Shown: positions 1 to 64,000 of the stretch, in pieces | How the letters are laid out: every line of letters starts with the position of its first letter | Numbering within the stretch: the stretch's first letter is position 1 | Origin: Mimachlamys varia | Lineage: Eukaryota > Mollusca > Bivalvia > Pectinida > Pectinidae | Assembly (NCBI GenBank): GCA_947623455.1 | Contig: OX392527.1 | Location: 10,040,001 to 10,104,000 of the forward strand | Length of the DNA stretch: 64,000 bases | Direction of reading: 5' to 3' | Translations under genes and position numbers: made by a program | The notes under the pieces: generated by a model | The model's database searches: none | Seen by the model: only the letters and a program-made list of their open reading frames with translations | What the model was told of the DNA's origin: nothing

Positions 1-94
1 ACACCATAGTTTACGAGTTCTTCAGGATATAACCCACAAAGCACGAAGTGCCGCGTGGGTTATACCTGAAGAACGAGTAAACTATTGTGTAACC
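1..94. repeat. Palindromic hairpin, copy H1
   Basis: The two arms are near-perfect reverse complements, each running from the CATAGTTTAC end through AACCCAC. The loop holds GCACGAAGTGCCGCG. The window probably cuts the first few bases (GGTT) of the repeat. Confidence 0.8.
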
Positions 95-424
95 TACTTG
101 TATCATAGATGTGACATATTTCTTTCATCGAGAACAATGTTCATTTACCTACAATGTTAAAATGTACACTGATCTGGGGTAGGCGTGGGAATCACTGAAC
201 TGATTCTGTCAATCCTGAGTTGATGATGCTTACTTCAATTTGATTGGCTATTGATTCTGTCAATCCAGAGTTGATAATACACATAGGCACGCCTTTTAAA
301 TTTGATTGGTTATTTCTAAATCATTCCTGGGAATATTTTGATTTTGGATTTATTATTGTTTTTATTAATTAGACTAAGCAATACGCCACCCATGCTCACT
401 TTATTCCCAAGCATGCTAAATTTC

Positions 425-646
425 GGTTTTGTAAAGAACTTTGATTTTGACTTCCTGAAAAACATGGATGACTTGGACGAATTCACTGTTCCACAAGTTC
501 TGGACAAGTATGACATTTCAGAATATTTAAGAGGACTCTGTTTCCCAAAGTTTCAACCTGGAATTACCCGAAGAAAGACCGGAATCCACGAAAAACACAA
601 ATCACGGTTCGGACCGCCTGTTAATTCGGAATGTAGATATACTTGA
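425..646 (+). pseudogene. Frameshifted copy of the small ORF at 1958-2227
   Basis: The peptide starts like the copy at 1,958-2,227 (FVKNFDFDFLKN, then DDLDEFTVPQVLDKYDISEYL). An extra A in the TTTAAGAGG stretch near 529 then shifts the frame, so the C-terminal half is unrelated. The DNA stays nearly identical to the second copy past the shift. The protein family is not recognised. It is best read as the decayed member of a duplicated element-borne ORF. Confidence 0.55.
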
Positions 647-1118
647 ATATACAGGACTTTTGAATTTAACGGAAAACACACGCCTTAATTGATACAAATG
701 AAACCAAAGCTGAAACGCGAATCACAGTTACGTGTAAAACCAGAGAATTATACCTTAATAATTGTACAGTGACAATCAATTCAATTTGAAGTGATCTGTT
801 TTATTTGCACTAAAATAGCAAAAACACTGACCAAAGGTACGTTTGTACAGTGTCGCTCAATTTGAAGACATTTGTTAAATTTGTGCAAAGGTGAATTGTC
901 TATTGAGTTGGAAAAGCTGAAATGTGTGTATTGTTTTTTTTAAAAGTACATGGCAACCTATTTTCGCTTGTTGTACAATGTATATATTTTAATGTACTTG
1001 GGGTCATTTTGCAACATTGTACAACTGCAACATTGGGGAAAGAGGCCATGGTAAGAACCTATGTTCTTACTAGATAAGAACATGGGTTCTTACTGGGTGA
1101 GGTCAACTCTTCGTATTG

Positions 1119-1215
1119 GTTACACCATAGTTTACGAGTTCTTCAGGATATAACCCACAAGGCACGAAGTGCCGCGTGGGTTATACCTGAAGAACGAGTA
1201 AACTATTGTGTAACC
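1119..1215. repeat. Palindromic hairpin, copy H2
   Basis: Same sequence and orientation as the hairpin at 1-94, but complete, running from GGTTACACCATAG to CTATTGTGTAACC. It sits between the copy-1 body and the inverted segment that follows. Confidence 0.8.
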
Positions 1216-1531
1216 TACTTTTGTATCATAGATGTGTCATATTTCTTTCATCTCGTCCGCGGAATATATTATGAAGAGTTGACCTCACCCAGTAAGAACC
1301 CATGTTCTTATTTAGTAAGAGCATAGGTTCTTACCACGACCTATTTCCCCAAATGTTGCAGTTGTACAATGTTGCAAAATGACCCCAAGTACATTGAAAT
1401 ATATACATTGTACAACAAGCGCAAATAGGTTGTCATGTACTTTTAAAAAAACAATACGTTGTACACATTTTCAGTTTTTTCGAGAACATTGTTCTCGATG
1501 AAAGAAATATGTCACATCTATGATACAAGTA

Positions 1532-1628
1532 GGTTACACAATAGTTTACTCGTTCTTCAGGTATAACCCACGCGGCACTTCGTGCCTTGTGGGTTATACC
1601 TGAAGAACTCGTAAACTATGGTGTAACC
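1532..1628. repeat. Palindromic hairpin, copy H3 (inverted)
   Basis: This is the reverse complement of the hairpin at 1,119-1,215. It marks the junction between the inverted segment and the second element body. Confidence 0.8.
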
Positions 1629-2830
1629 AATACGTATCATAGATGTGACATATTTCTTTCATCGAGAACAATGTTCATTTAACTACAATGTAAAAATGTA
1701 CACTGAAATGGGGTAGGCGTGGGAATCACCGGATTGATTCAGTCAATCCTGGGTTGATGATGCTTACTTCAATTTGATTGGCTATTGATTCTGTCAACCC
1801 AGAGTTGATAATACACATAGGCACGCCTTTTTAAATATGATTGGTTATTTCTAAATCATTTCTGAAAATATTTTGATTTTGGATTTATTATTTTTTTATT
1901 GATTAGACTAAGCAATAGGCCACCAACGCTCTTTATTGCCAAGCATGCTATTTCAAAGTGTCAGATTTTGTAAAGAACTTTGATTTTGACTTCCTGAAAA
2001 ACATTGATGACTTGGACGAATTCACAGTTCCACAAGTTCTGGACAAGTATGACATTTCAGAATATTTAGAGGACTCTGTTTCCCAAAGTTTCAACGTGGA
2101 ATTACCCGAAGAAAGACCGGAACCCAAGGAAAACACAAATCATGGTTCGGACCGCCTGTTAATTCGGAATGTAGATATACTTGAATATACAGGACTTTAT
2201 GAATTTAAAGGAAAACGCACGCCTTAATTGATACAAATGAAACCAAAGCTGAAACGCGAATCACAGGTACGTGTAAAACCAGAGAATTATACCTTAATAA
2301 TTGTACAGTGACAATCAATTTAATTTGAAGTGATCTGTTTTATTTGCACTAAAATAGCAAAAACACTGACCAAAGGTACGTTTGTACAGTGTCGCTCAAT
2401 TTGAAGACATTTGTTATATTTGTGCAAAGGTGAATTGTCTATTGTGTTGGAAAAGCTGAAAATGTGTGTATTTTGTAAGGTTAATTAAATGTTGAGTTGG
2501 AAAACTGAAAATGTGTGTATTGTTTTTTAAAAGTACATGACAACCTATTTTCACTTGCTGTACAATGTATATTTTCAATGTACTTGGGGTCATTTTGGAA
2601 CATTGTACAACTGCAACATTGGGGAAATAGGCCATGGTAAGAACCTATGTTCCCATGGTAAGAACCTATGTTCTTACTAAATAAGAACATGGGTTCTTAC
2701 TGGGTGAGGTCAACTCTTCATAATATATTCCACGGACGAGATGAAAGAAATATGACACATCTATGATACAAATAATATATTCCAACGACGAGATGAAAGA
2801 AATATGACACATCTATGATACAATTATACA
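1629..2830. mobile_element. Inverted-repeat transposable element, copy 2
   Basis: Direct repeat of the 95-1,110 block, offset by about 1.53 kb. It ends in a TGAGGTCAACTCTTCATAAT segment followed by two tandem copies of GATGAAAGAAATATGACACA. It carries the intact small ORF at 1,958-2,227. Near 2,640-2,700 lie self-complementary GTAAGAACCTATGTTCTTAC motifs, also present at 1,050-1,100 and inverted at 1,290-1,335. Confidence 0.55.
1958..2227 (+). CDS. Hypothetical 89-residue acidic protein carried by a repeat element
   Basis: The uninterrupted ORF starts MSDFVKNFDFDFLKN and ends at TAA after FKGKRTP. The N-terminal half is rich in Asp, Phe and Leu and looks amphipathic; the middle is rich in Glu and Pro. 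I recognise no family. A second, frameshifted copy lies 1.54 kb upstream in the other element body. It may be a captured host exon or a short transposon protein. No promoter or splice signal was identified, and expression is unknown. Confidence 0.35.
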   Translation: MSDFVKNFDFDFLKNIDDLDEFTVPQVLDKYDISEYLEDSVSQSFNVELPEERPEPKENTNHGSDRLLIRNVDILEYTGLYEFKGKRTP

Positions 2831-5660
2831 TTGTACAACGTAGGTCTCTATACCAGACTGACAATCATACAGTATTTTAGCTTTCTGATCGAAGAAATAA
2901 CTGGAAACTTGTCTAATTTAGTGTAAGAACATTTGAGAGAATCGTTTTGTAGAAATGGTGGATCTGGTCCATAGGAAATGTTGAAATAGTTTAAAATCCT
3001 TCATTTCACAAAAGAAAATCGACTTAAGTGTCTGAAAGTCGATTTTTTTTGTGAAATTTAAGCGCTTGACGTATCAAGCTGAAATATGACTATTATTTGC
3101 ATAATGGTTTAAATTTTGAGACTTTCGTTTTAGTTTATTTTTTCAAATACACACTTTTCGCTATTCTATCTGTATATAGATGGTTATTCTTCTGGCCACA
3201 CGTGCCTGTGGGCTAGGGTTCGAGCTGTATCCATGACATGCTGTCTAATTTTGAGAAAGGACAGCATATTGTTTAAATTTGATCTGAAGGGAATCAACTT
3301 TGTATAAACTGTGGGTAGGAACTTTCTATAGGGTCTATAGTAAATTGAATAGCAGGTTTATTATCAAAATTTGGTGTGAACCATCCTTGGGTAAATGGGA
3401 TTCAATTTTGTATCATCAGTGGAACTAACACACACACACACACACATGTATACCCCAATTTCTAAAGGAATGACAGGATTTTGTCTATTTTGTTTGATAC
3501 AACTGTATGCGGGTGAGCGATACAGGCCCTATAAACCTCATTTTAACTTTCATCGAAGCAATAAACTGTAGCGTATTTCGAGTTTAATTAAGACAATATG
3601 AACGCAAACTGTATTCACTTCCTGTACGAAAAAAATAAATACGACCGAAAATTAAACAAAATGTAGCTCTGAATGTTAAACAGCCTCTAGCTATATAGTC
3701 GGTGCTACTTTTCGAGCAACGGAAACTTATCTCGTGCTTTCTCCTGGATTTTGAAATGTAGTCCGTGTAAAACAACTTTTTCACGAATTAGTTTTCCAGA
3801 ACCCTTTCTTATTTTGTGCTGTTCTTGTCTAAAGTGCTTTGAGATATATGTAACACCGTCGGAGGCAAGTGTCCGTCGAATTTGAAAAAAAAATGTCAGT
3901 GTCCTGTTTTGGATTGGTCGACTTCACTATTGATAGGGACACGAATGGTCGTTTTACACATATGTATGTACGTGGTGTCAGAATGGTGATAGTGCCGACA
4001 TCTCGATCACTTTGGAGCCATATCCCGGAATGAAGTGTGGGAAGAAAGTTTGCTTACAGACAACTTTTCACCAAAGACCAAAAATCAGCTAATTGGTTCT
4101 TGGAGGTTAGGAGTATTGGCAGCTTATACAATTTCTCTGACCTTCTAGACGTCCCGGCCAGACCATTGTCTACATATGGAATTGGAATCCACAAGTATAA
4201 CCAGCAATTTGTATTGCAAAGATGTGATCATAGAGAGGGCCCAGACATACAAATGTTTCCACCATCTCAATGTGGATTCCTTTAAACCAGGATACCATCA
4301 CTTCCTATTGGACACAATTCCTGGAAATCCCAGGGATGTCATTCGGTTACATACACAGTTGCTGCTAGCGACTGGTACCTATATCCTGTAGTCTAACCTA
4401 ACCGTCAAAACTAGAACTGTCGCCTAGGTACTGACATATACTCCGCACGCCCATGGACATTGTTCCTTAACAAACGTCACATCCGGATCCAGGCACCATA
4501 CTCCAACCAGACCGTTATATCAACTCCACGTTCGTATTTATACTTGTTTCGGGTCATAGTCCTATGAACCGAAACTGAATTTGCTAGGTTTGTGTAGTGA
4601 CACTGCAGCGCAAACATAGAGTACTGGTATAAAAAACATTTCTGCTTGTAATATCCATATAGAGGGTTGCAGTACAAACGAAATTATACTCGTACGAAAA
4701 GGATTTCTGCTGTTTATGTTCATGATAAGGGTTACAGCGTAAAATGTTAATATATTGACACGTGTCTGCATTCAAGTAACCGGTTGTTGAACCAGTATGG
4801 GAGATGTACAGAATATTCCAAGATCAAACTACGCACTTGGACCGAACTATAGGCAGAGTTACATAATATTCACATTTTCGTAATACACGATTTAAAATTA
4901 TTCAGAACTAGTTTAATCTTACTTCTAAATTCATAAACTAAAGGGGTTTTACGCACCTGGCCCTTTTGCTTCTGCATAAGTTAGAAATTTTGGATTCCCA
5001 CCTTTTGGATCCTAGCATCACTGAAGAGTCATAGGAGGACGAAACAGCTGTATGATGCAGTTTAATTTAGTTTTTCAGCATACTGTATCTATTACTAAAT
5101 TTAAAAGGTGCAGCATATGTGTGTGTTCCGTCATCTTTGGAGGGAAAGTAACAACACGCCAAGAACTAATTGCCCTTCTTTCCCGCGTTGTCTGTACCTC
5201 CCGTACCATTAAAACCGGTTACGCGAGTGTAGCCAGTATCGCGCAAATTCCGCCAAAAACTTCGATGAACACACTCACTTGCATTTCACACCAAGTATTT
5301 TGAAAATCTAATTCATGACAGGTGAAATGGAATGAATATTATCAAGGTTGTTCAAATAGAAAGTCCTGAACAAAGTTGGGAGCCGTGAGAACTATTCGGC
5401 AGAAAGAGAATAAAGCTCATTGGAGAATGCTGAATAAATAGGCCCACCGTAATCACCATGGCACGCGATCAAAACGTAGCGTTGGCAAGGCTGCCTAGTG
5501 TTGCCGTTAAGTTTCATTGAATCTGATTATCTTAGAGATGGAGAGATTAATTTTACTAATGCTAATTGAACCGACGTCGGCGCCAGTAATTAGATATATC
5601 TGAATAATGTCTGCATATCATTACATACGTAAGTCAGCTATAACGTCATCAGTTGTTACT
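2831..5660. other. Unassigned sequence, no supported gene
   Basis: AT-rich sequence with a short CA microsatellite near 3,431-3,447 and scattered short ORFs, the best at 4,037-4,285 and 4,176-4,391. None has a recognisable domain or convincing splice context. Nothing else could be supported. Confidence 0.5.
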
Positions 5661-6214
5661 TGGTACTTACCAACGCCCATCATCTACAACGGTATACAAG
5701 ATCGTGTTAGGTCGATTGTTATATAGGAGAAAGTACTAACCAACGCCCCTCACCTACAATGGTATACAAGGTGGTGTCAGGTCGATTGTTATATAGGAGA
5801 AAGTACTAACCAACGCCCCTAACCTACAACGGAATACAGGATGGTGTCAGGCCGATTGTTATACAGGACCAAAGTACTAACCAACGCCCCTAACCTACAA
5901 CGGTATACAGTGGTTGTGTTAGGTTGATTGTTATATAGGAGACAGTACATACCAACGCCCATCATCTACAATGGTATACAAGATCGTGTTAGGTCGATTG
6001 TTATATAGGAGAAAGTACTAACCAACGCCCCTCACCTACAATGGTATACAGGGTGGTGTCAGGTCGATTGTTATACAGGACCAAAGTACTAACCAACGCC
6101 CCTAACTTACAACGGTATACAAGATCGTGTTAGGTCGATTGTTATACAGGACCAAAGTACTAACAAACGCCCCTAACCTACAACGGAATACAGGATGGTG
6201 TCAGGCCGATTGCG
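5661..6214. repeat. Tandem array, 70-bp unit
   Basis: About eight diverged copies of a unit containing TACTAACCAACGCCCCT, CTACAATGGTATACA and GGTCGATTGTTATATAGGA. Spacing between AAGTACTAAC marks at 5,731 and 5,801 gives 70 bp. No coding exon is recognised next to it. Confidence 0.85.
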
Positions 6215-6780
6215 AGTCATTGAGGTGATAAATTCTGGGCATTACATTATCAAATATGACGTTTATCTGTAATAATTGCTGAACAATCATTTGTAATTAT
6301 CTATTAATTTACCTTTATTATGTGTATTAATAGTCGTTTGAGGATGAAAAAATAAAGAATTGCCACTTAATGCTCCCATACATTAATAACAATAAATTTC
6401 CTGTGATAAAAAAATACGTATTTGAAAATGTCATTTCATCCCAGTTTCCATTTCCGATATTCTCTGTCCCAGTGTGTAAATTGTTATAGGCACAAGTCGG
6501 ACCGCGATTTAAACAAGGGCGTATTCTTCACCATGGCGTTTTACTCACCGCACTGTAAGTATTGTCAGGCCGAGTTAGGGATACCTCGGCCTATCTGTAA
6601 TATATATATTGTTTTCTATTCAGTCTAAATGTACAAGACGTTTAACTTTGCTAAAAGTTGTCAAGTGTAATTGTGACTGGAAACTTCCTAGCGGTCGGAT
6701 GCAAGCTAATAAAAACAAATTGGTGAAAACGGAAATGGAGTAACAACACAGGGATTCGAGAGAGGCAGGTTGATCAGAAC
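6215..6780. other. Unassigned AT-rich sequence
   Basis: A 68-codon ORF at 6,422-6,628 has two CxxC pairs but matches no family I know and has no supporting context. No gene is supported. Confidence 0.4.
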
Positions 6781-6784
6781 TATG

Positions 6785-7135
6785 GGCATGTTTTATGGTC
6801 GCCATCTTTGTCTCATTGAAACTTATTCTGTATCTTTGTTTGATATGAAGATGGACGTTTTTGAGTATGCTCATTAGTGTGCTTACTTATCTCATTTCGA
6901 GGACTTTCTGTTTACTTGAATGTGACCAAGATTTACATTGCGGGTGTCGTCGATGAAGCAGAAGACGCTTACTCTTCCGGAACATCTAGTCTTATTCTCT
7001 TGTATATTTACAAAGGTCTCCATGTTAATCTTTCCTTTGTTCATACATTGTAGTTTGCCCCGAGTTAAATCGATTTTGGGTTCGGATTATGATTTTGTTA
7101 ACACTTCGGTATTCTCTTTTTTTTCTCATTAAATA
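6785..7135 (-). repeat. Dispersed repeat family, copy 1 (inverted)
   Basis: In reverse complement it matches the blocks at 8,150-8,620 and 14,965-15,312. Shared words include CGTCGATGAAGCAGAAGACG, GATATGAAGATGGACGTTTT and TTAAATCGATTTTGGGTTCG. The three segments keep the same order as in the 14,965 copy, about 350 bp in all. The superfamily is not recognised. Confidence 0.65.
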
Positions 7136-8139
7136 TAAGGGAACTTTTTTCTAGCTAAAAAAATAACTTAAAGACCTTTTACTACCATAGTTTATTGGAA
7201 ACTACTATTTTGTCAATTCTGCAAACGTTCATACATAGGCCTATCTTATCACAAATCTGAAAATCATTGAAAGAAACTGACCTGTAATTGGCAACATTTT
7301 TCACATACAATCACGTGTTTTACTAATTTTGTTACCTTTGACTGAGCATAGCACAAACACGAGTTCACTTACTTATTTTTTTAAAGATAATTGCCATGAT
7401 CTCCCTCTTTAAAAAACTCATATAAGGAAAAAAGTTAGTCATCAGAAAAAATGGCTTTTCACAAGAGAAGTTTCTTAAAAGATTATGTAAAAATATCGTA
7501 TTAAATATGATAAAATAATGTGATATACGTGTGGGCATACGCTTAAAAAGTCCGCCCGAGTTAAATTGGGTAGAAATTAATGATTCAACGAGCACATATT
7601 TATCTTTATTTAATTTTGGACAGGAATTGCTTGTTTTCAAATATTTAACGGACCTAATTTTCACTGTATATAGTTCAGTGTGCCCTTGCAGCGTCATCAT
7701 CGACTCTTCACGCAGTAATCAGCCCGATGTGCTCGTTCGTAATTTGTGACATTACAACGTTATCATCGTTGCTACTTCAACTTTGACACCCAATGGAAGT
7801 TTTGTTAGGCGATACGCTGTAATGTGATGCGCTAATGTGTACCGTGTACTGCGTTGTTGCTATCAGCGTGGTTGGGTAATTTTGTATTGTTATGCACAGA
7901 AATGCATCTTTTTAATATGTATGATGTTACGCGGCACAGTCACTGACACATTTCCAAAGATCCACTATAAAACATAAAACTAATGATTTGTGCTTACCTG
8001 GTAATAGCATGATAAAATACTGTCACGCTTAAACTCAGTTTCCCAAGCCATAAAGACTTAAAGAATGATCAATACATGTTATTTTTCAAAATACAAATTA
8101 TTTGAAAAATAATGCTTATCCATTACACATTCCTATGTG
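7136..8139. other. Unassigned sequence
   Basis: AT-rich. The overlapping ORFs on opposite strands at 7,365-7,749 lack any domain signature. No gene is supported. Confidence 0.4.
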
Positions 8140-8144
8140 ATAAG

Positions 8145-8600
8145 TAGAGTCACATGGAGACCCTGGTAAAAGTACAAGAAAATATGACCAGGTGTTCCGA
8201 AGAGTAAGCGTCTTCTACTTCATCGACGACCCCGCCATGTTTATCTTGGTCACATCTAAATAAACATCAAGTCCTAAAAATGAGAACCGAGTCATCATTG
8301 TCAATCACAACAATGAGCATAATCAAATTCGTCCATCTTCATATCGATCGCACAAAGATACCTGCATCTCCCGAATCCCTGTACCGTAAAACAAATAGCA
8401 AAACATTGTAAACAGTATTTCCTTGCGTGTGAATATAAATAAATCAGAGAAAACCAAAGCGACAACATTACCATTATCTGAACTCAAAATCGATTAAACT
8501 AGAGGCAAAATATGAACAAAGAAAATATTTACATGGATACCCTTATAAAAGTGCAAGAGAATAAGACCCACGATTGGAAAATCGGAATCGTGACGTTTAT
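8145..8600 (+). repeat. Dispersed repeat family, two partial copies
   Basis: 8,150-8,365 carries the middle and right parts (ACCAGGTGTTCCGAAGAGTA, then GTCCATCTTCATATCGATCG). 8,440-8,580 carries the left part (AAATCAGAGAAAACCAAAGC, then CTCAAAATCGATTAAACTAG). Both match the copy at 14,965-15,312 in the same orientation. Confidence 0.65.
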
Positions 8601-10617
8601 CGTACAGCTCATTAGTAAGCTATCCTGTGATGTTTTGGCTGTTGCTAATTTCGCCACCTCTCTCATGCTATAATGCGATCACATTACCGGCTATGTTTTT
8701 ATCAAGTATCGTTATGTTTTTCAAAGTTTTTAGAATTTTACAGAAAAAAATTAACACTGATATGAACGTTCAGCAATTGATACAAATATCTACATGTCAG
8801 ACTTCAAGAACAATTTAGCATTAACTGGAACTTTAATCTAATGTCGAAGGTCCTTGTAACCTAATTGAACTACTAGGTTAAGTGAAAGCTGGTTTGTCTA
8901 ATGCATGCAGAAGTCTTGATTCATCTTATAGTACTGAGAACAACCCGCTCGACACTGTACTCCCTCTTGTCGATAAATGTCCTTTCGAGATGAGGATTGC
9001 AAAAAAAAAAATGCCCAAAACCGATATAACCAGAGAAATGTTAGCTGTTTCTTCAATTTCTTGTTAAAAGGTTTAACTTTTCGTATAATTCATCCAAAAG
9101 TTGAATTTGCCTTGTTGTATCATTTTGTCCGTGTGAGTAGGTCATTTTAAATCATTGCTGATCAAAACTCCAATGCAAAGATATTTTCTACATCTTGCAG
9201 GTATTATCTCTATGTGGTTTGCCAAAGTACATTTATTGTGAAATAATAAAAATTATAACTTAGTAAAAGCTCGTTGAATTGACATCTTGTAGCACTTTGA
9301 AAATTTAAATCGCATTCCTTAATTTCGTTCACACTGTTGAAGATATTCTAAGTCTGCCATTGGATTGTACCCTGATGTTGTTGTGTTGATCCACCGGTTA
9401 ACGATGAGGGGCAGTATCAAATTCTTTGCTGAAATATAATATGAAATTTGCATGATGTCATGCAATGGTGATAGTAGGTTGGCTCTGGTAGGATTGGCCA
9501 CTGTGGAAACCATTATATAGTGGTGTTACATATAGTTCCGTTCTATATATTGTAGATGTGTCGACATATGATGTTTATCCACACACGTATTCAATAGTTA
9601 GTTAGTTGATTCCAGGATAGTTTGAATCTTCAGTTTTGGTAGTGGGCCGGAGACAATTTCCTCTGTGAAAACTAATTCAAACTGTTCGTTTTACGGTCCT
9701 GTTGGTGTAGTATGTCCCCTTTTCTATGCCACTCACACTCTGTGTGGTCTTACTCCTATTTCCTTCCTCCAGAGATGATTCTAGCACGTTGATTCTGGTT
9801 TGATGGGAGTTCTATTTGTGTAATTTTGATTTACTCCAGTCTTCCTTTCTCTGTGTTGTATGTTGGCATATGTTTTTCGTATCATTCGCTTGCTTTTGTA
9901 GATAACCATAATAGACAATGCCGCCCTGATGTCAGTTTGTTTCGTAGGTTTGTGTCTAGTAGGTAGATGATGCCAGTTTTCAAACATATCCATTTTTCTT
10001 TAGTTTGAATTTTGTTCTTCATTATGTTTTCTCCGGGAGATCGTAACCCCTGGATATCGAGGATATTTGCTTGCCTGACACGTTGAGTTCTCTGCGTTTG
10101 AATCTGTTGTATTTTGGTTTAAGGTTTGAGTACAATAGGATGTGGTCTAATCATGTTCCTTGTATAAGTTTCCTCGGCTTGGTGGTGTTTGTGATTTCGG
10201 CAGTGTTTACCCATTTGTCGTTAACTGATAATCATGATCAGGCTAGCAAAGTTGCAACCTTCGTCGAAAACCCACAGTACACTTCTCTGACGCTTGCATA
10301 CCATGGGCTAGAATAGATGGAAACCCTCGTTTTCGTACTAAAGTAGTAGCCAATCATATCAATACTTTCATCCGTGACTACATTCAACCGGGACATCTCG
10401 TTTAATGTGTAGCACCGCTTATCAACAAAACGTGTCGATTGTGTTAGAATATAAGGTCCTTCTATACGGAGATTGACATGGGCGTCGTGCCTAAAGAAAT
10501 ATTCTGGTCGTGGTCAAGGTAAAATGATCTAACAGAGTGTCACGATAAGCGACCATCTGTTTGGTCGAAATCTACGAATAAACTTCTATTCGGGGAAACG
10601 AGGATTTACATCTATTC
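8601..10617. other. Unassigned sequence upstream of the protease
   Basis: Scattered short ORFs on both strands (for example - strand 9,319-9,513 and 9,781-9,993, + strand 10,071-10,316) could be relics of a decayed element, but no motif identifies them. Promoter elements of the downstream protease must lie near the end of this stretch. No clear TATA box or initiator was found. Confidence 0.4.
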
Positions 10618-10623
10618 TAACCC

Positions 10624-11105
10624 ATGGTATACAGGCGTCGGAGAAGTGTACCGTGGGTTTCCGATGATGAGTTACAATCTGCTTCATACATTTCAGTGGT
10701 GTTACTCACAGCCGTTGTGCTCGTATGGGGGAGCTTCCCGGTCAACTCAGCGCCCGCGGACGAGATGCGGCGGCTAGAGGACCGTGTACTACAGATTTTG
10801 TCACTCGAGGTAGAGAATGCCGTAAACACAGACGATATTAACCCAGAGGAGAGGCGGGATGAATATGAAACACGGGCGAGAAAGTATGACACCAAGTCAC
10901 CAGGTATAAGTAACCCTGGAGAAGACCATAAGAAACGTGTGGTGGTGGGCACGCCCATGGAGCGTGACCAATGGCCATGGTTGGTCTCTCTCCATTTCTT
11001 ACGGCCAATCGTGTTCACAGAGAAAACGGGCATGCAGCACGTTTGTGGTGGTACCATCATCAGCACCAACCCCGTGTGGGTCCTCACCGCAGGGCACTGC
11101 TTCAG
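10624..11105 (+). CDS. Protease exon 1
   Basis: Encodes the anchor, stem, activation site and the start of the catalytic domain through the histidine loop (VLTAGHCF). It ends TTCAG before GTATTATCAA, phase 2. The last 11 nt plus the donor are the seed of the array that follows. Confidence 0.88.
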
Positions 11106-14100
11106 GTATTATCAATAGGGGACGAGTCACCGCTTCAGGTATTATCAATTAGGGCGGGTCACTGCTTCAAGTATTGTCAATAGGGGCGGGCTACTGATTT
11201 TAGTAATATTAACAAAGGACGGACCGATGCTTCAGTGTAACAAATAGAGAGAAGTTATTGATACAGGTTTTATCAATATCACTGCTTCAGGTACTGTATA
11301 AACGGGATGGGCTAATGCGTCCGGTAATATATCAGGGACGGGCCATTGATACAGGTTTTATCACTAAGAGCAGGTCACCGCCTGAAGTGTAACAATAAAG
11401 CACGGGTAATTCCTTCGCGAACAATACAGGGCCGCCCATTGTGTATAATAAATATGGGCGGGCCACTGTTTCACGTATAACAATGAGGGGCGGACCACTG
11501 CTGAATGTATTCGATAAGGGACGGGCCATTGCTTTAGGTAAAAACAATAAGGTGCGGGCCAGTTTTTGTGATAATTTTAAATTAAGATAGACTGTGATAT
11601 GACTTTAGTTCAGCTGAAAATTGTGTGTATTTATTACATGACTTTTAACTAACACATGTATTTTACTAACAAGAGGACCATGTGGAAGATTAGCCTTTGG
11701 TTAAACATGTATTTTATCCTCTGAAAATAAAGTTTATTATTATTATTATTATTATTACTGTTTTAAGTATAAAAATAAGGGGCGGGTCACTGCTTCAGGT
11801 AAAACAATAGGGAGCGGGCCACTGTTTATGTACAAGAAGGGGCGGGCGAATGTTTATTTACAACAAAAAGGGACGGGCCACTGTTTATGTACAACATGGG
11901 TCACTGTTTATGTACAACAACAAGGGGCGGGCGAATGTTTATTTACAACAATACTGTTTCATGTAAAACAATAGGGAGCGGGCCACTGTTTATGTAAAAG
12001 AAGGGGCGGGTCACTGCTTCAGGTAAAACAATAGGGAGCGGGCCACTGTTTATGTACAAGAAGGGGCGGGTCACTGCTTCAGGTAAAACAATAGGGAGCG
12101 GGCCAATGTTTATGTACAAGAAGGGGCGGGCGAATCTTTATTTACAACAAGAAAGGGCGGGCCACTGTTTATGTACAACAACAAGGGGTGAGTCACTGTT
12201 TATGTACAACAACAAGGGGCGGGCCACTGTTTATGTACAACAACAAGGGGCGGGCGAATGTTTATTTACAACAACAAGGGGCGGGCCACTGTTTATGTAC
12301 AACAACAAGGGGTGGGCCACTGTTTATGTACACCAAAAAGGGGCGGGTCACTGCTTCAGGTAAAACAATAGGGAGCGGGCCACTGTTTATTTACAACAAC
12401 AAGGGGCGGGCCACTGTTTATGTACAACAGCAAAGGGCGGGCCACTGTTTATGTACAACAAAAAGGGTTGGGACACTGTTTATGTACAACAAGAAGGGGC
12501 GGGCCAATGTTTATGTACAACAACAAGGGGCGGGCCACTGTTTATGTACAACAATAAGGGGCGGGCCACTGATTATGTACAACAACAAGGGGCGGGTCAC
12601 TGCTTCAGGTAAAACAATAGGGAGCGGGCCATTGTTTATGTACAACAAGAAGGGGCGGGCGAATGTTTATTTACAACAAGGGGCGGGCCACGGTTTATGT
12701 ACAACAAGAAGGGTCGGGCCACTGTTTATGTACAACAACAAGGGGCGGGCCACTGCTTTATGTATAACAAAAAGGGATGGGCCACTGTTTATGTATAACA
12801 ATACAGGGGCGGGTCACTGCTATATGTATAACAATATGGGGCTGGCCACTGTTTATTTATAAAAATAAGGGGCGGGACACTGCTTCAGGTGAAACAATAA
12901 GAGGCGGGCCACTGCTTTATGTACAAGAATAAGGGGCAGGTCACTGTTTTATGTATAAGAATAGGGGGCGGGCCACTGCTACATGTATAACCATTAGTGG
13001 CGGGCCACTGCTACATGTATAACCATTAGTGGCGGACCACTGCTACATGTATAACAATAAGGGGCGGACCACTGCTACATGTATAACCATTACTGGCGGA
13101 CCACTGCTACATGTATAACAATAAGGGGCGGGCCACTGCTACATGTATAACAATAAGGGGCGGACCACTGCTACATGTATAACAATAAGGGGCGGACCAC
13201 TGCTACATGTATAACAATAAGGGCGGGCCACTGCTACATGTATAACAATAAGGGCGGGCCACTGCTACATGTATAACCATTAGTGGCGGACCACTGCTAC
13301 ATGTATAACAATAAGGGGCGGGCCACTGTGACATGTATAACAATAAGGGGCGGGCCACTGCTACATGTATAACAATAAGGGCGGGCCACTACTTCATGTT
13401 TAACCATTAGTGGTGGACCACTGCTACATGTATAACAATAAGGGGCGGGCCACTGTGACATGTATAACAATAAGGGGCGGGCCACTGCTACATGTATAAC
13501 AATAAGGGGCGGGCCACTGCTACATGTATAACAAAAGGGGCGGACTACTGCTACATGTATAATATTAAGGGTTATGTAATTGGTTCAGAAATTATTGCCA
13601 AGAGGTTCTGCTGATGAAGTGGAAGTCTCAAAGTTACTGTGCCCAGGGTATATTCTATACACACATGCCATCATCATTACCTGCCACATTGTGTGTGCTA
13701 GTGTTTCCTAGAATGGGGTGGTGTCGCTTTGTCCTTGTGTCTCCACTCACCAGTAAACCACGGGATACTCCTGAGTTTTGAGTGGTTAACTACAGCAGAA
13801 TGTCGGGACCGAGAGCACGTACATGCATAATGGTTGTATGATGATTCATGCTTCCCTCCCCTGTAATATATATGATAAGCATTGTTCAAGTACCTTTTTA
13901 GTATGCTGTATAGGTGTATGATACACAAAGATTGGAATAATTTTACAGCGAGGAGGCGCATGACGGCTTCAGTAACCCAAACAACTGGGATGTTGTCATA
14001 GGAGAGTACAATCAGTACCAAAAAGAGGCTGGGGAAATCACAGCACATATTGATGAAATACATCTCCATAGCAACTTCTCAGGTATGTAATCACCAACCA

Positions 14101-17100
14101 AAGCTATCAAAAAATTCACCTTTCTCATTTTTCGTACATTAATTCTATCAACCGATACATCAACGCGTTTGTTTTACCCAACATACCCATAAGTCTGTAA
14201 CAGTAGAACATTTCCTTGCTTTAACTTCAATTATATTTGTTGGATTCTACTCTTCATGCTAAATGTGATTATGTGGATGCCTTGTTCCGAGATACACATT
14301 TTGTTTGATACCTCGTTCTCGGATATATATTTTGGTTGATACCTCGTTCTCAAATATACATTTTGGTTGATACCTCTTTCTCAGATATACATTTTGGTTG
14401 ATACCTCGTTCTCAAATATACATTTTGGTTGATACCTCGTTCTCAAATATACATTTTGGTTGATACCTCGTTCTCAAATGTACATTTTCGTTGATACCTC
14501 GTTCTCAAATATACATTTTGGTCGATACCTCGTTCTCAGATGTGCATTTTGGTTGGATACCTCGTTCTCAAATATACATTTTGGTCGATACCTCGTTCTC
14601 AGATGTACATTGTGGTTGGATTCCTCGTTCTCAAATATACATTTTGGTTGATACCTCGTTCTCAGATGTGCATTTTGGTTGGATACCTCGTTCTCAAATA
14701 TACATTTTGGTTGATACCTCTTTCTCAGATATACATTTTGGTTGATACCTCGTTCTCAGATGTGCATTTTGGTTGGATACCTCGTTCTCAAATATACATT
14801 TTGGTTGATACCTCGTTCTCAAATATACATTTTGGTTGATACCTCGTTCCCAGATATACCTTTTGGAAGATACCTCGTTCTCAGATATATCTTTTTGAAG
14901 ATACCTCGTTCTCGGGTGTACATTGTGGTTGGATTCCTCGTTCTCAGATATACATTTTGGTCGATAAAAAAAATCAGAGAATACCAAAGCGTCAACAAAA
15001 CCATAATTCGAACTCAAAATCGATTAATCTTAGGGCAAAATAGGAACAAAGGAAAGATTTACATGGAAACTCTCGTAAAAGCACAAGAGAATAAGACCAG
15101 GTGTTCCGGAAGAGTAAGCGTCTTCTGCTTCATCGACGACACCCGTCATGTAAATCTTGGTCATATCCAAGTAAGCAACAATCCTCAAAATGAGAACCGA
15201 GTCATCATTGTCATTATACAACAAGTAAACACACTAACAAGCAAACTCAAAAACGTCCATCTTCATATCACACAAAGATACAGAATATTTCTCAATGATA
15301 TCAAGATGGCGATACCTAGTTCTCATATGTACATTTTGGATGATACCTCGTTCTCACCGATACATTTTGGTTGATACCTCGTTCTCACCGATACATTTTG
15401 GTTGATACCTCGTTCTCAGATATATATTTTGGTTGATACCTCGTTCTCACCGATACATTTTGGTTGATACCTAGTTCTCAAATATACATTTTGGTTGATA
15501 CCTCGTTCTCAAATATACATTTTGGTTGATACCTAGTTCTCAGATGTACATTTTGGTTGATACCTCGTTCTCAAATATACATTTTGGTCGATACCTCGTT
15601 CTCAAATGTACATTTTGGTTGATACCTCGTTCTCAAATATACATTTTGGTTGATACCTCGTTCTCAAATATACATTTTGGCTGATACCTCGTTCTCAGAT
15701 GTGCATTTTGGTTGGATTCCTCTTTCTCAAATATACATTTTGGTTGATACCTCGTTCTCGGAGATACATTTTGGTTGATACCTCCTCAGAGATACATTTT
15801 GGTTGGATTCCTCTTTCTCAAATATACATTTTGGTTGATACCTCGTTCTCAGATATACATTTTGGTTGATACCTCGTTCTCAGAGATACATTTTGGTTGA
15901 TACCTCGTTCTCAAATATACATTTTGGTTGATACCTCTTTCTCAGATATACATTTTGGTTGATACCTCGTTCTCAGATGTGCATTTTGGTTGGATACCTC
16001 GTTCTCAAATATACATTTTGGTTGATACCTCGTTCTCAAATATACATTTTGGTTGATACCTCGTTCTCAGATGTGCTTTTTGGTTGGATTCCTCTTTCTC
16101 AAATATACATTTTGGTTGATACCTCGTTCTCAGATATACATTTTGGTTGATACCTCGTTCTCAGAGATACATTTTGGTTGATACCTCGTTCTCAGAGATA
16201 CGTCTTGGGTGATATATAGTTTTCCTACCTAACGCATTGTAAGAAACCAACTTACATTTTTTTTGTTCCTGTTACAGTGAACACCCTGCTCTATGACATA
16301 GCCCTACTGAAGTTGAGACCAATCAAACAGCTACAACTAGAAGACGTAGCTGATCTAGATGAAGGGGAATTCCAACCTGGCCAGCAATGTTCTGTAGCGG
16401 GATGGGGCCAAGTCTCTTTCCGTAAGTCGGACTTTGACTTACATATCACTTCTTGTACTTGTGTCCTCTTTATATGGTTATTAATCTGTATATATGTTAT
16501 CGTATCTCTGCTAATGATTGAACTTTGACCTTTCAGATCCCTATGGTTGGGGCAATTTTATTCCTTTAATCACCTCCGTCTGTTTGATGGACAATGACTT
16601 GTGCAGTGAAATGTACTCTGCCTCAAGAACCCACACCTTCTTCATTGATCAAACAACTATATGCGCAGGTTCCGACGAGGGTCACGACGCGTGCTTGGTA
16701 AGCCAGTGACGGTGATGTTTTAATATAGGAGTTTGATCTTATCCGTACTTTTATTTTATTTTTTCAATTTACATTTTTCTTTTTATGGAGGCGTTAGTAA
16801 CGCCATGCAAACAAACCGGATATACAGAGTTTGAGACACCTAGGGGTAGTTTCCATTATTACTATATTTGGGTAAATACGGACAAGCGGAACACTTCTTA
16901 CATGGATCTTAAAATGACATAAACTTCCCATAATATGTTATGATAACTCCGTTCATTTTAAATGCTTTTTAAAAGAACATTATAGAATCATGCAGAATGA
17001 CCATATTAGGAAAATTGGTTTACCATTACGCCATCTGGTTTGTGAAAAACCTATCCAATATGGCTGACGTAGAAACATTCGCTTCAAACCACAGATTTTG

Positions 17101-18717
17101 ATATATATATAAAGCAGCGATTCTAATTGCTGAAACCTCACATCTGATTAAAACACTTCAGTAGAATACTTCTGGTTGGTTTTGACGTCATGACTTTCGA
17201 TATTCTTGGGAGTTCATCGTGATACAAACGAATGTACAAGTACAAAAATGTAACTCAAGTTGGGAAGATGGCCGCAAACGCTGAGACAGTCGAAGTGAGG
17301 TGAAACTTTTCTGTCCTTAATGTCAATTCCGATAGAAAAAAAGAGTTGGCATGGTGCAAATTAATTAATAATGAATCGATTGGATGTATCGTAATCATCA
17401 ACACCTGAATGAGTTATTTTTATATTAGCTAAAGCAGGAACTATTAGGCAAACACATGTGACAAAGGTATAGGCTCGTTCATCAGTAACAAACATTTAAT
17501 TTACCGATATTTCCAGTTCGATTCTCAGAAAGGATATTTCTTAAAACATTTATCTGTGATGAAACATTAATCATATCCTGAATCAGAATAAATCAATATC
17601 CTGTGCGGTTTTGATTTCCGATAACGATGTCCGACAACTAAGCCACAGTCATACTTAACTCCTCTTAAAAATACCAAATACATATACTTTATTCATTTAT
17701 TTTATATATTACTTAATTTCATTATTGTCCCTTTGATCTACATCGTAGAAACTGGCCACAGTCATACTTAACTCCTCTTAAAAATACCAAATACATATAC
17801 TTTATTCATTTATTTTATATATTACTTAATTGCATTATTGTCCCTTTGATCTACATCGTAGAAACTGGCCGACCAGAGTGGTGGCACAAAGTCTGACACA
17901 GTTAACGCAGGGACCTGAGAATTTGTTACTGCCAGTTCACCTTTCACATTTCATTCTTTTACCAGGTCCAAACAACCCAGTAACGCCTCCTTCAGTACTT
18001 CCAGTACTTTTGATTTAAAAACAATAATGACTTTCTGAATTTCTAGTGATTTGTTTGTAAAGCATTTGCTGCCGGTCAATACAACACTTAATATACCCCC
18101 ACAACGAAGTTAGGGGGGTATACTGGAATCAGGCTGTCTGTCTGTAGACAGTCTGTCTGTTCGCACAACTCCTCCTTTAATTTACAGGTATGTTAGGAAA
18201 CGTGCATTCAGCTGTTCAAATTCCAAAATGTTGGTTGCCATGGAAACAGGTCACTATTAACAGTTTTTTCTTGTCCGCACAACTCCTCCTTTACTTGCAG
18301 ACTGATTTTCACAAAACTTCACAGGTATGTTAGGAAACATGTGTAGATGTGCATGCAGCTGTTTAAATTCCAAAGTTTTGGTTGCTATGGTAACTGGTCA
18401 TGATTTTATTTTTGGTTGCCATGGTAACTGGTCTTTTTTAATGGGTTTTTATTGTCATCTGGAGTGTGGGGGTATTAGTCTGCCAACCTGGCGACAGTTC
18501 AAGTTTGGAGTAACTCTGGCCATGTTTTCAGGGTGACTCAGGGGGACCATTGATGTGTCAGAGCCCGGAAGATGATCGCTGGAAATTAGTGGGCGTGGTA
18601 TCCACAGGGAATGAGTGTGGAAGAAAGGACTTTCCTGGTATCTATACACGTGTAGCCTTCTATCGCAGCTGGATTGACAGAGTGACAGGCGTGACCAACA
18701 CTCACCTGGAGGTGTAA
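10624..18717 (+). CDS. Trypsin-like S1A serine protease, five exons, 368 residues
   Basis: Joined exons are 10624-11105, 13949-14082, 16278-16421, 16537-16697 and 18532-18717; all phases fit. Residues 4-7 are four arginines and 22-38 are hydrophobic: a type II membrane anchor or a signal peptide with a long n-region. A charged stem follows. Activation should be cleavage after KKR105, giving VVVG. Catalytic residues are His158 (TAGHC), Asp212 (YDIALL) and Ser310 (GDSGGP). Asp304, six residues before the serine, and PGIY predict cleavage after Arg or Lys. The 42-58, 136-201, 168-182 and 191-220 disulphide cysteines are present, so an active enzyme is expected. An in-frame TAA lies just before the ATG. 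A branch-point-like TTCTAAC and CAG at 10,634-10,636 leave open an upstream exon. The substrate is unknown. Confidence 0.9.
11106..13575 (+). repeat. Intron 1 minisatellite seeded by the exon 1 splice donor (31 bp)
   Basis: It begins at the donor itself: exon end CACTGCTTCAG then GTATTATCAATAGGGG is followed at once by a copy reading CACCGCTTCAGGTATTATCA, then more. Downstream, TCACTGCTTCAGGTAAAACA persists among derived 31-bp units with TTTATGTACAACAACAAGG (about 11,820-12,760) and GCTACATGTATAACAATAAG (about 12,960-13,560). Many units therefore keep exon 1 bases plus a GT. The first 450 bp are the most diverged. It is interrupted at about 11,575-11,757. Confidence 0.9.
11575..11757 (+). mobile_element. 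Probable 3' end of a non-LTR retrotransposon
   Basis: Non-array sequence breaks the minisatellite and ends in AAAATAAAGTTTATTATT followed by an ATT microsatellite. That tail style is typical of CR1/L2-like LINE 3' ends. No ORF is present. The assignment rests on the tail alone. Confidence 0.4.
13576..13948. other. Protease intron 1, non-repetitive end
   Basis: Unique sequence with no sign of coding, leading to the exon 2 acceptor. Confidence 0.5.
13949..14082 (+). CDS. Protease exon 2
   Basis: Acceptor AATTTTACAG; donor GTATGT. Encodes the segment with [20 protein letters not shown] and HLHSNFS, the usual loop between the catalytic His and Asp. Phase 2 in, phase 1 out. Confidence 0.9.
14285..16215 (+). 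repeat. Intron 2 minisatellite, 31-bp unit
   Basis: The unit reads GATACCTCGTTCTCAAATAT then ACATTTTGGTT, with AGATGTGC and AGATATAC variants. Copies fill 14,285-14,964 and 15,313-16,215 on either side of an inserted dispersed repeat. The shared TTCTCAG with the exon 2 end is only seven bases, so descent from that junction is unproven. Confidence 0.88.
14965..15312 (+). mobile_element. Dispersed repeat inserted in the intron 2 array
   Basis: Non-array block of about 348 bp matching copies at 6,785-7,135 and 8,145-8,600. Array sequence ends TGGTCGAT at the left and resumes CGATACCTAGTT at the right, so CGAT may be a short target duplication. No transposase is present. The minus strand has a 64-codon ORF (15,030-15,224) of unknown meaning. 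Confidence 0.65.
16278..16421 (+). CDS. Protease exon 3 (catalytic Asp)
   Basis: Acceptor TTCCTGTTACAG; donor GTAAGT. Encodes [10 protein letters not shown] with the catalytic aspartate and CSVAGWGQ, the conserved cysteine and GWG turn. Confidence 0.93.
16537..16697 (+). CDS. Protease exon 4 (S1 pocket)
   Basis: Acceptor TTTGACCTTTCAG; donor GTAAGC. Encodes two conserved cysteines ([10 protein letters not shown] and [10 protein letters not shown]) and ends in DACL, which carries the S1-pocket aspartate. Phase 0 out. Confidence 0.93.
17643..17870. repeat. 113-bp tandem duplication
   Basis: Two head-to-tail copies (17,643-17,755 and 17,756-17,870) beginning CCACAGTCATACTTAACTCC. They are nearly identical (TTTCATT against TTGCATT), so the duplication is recent. 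Confidence 0.9.
18085..18475 (+). repeat. Dispersed mollusc-type repeat
   Basis: Contains GTTAGGGGGGTATACTGGAA, CTGTCTGTCTG runs, and two degenerate copies of CGCACAACTCCTCCTTTA followed by ACAGGTATGTTAGGAAAC. I recognise this sequence style as a very common interspersed repeat in bivalve and other mollusc genomes. Its mobility class is not clear here. Confidence 0.5.
18532..18717 (+). CDS. Protease exon 5 (catalytic Ser, stop)
   Basis: Acceptor CATGTTTTCAG. Begins GDSGGPLMC with the catalytic serine, continues [12 protein letters not shown] and [11 protein letters not shown], and ends THLEV before TAA. Confidence 0.93.
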
Positions 18718-19302
18718 AACAAGGGGCACTCGGGCGACAAGGTACATACATGTACCAGGTAGTGTGCGCATAGCCAGGCTAACACGATCCTGACTAGTTA
18801 GAAATGAAAATGTATTGTAATCCGCACAAGATGACACCAGACACAATGTGGAACTCACTATAAGTTTTAATGTGGAATCATGTTTTATATGTTATTAGTA
18901 CAACTATTTTGTAACAAAGATATTTTTCTTAAGAGATAATAAATCAATATGAAGTCCTCAAACACTTTCACTTTTTTCTCATTTCAAAGAACTTTAATTT
19001 AATCATTGTGTTCCTTTTTTCAACTGTAATTCAGATAATTATTGTGCACACTGTTTCACAATGTAACAATCAATAAAACCCTGAGTATCTACTACTAGTT
19101 AATCCTTTGGTGTTTCTGTTAAAAGTACATATGATTACAAACACCAGGTTCTAGGTTAAAAACACTCTCCCTATTTAGAAGGGTGACCCACCATATTGGA
19201 CCTTTAAATTCAACTTATACAACTATTCAAAAATCTAGTCATTTCATATAAAACAAGAAATGTGAGTACAACATGATCATCCCTGTACCCGAACACATAT
19301 TG
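18718..19302. other. Protease 3' flank
   Basis: Likely 3' UTR up to about 18.96 or 19.1 kb, then unique intergenic sequence leading to the 43-bp array. Confidence 0.5.
18938..18943 (+). promoter_or_regulatory. Candidate polyadenylation signal of the protease
   Basis: AATAAA 221 nt after the stop codon, in AT-rich sequence. A second AATAAA lies at 19,072-19,077. Which is used cannot be told. Confidence 0.45.
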
Positions 19303-20998
19303 TTAAGTATCGCACGAGGGACGCTTTGTACACTAACACATATTGTTAAGTATCGCACGAGGGACGCTTTGTACACTAACACATATTGTTAAGTATCGCA
19401 CGAGGGACGCTTTGTACACTAACACATATTGTTAAGTATCGCACGAGGGACGCTTTGTACACTAACACATATTGATAAGTATCGCACGAGGGACGCTTTG
19501 TACACTAACACATATTGTTAAGTACCACACGAGGGACGCTTTGTACACCAACACATATTGTTAAGTATCGCACGAGGGGCGCTTTGTACACCAACACATA
19601 TTGATAAGTATCGCACGAGGGACGCTTTGTACACTAACACATCTTGTTACGTATCGCACGAGGGACGCTTTGTACACTAACACATATTGATAAGTATCGC
19701 ACGAGGGTCGCTTTGTACACTAACACATATTGATAAGTATCGCACGAGGGGCGCTTTGTACACTAACACATATTGATAAGTATCGCACGAGGGACGCTTT
19801 GTACACTAACACATATTGATAAGTATCGCACGAGGGACGCTTTGTACACTAACACATATTGATAAGTATCACACGAGGGGCGCTTTGTACACTAACACAT
19901 ATTGATAAGTATCGCACGAGGGACGCTTTGTACACTAACACATATTGATAAGTATCGCACGAGGGACGCTTTGTACACTAACATATATTGATAAGTATCA
20001 CACGAGGGACGCTTTGTACACTAACACATATTGATAAGTATCACACGAGGGACGCTTTGTACACTAACACATATTGATAAGTATCACACGAGGGACGCTT
20101 TGTACACTAACACATATTGATAAGTATCGCACGAGGGACGCTTTGTACACTAACACATATTGATAAGTATCACACGAGGGACGCTTTGTACACTAACACA
20201 TATTGATAAGTATCACACGAGGGACGCTTTGTACACTAACACATATTGATAAGTATCACACGAGGGACGCTTTGTACACTAACACATATTGATAAGTATC
20301 ACACGAGGGTCGCTTTGTACACTAACACATATTGATAAGTATCGCACGAGGGTCGCTTTGTACACTAACACATATTGATAAGTATCACACGAGGGACGCT
20401 TTGTACACTAACACATATTGATAAGTATCACACGAGGGACGCTTTGTACACTAACACATATTGATAAGTATCGCACGAGGGACGCTTTGTACACTAACAC
20501 ATATTGATAAGTATCACACGAGGGACGCTTTGTACACTAACACATATTGATAAGTATCACACGAGGGACGCTTTGTACACTAACACATATTGATAAGTAT
20601 CACACGAGGGACGCTTTGTACACTAACACATATTGATAAGTATCACACGAGGGACGCTTTGTACACTAACACATATTGATAAGTATCACACGAGGGACGC
20701 TTTGTACACTAACACATATTGATAAGTATCACACGAGGGTCGCTTTGTACACTAACACATATTGATAAGTATCGCACGAGGGTCGCTTTGTACACTAACA
20801 CATATTGATAAGTATCACACGAGGGACGCTTTGTACACTAACACATATTGATAAGTATCGCACGAGGGACGCTTTGTACACTAACATATATTGATAAGTA
20901 TCACACGAGGGACGCTTTGTACACTAACACATATTGATAAGTATCACACGAGGGACGCTTTGTACACTAACACATATTGATAAGTATCGCACGAGGGA
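19303..20998. repeat. Intergenic minisatellite, 43-bp unit
   Basis: About 39 copies of a unit containing CACATATTGATAAGTATC, RCACGAGGGACGCTTTGTAC and ACTAA. Copies are highly uniform. Variant patterns near 20,300 and 20,730 recur 430 bp apart, suggesting ten-unit higher-order duplication. It lies between the 3' ends of the two convergent genes; no junction of either gene matches it. Confidence 0.9.
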
Positions 20999-21436
20999 CA
21001 ACAAATTAATAGAAACATGGGATCTGATGGAAACGTGTTGATGGTATTGCCATGCTAAACAGTCGGGTTTTCCTATGAGTATTTTAGAAATATGTAATGC
21101 TAAATACCACAAAAAAAGAAATCAAGCAATAGATACTGTAATAGAGTGGGGCTTCATTGTGTGATAAACATATAACAGGTGATTTGTTTACAGTAATGAT
21201 CAATGTTGTAGGAAAACTGCTGAAAATCAATGCAAACTTTCTAACACCACTGTATATAAATGGGATGATATCAACAGCAATGAAAAATTGATGGAAGAAA
21301 TTGGAAATTACACCAGCATTCCATCTGTAAACCACTAGGTTGAAGCCATACACACCAAGTTTCTAATTAGATGTTAAAGTACAGACAAGCTTACAATCTG
21401 ACCTTTGACCCATCAGCTTTGGCACCAATATTAGGG
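20999..21436. other. Unique sequence between two arrays
   Basis: AT-rich, no gene supported. It lies 3' of GMCL1 and could be its distal 3' UTR, but no AATAAA was seen on the minus strand. Confidence 0.4.
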
Positions 21437-24057
21437 GTATTAGACTGGTACCGACACTTCCATCATACCACAGGTAGACTGGTACTGACACCTCCATCAT
21501 ACCACAGGTAGACTGGTACCGACACCTCCATCATACCACAGGTAGACTGGTACCGACATCTCCATCATATCACAGGTAGATTGGTACCGACATCTCCATC
21601 ATGCCACAGGTAGACTGGTACCGACAACATCATCATGCCACAGGTAGACTGGTACCCACACCTCCATCATGCCACAGGTAGACTGGTACCGACACCTCCA
21701 TCATACCAAAGGTAGACTGGTACCGACATCTCCATCATGCCACAGGTAGACTGGTACCCACACCTCCATCATACCACAGGTAGATTGGTACCGACATCTC
21801 CATCATGCCACAGGTAGACTGGTACCGACACCTCCATCATATCACAGGTAGATTGGTACCGACATCTCCATCATGCCACAGGTAGACTGGTACCGACATC
21901 TCCATCATGCCGCAGGTAGACTGGTACCCACACCTCCATCATACCACAGGTAGACTGGTACCCACACCTCCATCATACCACAGGTAGACTGGTACCCACA
22001 CCTCCATCATACCACAGGTAGACTGGTACCCACACCTCCATCATACCACAGGTAGACTGGTACCCACACCTCCATCATACCACAGGTAGACTGGTACCCA
22101 CACCTCCATCATACCACAGGTAGACTGGTACCCACACCTCCATCATACCACAGGTAGACTGGTACCCACACCTCCATCATACCACAGGTAGACTGGTACC
22201 CACACCTCCATCATACCACAGGAAGACTGGTACCGACACCTCCATCATAACACAGGTAGACAGGTACCGACACCTCCATCATACCACAGGTAGACAGGTA
22301 CCGACACCTCCATCATACCACAGGTAGACAGGTACCGACACCTCCATCACACCACAGGTAGACTGGTACCGACACCTCCATCACACCACAGGTAGACTGG
22401 TACCGACACCTCCATCACACCACAGGTAGACTGGTACCGACACCTCCATCACACCACAGGTAGACTGGTACCGACACCTCCATCACACCACAGGTAGACT
22501 TGTACTGACACCTCCATCACACCACAGGTAGACTGGTACTGACACCTCCATCATACCACAGATAGACTGATACTGACACCTCCATCACACCACAGGTAGA
22601 CTGGTACTGACACCTCCATCATACCACAGGTAGACTGGTACTGACACCTCCATCATACCACAGGTAGACTGGTACCGACACCTCCATCATACCACAGGTA
22701 GACTGGTACCGACACCTCCATCATACCACAGGTAGACTGGTACCGACACCTCCATCATACCACAGGTAGACTGGTACCAACACCTCCATCATACCACAGG
22801 TAGACTGGTACTGACACCTCCATCATACCACAGGTAGACTGGTACCGACACCTCCATCATACCACAGGTAGACTGGTACTGACACCTCCATCATACCACA
22901 GATAGACTGGTACCGACACCTCCATCATACCAAAGGTAGACTGGTACCGACATCTCCATCATGCCACAGGTAGACTGGTACTGACACCTCCATCATACCA
23001 CAGGTAGACTGGTACCGACATCTCCATCATGCCACAGGTAGACTGGTACTGACACCTCCATCATACCACAGGTAGACTGGTACTGACACCTCCATCATAC
23101 CACAGATAGACTGGTACTGACACCTCCATCATACCACAGGTAGACTGGTACTGACACCTCCATCATACCACAGTTAGACAGGTACTGACACCTCCATCAT
23201 ACCACAGATAGACTGGTACTGACACCTCCATCATACCACAGATAGACTGGTACTGACACCTCCATCACACCACAGGTAGACTGGTACTGACACCTCCATC
23301 ATACCACAGGTAGACTGGTACCCACACCTCCATCATACCACAGGTAGACAGGTACTGACACCTCCATCATACCACAGGTAGACTGGTACCGACACCTCCA
23401 TCATACTACAGGTAGACTGGTACTGACACCTCCATCATACCACAGGTAGACTGGTACCAACACCTCCATCATACCACAGGTAGACTGGTACTGACACCTC
23501 CATCATACCACAGGTAGACTGGTACCGACACCTCCATCATACCCCAGGTAGACTGGTACCGACACCTCCATCATACCACAGGTAGACTGGTACTGACACT
23601 TCCATCACACGACAGGTAGACTGGTACTGAAACTTCCATCACACCACAGGTAGACTGGTACCGACACCTCCATCATACCACAGGTAGACTGGTACTGACA
23701 CCTCCATCATACCACAGGTAGACTGGTACTGACACCTCCATCATACCACAGGTAGACTGGTACCGACACCTCCATCACACCACAGGTAGACTGGTACCGA
23801 CACCTCCATCATACCACAGATAGATCGGTACCGACACCTCCATCATACCACAGGTAGAGTGGTACCGACATCTCCATCATACCACAGGTAGACTGGTACC
23901 CACACCTCCATCATACCACAGGTAGACTGATACCGACACCTCCATCATACCACAGGTAGACTGGTACCGACACTTCCATCATACCACAGGTAGACTGGTA
24001 CCGACACCTCCATCATACTACAGGTAGACTGGTACCGACACCTCCATCATATTACAG
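21437..24057 (-). repeat. 34-bp minisatellite seeded by the GMCL1 stop-codon region
   Basis: About 77 copies of a 34-bp unit. On the minus strand it reads GTACCAGTCTACCTGTGGTA then TGATGGAGGTGTCG. The last coding bases and stop region of GMCL1 read GTACCAGTCATTTAGTGTGA then TGGATGTG, the same order with scattered changes. The array begins about 20 bp after the stop, so it is 3' UTR or immediate flank. Confidence 0.85.
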
Positions 24058-24076
24058 ATTTTAACTAACACATCCA

Positions 24077-24427
24077 TCACACTAAATGACTGGTACATCT
24101 GATTGTCTGTACTCCTTTATCAGAAGCCTGTATCAGCTGACTCACACAGGCGATGGTTTGAACACCTTTTTCGGGGCCCTGTACTAGTTGAGACGGGATT
24201 GTTTGTACTCCTATATCACAGCCAGTCACTGGCTGTCCACATACAGTCTGTACACCAGTATCACAGTGACTGTCCACCTGACCACTCCCTTGGAAACCAG
24301 CCTTGATCATGTCACAGTCCAGTTTGATGGCTGGATGGCCAGAATCAGGTGGTGTGGTCAGCAACAAGTTGACTGTGATGTGAAGAGGGAAGACAAATCC
24401 TTGATCCACTGTCAACACCACCACTTC
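24077..24427 (-). CDS. GMCL1: GMCL1 exon 14 with GVQT-repeat tail
   Basis: Acceptor GTATATTTACAG. Starts EVVVLTVDQGFVFPLHITVN, aligning with the family C-terminus, then adds about 90 residues. GVQT occurs at residues 507-510, 522-525, 537-540 and 554-557, each in a D/E-x-GVQT-I/V setting. Codons differ between repeats, so they are not a recent DNA duplication. Ends CTSHLV then TGA at 24,077-24,079. Confidence 0.9.
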   Translation of the reverse strand, partial: EVVVLTVDQGFVFPLHITVNLLLTTPPDSGHPAIKLDCDMIKAGFQGSGQVDSHCDTGVQTVCGQPVTGCDIGVQTIPSQLVQGPEKGVQTIACVSQLIQASDKGVQTIRCTSHLV

Positions 24428-27400
24428 CTGTAAATATACAAAGTGTCACTGTCAACACCACCACTTCCTGTAAATATACAAAGTGTCACTGTCAACACTG
24501 CCACTTCCTGTAAATATACATAGTGTTACTATCAACACCACCACTTCCTGTAAATATACATAGTTTCACTGTCAACACTGCCACTTCCTGTAAATATACA
24601 TAGTTTCACTGTCAACACTGCCACTTCCTGTAAATATACAAAGTGTCACTGTCAACACTGCCACTTCCTGTAAATATACAAAGTGTCACTGTCAACACCA
24701 CCACTTCCTGTAAATATACAAAGTGTTACTGTCAACACCACCACTTCCTGTAAATATACAAAGTGTTACTGTCAACACCACCACTTCCTGTAAATATACA
24801 TAGTGTCACTGTCAACACCACCACTTCCTGTAAATATACAAAGTGTCACTGTCAACACCACAACTTCCTGTAAATATACATAGTGTTACTATCAACACCA
24901 CCACTTCCTGTAAATATACATAGTGTCACTGTCAACACTGCCACTTCCTGTAAATATACATAGTTTCACTGTCAACACCACCACTTCCTGTAAATATACA
25001 AAGTGTCACTGTCAACACTGCCACTTCCTGTAAATATACATAGTGTTACTATCAACACCACCACTTCCTGTAAATATACATAGTTTCACTGTCAACACTG
25101 CCACTTCCTGTAAATATACATAGTTTCACTGTCAACACCACCACTGCCTGTAAATATACATAGTTTCACTGTCAACACCACCACTTCCTGTAAATATACA
25201 AAGTGTCACTGTCAACACTGCCACTTCCTGTAAATATACATAGTGTCACTGTCAACACCACCACTTCCTGTAAATATACAAAGTGTCAGTCAACACCACC
25301 ACTTCCTGTAAATATACATAGTGTAACTGTCAACACCACCACTGCCTGTAAATATACAAAGTGTCACTGTCAACACCACCACTTCCTGTAAATATACATA
25401 GTGTCACTGTCAACACCACCACTTCCTGTAAATATACAAAGTGTCACTGTCAACATTGCCACTTCCTGTAAATATACATGGTGTTACTATCAACACCACC
25501 ACTTCCTGTAAATATACATAGTGTCACTGTCAACACCACCACTTCCTGTAAATATACATAGTGTCACTGTCAACACCACCACTTCCTGTAAATATACATA
25601 GTGTCAGTCAACACCACCACTTCCTGTAAATATACATAGTTTCACTGTCAACACCACCACTTCCTGTAAATATACATAGTTTCACTGTCAACACCACCAC
25701 TTCCTGTAAATATACATAGTTTCACTGTCAACACCACCACTTCCTGTAAATATACAAAGTGTCACTGTCAACACCACCACTTCCTGTAAATATACATAGT
25801 TTCACTGCCAACACCACCACTTCCTGTAAATATACATAGTTTCACTGTCAACACCACCACTTCCTGTAAATATACATAGTTTCACTGTCAACACCACCAC
25901 TTCCTGTAAATATACATAGTTTCACTGTCAACACCACCACTTCCTGTAAATATACAAAGTGTCACTGTCAACACCACCACTTCCTGTAAATATACATAGT
26001 TTCACTACCAACACCACCACTTCCTGTAAATATACATAGTTTCACTGTCAACACCACCACTTCCTGTAAATATACATAGTTTCACTGTCAACACCACCAC
26101 TTCCTGTAAATATACATAGTGTCACTGTCAAAACCCCCCACTTCCTGTAAATATACAAAGTGTCACTGTCAACACCACCACTTCCTGTAAATATACAAAG
26201 TGTCAGTCAACACCACCACTTCCTGTAAATATACATAGTGTCACTGTCAAAACCCCCCACTTCCTGTAAATATACAAAGTGTCACTGTCAACACCACCAC
26301 TTCCTGTAAATATACAAAGTGTCACTGTCAACACCACCACTTCCTGTAAATATACAAAGTGTCACTGTCAACACCACAACCTCCTGTTAATATACATAAT
26401 GTCACTGTCAACACCACCACTTCCTGTAAATATTCATTTTTTCATCATTAATACATGTAATTTTATTTGAACTACATTCTGTACAGACAGTTTATATTCA
26501 CCATCTGTACACTTGTTTTCTTATCATTCAAAGTTCCATACTGTTTCCACTTACTAATTATCGGCAAATATTTACTTCAAGTGACTAGCTATTGGGCCAT
26601 ACACTTCATCAACATGTCACCAACTGATAAATACTTTCATTTGTCCAACTCACTTTCACTGTTTCTTAATGATCCTCATCACTCAATCCCTTCAACTCAT
26701 CATACATACATTACCTTTACCAACAGACTATCAACACATGTTCACAAACAAAAACTTGTACAGAGGGGGATTGTAGTAGTAATTATTGGATACATTCCAA
26801 AACTGTTCTTTTGGCTTTCATTTCTTGGGAAACAGTTGGAAACTAGAATTTTCTCCACCGATAACTTACGTAACATGTTTTCCATTAGAATGTTGTTATG
26901 AAGTGTAGATAGCAGTTATTGATTTAGATGGACACAGATACGATGCCTGTCTCATTGATCCGACTTACCTCGTCCTTAGATAAACTTTTATGCTTCAAAC
27001 CAGTCGACTTGAAAGTCTTCATTTTACCATCCTCATCAAAACACGCAACATTTAACCTGGAGATTTAAAATTGATATGTAATATCAACTTTACTTCATTC
27101 ATAAATATATACAGTTCACAATAAGATCAATCACATTCGAATAGGAGTTCTTAACTTGAGCAAATCTGTCTCCTTAAATCAGGTATTTGAAAGTCACATT
27201 GATTTCTCAACATATTTAAACACATTAAGGCATTAGAACTGATTTTAGCATGTCCTGCATAATACAAAAACAGGCTGAGTTTATGCTCAGTTCTCAATAT
27301 TAAGTTTCTCTATTAACAAAAAAACTGTTAAATTAGTAAGTTTTGTTAAGTACTCTATGTTATATATCACAGTATCTATAACTCACCTGTATGTTACATG

Positions 27401-30400
27401 TCACAGTATCTATAACTCACCTGTATGTTACATGTCACAGTATCTATAACTCACCTGTATGTTATATGATGCAATGTCTGTAACTCTACTGTATGTTATA
27501 TGTCACAGTGTCTGTAACTCACCTGTATGTTACATGTCACAGTATCTATAACTCTACTGTATGTTACATGTCACAGTATCTATAACTCACCTGTATGTTA
27601 CATGTCACAGTATCTATAACTCACCTGTATGTTACATGTCACAGTGTATGTAACTCACCTGTATGTTATATGTCACAGTGTCTGTAACTCACCTGTATGT
27701 TACATGTCACAGTATCTATAACTCACCTGTATGTTACATATCACAGTGTCAGTAACTCACCTGTATGTTACATGTCACAGTATCTATAACTCACCTGTAT
27801 GTTACATGTCACAGTATCTATAACTCACCTGTATGTTACATGTCACAGTATCTATAACTCACCTGTATGTTACATGTCACAGTGTATGTAACTCACCTGT
27901 ATGTTATATGTCACAGTGTCTATAACTCACCTGTATGTTACATGTCACAGTATCTATAACTCACCTGTATGTTACATGTCACAGTGTATGTAACTCACCT
28001 GTATGTACAGTGTCAGTAACTCACCTGTATGTTACATGTCACAGTATCTATAACTCACCTGTATGTTACATGTCACAGTATCTATAACTCACCTGTATGT
28101 TACATGTCACAGTATCTATAACTCACCTGTATGTTACATGTCACAGTGTATGTAACTCACCTGTATGTTACATGTCACAGTATCTATAACTCACCTGTAT
28201 GTTACATGTCACAGTATCTATAACTCACCTGTATGTTACATGTCACAGTGTATGTAACTCACCTGTATGTTATATGTCACAGTGTCTGTAACTCACCTGT
28301 ATGTTACATGTCACAGTGTCTGTAACTCACCTGTATGTTACATGTCAGTGTATGTAACTCACCTGTATGTTACATGTCACAGTGTCTGTAACCAACCTGT
28401 ATGCTACATGTCGCAGTGTCAGTAACTCACCTGTATGTTACATATCACAGTGTCTGTAACTCACCTGTATGTTATATGTCACAGTGTCAGTAACTCACCT
28501 GTATGTTACATGTCACAGTGTCTGTAACCAACCTGTATGTTACATGTCACAGTGTCTGTAACTCACCTGTATGTTACATGTCACAGTGTATGTAACTCAC
28601 CTGTATGTTATATGTCACAGTGTCTGTAACTCACCTGTATGTTTTATGTCACAGTGTATGTAACTCACCTGTATGTTACATGTCACAGTGTATGTAACTC
28701 ACCTGTATGTTATATGATGCAATGTCTGTAACTCTACTGTATGTTATATGTCACAGTGTCTGTAACTCACCTGTATGTTACATGTCACAGTATCTATAAC
28801 TCACATGTATGTTACATGTCACAGTGTCTGTAACTCACCTGTATGTTACATGTCACAGTGTCTGTAACTCACCTGTATGTTATATGTCACAGTGTCTGTA
28901 ACTCACCTGTATGTTACATGATGCAATGTCTGTAACTCTACTGTATGTTATATGTCACAGTGTCTGTAACTCACCTGTATGTTACATGTCACAGTATCTA
29001 TAACTCACATGTATGTTACATGTCACAGTGTCTGTAACTCACCTGTATGTTACATGTCACAGTGTCTGTAACTCACCTGTATGTTACATGACGCAGTGTC
29101 TGTAACCAACCTGTATGTTACATGTCACAGTGTCTGTAACTCAGCTGTATGTTACATGTCACCGTGTCTGTAACTCACCTGTATGTTATATGTCACAGTG
29201 TCTGTAACTCAGCTGTATGTTATATGTCACCTGTATGTTACATGTCACAGTGTATGTAACTCACCTGTATGTTATATGTCACAGTGTCTGTAACTCACCT
29301 GTATGTTACATGTCACAGTATCTATAACTCACCTGTATGTTACATGTCACAGTGTATGTAACTCACCTGTATGTTACATGTCACAGTATCTATAACTCAC
29401 CTGTATGTTACATGTCACAGTGTATGTAACTCACCTGTATGTTACATGTCACAGTATCTATAACTCACCTGTATGTTACATGTCACAGTATCTATAACTC
29501 ACCTGTATGTTACATGTCACAGTATCTATAACTCACCTGTATGTTACATGTCACAGTGTATGTAACTCACCTGTATGTTACATGTCACAGTATCTATAAC
29601 TCACCTGTATGTTACATGTCACAGTATCTATAACTCACCTGTATGTTACATGTCACAGTGTATGTAACTCACCTGTATGTTATATGTCACAGTGTCTGTA
29701 ACTCACCTGTATGTTACATGTCACAGTGTCTGTAACTCACCTGTATGTTACATGTCAGTGTATGTAACTCACCTGTATGTTACATGTCACAGTGTCTGTA
29801 ACCAACCTGTATGCTACATGTCGCAGTGTCAGTAACTCACCTGTATGTTACATATCACAGTGTCTGTAACTCACCTGTATGTTATATGTCACAGTGTCAG
29901 TAACTCACCTGTATGTTACATGTCACAGTGTCTGTAACCAACCTGTATGTTACATGTCACAGTGTCTGTAACTCACCTGTATGTTACATGTCACAGTGTA
30001 TGTAACTCACCTGTATGTTATATGTCACAGTGTCTGTAACTCACCTGTATGTTTTATGTCACAGTGTATGTAACTCACCTGTATGTTACATGTCACAGTG
30101 TATGTAACTCACCTGTATGTTATATGATGCAATGTCTGTAACTCTACTGTATGTTATATGTCACAGTGTCTGTAACTCACCTGTATGTTACATGTCACAG
30201 TATCTATAACTCACATGTATGTTACATGTCACAGTGTCTGTAACTCACCTGTATGTTACATGTCACAGTGTCTGTAACTCACCTGTATGTTATATGTCAC
30301 AGTGTCTGTAACTCACCTGTATGTTACATGATGCAATGTCTGTAACTCTACTGTATGTTATATGTCACAGTGTCTGTAACTCACCTGTATGTTACATGTC

Positions 30401-33400
30401 ACAGTATCTATAACTCACATGTATGTTACATGTCACAGTGTCTGTAACTCACCTGTATGTTACATGTCACAGTGTCTGTAACTCACCTGTATGTTACATG
30501 ACGCAGTGTCTGTAACCAACCTGTATGTTACATGTCACAGTGTCTGTAACTCAGCTGTATGTTACATGTCACCGTGTCTGTAACTCACCTGTATGTTATA
30601 TGTCACAGTGTCTGTAACTCAGCTGTATGTTATATGTCACCTGTATGTTACATGTCACAGTGTCTGTAACTCACCTGTATGTTACATGTCGCAGTGTCTG
30701 TAAGCTAACTGCGTGAGGACATGACTGACTATGAGTGTTGCGTTTCAGTGTGATGATGTTGTTCATATAAGTCACCAAGAGATCCACACCATAATTGTAT
30801 CCTACCCATCTCCAGCAGTACTGTCAAACAGTAAACATCAACTGTAAGTCACTGGCTTACTAATTAGCATGCTTCAGATCAATAACCCACTCATCTCCCA
30901 GTACAGTACAGCAGTCAGATCAATAACCCACCCATCTCCAGCAGTACAGTACAGCAGTCAGATCAATAACCCACCCATCTCCAGCAGTACAGTACAACAG
31001 ACAGATCAATAACCCTCCCATCTCCACCAGTACAGTACAACAGACAGATCAATAACCCACCCATCTCCAGCAGTACAGTACAACAGACAGATCAATAACC
31101 CTCCCATCTCCAGCAGTACAGTACAACAGACAGATCAATAACCCACCCATCTCCAGCAGTACAGTACAACAGACAGATCAATAACCCACCCATCTCCAGC
31201 AGTACAGTACAACAGACCAATCAATAACCAACCCATCTCCAGCAGTCCATTACAACAGACAGATCAATAACCCATCCATCTCCACCAGCACTGTACAACA
31301 GACAGATCAATAACCCACCCATCTCCACCAGTACTGTACAACAGACAGATCAATAACCCACCCATCTCCAGCAGTACAGTACAACAGACAGACCAATAAC
31401 CCACCCATCTCCACCAGTACTGTAAAACAGACAGATCAATAACCCACCCATCACCAGCAGTACAGTACAACAGACAGATCAATAACCCACCCATCTCCAG
31501 CAGTACAGTACAACAGACAGATCAATAACCCTCCCATCTCCAGCAGTCCATTACAACAGACAGATCAATAACTCACCCATCTCCAGCAGTCCATTACAAC
31601 AGACAGATCAATAACCCTCCCATCTCCAGCAGTCCATTACAACAGACAGATCAATAACCCTCCCATCTCCAGCAGTACAGTACAACAGACAGATCAATAA
31701 CCCACCCATCTCCAGCAGTACAGTACAACAGACAGATCAATAACCCAACCAACTCCAGCAGTACAGTACAACAGACAGATCAATAACCCTCCCATCTCCA
31801 GCAGTACAGTACAACAGACAGATCAATAACCCTCCCATCTCCACCAGTACCGTACCACAGACATATCACTAACTCACCCATCTCCACCAGTACCGTACAA
31901 TAGTCAGATCATTAACCCACCCATCTCCACCAGTACTGTACAACAGATATACAGTCAAACTTCGATGTTTCGAACTTGGCAGGACCGTCGTGTTAACTTC
32001 GAAACATTGGGACTTCGACTCATAAATATTGAACATCAAACATCGACATGTATATGCATGTACATATGTACTGTACACATGAAGAACTAATGTGGGCTAG
32101 TGTAATGTAACACAGGCTAAGAAATTGTAGATTCACTAAATATACTAAAATACACACTGTAATTTTTGTAACGCGATAATAAGATTTTTTGTTGTCAACT
32201 TAATTTTCAAAGCAGGTAAAATTTTCACTTCAATTTATTAGTTGTACTTTTCAATGTTTTCATAACGAACGGGTCAGATTAAAACTTCGATACAGCGAAA
32301 AATTCAATTCATGGAAGTTCGATTTATGAAAAGTAAATAAGTAGTGTTATATAATGGAAAAAATCGGACTTTGTCAAAAGTTTGACACATCGAGAAATTT
32401 GAATCATCGAAGTTCGATTAATCGAAGGTTGACTGTACCAATAACCCACCCATCTCCAGCAGTACTGTTCAGCTGTCAGATAAATAGCCCACACATCTCC
32501 AGCAGTACAGTACAACAGATATAGAGATAACACAGGGACCTATACACCAGATTAATATACCCATCATAAGACAAAGATAAGGGCAGCAGGCACTTCATGA
32601 CACAACCTACAAACAAATTACCTCCCCATCCTTTGGTAACACCCTTCCACATCGTAGGGATAGACGGTCAAATACAGCCTTGTCCGGTATATCTGCTGGT
32701 CTGTAAAATAAAGGATACTCTAGATCAATATATCTACATGTATGTAAAACACGCAATGCTCTATATACAGTGTACCCTCGCCCTATCGCCATCTGAATCT
32801 AGTGCCACCTTCGCATACCGCCACCTAAACCTCTAGAACAGATTTCCCTCCAGTATAATTTCCTTGTTAATTAGTTCGCACCCTCACATACCGCCATATC
32901 CTTTAAAATACAAACTTCCCAAATCGCTATATATTTCCCTCGAAGATAACGCCATATCATTCTGTTTTTGGAGATTGAGGAACTCTTTAGTGTTCTATTT
33001 ATAGACATAAGGGTATTTCCAGTTTTCACAGCTTGAATGATTTCCCATCTCTCAGGTAGATCGATATTAAGAGGTTTTCATTGTGTCACATCCACACACA
33101 CTTATGGCTTGGTTTGTAATAAAAGCATGGCTGATTCCTACTTACTTTATGTTCTTATTGTGTATGGTATGAGCGTTTGGCTTCGTGAGTCAAGATGGAA
33201 ACTCCAAGATGAAAGCGTGGTTATAATTTTCATAATTTGATAATATCGCCACCCTTGTTATACCGCCATCATTGCTATGGACGAAAGGTAGCGGTATAAC
33301 GAGGTTACACTGTATCTACAAACAACATGTAAAACACAGAATACTCTATATACCAGGTATCTACAAAAAAACATTTTAAATTATTAAAAAAAGGTAATCG

Positions 33401-36400
33401 TAGATTACAACGGTTACCTTAACCCAGAACATGTCAGATGGAGCCCCAGATTGTTACAAGCAGCCTAAGATGCATAAGCATTCAATCATTCTTCTTAACC
33501 GCAGCATTATAACTCATCTAGTCCTAAAACATGGTCATAAAGTAGAATATGGACCTGGTCGGTGAAATCTAGCATCTAAATCTTTATCCACAGTATAGTA
33601 GTCCCCCAACATTAACTCAGACTTACCCAGAATCTTGTCCCTGTTCCATCCTCAGCATTTCTTTCCATTGATCTTCAAAGCCTAATCTTATCCAGTCTGA
33701 AAAGTAACATTATCTGCCATCAATTACAAAGATTATAATTAGGTAACTTCCCACAGCTATCTTTTCAGTGCTCTTGATTTGTTTTCTGCGTACAACAACT
33801 CACATTAACTTTGATGTACAGAAAGCATTTCTTTCACCAGGGCTAACCAACATAAAATAGATGTCCCAGAAATTGTCATGATTCTAACTAGCTTTTATCT
33901 GTAATACTTGATGATAAACATCTGTGGTAACCAGGTGTATACTTGTATTAATAAAAATACTGAAATCAGAAAACATTGATAAGACCAACATTGAGAAGAT
34001 CGAGACAAAATTTTACACAATCTTGATAGCAAGTGAGCATACTCTCATTACATTTCAATCTGATTATTTCAGCTAAAAAATAGGTCAAGGTTATTTATTT
34101 AGACAAACCATATAAAAGCTGAATATGACATCTTCCGATTGGTGTTATAAGAATCTAAATCAATATATTACAGGGAGTCAAGTCATACTGATGTCAAGTG
34201 TTAAAGACCTCAGAGGTGACAGGATGGTGTTCTTACCTAGATCAATGATCGATACTGTCCTGATACCGGGAGTCAAGTCTTACTGATGTTAAGTGTTAAA
34301 GACCTCAGAGGTGACAGGATGGTGTTCTTACCTAGATCAATGATACTGTCCTGATACAGGGAGTCAAGTCTTACTGATGTTAAGTGTTAAAGACCTCAGA
34401 GGTGACAGGATGGTGTTCTTACCTAGATCAATGATACTGTCCTGATACAGGGAGTCAAGTCTTACTGATGTTAAGTGTTAAAGACCTCAGAGGTGACAGG
34501 ATGGTGTTCTTACCTAGATCAATGATACTGTCCTGATACAGGGAGTCAAGTCTTACTGATGTCAAGTGTTAAAGACCTCAGATGTGACAGGATGGTGCTC
34601 TTACCTAGATCAATGATACTGTCCTGATACAGGGAGGTAAGTCTTACTGATGTCAAGTGTTAAATACCTCAGAGGTGACAGGATGGTGCTCTTACCTAGA
34701 TCAATGATACTGTCCTGATACAGGGAGTCAAGTCTTACTGATGTCAAGTGTTATAGACCTCAGAGGTGACAGGATGGTGTTCTTACCTAGATCAATGATA
34801 CTGTCCTGATACAGGGAGTCAAGTCTTACTGATGTCAAGTGTTATAGACCTCAGAGGTGACAGGATGGTGTTCTTACCTAGATCAATGATACTGTCCTGA
34901 TACAGGGAGTCAAGTCTTACTGATGTCAAGTGTTATAGACCTCAGAGGTGACAGGATGGTGTTCTTACCTAGATCAATGATACTGTCCTGATACAGGGAG
35001 TCAAGTCTTACTGATGTCAAGTGTTATAGACCTCAGAGGTGACAGGATGGTGTTCTTACCTAGATCAATGATACTGTCCTGATACAGGGAGTCAAGTCTT
35101 ACTGATGTCAAGTGTTAAAGACCTCAGAGGTGACAGGATGGTGTTCTTACCTAGATCAATGATACTGTCCTGATACAGGGAGTCAAGTCTTACTGATGTC
35201 AAGTGTTATAGACCTCAGAGGTGACAGGATGGTGTTCTTACCTAGATCAATGATACTGTCCTGATACAGGGAGTCAAGTCTTACTGATGTCAAGTGTTAT
35301 AGACCTCAGAGGTGACAGGATGGTGTTCTTACCTAGATCAATGATACTGTCCTGATACAGGGAGTCAAGTCTTACTGATGTCAAGTGTTAAAGACCTCAG
35401 AGGTGACAGGATGGTGTTCTTACCTAGATCAATGATACTGTCCTGATACAGGGAGTCAAGTCTTACTGATGTCAAGTGTTATAGACCTCAGAGGTGACAG
35501 GATGGTGTTCTTACCTAGATCAATGATACTGTCCTGATACAGGGAGTCAAGTCTTACTGATGTCAAGTGTTATAGACCTCAGATGTGACAGGATGGTGCT
35601 CTTACCTAGATCAATGATACTGTCCTGATACAGAAAGTCAAGTCTTACTGATGTCAAGTGTTATAGACCTCAGAGGTGACAGGATGGTGTTCTTACCTAG
35701 ATCAATGATACTGTCCTGATACAGGGAGTCAAGTCTTACTGATGTCAAGTGTTATAGACCTCAGAGGTGACAGGATGGTGTTCTTACCTAGATCAATGAT
35801 ACTGTCCTGATACAGGGAGTCAAGTCTTACTGATGTTAAGTGTTATAGACCTCAGAGGTGACAGGATGGTGTTCTTACCTAGATCAATGATACTGTCCTG
35901 ATACAGGGAGTCAAGTCTTACTGATGTCAAGTGTTAAAGACCTCAGAGGTGACAGGATGGTGTTCTTACCTAGATCAATGATACTGTCCTGATACAGGGA
36001 GTCAAGTCTTACTGATGTCAAGTGTTATAGACCTCAGAGGTGACAGGATGGTGTTCTTACCTAGATCAATGATACTGTCCTGATACAGGGAGTCAAGTCT
36101 TACTGATGTCAAGTGTTATAGACCTCAGATGTGACAGGATGGTGTTCTTACCTAGATCAATGATACTGTCCTGATACAGAAAGTCAAGTCTTACTGATGT
36201 CAAGTGTTATAGACCTCAGAGGTGACAGGATGGTGTTCTTACCTAGATCAATGATACTGTCCTGATACAGGGAGTCAAGTCTTACTGATGTCAAGTGTTA
36301 TAGACCTCAGAGGTGACAGGATGGTGTTCTTACCTAGATCAATGATACTGTCCTGATACAGGGAGTCAAGTCTTACTGATGTTAAGTGTTATAGACCTCA

Positions 36401-39400
36401 GAGGTGACAGGATGGTGTTCTTACCTAGATCAATGATACTGTCCTGATACAGGGAGTCAAGTCTTACTGATGTCAAGTGTTATAGACCTCAGAGGTGACA
36501 GGATGGTGTTCTTACCTAGATCAATGATACTGTCCTGATACAGGGAGTCAAGTCTTACTGATGTCAAGTGTTATAGACCTCAGATGTGACAGGATGGTGC
36601 TCTTACCTAGATCAATGATACTGTCCTGATACAGGGAGTCAAGTCTTACTGATGTCAAGTGTTATAGACCTCAGAGGTGACAGGATGGTGTTCTTACCTA
36701 GATCAATGATACTGTCCTGATACAGGGAGTCAAGTCTTACTGATGTCAAGTGTTATAGACCTCAGAGGTGACAGGATGGTGTTCTTACCTAGATCAATGA
36801 TACTGTCCTGATACAGGGAGTCAAGTCTTACTGATGTTAAGTGTTATAGACCTCAGAGGTGACAGGATGGTGTTCTTACCTAGATCAATGATACTGTCCT
36901 GATACAGGGAGTCAAGTCTTACTGATGTCAAGTGTTATAGACCTCAGAGTTGACAGGATGGTGTTCTTACCTAGATCAATGATACTGTCCTGATACAGGG
37001 AGTCAAGTCTTACTGATGTCAAGTGTTATAGACCTCAGAGGTGACAGGATGGTGTTCTTACCTAGATCAATGATACTGTCCTGATACAGGGAGTCAAGTC
37101 TTACTGATGTCAAGTGTTATAGACCTCAGAGGTGACAGGATGGTGTTCTTACCTAGATCAATGATACTGTCCTGATACAGGGAGTCAAGTCTTACTGATG
37201 TTAAGTGTTATAGACCTCAGAGGTGACAGGATGGTGTTCTTACCTAGATCAATGATACTGTCCTGATACAGGGAGTCAAGTCTTACTGATGTCAAGTGTT
37301 ATAGACCTCAGAGGTGACAGGATGGTGTTCTTACCTAGATCAATGATACTGTCCTGATACAGGGAGTCAAGTCTTTACTGATGTCAAGTGTTATAGACCT
37401 CAGAGGTGACAGGATGGTGTTCTTACCTAGATCAATGATACTGTCCTGATACAGGGAGTCAAGTCTTACTGATGTCAAGTGTAATAGACCACAGGGGTGA
37501 CAGGATGGTGTTCTTACCTAGATCAATGATCGATACTGTCCTGATACAGGGAGTCAAGTCTTACTGATGTCAAGTGTTATAGACCTCAGAGGTGACAGAA
37601 TGGTGTTCTTACCTAGATCAATGATACTGTCCTGATACAGGGAGTCAAGTCTTACTGATGTCAAGTGTTATAGACCTCAGAGGTGACAGGATGGTGTTCT
37701 TACCTAGATCAATGATACTGTCCTGATACAGGGAGTCAAGTCTTACTGATGTCAAGTGTTATAGACCTCAGAGGTGACAGGATGGTGTTCTTACCTAGAT
37801 CAATGATACTGTCCTGATACAGGGAGTCAAGTCTTACTGATGTCAAGTGTTATAGACCTCAGAGGTGACAGAATGGTGTTCTTACCTAGATCAATGATAC
37901 TGTCCTGATACAGGTTGTCAAGTCTTACTGATGTCAAGTGTTATAGACCTCAGAGGTGACAGGATGGTGTTCTTACCTAAATCAATGATACTGTCCTGAT
38001 ACAGGTTGTCAAGTCTTACTGATGTCAAGTGTTATAGACCTCAGAGGTGACAGAGTGTTGTTCTTACCTAGATCAATGATACTGTCCTGATACAGGGAGT
38101 CAAGTCTTACTGATGTCAAGTGTTATAGACCTCAGAGGTGACAGGGTGTTGTTCTTACCTAGATCAATGATACTGTCCTGATACAGGGAGTCAAGTCTTA
38201 CTGATGTCAAGTGTTATAGACCTCAGAGGTGACAGAGTGTTGTTCTTACCTAGATCAATGATACTGTCCTGATACAGGGAGTCAAGTCTTACTGATGTCA
38301 AGTGTTATAGACCTCAGAGGTGACAGAGTGTTGTTCTTACCTAGATCAATGATACTGTCCTGATACAGGGAGTCAAGTCTTACTGATGTCAAGTGTTATA
38401 GACCTCAGAGGTGACAGGATGGTGTTCTTACCTAGATCAATGATACTGTCCTGATACAGGGAGTCAAGTCTTACTGATGTCAAGTGTTATAGACCTCAGA
38501 GGTGACAGGATGGTGTTCTTACCTAGATCAATGATATGGTCCTTCTCTAGGATCTTTAGTGAAGCCAGATCAGTCAGAAGATGCTGCCAGCGAATTTTAC
38601 AAAAAGGAAGTAAAAATTGCTGCCCATCTTTAGTGGTTAAAAAGGCTGAACTTTTATCTTTTCCTGCATCAATGACAAAAGAATATGAAAAATATCATAC
38701 AAATAACATTATGGTTCAATGGAAGTGAAGCACTTTTATTAATGCCACATCAATTCTGTGTAAATTTATACTGGTCAATAACAGTAAAACTGTCCCCCTC
38801 ATTAATAAGATCCATTTACTTAACTTTAAACTCATATTATTGGTATTTTTCACTTTTCAATAACATAAGTTTTTATCTTGGGTATTAGAATTTTGTGTTT
38901 GGTATTTTTTAATGATTTCCCCCGGCCAAGTTAGTTATGGATAAATTAAATACCTGTTGAAGTAGACGGGCTGTTGAAGAAGTTGTCACAATCTGTGGTA
39001 AGGTCTTTGTTGGTGCCGGACCAGGTAGGGTTAAGTCTGATAAACATCCACTGTGTCAAAAAGACCATAGAGACCATATAAGGATATAGATTTCATGATA
39101 AAAGTAATATTTTGAATGGATGAATTAGTTTAATTTTTGAAGTAATTTTATTTGTGTCTCACTATCAAATTAAAAATTAAGGATACAGACTTGACATAAC
39201 TGAGACAAAGTAAAGATACAGATTTGACATAACTGAGAAAAAGTAAGGATACAGACTTGACATACAATGTGTAACTGAGAAAAAGTTAGGATACAGACTT
39301 GACATAACTGAGACAAAGTAAAGATACAGACTTGACAGACTTGACATAACTGAGACAAGTTAAGGATACAGACTTGACATAACTGAGACAAAGTAAAGAT

Positions 39401-42400
39401 ACAGACTTGACATACCTGAGACAAAGTAAGGATACAGACTTGACATACCTGAGACAAAGTAAGGATACAGACTTGACATAACTGAGACAAAGTAAGGATA
39501 CAGACTTGACATAACCGAGACAAAGTAAAGATACAGACTTGACATAACTGAGACAAGTTAAGGATACAGACTTGACATAACTGAGACAAAGTAAAGATAC
39601 AAACTTGACATAACTGAGACAAGTTAAGGATACAGACTTGACATAACTGAGACAAAGTAAAGATACAAACTTGACATAACTGAGACAAAGTAAGGATACA
39701 GACTTGACATACCTCAGACAAAGTAAGGATACAGATTTGACATAACTGAGACAAAGTAAGGATATAGACTTTACATTACTGAGACAAAATAAAGATACAA
39801 ACTTGACATTACTGAGACAAAGTAAGGATACAGACTTGACATAACTGAGACAAAGTAAAGATACAGACTTGACATAACTGAGACAAAGTAAGGATACAGA
39901 TTTGACATTAAAGTGCACTCCTCTTTATATCATGTTGCATTTGTCCGACAAAAACATGATATAAAGAGGAATGTGACATTAAGAGAAACATGTTTTTTCC
40001 TCATCTTTTTCATGATATAAAGAGGAATGTGATATTAACAGGGGTGATATTAAGTTGAGTCCACTGTACTATTTTATCTAACTATTAATGCAATAACACT
40101 AGTATCACAAATTATGTATAATCTGCCTTTTACTTTGTAACTCCATCAAAATTATATCCTGCATCCATCCAAAATACTTATTACCCCCCCCCCCCCCCCC
40201 CCCTCTCGGTACAAACAACATTTTAAAACACCAAACTTAAAGATGTTAATACATCTCTATAATCCCCACTAGTTCCTAGCTATTGGTTGAATGAATAGAA
40301 TAATTCAGCTTATCCAAGCAAAATGAGCAGCAGGGGCTCACATAAATATACCCCACCCCCACACAGTGGTTAAATGTGACCTATGGCCATTTGACCTAGA
40401 ATTTCATTGTGTGATGGGGTTATGGTGCGAGTATGAACCAAATCTGTACAGGGGTTCATGAGATATCTTGTACACAATCTTTTTATTCCAAAAGTGGCCA
40501 ACGTTGAACTTTGTCCTTAAACCTTGACAACTAAAATGAAATCCAGTGTAAAAATTTGTTTTGTGATGTATGGTGTGACTATAAACCAAAACTTACAAGA
40601 GGTTTTCAAGATACAGTTAAACCCCCCCTAACTTTAGCTCGTGGGGACCTGATAAATAGGTCGAGGAAGATATGGTTTTCAAATAATCCAAGGTTGATTG
40701 AACGTGTACGAACTTGTTTTGGACCAAATGAACTGTTCGAAAAATGTGGGGTATTCGAGTAAACTAGGTTGGAGTAAGTGGGGTTTTATGTATGTTGTAC
40801 ACAAGGTCCAGATGGACAGACAAAGTGATAACTATATACTCCCCTTCGATTAAGAAATACCTAAAATAATACACCTGGTAAGAAATTCACTAATAAAACA
40901 ATATATAACTGAACCATGGAAATAAATAAACACTGCTATCTGAAACCCTTACCCTTTCTGGGAGTTCATTCAGAAGGAAAATCTTTCTGAGACAGGACCT
41001 TAGTATTGTCTATGGGCCAGATCAGATAATAACAAAACAAATATTATAAATGTATATCTGAATGAATTCAATTTCCATTTAATTTGTAAGTAACTGCTCT
41101 ACCACAGTCTCTGATAAAGTCACTGTATTTGTAAGATAATGATACCTTTTTCAAAAGAGTGTAGACATCCATTTCTACCTGCATCACAGATAAATCAGGG
41201 GAGGTAATCAGGTCTGCCATCATATCAACACTGCAATCATTACAAAAACCAGCTTTATACCAGAACTGTTACAGGAAAGTGTTAAACAAATCACAGTGAC
41301 TAAATATGTTTTTTAAATAAGAGGCATAACTTCCTTAAAAGAAGCTAAAAAATCCAGATATAACATACATTATTGTATATCAAACTTCTATAAAAATAAT
41401 CCCTACATTTAGTCGAGATCAAACCCAACAACTTGACTGCAGTAATTAACCAGTAATTATTATAATGAAAAGTTTTTTTTGTGATGTTTGTTCAAGGGCA
41501 AAATATGTGAGTTTAAAAAAGTTCCAAGATTGGTTATGCATTAAATTAAATTAAAGAATATTTTGAACTTCAATTGGCCATAACTTTGGAATATAATAAT
41601 ATGATGTGGTGTAAAATCATGGGCATTCATTAATAACTTGCACCATTTGACCACGTTTTAATAAAATTGATCACAGTTACAGCCATTACACAACACTTGT
41701 GTATAGTGACCTGGCTACCAAGCAACCAAAATTTCTACAATTTCTTTGGACTTACATTGACCAGTAGGTTAGAGTAGGGTTGATACCAGTACCTTATTCC
41801 TTGAAGGAGCTGTGGGCTTACATTGACCAGTAGGTTAGAGTTGGGTTGATACCAGTACCTTACTCCCTGGAGGAGCTGTGGGCTTACATTGACCAGTAGG
41901 TTAGAGTTGGGTTGATACCAGTACCTTACTCCCAGGAGGTGCTGTGGGCTTACATTGACCAGTAGGTTAGAGTAGGGTTGATACCAGTACCTTACTCCCT
42001 GGAGGAGCTGTGGGCTTACATTGACCAGTAGGTTAGAGTAGAATTGATACCAGTACCTTACTCCCTGGAGGAGCTGTGGGCTTACATTGACCAGTAGGTT
42101 AGAGTAGGGTTGATACCAGTACCTTACTCTCTGGAGGAGTTGTGGGCTTACATTGACCAGTAGGTTAGAGTAGGGTTGATACCAGTACCTTACTCCCTGG
42201 AGGAGCTGTGGGCTTACATTGACTAGTAGGTTAGAGTAGGATTGATACCAGTACCTTACTCCCTGGAGGAGCTGTGGGCTTACATTGACCAGTAGGTAAG
42301 TGTCGGGTTGATACCAGTACCTTACTCCCTGGAGGAGCTGTGGGCTTACATTGACCAGTAGGTAAGTGTAGGGTTGATACCAGTACCTTACTCCCTGGAG

Positions 42401-45400
42401 GAGCTGTGGGCTTACATTGACCAGTAGGTAAGTGTAGGGTTGATACCAGTACCTTACTCTCTGGAGGAGCTGTGGGCTTACATTGACCAGTAGGTTAGAG
42501 TAGGGTTGATACCAGTACCTTACTCCCTGGAGGAGCTGTGGGCTTACATTGACCAGTAGGTTAGAGTAGGGTTGATACCAGTACCTTACTCCCTGGAGGT
42601 GCTGTGGGCTTACATTGACCAGTAGGTTAGTGTAGGGTTGATACCAGTACCTTAATCCCTGGAGGAGATGTGGGCTTACATTGACCAGTAGGTTAGAGTA
42701 GGGTTGATACCAGTACCTTACTCCCTGGAGGAGCTGTGGGCTTACATTGACCAGTAGGTTAGAGTAGGATTGATACCAGTACCTTACTCCCTGGAGGAGC
42801 TGTGGGCTTTCGTTGACCAGTAGGTTGGAAAGGAGCCAGCTGCAACAATCCTGAGTGATATTCTGGAGGGCATACCTTCTACTGGCAGTGTAGTACAAAC
42901 ATACTGTCTGTCCACTATGTAACAAGGAATTAAATACACATTCAGACAGTGGCATCAAAAGACTACATGTTAGAAGTCGATGTTAAATATCAATTAGGGT
43001 TGAGGGGTTACCAATAGACATGTTTCTTCATTATAATAACTACATTAAAACAGTATCATCTGCGTATTGTCATATTTTATTTCAATAAAATCAAGTCTTA
43101 TTCAGTACACTTATTTTTTTATTTTTTTTTTAATTGAGGACATACACAATGTATGTTCTGCAGTGACACATCTGGTTTTATTCACACATATTTGTAGCTG
43201 CAGGTGATTGGCAGTCAGGTAACAATACAAAAGGAGATAACACTTTAAAAATGTACAATGAAACAAATGTTAGTGATTGTTTTTACTTAAACATGGTGTG
43301 TTGTTGTTTAATATAGCAAAAATAAGTAACTTGTTAAAGAACCTAATATACCAGGGCTCTCTCTCACTTTAGTGTGAATGGGGCAGGGGCTTTCAGAATT
43401 GTGAAAATTATCACGGTATTGACTAAAATTGTGAAAATTTAAGATATTGACAAATATAAGAAAACAACTAAAAATTTCTTCTCTATATCTATATATAATC
43501 TATAAAGATTCAAAGTAGTTTATTGTTGTTTTAGAAGTCTAAAGCTCTGTCTCTTAATACTCTAAATTTGTTAATAGCATTCTGTAACTTAACACGGAGG
43601 CAATTGTGAAAATCAGCTTGAGCGATTGTGAAAAAAACATATTATTTTAGATTGGGAATAGGGCCGAAATTCTACAGCCCAGCGAGAGCCCTGTATACAA
43701 ATATTTTATACATTACTATGAAGAAGAAACTTACCTGATTGTATCTTTCATCATAGAGGAACATTGCTCAATTAATCCTTCCTACAAAAGAAATGCAAAA
43801 ACAGTGTACCAGGTACAATGTCTACCAATGCAATGTCATGACAGATTATCCTATATGATGATTCAGCCACTACAGAATCACATTATCAGCCACTACAAAA
43901 TCATGTTATCAGCCACTACAGAATCACATTATCAGCCACTACAGAATCACATTATCAGCCACTACAGAATCATATTATCAGCCACTACAGAATCATATTA
44001 TCAGCCACTACAAAATCACATTATCAGCCACTACAAAATCACATTATCAGCCACTACAAAATCACATTATCAGCCTCTACAAAATTACATTATCAGCGAC
44101 TACAAAATTATATTATCATTTAAAAACCTACTCTAATGAAATAAAAGTATGATATTATGATAAGTTAACCCATAATAAATTACCATACATAAAATGAGAT
44201 ATGGAAAGAACAGAAATTACTCTACTAACCTACCCATGTATTTAAGTCACAGAAGGTCATTGTAATGCCATTCATTCTCTAAAACATTCACTATTTCCAA
44301 CAATTTCTTTACCATGGCTACTGTCACAGGGTCCCGCGAAAGCTTTCTTTACAAATTGTATATTTTGAATCACTTGACATTAGACGGCGGCCATTTCAAA
44401 CAGATTTCTGGAATCTGTGGTTATCTTTTTAGAAATAGGAGGCGACAGTCAGTTAACAATTATGAATTCCATACATATACATACCAACTGTAGCAACATA
44501 GCGGCAGCCAACACATTCACAACCTGTACAGGTTTGATGAAAACGTAATCCTTATACAGGGAACCTAATGCGATCTTCAGGGCTGAAAGAAACATTCATT
44601 GCTGATGAAAGATAAAAATTTTAGACTAAATGAGACAACTGTTCTAAGATATACACCAAATGTGTTTCTGCTTCAGTCTGTTAACTTGTCTTTTGTATGG
44701 TTACCAACAAATGATCAAGGTAAGAGGTGTGAGAAAGAGGCTGTTGTTTTGAAAGTATTGGGACATGCAAAAAATAATGTATAAGACAGAATATATTTGT
44801 CCTCTACAATAGTTCTTATCCCCGTACCCTTGGCCTTCAAATAAATATTTGTATCTTCTATATTAATTTAGATCCAAGGTACTGTACCTTCTCCAGTAAA
44901 AGTTGTATCTTCTACATCAATTTAATTGCCTTACAGGCAGGGCATAAGAACTGTACCTGTTGCCCCCAATTGCATGATTCGTAAGAGGCGACTGAATTAG
45001 GGATCTCATATTTTCTCTTATTTCTTTTAAAATTTCTCCTTTATACTGCCTCACTTTCGGCCTTTAATTGAGTGTTCACCGCTGTGATGAAAACTTTGAG
45101 TTCTATCCGCTAGAGACATACAAGAGTCTCAAACTAGAAAATGTCTGTAAGACATGTAAATGCCCTAGTCATCATGTAAAATTACTTTCAGTGAATGAAG
45201 TTGCTATGTGCTTATACTGAATCAGGAGGGTTAAGTGTTACACATAGCGTGTGTGACCTTGGCCTTGACCTTTGAACTCTGAAGCACAACAATGTCCAAG
45301 ATATACTCATACTTGACCTTTGTATAAAGTTTGATAAAAATCTGTCCACAAATGAAGTTGCTGCATGCTTATATTCGATTGGGATGGTTAAGTGTTTATA

Positions 45401-48400
45401 TAAAGAAAGTCTGCCCTTGGCCTTGACCTTAAGACTTAGAACCCTGAAGCACAACGATGTCCAAGATATATCCATACATGTACTTGATCTTTGTATGTAG
45501 TTTTATAAAAAAGAAAGCAAAAAATGTGTTAAAGAATTATATCGTTGTGTGCTTATGTTGAATTTGAACGGAACAGAAAGACACGGACCATGCCTATACT
45601 CCTTTCCCTCTGTTAAATGGTGTGTGCATAGAAATGGTGGTTACAACTACTGGCTTGATCATCAGTACTATGGAAGTGGAGTGACTGGTTCACCTGTTGT
45701 CAGTATAATGTGACTGGGTGCGGGTGTTCTGCTAGGGCCTTCGGTATATACAAGTTGTGGACTATTGCAAGGAGGCTTACATGAACCTACAACAGTCTTT
45801 CAAAATGTTGTTGACTTTCCTTTCCTGGAATAAAACCTAAAAAAGGATCTACTGTACCTTTAATAATATCTAGGTATTTCACTTACACTGTACCCATAAT
45901 AATATCGATGGCATTTCACTAACACTGTCCCTTCAATAATACCTACTAGGTATTTCACTTACACTGTCCCTTTATTGATATTTATATATTTAACCTATAT
46001 GGATTAAGATCCACTGTACTTCCATTAATATTCATTTCACCTCGGTTAATTGAGAATTATTTTATTATCAAAGAGCTAGTACAGTACTTTACCTTCTTCG
46101 TTAATATTGGTATCGGCCACATCAACGTAAATCTCAGACTGTGAGGACTCCTTCCAGGAACCGCTGAACATACAGGAGAAGTACGGCGACTATAAAGTAA
46201 CAAACAGGAGAAGTACGGCCACTATAAAGTAACATACAGGAGAAGTACGGCGACTATAAAGTAACAAATAGGAGAAGTACGGCGACTATAAAGTAACAAA
46301 TAGGAGAAGTACGGCCACTATAAAGTAACATACAGGAGAAGTACGGCCACTATAAAGTAACAAACAGGAGAACTACAGCGACTATAAAGTAACATACAGC
46401 AGAAGTACGGTGACTATAAAGTAACATACAGGAGAAGTACGGCGACTATAAAGTAACAAACAGGAGAAGTACGGCGACTATAAAGTAACATACAGGAGAA
46501 GTACGGCGACTATAAAGTAACATACAGGAGAAGTACGGTGACTATAAAGTAACAATCAGGAGAAGTACGGTGACTATAAAGTAACATACAGGAGAAGTAC
46601 GGTGACTATAAAGTAACAAACAGGAGAAGTACGGCCACTATAAAGTAACAAACAGGAGAAGTATGGCGACTATAAAGTAACATACAGGAGAAGTACGGCG
46701 ACTATAAAGTAACACACAGGAGAAGTACGGTGACTATAAAGTAACAAACAGGAGAAGTACGGCCACTATAAAGTAACATACAGGAGAAGTACAGCGACTA
46801 TAAAGTAACAAACAGGAGAAGTACAGCGACTATAAAGTAACAAACAGGAGAAGTACAGCGACTATAAAGTAGCATACAGGAGAAGTACGGCGACTATAAA
46901 GTAACATACAGGAGAAGTATGGCGACTATAAAGTAACAAACAGGAGAAGTACGGCGACTATAAAGTAACATACAGGAGAAGTACAGCGACTATAAAGTAA
47001 CAAACAGGAGAAGTACAGCGACTATAAAGTAACATACAGGAGAAGTACGGTGACTATAAAGTAACATACAGGAGAAGTACAGCGACTATAAAGTAACATA
47101 CAGGAGAAGTACAGCGACTATAAAGTAACATACAGGAGGAGTACAGCGACTATAAATTAACAAACAGGAGAAGTACAGCGACTATAAAGTAACATACAGG
47201 AGAAGTACGGTGACTATAAAGTAACATACAGGAGAAGTACAGCGACTATAAAGTAACATACAGGAGAAGTACAGCGACTATAAAGTAACATACAGGAGGA
47301 GTACAGCGACTATAAATTAACAAACAGGAGAAGTACAGCGACTATAAAGTAACATACAGGAGAAGTACGGCCACTATAAAGTAACATACAGGAGAAGTAC
47401 AGCGACTATAAAGTAACATACAGGAGGAGTACAGCGACTATAAAGTAACAAACAGGAGAAGTACAGCGACTATAAAGTAACATACAGGAGAAGTACAGCG
47501 ACTATAAAGTAATATACAGGAGAAGTACAGCGACTATAAAGTAACATACAGGAGAAGTACAGCGACTATAAAGTAACAAACAGGAGAAGTACAGCGACTA
47601 TAAAGTAACAAACAGGAGAAGTACGGCCACTATAAAGTAACAAACAGGAGAAGTACGGCCACTATAAAGTAACATACAGGAGAAGTATGGCGACTATAAA
47701 GTAACATACAGGAGAAGTACGGCCACTATAAAGTAACATACAGCAGAAGTACAGTGACTATAAAGTAACATACAGGAGAAGTACAGTGACTATAAAGTAA
47801 CATACAGGAGAAGTATGGCGACTATAAAGTAACATACAGGAGAAGTACAGTGACTACAAAGTAACATACAGGAGAAGTACAGTGACTATAAAGTAACATA
47901 CAGGAGAAGTACGGCCACTATAAAGTAACATACAGGAGAAGTACGGCCACTATAAAGTAACAAACAGGAGGAATACGGCGACTATAAAGTAACATACAGG
48001 AGAAGTACGGCGACTATAAAGTAACATACAGGAGAAGTACGGCCACTATAAAGTAACATACAGGAGAAGTACGGTGACTATAAAGTAACAAACAGGAGAA
48101 GTACGGCGATTATAAAGTAACATACAGGAGAAGTACAGCGACTATAAAGTAACAAACAGGAGAAGTACAGCGACTATAAAGTAACAAACAGGAGAAGTAC
48201 AGCGACTATAAAGTAACAAACAGGAGAAGTACAGCGACTATAAAGTAACATACAGGAGAAGTACGGCCACTATAAAGTAACATACAGGAGAAGTACGGCG
48301 ACTATAAAGTAACATACAGGAGATGTACGGCGACTATAAAGTAACAAACAGGAGAAGTACGGTGACTATAAAGTAACATACAGGAGAAGTACAGCGACTA

Positions 48401-51400
48401 TAAAGTAACATACAGGAGAAGTACGGAGACTATAAAGTAACAAACAGGAGAAGTACGGAGACTATAAAGTAACATACAGGAGAAGTACAGCGACTATAAA
48501 GTAACATACAGGAGAAGTACGGAGACTATAAAGTAACAAACAGGAGAAGTACAGCGACTATAAAGTAACATACAGGAGAAGTACGGAGACTATAAAGTAA
48601 CAAACAGGAGAAGTACAGCGACTATAAAGTAACATACAGGAGAAGTACGGCCACTATAAAGTAACATACAGGAGAAGTACGGAGACTATAAAGTAACATG
48701 CAGGAGAAGTACGGTGACTATAAAGTAACATACAGGAGAAGTACGGTGACTATAAAGTAACATACAGGAGAAGTACGGCCACTATAAAGTAACATACAGG
48801 AGAAGTACGGCCACTATAAAGTAACATACGGGAGAAGTACGGAGACTATAAAGTAACATACAGGAGAAGTACAGCGACTATAAAGTAACAAACAGGAGAA
48901 GTACGGAGACTATAAAGTAACATACAGGAGAAGTACAGCCACTATAAAGTAACATACAGGAGAAGTACAGAGACTATAAAGTAACAAACAGGAGAAGTAC
49001 AGAGACTATAAAGTAACAAACAGGAGAAGTACGGAGACTATAAAGTAACATACAGGAGAAGTACGGCAACCATAAAGTAACATACAGGAGAAGTACAGCC
49101 ACTATAAAGTAACATACAGGAGAAGTACAGCCACTATAAAGTAACATACGGGAGAAGTACGGCAACCATAAAGTAACATACAGGAGAAGTACAGCGACTA
49201 TAAAGTAACATACAGGAGAAGTACGGCGACTATAAAGTAACAAACAGAAGAAGTACAGCGACTATAAAGTAACAAACAGGAGAAGTACGGCAACTATAAA
49301 GTAACAAACAGGAGAAGTACGGCAACTATAAAGTAACATACAGGAGAAGTACGGCCACTATAAAGTAACATACAGGAGAAGTACGGCGACTATAAAGTAA
49401 CATACAGGAGATGTACAGCGACTATAAAGTAACATACAGGAGAAGTACGGTGACTATAAAGTAACATACAGGAGAAGTATGGCCACTATAAAGTAACATA
49501 CAGGAGATGTACAGCGACTATAAAGTAACATACAGGAGAAGTATGGTGACTATAAAGTAACATACAGGAGAAGTACGGCAACTATAAAGTAACATACAGG
49601 AGAAGTACGGCCACTATAAAGTAACAAACAGGAGAAGTACGGTGACTATAAAGTAACATACAGGAGAAGTACGGCCACTATAAAGTAACATACAGGAGAA
49701 GTACGGCCAATATAAAGTAACATACAGGAGAAGTACGGCGACTATAAAGTAACAAACAGGAGAAGTACGGCCACTATAAAGTAACATACAGGAGAAGTAC
49801 GGCCACTATAAAGTAACAAACAGGAGAAGTACGGCAACTATAAAGTAACATACATGAGAAGTACAGCAACTATAAAGTAACATACAGGATAAGTACAGCG
49901 ACTATAAAGTAACATACAGGAGAAGTACGGCGACTATAAAGTAACAAACAGGAGAAGTACGGCCACTATAAAGTAACATACAGGAGAAGTAAGGCCACTA
50001 TAAAGTAACATACAGGAGAAGTACAGCGACTATAAAGTAACATACAGGAGAAGTACGGCCACTATAAAGTAACATACAGGAGAAGTACAGCCACTATAAA
50101 GTAACATGCAGGAGAAGTACAGCGACTTTAAAGTAACAAACAGGAGAAGTACGGTGACTATAAAGTAACATACAGGAGAAGTACGGCCACTATAAAGTAA
50201 CAAACAGGAGAAGTATGGTGACTATAAAGTAACATACAGGAGAAGTACGGCCACTATAAAGTAACATACAGGAGAAGTATGGTGACTATAAAGTAACAAA
50301 CAGGAGAAGTACGGTGACTATAAAGTAACATACAGGAGAAGTACGGCCACTATAAAGTAACATACAGGAGAAGTACGGCCACTATAAAGTAACATACAGG
50401 AGAAGTACAGCGACTTTAAAGTAACAAACAGGAGAAGTACGGTGACTATAAAGTAACATACAGGAGAAGTACGGCCACTATAAAGTAACATACGGGAGAA
50501 GTACGGCCACTATAAAGTAACATAACACAAAGCTTTAGAGATATTCCTGCCATACAGTCATCTTCAGTTATGTATAAAGAAACATGACACAAAGGCTTCA
50601 GAATTCTTCTTACAACACTGTCATAATAACAGCGTATATGTTAACGTTTCTGTTATGAGATTAAAAATCAAAATTTAATGTAGCCGTCAAGATCAGAATG
50701 CATAATGCATATGTTCTTATAACTTGATTATATATACTATACAATACCTGAAATAAGTACAGTTTATATAGATACAGCTGTGATATACTGTATAGATACT
50801 ATACCCTAGATAAGTACAGTTTATATATATAAAGCTGTGATATACTGTATAGATACTATACCCTCGATAAGTACAGTTTATATATATATATATAGCTGTG
50901 ATATACTTTATATATACCCGAGATAAGTACAGTTTATGTTGATATAGCTGTGATATACTGTATATATACTATAAAGATATAGCTGTGATATACTGTATAT
51001 GTACTATACCTGAGATAAGTACAGTTTATATATACATTGTATATAGCTGTGATATACTGTATATTTACCTGAGATAAGTACGGTTTATGTTGATATAGCT
51101 GTGATATACTGTATATATACCTGAGATAAGTACAGTTTATGTTGATATAGCTGTGATATACTGTATATATACTGTAAAGATATAGCTGTGGTATACTGTA
51201 TATATACTATAAAGATATAGCTGTGATATACTGTATATATACCTGAGATAAGTATAGTTTATGTTGATATAGCTGTGACATTCTGTATATATACTATAGA
51301 GAATAAAAGATATAGCTGTGATATACTGTATATATACCTGAGATAAGTACAGTTTATGTTGATATAGCTGTGATATACTGTATATATACTATAAAGATAT

Positions 51401-54400
51401 AGCTGTGATATACTGTATATATACCTGAGATAAGTATAGTTTATGTTGATATAGCTGTGACATTCTGTATATATACTATAGAGAATAAAAGATATAGCTG
51501 TGATATACTGTATATATACCTGAGATAAGTACAGTTTATGTTGATATAGCTGTGATATACTGTATATATACCTGAGATAAGTACAGTTTATGTTGATATA
51601 GCTGTGATATACTGTATATATACTATAAAGATATAGCTGTGATATACTGTATATATACCTGAGATAAGTACAGTTTATGTTGATATAGCTGTGATATACT
51701 GTATATATACTATAAAGATATAGCTGTGATATATACTGTATATATACCAGAGATAAGTACAGTTGATGTTGATATAGCTGTGACATTCTGTATATATAGT
51801 CTATAAAGATATAGCTGTGATATACTGTATATATACTATAAAGATATAGCTGTGATATATACTGTATATATACTATAAAGATATAGCTGTGATATACTGT
51901 ATAAATACTATAAAGATATAGCTGTGATATACTGTATATATACTATAAAGATATAGCTGTGATATATACTGTATATATACCAGAGATAAGTACAGTTTAT
52001 GTTGATATAGCTGTGACATTCTGTATATATACTATAAAGATATAGCTGTGATATACTGTATATGTACTATACCTGAGATAAGTACAGTTTATATATATAT
52101 AACTGTGATATACTGTATATATACTATACCCTAGATAAGTACAGTTTATATATATAGCTGTGATATACTGTATATATACTATAAAGATATAGCTGTGATA
52201 TACTGTATACATACCTGAGATAAGTACAGTTTATGTTGATATAGCTGTGATATACTGTATATATACTGTAAAGATATAGCTGTGGTATACTGTATATATA
52301 CTTTAAAGATATAGCTGTGACATTCTGTATATATACTATAGAGAATAAAAGATATAGCTGTGATATACTGTATATATACCTGAGATAAGTACAGTTTATG
52401 TTGATATAGCTGTGATATACTGTATATATACTGTAAAGATATAGCTGTGGTATACTGTATATATACTTTAAAGATATAGCTGTGACATTCTGTATATATA
52501 CTATAGAGAATAAAAGATATAGCTGTGATATACTGTATATATACCTGAGATAAGTACAGTTTATGTTGATATAGCTGTGATATACTGTATATATACTGTA
52601 AAGATATAGCTGTGGTATACTGTATATATACTTTAAAGATATAGCTGTGACATTCTGTATATATACTATAGAGAATAAAAGATATAGCTGTGATATACTG
52701 TATATATACTATAGAGATATAGCTGTGATATACTGTATATATACCTGAGATAAGTACAGTTTATGTTGATATAGCTGTGATATACTGTATATATACTATA
52801 GAGATATAGCTGTGATATACTGTATATATACCTGAGATAAGTATAGTTTATGTTGATATAGCTGTGACATTCTGTATATATACTATAGAGAATAAAAGAT
52901 ATAGCTGTGATATACTGTATATATACCTGAGATAAGTACAGTTTATGTTGATATAGCTGTGATATACTGTATATATACTATAAAGATATAGCTGTGATAT
53001 ACTGTATACATACCTGAGATAAGTACAGTTTATGTTGATATAGCTGTGATATACTGTATATATACTGTAAAGATATAGCTGTGGTATACTGTATATATAC
53101 TATAAAGATATAGCTGTGATATACTGTATATATACCTGAGATAAGTATAGTTTATGTTGATATAGCTGTGACATTCTGTATATATACTATAAAGATATAC
53201 AGTTGTGGTATCGCACAACGCACCAAAAACTGTGTGCATCGTGCATACATCGTTCGCCCATGGTGCGCACAACCGGGCGATCTAAAGATCGTGCCTTTAT
53301 GTGTGCGATTAAATCGCACACACGCACGATTTGGTACAATTGGTCGATACATATTACGGAATGAAAAACATATGGAACCCTTTTGTCCAAAAACTATTTA
53401 AATTCGCATCATATTTATTGGGATTATGTCAATTTAACAATATACATGTACAGTAAACAGTATTACAGTGATCATAAGACAGCCAAGTGCGGGTTAAGCT
53501 ACCAGGTATCAGAATATGTAAATAACATGCCGGAGTTTTACCTATCCCGTGTGCGGCGATACGCTACGACAGCCATTACCGAGCGACCGTTATGAAAACA
53601 AACTGGACTCTTATAATCAGTTATTTGAAAAACCCTCCCCTCCCCAACACTTTACCTGTGTTTTCACACCTAGGCGAGTGTTGTAAGTGCCCCGGGCCAG
53701 AGATATCTACATATATTGGCCATGTACAGGTACAGTTTATAACTTGGTAAAACTGGCAATATTTACTTGAATGAGAACTTGTCAATATGAGTTGAAAGTT
53801 TACATACATGCGTCTATTTGGTTTGTTTCTAAAACTACAGAAATACTATTATTACTTTTTAGAAGTATATAGATAGAACTATCAGCTAATGTAAATAGTT
53901 AAAATATAGAAATATGTTTAAAACAACTAGCGCGAAACCGTATATATTGTTAAACCATTTCTAAATTTACATCAACCACGATTGTCATCGCACAATGTTA
54001 GTCTATCGTGCGCCCACATGTGCGTTAGAAATAATCGCCCAGGATCGCATCGTTCTCACATCGTGCATACACCGTTCGCCCATCGTGCGCCCACCGCACA
54101 TCGTGTAACGTTGTGCGATCCCACAACTGTAGCTGTGATATACTGTATACATACCTGAGATAAGTATAGTTTATGTTGATATAGCTGTGACATTCTGTAT
54201 ATATACTGTAAAGATATAGCTGTGATATATACTGTATATATACCTGAGATAAGTACAGTTTATGTTGATATAGCTGTGATATACTGTATATATACTATAA
54301 AGTTATAGCTGTGATATACTGTATACATACCTGAGATAAGTACAGTTTATGTTGATATAGCTGTGATATACTGTATATATACTGTAAAGATATAGCTGTG

Positions 54401-57400
54401 ATATACTGTATATGTACTATACCTGAGATAAGTACAGTTTATATATATATAGCTGTGATATACTGTATATGTACTATACCTGAGATAAGTACAGTTTATG
54501 TTGATATAGCTGTGATATACTGTATATATACTGTAAAGATATAGCTGTGGTATACTGTATATATACTTTAAAGATATAGCTGTGACATTCTGTATATATA
54601 CTATAGAGAATAAAAGATATAGCTGTGATATACTGTATACATACCTGAGATAAGTACAGTTTATGTTGATATAGCTGTGATATACTGTATATATACTATA
54701 AAGTTATAGCTGTGATATACTGTATACATACCTGAGATAAGTACAGTTTATGTTGATATAGCTGTGATATACTGTATATATACTGTAAAGATATAGCTGT
54801 GATATACTGTATATATACTATAAAGATATAGCTGTGATATACTGTATATATACCAGAGATAAGTATAGTTTATGTTGATATAGCTGTGACATTCTGTATA
54901 TATACTATAGAGAATAAAAGGTATAGCTATGATATACTGTATATATACCTGAGATAAGTACAGTTTATGTTGATATAGCTGTGATATACTGTATATATAC
55001 TACAAAGATATAGCTGTGATATATACTGTATATATACCTGAGATAAGTACAGTTTATGTTGATATAGCTGTGATATACTGTATATATACTATAAAGATAT
55101 AGCTGTGATATATACTGTATATATACCAGAGATAAGTACAGTTTATGTTGATATAGCTGTGACATTCTGTATATATAGTCTATAAAGATATAGCTGTGAT
55201 ATACTGTATATATACTATAAAGATATAGCTGTGATATACTGTATATGTACTATACCTGAGATAAGTACAGTTTATATATATATAGCTGTGATATACTGTA
55301 TATATATACTATACCCTAGATAAGTACAGTTTATATATATAGCTGTGATATACTGTATATATACTATAAAGATATAGCTGTGATATACTGTATATATACT
55401 AAACCCGAGATAAGTACAGTTTATATATATAGCTGTGATATACTGTATACATGTATATGAGTCATTATCAAAAAAGTACCAGATCTAAAAGTGAAAAAAT
55501 CAGAAAAACAACTTTCTTTGACCGACAACTTTTATGGTTTAAGTAAAAGGAGATACATTGCTGGTTACAAAATCATTGTTTGTCCATTTTAATTTTTACC
55601 TGTTCAGTTACTTTGGTAACACTAAGGATCGCAGGTAAGTTAAAATGTCTGTGGTGTTACCATTATTGAATTTGTTGTTTTTGTTGGGTTAAAACATGCC
55701 AGTTCTTTGCTATTTGATTTATTTAATTGATAAAGTTATAACATAATGAATTTTTATTACATATACCTCATTTAAATACCATTTGAAGATATTTATTGGA
55801 ATATGTCCCGACTCCTGTACTTTTGCACTCGAGGGATGTGCATTATTTCTTTTAAATAAAGTTAGAACTAAAGATTCATGAAAACAGTAATTAATTTGCA
55901 AACATAAAATGCTACAGATAATTACTGGATGGCTAATTGTTTCTTTTCACCTTTAATAAATTTAATATGAGTTGATTTTTGTGATGGTTACACCATGGAC
56001 ATTTGATAAACACCAAAGACAACTGTAACACCACAGACATTTTGTCCATTGTGTTACCATTTTAAATATCATAATACATTTATTTTAATCAATTTCACTA
56101 TTGACACACATTGTCTTTGTTTCCAAGTTGTAAAGAGGGCCATTCTTGATCACCTGAAATGTTGTGCTGGATAATACCAGCATTGAATGTCTGTGGTGTT
56201 ACCATTGTCATCATCTAGTGCATATTGTAATTGAATTATATTTCATCAATATGCATATAATTATATAGTAATGTGTCCTAAACAAACAATTTAATTCATT
56301 AACTAAAATATAAATTGGTTGTTTATGATGGAAATTCATATTATGCATCTTCTCTTGTCACCGAATTGTCTGTGGTGTTACTAAGTAATGTCTTAGCCAT
56401 TGCTCACAGAGAGAATACATGCTTTAATAGCTGTCACACTAGTCCTAGTGCTTACTATGTTGTACAAATAACATTATACAATAATTTCTCTGTTTATGAA
56501 TCTTATAATATGAATCTTCCCATTATCTTAGATATTATTTAGGATTTTTTCTATTCCATTGTCTGTGGTGTTACTATAATGGTATCGCCAATATTCATGT
56601 CCTTGGTGTTACCAATTCAAAGCCCTCTTCTCTCACAATGATATATTCCATTTTGAGAACTGTTAGCTAATGTCATAGGTTTAGAATTCATCTTACTAAT
56701 AATATATTTTATGGTCTGTATTATAGGTAAACTTTTGTTAGTGTTGCAAAGATTTGACTCTGGTTTTACTTATCTAAGTCTGTAGTGTTACTATAATTGT
56801 CTTTGGTGTTACTGTTTTGAGAGAATCTTGATTTAAGAGTATAGAATCTGAATTTAAGAGTTTTCTTTGATTAGCAATGAACAATAATCATTGTTTTGGA
56901 ATTTAACTTATTCAAATCATAATGCTTTTATTTTTTCCAATAAAATTGATTCATAAACGGGTATGATGTCTGTAGTGTTACCAAATATTCGTCTGTGGTG
57001 TTACCTGTTTGATCAGTAACACTACAGACAATAACACCACAGACATTTTAGATATGTTTATAGATTAAAATTATAACAATTGGTAATTGTGCAAAGCATG
57101 ATAGCTGTATTTATACTACATTGCAACCTCTTTTAAATAATATAAATCTTTTTATTGAACATAGGGTAAAACTGTGAAATAATGTGGTAACACCATGGAC
57201 AATTTGAAATACACAGTTGGTGAGACTTGATTTCGATTGCTTCCAATTTAAAACCGTCCTGCTTTCAACTTCAAAATGCCATGTGAAAATGAACAGGGGA
57301 TAGATATGCAATAAATTCATTATAGATGGTTGTACTCAGTTGATTTAAAGTTTCTCTATTGAACCAAAATACTCATGGTAACACCAAGGACAAAAACTTA

Positions 57401-60400
57401 TGGGACAGGTAAACATTTTCTTTAAAAAACCTTTAAATATTTTCTTTTTGCCTAAAAGTACTTATTTGTCAATTTAAATGGTAATTATCAACTAAACTAT
57501 CCCCATATTTTGTATAATACCCCATTAAAAATGTTTTTAAATGAGCTTGAATATTGAGGATTTACCATCGGACACACCCTTTTTTTGGGTGAAAGGCTAA
57601 TATTATTGTTAAAAAAAAATAAATTTCATGTCTGTCTTTTAAAACGTGACTACTAGATCTGTAATTGTTGGTGTATTAGCAAAACATTTACTTTATTTCA
57701 TGTAGATTTCACAGAAATAAACGACAAAGTTACGGACAGCGATTTGGTACTTTTCTGATAATGACTCATATACATGTACTATAAAGATACAGCTGTAATA
57801 TACTGTATATATACTATACCTGAGATAAGTACAGTTTATGTTGATATAGCTGTGACATTCTGTATATATACTATAAAGATATAGCTGCGATATACTGTAT
57901 ATATACCTGAGATAAGTACAGTTTATGGAGCTTCCATTCCTTTCCAAGTGCACTGATTGTAATGTCACTATTTTCTCCATCAAGGAATAGAGTCTGATAG
58001 ATATAATTTGATGTTGATTTTATTCTTTTCCTGAAAATAGGATAAGAAATTGTACGTGTATACAAGTACCTTTCAAACAACAAATAATGAACATACATGT
58101 GTAAGATTTGTATTGTTGATTAATTTGTAATGTCAAAGTATTATAGCAATGCATGCACCGACTTAATATTGGTAATCAAAAGTGATCTCAAAACATGTTC
58201 ATCTCTCAATAACAATGCCCAAGGCCAACAAATGTAATTTTATGGATTGTTATAGGGTGGTTATCATGATGATCAAAACATCTCTCAGATATGATGCCCA
58301 GCAATTATATACATGTACATGTAGATGGTTATGGGGTAATGAACATCTCTCAATAGTCAATTTTGTTAAAATTGTCACATTCATCCTAACTCACAAATTT
58401 AGTCCATGTTGGTGTTTGGACAACTATCCAAGCATGAAGCTTTCATGTAATTAAAGTTCAGAACGAAAAGTCTGTGAGAATTGAAGAACGAGAATGTAAG
58501 TCAAGCAGGGATCCAGACTAGGACAGGAAGGAAATGGTCTGCAAGTCAGTCAGTTGAGCAGGCAGAAGGGGTTCTCAAGCATTGTGACATCATCCCAGTA
58601 AGATGCTCAGGGTGAGTAAGATTGGGAACAACACATCCCCAAAGATGGGAAGGAACAGACGACAAGAAGAGCACTACCGCAGTGGGAAATTCAATGAGAA
58701 AAGGAGGGGCTAGGAAAGCATGGACAGACCTGTGGCACTTTGGATCAATGAGGACCCCGATCCTGTTACGATCATCAGGGTTAGCGCTGAGTATTTTATA
58801 AATGGACAGACCTGTGGCACTATGGATCTATGAGGACCCCGATCCTGTTACGATCATCTGGGTTAGTGCTGAGTATTTTATAAATGGACAGACCTGTGGC
58901 ACTATGGATCAATGAGGACCCCGATCCTGTTACGGTCATCAGGGTTAGGGCCGAGTATTTTATAAATGTACAGACCTGTGGCGCTATGGATCAATGAGGA
59001 CCCCGATCCTGTTACGGTCATCAGGGTTAGCGCTGAGTATTTTATAAATGGACAGACCTGTGGCACTATGGATCAATGAGGACCCCGATCCTGTTACGGT
59101 CATCAGGGTTGGCGCTGAGAGTTTTATAAATAGACAGACCTGTGGCACTATGGATCTATGAGGACCCCGATCCTGTTACGGTCATCAGGGTAAGCGCTGA
59201 GTGTTTTATAAATAGACAGACCTGTGGCACTATGGATCTATGAGGACCCCGATCCTGTTACAGTCATCAGAGTTAGTGCTGAGTATTTTATAAATGTACA
59301 GACCTGTGGCACTATGGATCTATGAGGACCCCGATCCTGTTCCAGTCATCAGGGTTAGCGCTGAGTATTTTATAAATGGACAGACCTGTGGCACTATGGA
59401 TCTATGAGGACCCCGATCCTGTTACGGTCATCAGGGTTAGCGCTGAGTATTTTATAAATGGACAGACCTGTGGCACTATGGATCAATGAGGACCCCGATC
59501 CTGTTACGGTCATCAGAGTTAGCGCTGAGTATTTTATAAATGGACAGACCAGTGGCACTATGGATCTATGAGGACCCCGATCCTGTTACGGTCATCAGAG
59601 TTAGCGCTGAGTATTTTATAAATGTACAGACCTGTGGCACTATGGATCTATGAGGACCCCGATCCTGTTAGTCATCAGGGTAAGCGCTGAGTGTTTTATA
59701 AATAGACAGACCTGTGGCACTATGGATCTATGAGGACCCCGATCCTGTTACGGTCATCAGAGTTAGCGCTGAGTATTTTATAAATAGACAGACCTGTGGC
59801 ACTTTGGATCAATGAGGACCCCGATCCTGTTACGGTCATCAGAGTTAGCGCTGAGTATTTTATAAATGTACAGACCTGTGGCGCTATGGATCAATGAGGA
59901 CCCCGATCCTGTTACGGTCATCAGGGTAAGCGCTGAGTGTTTTATAAATAGACAGACCTGTGACACTATGGATCAATGAGGACCCCGATCCTGTTACGGT
60001 CATCAGAGTTAGCGCTGAGTATTTTATAAATAGACAGACCTGTGACACTATGGATCAATGAGGACCCCGATCCTGTTACGGTCATCAGAGTTAGCGCTGA
60101 GTATTTTATAAATAGACAGACCTGTGGCACTATGGATCTATGAGGACCCCGATCCTGTTACGGTCATCAGAGTTAGCGCTGAGTATTTTATAAATAGACA
60201 GACCTGTGGCACTATGGATCTATGAGGACCCCGATCCTGTTAGTCATCAGGGTAAGCGCTGAGTGTTTTATAAATAGACAGACCTGTGGCACTTTGGATC
60301 AATGAGGACCCCGATCCTGTTAGTCATCAGGGTAAGCGCTGAGTATTTTATAAATAGACAGACCTGTGGCACTATGGATCTATGAGGACCCCGATACTGT

Positions 60401-62564
60401 TAGTTATCAGGGTTAGCGCTGAGTATTTTATAAATAGACAGACCTGTGGCACTTTGGATCAATGAGGACCGCGATCCTGTTACAATCACTCAGTATATAT
60501 ATATATATGACACCTTATCACGGCCAGCAAACCTCCATCAGCCGGGACTAATGGAGGAGTCAAAATGTCACCTTTGCCCAGAACGTGGGACCATGAGTAC
60601 TCGTCATTTCTTTTCTGCATGCAAGACAGGTTGACTCAGTGACAATACAAATTGAGGCACGGCCAGGTGCTTAGGGGAAAAGGCAGATGTTCTCAGGGTG
60701 GAGAGGAAACAGAAGAGACCACCACGAAAGCACAAACTATCTTTCATTTGGTTTGTGAAAGCTATGGATCTATGAGGACCGCGATCCTGTTACGGTCATC
60801 AGGGTTAGCGATGAGTATTTTATAAATGGACAGACATGTGGCACTATGGATCTATGACGATAAAAAGACCAGGGTAACACCAGGTCACACACACATTCTC
60901 AAGGTAAGACATGTAATATAAGTGGACCTAGAGAAGAAGTAAGGTGTTTCTGGACAAAGTATAGACAACGCTACAGACGTCCTGATGTTGTGATTTTGAT
61001 ATGGTCTGGCGAATCCAGGCATATCATATATAGTAATCGATCGCGAGCTGCCTGTGGCCTGGAAAAACTGATGTAAGGCAATGAGAAATAGAGAGCTAAG
61101 TACATGTACCCAGATCACTCATGGAACAGTGTAGGTAACAAGGATGGAAGGCTTGACTGCTTTCCTTTGGTTTCCGGCATACTCATCAGCCTGAAAGACA
61201 CAGAGGATGGCCGTGTGGAGGCACAGAGGATGGCCGTGTGGAGGCACAGAGATGGCCGTGTGGAGACACAGAGGATGGCCGTGTGGAGACACAGAGGATG
61301 GCCGTGTGGAGACACAGAGGATGGCCGTGTGGAGACACAGAGGATGACCGTGTGGAGACACAGAGGATGGCCGTGTGGAGACACAGAGGATGGCGGTGTG
61401 GAGACACAGAGGATGACCGTGTGGAGACACAGAGGATGGCCGTGTGGAGACACAGAGGATGGCCGTGTGGAGACAGCTAGAGGATGGCCATGTTGAGACA
61501 CAGAGGATGGCCATGTGGAGACACAGAGGATGACCGTTTGGAGACAGAGGATGGCCGTTTGGAGACACAGAAGATGGCCGTGTGGAGACACAGAGGATGG
61601 CCGTGTGGAGACACAGAGGATGGCCGTGTGGAGACACAGAGGATGGCCGTGTGGACACAGAGGATGGTCGTGTGGAGACACAGAGGATGGCCGTGTGGAG
61701 ACAGAGGATGGCCATGTTGAGACAGAGGATGGTGGTGTGCAGACAGAGGATGGTGGTGTGGAGACAGAGGATGGTCGTGTGGAGACACAGAGGATGGCCG
61801 TGTGGAGACACAGAGGATGGTGGTATGGAGACAGAGGATGGCCGTGTGGAGACAGAGGATGGCCGTGTGGAGACAGAGGATGGCCGTGGGGAGACAAAGA
61901 GGATGGCCGTGTGGAGACAGAGGATGGCCGTGTGGAGACACAGAGGATGGCCGTGTGGAGACAGAGGATGGTCGTGTGGAGACACAGAGGATGGCCGTGT
62001 GGAGACAGAGGATGGTCGTGTGGAGACACAGAGGATGGCCGTGTGGAGACAGAGGATGGCAGTGTGGAGACAGAGGATGGCCGTGTGGAGACACAGAGGA
62101 TGGCCATGTGGAGACACAGAGGATGGCCGTGTGGAGACAGCAGCGCATATGGGTAATAATCCTGCATTTGGGTAACAGTTACCCATTTTAGTAACAATTT
62201 TGTTTCTTATATGGGTAATAATTATAATTAATGTTCTTGCAACAAAAAATGGTGTCATTCTTTTGTCTGCCTAAAAATAAAGTGTGTCTATGTGGTAGCT
62301 AGTACTGGCAGGAGAATGGGTACACTCCATAGTTTATTTAGATAGTGTTTAACGCCACTAGACACAGAAACACACGGAAAATTATAGACTTATATGATAT
62401 CATAAAGTCTATGCACAGTACCGTTTTGGTGTATGCAAAATATCTCTGGTTGCTGCTCCCGGTAAAGGTCCATCGACTGATGCCTCCCTTTGATTTTCAG
62501 TATCATCAATTTTCCTTTTTCTTCCTCGGTTTCCCATGAAGGAAGATGCCAAAATATTACCCAT
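24077..62564 (-). CDS. GMCL1: Germ cell-less homologue (BTB-BACK protein), 14 exons, 565 residues
   Basis: Exons, 5' to 3' on the minus strand: 62564-62422, 58030-57907, 46189-46093, 44582-44485, 43781-43735, 42914-42783, 41230-41146, 39050-38954, 38663-38523, 33696-33627, 32700-32622, 30820-30675, 27056-26969, 24427-24077. All phases join without a stop. The family is a Cullin-3 adaptor at the nuclear envelope; in flies it sets germ-cell fate. Visible parts: MGNILASS start, basic clusters RGRKRK and KRKRIK, BTB (about residues 60-165; DITISALGKEW, FSCMFSGSWKESS, NVLAAAMLLQL), BACK (about 170-250; VMQVEMDVY), LLTDLASLKILE, and the GCL C-terminal region (LRCGRVLPKDGE, YCWRWVGYNYGVDLLVTYMN). 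From memory, vertebrate GMCL1 is near 515 residues; the excess here is mainly a C-terminal GVQT-repeat tail. Most introns carry junction-derived arrays. Confidence 0.93.
24428..26437 (-). repeat. GMCL1: Intron 13 minisatellite seeded by the exon 14 acceptor (40 bp)
   Basis: About 50 copies. The minus-strand unit is TATATTTACAG followed by GAAGTGGTGGTGTTGACAGT and GACAC. The real junction reads TATATTTACAG then GAAGTGGTGGTGTTGACAGT, so each unit holds about 21 nt of exon 14 and its acceptor. It is contiguous with the exon. The 40-bp period shifts frame. Confidence 0.95.
26438..26968. other. GMCL1 intron 13, unique part
   Basis: Non-repetitive AT-rich sequence between the array and exon 13. 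A 144-codon + strand ORF (26,467-26,901) is hydrophobic at its start but matches nothing known and lies antisense inside the intron. Confidence 0.5.
26969..27056 (-). CDS. GMCL1: GMCL1 exon 13
   Basis: Acceptor TAAATCTCCAG. Encodes LNVACFDEDGKMKTFKSTGL then KHKSLSKDE, matching the family's ASFDSSGK-type strand pair. Donor GACGAG then GTAAGT, phase 0. Confidence 0.92.
27057..27345. other. GMCL1 intron 12, unique 3' part
   Basis: AT-rich unique sequence upstream of exon 13. No other feature was seen. Confidence 0.5.
27346..30674 (-). repeat. GMCL1: Intron 12 minisatellite seeded by the exon 12 donor (34 bp)
   Basis: About 97 copies. The minus-strand unit is GTGAGTTACAGACACTGTGA then CATGTAACATACAG. 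Exon 12 ends CAGACACTGCGACATGTAAC then ATACAG, followed by GTGAGTTA, so every unit has 26 exon-derived nt and a strong CAG/GTGAGT donor. Contiguous with the exon. It contains a duplicated block with a 1,410-bp offset. Confidence 0.95.
30675..30820 (-). CDS. GMCL1: GMCL1 exon 12
   Basis: Acceptor CTGTTTGACAG. Encodes YCWRWVGYNYGVDLLVTYMN, NIITLKRNTHSQSCPHAVSL and QTLRHVTY. Donor ACATACAG then GTGAGT. Both of its ends have been amplified into arrays in the neighbouring introns. Confidence 0.94.
30890..32520 (-). repeat. GMCL1: Intron 11 minisatellite seeded by the exon 12 acceptor (43 bp)
   Basis: The minus-strand unit is TACTGCTGGAGATGGGTGGG, TTATTGATCTGTCTGTTG and TACTG. Exon 12 starts TACTGCTGGAGATGGGTAGG, so about 20 coding nt (YCWRWVG) recur in each unit. 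The acceptor AG is mostly changed to TG in the copies. Split by a transposon at 31,952-32,435. Confidence 0.9.
31952..32435. mobile_element. Tc1/mariner-type MITE inside the exon-12 acceptor array
   Basis: 484-bp block ending in inverted repeats CAGTCAAACTTCGATGTTTC (left) and CAGTCAACCTTCGATTAATC (right, reverse complement), flanked by TA on both sides. TA duplication and a CAGTcaa-CTTCGAT terminus are typical of pogo/Tigger-like elements. No transposase ORF, so non-autonomous. Confidence 0.75.
32622..32700 (-). CDS. GMCL1: GMCL1 exon 11
   Basis: Acceptor CTTTATTTTACAG. Encodes PADIPDKAVFDRLSLRCGRV then LPKDGE, the conserved RCGR...KDGE block. Donor GGGGAG then GTAATT, phase 0. Confidence 0.92.
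32768..33312. mobile_element. Tc1/mariner-type MITE in GMCL1 intron 10
   Basis: 545 bp with ends CAGTGTACCCTCGCCCTATC and, in reverse complement, CAGTGTAACCTCGTTATACC, flanked by TA. Internal copies of ATACCGCCA/ATCGCCA recur. No transposase ORF. Confidence 0.7.
33313..33626. other. GMCL1 intron 10, unique part
   Basis: Unique AT-rich sequence between the MITE and exon 10. No further feature. Confidence 0.45.
33627..33696 (-). CDS. GMCL1: GMCL1 exon 10
   Basis: Acceptor TTACTTTTCAG. Encodes WIRLGFEDQWKEMLRMEQGQ then DS. Donor TCTGG then GTAAGT. Matches the family's Trp-rich block after the DLAS helix. Confidence 0.92.
33697..34164. other. GMCL1 intron 9, unique 3' part
   Basis: Unique sequence between exon 10 and the 91-bp array. 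No further feature. Confidence 0.45.
34165..38522 (-). repeat. GMCL1: Intron 9 minisatellite seeded by the exon 9 donor (91 bp)
   Basis: About 48 copies, very uniform. On the minus strand each holds CAGGACAGTATCATTGATCTAG then GTAAGAACACCATCC. Exon 9 ends AAGGACCATATCATTGATCTAG followed by GTAAGAACACC: 22 exon-derived nt with three changes, and an exact donor. The rest of the unit is intron-derived. The 91-bp period shifts frame. Confidence 0.94.
38523..38663 (-). CDS. GMCL1: GMCL1 exon 9
   Basis: Acceptor TCATTGATGCAG. Encodes KDKSSAFLTTKDGQQFLLPF, CKIRWQHLLTDLASLKILEK and DHIIDL. Donor GATCTAG then GTAAGA. About 22 nt of its 3' end are echoed in the intron 9 array. Confidence 0.93.
38664..38953. 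other. GMCL1 intron 8
   Basis: 290-nt AT-rich intron, no feature. Confidence 0.7.
38954..39050 (-). CDS. GMCL1: GMCL1 exon 8
   Basis: Acceptor TTTTGACACAG. Encodes WMFIRLNPTWSGTNKDLTTD then CDNFFNSPSTST. Continues the KKWMF block of the family from exon 7 in phase 0. Donor CAACAG then GTATTT. Confidence 0.92.
39168..39908. repeat. Intron 7 minisatellite, 33-bp unit
   Basis: About 22 copies of a unit containing GATACAGACTTGACATAACT and GAGACAAAGTAAG. Because 33 is a multiple of three, long minus-strand ORFs appear (such as LSQLCQVCIL repeats), but these are repeat shadows. No match to exon 7 or 8 ends was found. Confidence 0.88.
39909..40069. mobile_element. Hairpin-forming MITE remnant
   Basis: ACTCCTCTTTATATCATGTT and AACATGATATAAAGAGGAAT are inverted repeats about 15 bp apart, and a further copy follows. 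The right end reads, in reverse complement, TACAGTGGACTCAACTTAAT, like a TA-flanked CAGT terminus. The left end is eroded by the 33-bp array. Confidence 0.5.
40070..41145. other. GMCL1 intron 7, remaining sequence
   Basis: Contains a poly-C run of about 20 near 40,184-40,203 and a probable short inverted-repeat element at about 40,616-40,785 (CAGTTAAACCCCCCCTAACT against a right end that reads AAAACCCCACTTACTCCAAC in reverse complement). A splice-like segment near 40,970-41,000 was considered and rejected. Confidence 0.45.
41146..41230 (-). CDS. GMCL1: GMCL1 exon 7 (BACK)
   Basis: Acceptor AATGATTGCAG. Encodes VDMMADLITSPDLSVMQVEM then DVYTLLKK, strongly family-like. Donor AAAAAG then GTATCA, phase 0. 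Confidence 0.93.
41231..41739. other. GMCL1 intron 6, unique 3' part
   Basis: Unique AT-rich sequence between exon 7 and the 66-bp array. Confidence 0.5.
41740..42782 (-). repeat. GMCL1: Intron 6 minisatellite seeded by the exon 6 donor, frame-preserving (66 bp)
   Basis: About 16 copies. The minus-strand unit contains CTAACCTACTGGTCAATGTA, AGCCCACAGCTCCTCCAGGG and AGTAAG then GTACTGGTATCAA. The exon 6 end has the same order (CCAACCTACTGGTCAACGAA and so on), giving about 45 exon-derived nt per unit. The period is 22 codons, and the ORF runs from exon 6 through the whole array (NLLVNVSPQLLQGVRYWYQP repeats). Each unit repeats the AAG/GTACTG donor in the same phase. Confidence 0.95.
42783..42914 (-). 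CDS. GMCL1: GMCL1 exon 6 (BACK start)
   Basis: Acceptor TTGTTACATAG. Encodes GQTVCLYYTASRRYALQNIT then QDCCSWLLSNLLVNESPQLL and QGV. Donor GTAAG then GTACTGG, phase 2; the nearer GGA/GTAAGG site would put a stop at the start of exon 7. The last 45 nt recur in every unit of the intron 6 array. Confidence 0.9.
42915..43734. other. GMCL1 intron 5
   Basis: Unique and T-rich sequence, with a poly-T region near 43,111-43,133. The segment 43,350-43,690 (CAGGGCTCTCTCTCAC, then repeated AATTGTGAAAAT) looks like a dispersed repeat. Nothing coding was seen. Confidence 0.45.
43735..43781 (-). CDS. GMCL1: GMCL1 exon 5
   Basis: A 47-nt exon encoding EGLIEQCSSMMKDTI between acceptor TTCTTTTGTAG and donor ATCAG then GTAAGT. 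It matches the family segment just after the BTB. Confidence 0.9.
43862..44112. repeat. Intron 4 minisatellite, 23-bp unit
   Basis: About 11 copies of AGCCACTACAGAATCACATT plus ATC. On the minus strand it contains TTTTGTAG, as does the exon 5 acceptor 80 bp away, but eight bases are too few to claim descent. Confidence 0.85.
44113..44484. other. GMCL1 intron 4, unique part
   Basis: Unique AT-rich intronic sequence. No feature supported. Confidence 0.5.
44485..44582 (-). CDS. GMCL1: GMCL1 exon 4 (BTB end)
   Basis: Acceptor TTTCTTTCAG. Encodes LKIALGSLYKDYVFIKPVQ then VVNVLAAAMLLQL, the typical last helices of a BTB fold. Donor TTG then GTATGT. Confidence 0.93.
44583..46092. other. GMCL1 intron 3 with dispersed repeats
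   Basis: Contains a degenerate 160-170-bp tandem pair at about 45,190-45,510 (AATGAAGTTGCTATGTGCTT, CCTTGGCCTTGACCTTTGA, GAAGCACAACAATGTCCAAG), a type common in mollusc genomes. There are SINE-like words near 44,935-45,000 (ATTCGTAAGAGGCGACTGAA) and 45,700-45,760. A short imperfect repeat of ATTTCACTTACACTGT lies at 45,880-45,975. No gene. Confidence 0.45.
46093..46189 (-). CDS. GMCL1: GMCL1 exon 3 (BTB)
   Basis: Acceptor TTACTTTATAG. Encodes SPYFSCMFSGSWKESSQSEI then YVDVADTNINEE. Donor GAAG then GTAAAG. Its first 20 or so nt and its acceptor are copied through the array upstream. Confidence 0.93.
46190..50522 (-). repeat. GMCL1: Intron 2 minisatellite seeded by the exon 3 acceptor (32 bp)
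   Basis: About 135 copies. The minus-strand unit is TCGCCGTACTTCTCCT then GTATGTTACTTTATAG. The real junction is TTACTTTATAG then TCGCCGTACTTCTCCTGTAT GTT, so each copy has the acceptor and about 23 nt of exon 3. Contiguous with the exon. The main variant positions are the CGCCG triplet (TGTCG, GGCCG, CGCTG on the minus strand). Confidence 0.95.
53200..54129. mobile_element. Tc1/mariner-type non-autonomous element (930 bp)
   Basis: Ends CAGTTGTGGTATCGCACAAC and, in reverse complement, CAGTTGTGGGATCGCACAAC, flanked by TA. Removing the element and one TA restores the array word AAGATATAGCTGTGATATAC exactly. Inner subterminal repeats of ATCGTGC, GTTCGCCCAT and GTGCGC extend the inverted ends to over 80 bp. 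The centre is AT-rich with no transposase. Confidence 0.85.
55456..57770. mobile_element. 2.3-kb inverted-repeat element with scattered GGTAACACCACAGACA motifs
   Basis: Ends TATGAGTCATTATCAAAAAA and, in reverse complement, TATGAGTCATTATCAGAAAA; similarity runs about 30 bp. Both sides carry TACATGTA, read as an 8-bp target duplication or, being palindromic, as part of the inverted repeat with a TA target. About 18 copies of the 16-nt motif or near variants occur in both orientations. No long ORF. It sits inside the exon-2 donor array. Confidence 0.8.
57907..58030 (-). CDS. GMCL1: GMCL1 exon 2 (BTB start)
   Basis: Acceptor CTATTTTCAG. Encodes KRIKSTSNYIYQTLFLDGEN then SDITISALGKEWKLHKLYLSQ. 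Donor CTCAG then GTATAT, phase 0. Its last 20 nt plus the donor are the unit of the adjoining array. Confidence 0.93.
58031..58480. other. GMCL1 intron 1, part next to exon 2
   Basis: Unique AT-rich sequence; no feature supported. Confidence 0.45.
58500..61090 (+). pseudogene. Degenerate non-LTR retrotransposon ORF, C-terminal part, split by an array
   Basis: Broken + strand reading gives SVEQAEGVLKHCDI, RLGTTHP and ARKAWTDLWHFGSMRTPILL (58,540-58,800); after the 82-bp array, KCHLCPERGTM...HFFSACKT (60,560-60,630), and in another frame YKLRHGQVLRG (60,640-60,680). A CxxC...GT..H...C finger followed by a WRH-QVLR-type block is what I know from C-terminal regions of animal non-LTR reverse transcriptases. 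Stops and frameshifts show it is dead. It lies in GMCL1 intron 1, antisense to the gene. Confidence 0.5.
58722..60480 (+). repeat. Intron 1 minisatellite made from a retrotransposon segment (82 bp)
   Basis: About 21 copies of a unit with GACAGACCTGTGGCACTATG, GATCTATGAGGACCCCGATC and CTGTTACGGTCATCAG, plus GCGCTGAGTATTTTATAAAT. The first copy is continuous with the retrotransposon-like reading frame (AWTDLW...). The 82-bp period shifts frame, so the array is not coding. One displaced copy lies at 60,762-60,860. Confidence 0.88.
61196..62140. repeat. Intron 1 minisatellite, 18/22-bp units
   Basis: Alternating 22-bp (GAGACACAGAGGATGGCCGT GT) and 18-bp (GAGACAGAGGATGGCCGT) units. Long ORFs on both strands are shadows of this array. 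It lies about 280 bp inside the exon 1 donor. No match to exon 1 or 2 was found. Confidence 0.9.
62141..62421. other. GMCL1 intron 1, donor-proximal part
   Basis: Unique AT-rich sequence between the exon 1 donor and the array. Confidence 0.5.
62422..62564 (-). CDS. GMCL1: GMCL1 exon 1
   Basis: The start is the upstream ATG (AAAATATGG, A at -3 and G at +4), six nt after an in-frame TAA. It gives MGNILASSFMGNRGRKRK, a myristoylation-type N-terminus (Gly2) followed by a basic cluster. A second in-frame ATG at 62,537 also starts MGN. Donor: CCAAAACG then GTACTG, phase 2. Confidence 0.85.
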
Positions 62565-64000
62565 ATTTTATCCAATATCGTTCTAACAAGTTTGATATTC
62601 CCCGCCTCATCTGTATTTTCATAAACTTCCGGTTCTAAGAACGTACTAATATACAAAAAAGTACTCGGTGGAGGACAATTTTCCGGCCGCGTTACATGTC
62701 ACAAAACTATTATTTTTCGCGGAGTTGTAAATGTAGATTTACAATTGAATCATAATAAATTCAACAAAGATGATGTAATGTGAACTTAAAATGACACATC
62801 AATTGGATCATTCAATTTCCCTATATTTATACATATTATGTCTCCCCTTAGTCTGTCGGGTATGTAAACTGTAGGAGTAGTCTCCCTTGTCACTTAAAAA
62901 AAATCTAAACTGATGATTTAAGGTCGCAAGGCCATGAACGGACGTAAAACTGCCAAATTAAAATCCAAACAGTCATTTCACAATGTTATCAAAATCTGAG
63001 AGGTCACTCTCAGTATTTGTTTGCAGTAAATATAACCGTTCTTTTTGCTAGTCTAACTAGCTATTCGAGCGATATATACCAGGCATCTTTATGACCAATG
63101 CATTGGTGGGTGAGTGGGCATTTGATCGAAAATTGATCTGAACTCCCCTAATCATAGGTGGATCCAGATGGGGGCGGAGCCAGCGCGCGCCCCCTCCAAA
63201 ATTTCTCAAGTGATATTTTTTTTGCAAGAATTAAAACTAAGAATTATATCATCAGATACATGTACAATGTAGCTTTGCACGCATGCATTGGGTAGAAATA
63301 TTTATAAAAAAATCGGGGCTACGGTGATATCAAGGGGTCAAAATTCAGGAAGCAGTCATCTACCTACCTAGAATTTTGTGTGGAGCGGTTTATTGCAAGT
63401 GATCCTTTTGGGGCGAACTTCTGTGGGCGAAATTGGCTTTGACCTGTTGAATTTGAACGATGGCTCGATTCAGGAAGTCAAAGATGTCAAATTGTTCAAA
63501 TTGGAATTGTTAACATTTATTTTTTTACTTCCGAGTTCATGAGCCGAAGACTCGTGTCTCTTTATACGAATAGGGGAACATTTTCAAAAACTAATATTTG
63601 AGTTTTCAATAATTACCCTTCGGATTATGTCACATTTTGATATAAAATATTAAAGGCCCAATATACGTAACTTCAGGGAAATTTTCGTGATTCTGAAAAA
63701 AAATCCAGGTGATAACCATGCAAAAATAAGCCTAAAACGAAGTAAACCTGAGCGGTAACTAACAAGCAACTCTTGACAAAAAAATCCAAAGAATTGAAAA
63801 TAATTCAGGTGGGGCCCACTTCAACAACAAACCGAAGGTAGAAGACGGTTCGAAATGGACGCGCGTTTACAAATTGCGTGTTTCAAATGCTGCTGTACCG
63901 GTAACCGCGAAAGAATTCATCTTGAATATTGTTGATATTAGTAAATCTTAACATAAATACACTGTATAAAAACTTATTAGGCTTGATTTTCACATCAAGT
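62565..64000. other. GMCL1 upstream region
   Basis: Should contain the 5' UTR and promoter of GMCL1. No TATA box or clear initiator could be identified. A GC-rich palindromic patch at about 63,170-63,195 (GGGGGCGGAG...GCGCGCGCCCCC) looks like part of a dispersed element. No other gene was supported. Confidence 0.4.

Follow-up and report, generated by a model that had tools for sequence, protein, structure and literature searches.

Gene models and tandem arrays in the window

The 64,000-nt stretch of Mimachlamys varia DNA analysed here (the window) contains two neighbouring genes, and the tandem arrays found in it by TRF were compared with gene models built from the sequence (Table 1). The plus strand carries a trypsin-like protease gene (Pfam Trypsin match, E 1.5e-48), whose first exon ends in ...LTAGHCF with an AG|GT donor at 11105/11106; the boundaries of its intron 3 are approximate. 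On the minus strand, we modelled exons 2-14 of GMCL1, identified by its match to PDB 9ijj (E 8e-139); exon 1 was looked for within the window and not found. In these models, the coding frame of both genes is intact provided that splicing uses the exon-proximal sites only.

Arrays account for 21,958 of the 32,399 nt of GMCL1 intron sequence (68%) and, all arrays together, for 66% of the intron sequence of both genes. The G+C content is 0.385 (38.5%) in the window and 0.378 in the GMCL1 intron arrays. Eight arrays have units of 32-91 nt, a minisatellite size, that span an exon-intron junction. Five are donor-seeded (protease exon 1 and GMCL1 exons 2, 6, 9 and 12) and three acceptor-seeded (GMCL1 exons 3, 12 and 14), exon 12 thus being copied on both sides.

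Table 1. Exons and tandem arrays of the two genes, in positions of the window
Feature	Position	Strand	Basis or remark
Trypsin-like protease exon 1	10624..11105	+	translation, Pfam Trypsin; start codon chosen by us
Protease exon 1 donor-seeded array	11095..13571	+	TRF, junction alignment
31-nt array, protease intron 2	14276..16214	+	adjacent junctions p 0.37 and 0.24
34-nt array beside GMCL1 stop codon (ninth array)	21441..24051	-	weak; without splice site
GMCL1 exon 14 with stop	24077..24427	-	gene model
GMCL1 exon 14 acceptor-seeded array	24407..26437	-	TRF, junction alignment
GMCL1 exon 13	26969..27056	-	gene model
GMCL1 exon 12 donor-seeded array	27356..30703	-	TRF, junction alignment
GMCL1 exon 12	30675..30820	-	gene model
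GMCL1 exon 12 acceptor-seeded array	30875..31947	-	TRF, junction alignment; extra piece 32439-32519
GMCL1 exon 11	32622..32700	-	gene model
GMCL1 exon 10	33627..33696	-	gene model
GMCL1 exon 9 donor-seeded array	34169..38543	-	TRF, junction alignment
GMCL1 exon 9	38523..38663	-	gene model
GMCL1 exon 8	38954..39050	-	gene model
33-nt array, GMCL1 intron 7	39174..39908	-	TRF; not derived from junction
GMCL1 exon 7	41146..41230	-	gene model
GMCL1 exon 6 donor-seeded array	41747..42826	-	TRF, junction alignment
GMCL1 exon 6	42783..42914	-	gene model
GMCL1 exon 5	43735..43781	-	gene model
23-nt array, GMCL1 intron 4	43863..44118	-	TRF; not derived from junction
GMCL1 exon 4	44485..44582	-	gene model
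37-nt array (3.3 copies), GMCL1 intron 3	45851..45972	-	not derived from junction
GMCL1 exon 3	46093..46189	-	gene model
GMCL1 exon 3 acceptor-seeded array	46167..50524	-	TRF, junction alignment
GMCL1 exon 2 donor-seeded array	50732..55449	-	two blocks, 50732-53199 and 54130-55449
GMCL1 exon 2	57907..58030	-	gene model

Matches between array units and exon borders

The first-pass annotation had placed the eight arrays at these same junctions and had proposed a self-alignment of array consensuses against exon ends. The consensuses of 20 arrays were aligned to the window; arrays were masked except for the exons ±25 nt, and the best of 10 shuffles served as the null. The named junction scored above the shuffle maximum for all eight arrays: 29.5 against 13.5 at the protease exon 1 donor (17.0 against 14.0 for the main block of this array) and, in GMCL1, 114.5 against 16.0 at the exon 2 donor, 45.5 against 13.5 at the exon 3 acceptor, 62.0 against 12.5 at the exon 6 donor, 41.0 against 15.0 at the exon 9 donor, 22.5 against 15.5 and 51.5 against 15.0 at the acceptor and donor of exon 12, and 43.5 against 14.0 at the exon 14 acceptor. 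These scores take in up to 25 nt of exon-adjacent array, as the exon copy usually forms the end of the array. For the protease main block and the exon 12 acceptor array, the top matches fell on scattered copies of their own repeat within the same intron. In a second test, the overlapping exon copy was cut off and 25 array-junction pairs were ranked against 400 random non-array 40-mers, which gave p 0.0025-0.0075 at all eight junctions. The placements were thus exact, with matches above the null in both tests, and the copied exon part extends to the exon border in 8/8 junction arrays.

Two further pairs, which were not used, gave p 0.017 (exon 11 donor with the exon 12 acceptor array) and p 0.010 (exon 14 stop with the intergenic array at 19284), values that are not surprising among 25 pairs tested. 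A ninth array had been traced in the same annotation to the GMCL1 stop region. It does adjoin the stop codon, and in the 40-mer test it reached p = 0.0025, but its consensus scored 11.5 against 12.5 for the best shuffle (not significant) and contains no splice junction; its reading as a splice-junction array was therefore rejected. The four other intronic arrays (14276, 39174, 43863 and 45851) matched neither of their flanking junctions (p 0.22-0.82), which led us to reject them as decayed junction arrays. The array at 14276 matches the exon 13 donor of GMCL1, that is, of another gene, at 14.5 against 13.5 for shuffles, which we take as chance.

Eight of the 12 intronic arrays with at least three copies span a junction where 0.95 would be expected (P 3.9e-7 for the window), a ratio of 8:4 instead of 0.95:11.05, or about twentyfold. 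Here the two protease blocks are counted as one array; arrays outside known introns (2720, 5663, 19284, 21441, 58723 and 61196), TRF sub-rows of counted arrays and the rows at 2632 and 54051 (2.0 and 2.1 copies) are omitted. With all chances doubled, P was 7.6e-5; for GMCL1 by itself (7/10 intronic arrays), 1.6e-6; with the two most decayed arrays, those of protease exon 1 and the exon 12 acceptor, scored as misses, 1.2e-4. Entering the minor rows 17642, 55990, 56822 and 57017 as misses gave 5.5e-6, and adding 54051, 58723 and 61196 (seven extra rows in total) gave 3.5e-5. The arrays at 58723 and 61196 may fall in GMCL1 intron 1.

The bias toward junctions over plain intron that had been claimed thus holds in the window, a scope of two genes and one haplotype. 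Arrays could arise anywhere in introns, the window having been picked by a reader where several happen to touch junctions; a reader did choose it, and four of the 12 intronic arrays are ordinary. However, the P values above, even with chances doubled or the decayed arrays discounted, make chance highly improbable, as does an independent report on chicken, in which the exon source is no further than 1 base from the exon border in more than 90% of cases (PMC12954441).

Splice sites and variation within the arrays

The units had been described as keeping 11-45 nt of coding sequence plus the splice site. The coding portion runs from 11 nt (protease exon 1) to 44 nt (exon 6), the exon 2 array being left out of unit parsing; retention of the splice site is uneven. 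The site is present in every full unit at the exon 9 donor (91 nt, about 23 coding; AGGT in 47/47), the exon 6 donor (66 nt, 44 coding and 22 intron; AGGT in 16/16) and the exon 14 acceptor (40 nt, 19 intron and 21 coding; AG in 50/50), and in 132 of the 136 full units at the exon 3 acceptor (32 nt, 9 intron and 23 coding). AGGT occurs in 83/99 full units at the exon 12 donor (34 nt, 29 coding and 5 intron) and in 31 of the 41 donor-like copies of exon 2, true site included; more copies of the latter array lie beside the exon (57787-57927). The protease array, with 32-nt units, comprises two TRF blocks, 11095-11190 (3 copies) and 11762-13571 (57 full units), and stray copies lie in the gap that separates them; in the main block GT is kept in 46/57 units but AG/GT in only 6/57, most reading AT/GT. 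Likewise, AG remains in only 3 of the 24 full 43-nt units of the exon 12 acceptor array, having been lost from 21, and this array stops 54 nt before the exon. The statement that all donor-type units contain AG/GT is therefore false.

That statement accompanied a view of the arrays as intron growth in progress by the tandem-duplication model of intron gain. Growth is supported by the share of GMCL1 introns that the arrays occupy, but for gain no new intron position is seen. The creation of new introns by AG/GT duplication, a route proposed in the accessible part of an amphioxus globin paper (PMC3087553), would fit the AG/GT of many donor units, but not its scarcity in the protease main block; in addition, the junction arrays lie at the edges of introns whose removal both proteins require anyway, and the unit lengths of 32, 34, 40, 43 and 91 nt are not divisible by three. 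We consider gain very unlikely and read the arrays as intron growth removed by splicing.

Alternatively, the arrays might be functional collections of decoy or recursive splice sites, with a role in regulating splicing or in shielding long introns from premature polyadenylation. Many decoys are intact: in addition to the acceptor AGs at exons 3 and 14, the exact true-site donor 9-mer occurs 48 times in the exon 9 array, 16 times at exon 6 and 77 times at exon 12, the true site counted in each. However, the site is mostly gone from the protease main-block and exon 12 acceptor units, and the exact true-site context is found in only 55/136 units at exon 3 and 18/50 at exon 14. Since conservation is not consistently higher in the columns of the splice dinucleotides than in the others, homogenisation alone explains the intact decoys, and a function of this kind is improbable.

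Agreement of units with their consensus ranged from 98.7% (exon 9) to 85% (protease main block). In the seven arrays with at least 16 full units, random pairs of units differ by 2 to 23%, and the difference between neighbouring units falls below that of random pairs by no more than about a quarter. Such a weak neighbour effect together with homogenised units is expected under mixing exchange. Kilobase tandem arrays are error-prone in assembly, and one amphioxus mirage was misassembled, according to the accessible text (PMC3087553). Nevertheless, the stacking of reads would not produce these differences between units, arrays of other types are present alongside, and similar repeats are supported by re-sequencing of lancelet PGBD5 (PMC3902484) and by raw nanopore reads of chicken PHF8 (PMC12954441); an assembly or sequencing artefact multiplying exon edges is hence scarcely credible. 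When array flanks were scanned by eye for microhomology, a short direct repeat was suggested at the exon 3 array only; it was not counted.

From the start of exon 6, the frame through the exon 6 array is open for 392 codons. Its distinct changes, 5 synonymous and 13 nonsynonymous out of 46 and 140 possible, are near the neutral expectation and show no purifying selection, and hidden coding repeats were rejected on this ground; a neutral open frame is expected if the array is spliced out. The exon 12 units have an in-frame stop at the position where the exon encodes R.

Origin of the arrays and known systems

The eight arrays are very probably mirage-type (exon-stuttering) arrays. Their units carry codons conserved in 9ijj, from which it follows that the junction was the seed, as the first-pass annotation had proposed, and not a later invader; the exon 9 units read QDS, the same as 9ijj, where the present-day exon 9 has KDH. 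The earlier interpretation overall is partly supported. Against the mirage reading, four of the 12 intronic arrays, one of them 1.9 kb, are not derived from a junction, and neighbouring units of the exon 12 donor array are no more alike than random ones (0.107 against 0.106).

A short stretch across the exon edge was multiplied in tandem toward the intron, the exon retaining its own copy, and the 9ijj-conserved codons show that the exon was the source of the copies. In the mechanism that we propose for the later stages, unequal exchange, gene conversion or replication slippage enlarged the arrays further and mixed their units. The array would be spliced out with the intron, as only the exon-proximal copy adjoins a complete exon. 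Least certainly, exon edges might seed more arrays than deep intron because recombination or replication is interrupted there, possibly at the end of homology between divergent haplotypes or through pausing of RNA polymerase at the splice sites. A wider proposal, that in animals generally junctions are a GC-independent hot spot of tandem amplification, caused by such a sharp exon edge, and a main force of intron growth in affected genomes, is tentative and, in our view, rather doubtful.

The phenomenon itself is already in print, and the locus illustrates very strongly a process that is known but unexplained. With eight amplified junctions in two adjacent genes, it is the densest among the published cases found; this scale, with up to 136 copies, and the AT-rich setting are what is new. 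It also poses a splicing puzzle, namely how the true site would be chosen among dozens to about 130 additional acceptors or donors similar to it.

The donor minisatellite of human 6-16 (IFI6) is a parallel case. In human segmental duplications, as far as the accessible text goes, internal tandem repeats, as in the window, place minisatellites at exon-intron boundaries and alter introns. They consist on average of about 4 copies of 30 bp, belong to recent paralogues and are often accompanied by alternative transcripts; unlike the arrays here, they are not exon edges multiplied along long introns (PMC2812944). The available part of a C. elegans paper (PMC4039745) had no relevance to junction arrays.

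Amphioxus mirages are known in Adh3, the globins BflGb6 and BflGb9, troponin C and PGBD5, with units of 10-72 bp in Adh3 and 150-160 bp in BflGb6, and with 6 and 3 units in the BflGb6 haplotypes and up to 7 in PGBD5 (PMC3087553, PMC3902484); the globin paper, from 2010, ties them to the AG/GT duplication model. Further marks of the amphioxus type are that splicing is correct in spite of the decoys and that array length is unstable, between haplotypes or somatically. Like the arrays here, they are minisatellite-like boundary copies of donors and acceptors, with AG/GT in many but not all units, whereas a single scallop junction has as many as 136 copies, spread over 4.4 kb. In 2026, 'sequence (exon) stuttering' was described as novel on chicken dot chromosomes, with copy numbers of 1-44 (median 4) and an effect tied to the GC-richness of these chromosomes (PMC12954441); the word 'mirage' is absent from the accessible text of that paper, although the amphioxus papers are older. 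As in our window, exon edges with their splice site spread through the adjacent intron, purely intronic arrays are mixed in and the exons are intact. Unlike the chicken case, however, the present setting is AT-rich, so GC-richness is not required, which counts against it as a necessary cause, and the locus links the two separate reports of amphioxus mirages and chicken exon stuttering.

Junction arrays and their exon sources

Reading frames and splice signals placed two convergent genes in the window, a plus-strand trypsin-like protease (Pfam Trypsin, E 1.5e-48) and minus-strand GMCL1 (germ cell-less), the latter identified through PDB 9ijj, 'Germ cell-less protein-like 1' (query residues 1-428, E 8e-139). 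The 13 GMCL1 exons, numbered 2 to 14 here, form one continuous frame of 517 codons plus stop; exon 1 is absent from the 64-kb window or unrecognised there. The C-terminal tail past the 9ijj match carries several GVQT(I/V) motifs.

The 62 TRF rows correspond to some 20 distinct arrays, which together occupy 32.8 kb of the 64-kb window. We compared 20 array consensuses with the window, arrays being masked except for exons plus 25 nt. The first-pass annotation had assigned eight arrays to splice junctions, donors of protease exon 1 and GMCL1 exons 2, 6, 9 and 12 and acceptors of exons 3, 12 and 14, and this was borne out: all eight matched a junction of their own intron above the best of ten shuffles, with stray copies of their own repeat outscoring the junction for the main protease block and the exon 12 acceptor array. 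When the overlapping exon copy was cut out and 400 random non-array 40-mers served as the null, the eight junctions had rank p values of 0.0025-0.0075, and the four other intronic arrays showed no relation to either adjacent junction. For protease exon 1, exon 2 and the exon 12 acceptor, 1 or 2 of the 400 null pieces tied or exceeded the junction score; these may be stray copies of those arrays. Among the parsed units the coding part is shortest in protease exon 1, at 11 nt, and longest in exon 6, at 44 nt; junction arrays total 21,959 nt, versus 3,281 nt for other intronic arrays.

We then estimated, for each of the 12 intronic arrays with at least three copies, how likely a unit placed at random would be to span at least 5 coding and at least 2 intron bases of any junction (0.04 to 0.16 per array). 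The proposed bias over random placement held, with 8/12 arrays spanning junctions versus 0.95 expected (P 3.9e-7), a result valid for this locus only, since the null is built on today's intron length outside arrays and on a single selected window. P was 5.5e-6 with four minor TRF rows as misses, 3.5e-5 with three further rows (8/19), 7.6e-5 with every chance doubled, 1.2e-4 with protease exon 1 and the exon 12 acceptor as misses (6/12), and 1.6e-6 for GMCL1 only (7/10).

Since array units contain codons conserved in 9ijj, the exons are the source. Exon 9 units encode Q-D-S, as in 9ijj, while the exon itself now reads K-D-H, so this array retains the older state at two residues. Arrays of this kind may preserve earlier versions of exon sequence. 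Exon 12 is the reverse, with R in exon and 9ijj versus a stop codon in the unit consensus.

Coordinates of features in the window
Feature	Position	Strand	Remark
52-nt unit	2720-2823		region 88-2823
Copies of 52-nt unit	95-129, 1220-1272, 1497-1531, 1634-1663	both
Protease exon 1	ends 11105	+	reading frame, splice signals
GMCL1 exon 14, with C-terminal tail	24077-24427	-
Exon 9 array	34169-38543	-	two 9ijj residues present
Exon 9	38523-38663	-	two 9ijj residues lost
Exon 6 with its array	41737-42914	-	open over full length
Blocks breaking exon 2 donor array	53200-54129, 55450-57786		non-array
82-nt array	within 58723-60860
Separate copy of 82-nt array	60762-60860

Variation within arrays and other repeats

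The claim that all donor-type units contain AG/GT did not survive: it occurs in 47/47 full units of exon 9 and 16/16 of exon 6, in 83/99 of the exon 12 donor array and 31/41 donor-like exon 2 copies, and in only 6/57 of the main protease block, where 40 have AT/GT. AG is present in 132/136 exon 3 and 50/50 exon 14 units, and in only 3/24 of the exon 12 acceptor array. Site copies are thus neither purged nor uniformly retained, a pattern consistent with homogenisation in the absence of selection for the splice site. Of the 7 arrays with at least 16 full units, 6 had neighbouring units somewhat more similar than random pairs; the exception was the exon 12 donor array, whose neighbours were no more alike than random pairs.

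The 66-nt units of the exon 6 array form an open frame of 22-codon repeats, so use of a later donor would insert whole 22-residue repeats into GMCL1. Its distinct changes (5 synonymous and 13 nonsynonymous, versus 46 and 140 possible) revealed no coding constraint, and the variation looks neutral.

Unit copies lie on both sides of the non-array blocks in the exon 2 array, which suggests later insertions. The 52-nt unit has copies on both strands, as a small inverted-repeat mobile element would. The frame beside the 82-nt array resembles an old mobile-element fragment and had no Pfam match.

Origin of the arrays and known counterparts

The junction arrays are locally derived from exon edges at both splice ends, expanded on the intron side with the exon copy preserved, and homogenised internally. 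Unequal exchange, conversion or slippage would drive their growth, with each array being removed together with its intron. Tolerance alone was rejected as the cause of the junction preference, because deep-intron arrays should be tolerated no less well. For that preference we lean towards the conjecture that repair or replication is interrupted at exon edges, the reason being either that divergent haplotypes cease to be homologous at that point or that the polymerase pauses there. Intron gain, to whose tandem-duplication model the first-pass annotation had linked the arrays, is not supported, since the junction arrays occupy introns whose removal both genes require.

The phenomenon is already known. 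Passages of PMC3902484 name lancelet troponin C and PGBD5 as cases, and the window arrays also equal chicken 'exon stuttering'. For the latter, PMC12954441 counts 115 genes with a total of 236 affected introns, 190 of them on dot chromosomes, and over 90% of exon sources lie no more than 1 base from the border. That paper links stuttering to GC-rich genes, whereas the window has 38.5% G+C and the GMCL1 intron arrays 37.8%, so GC-richness is not required.
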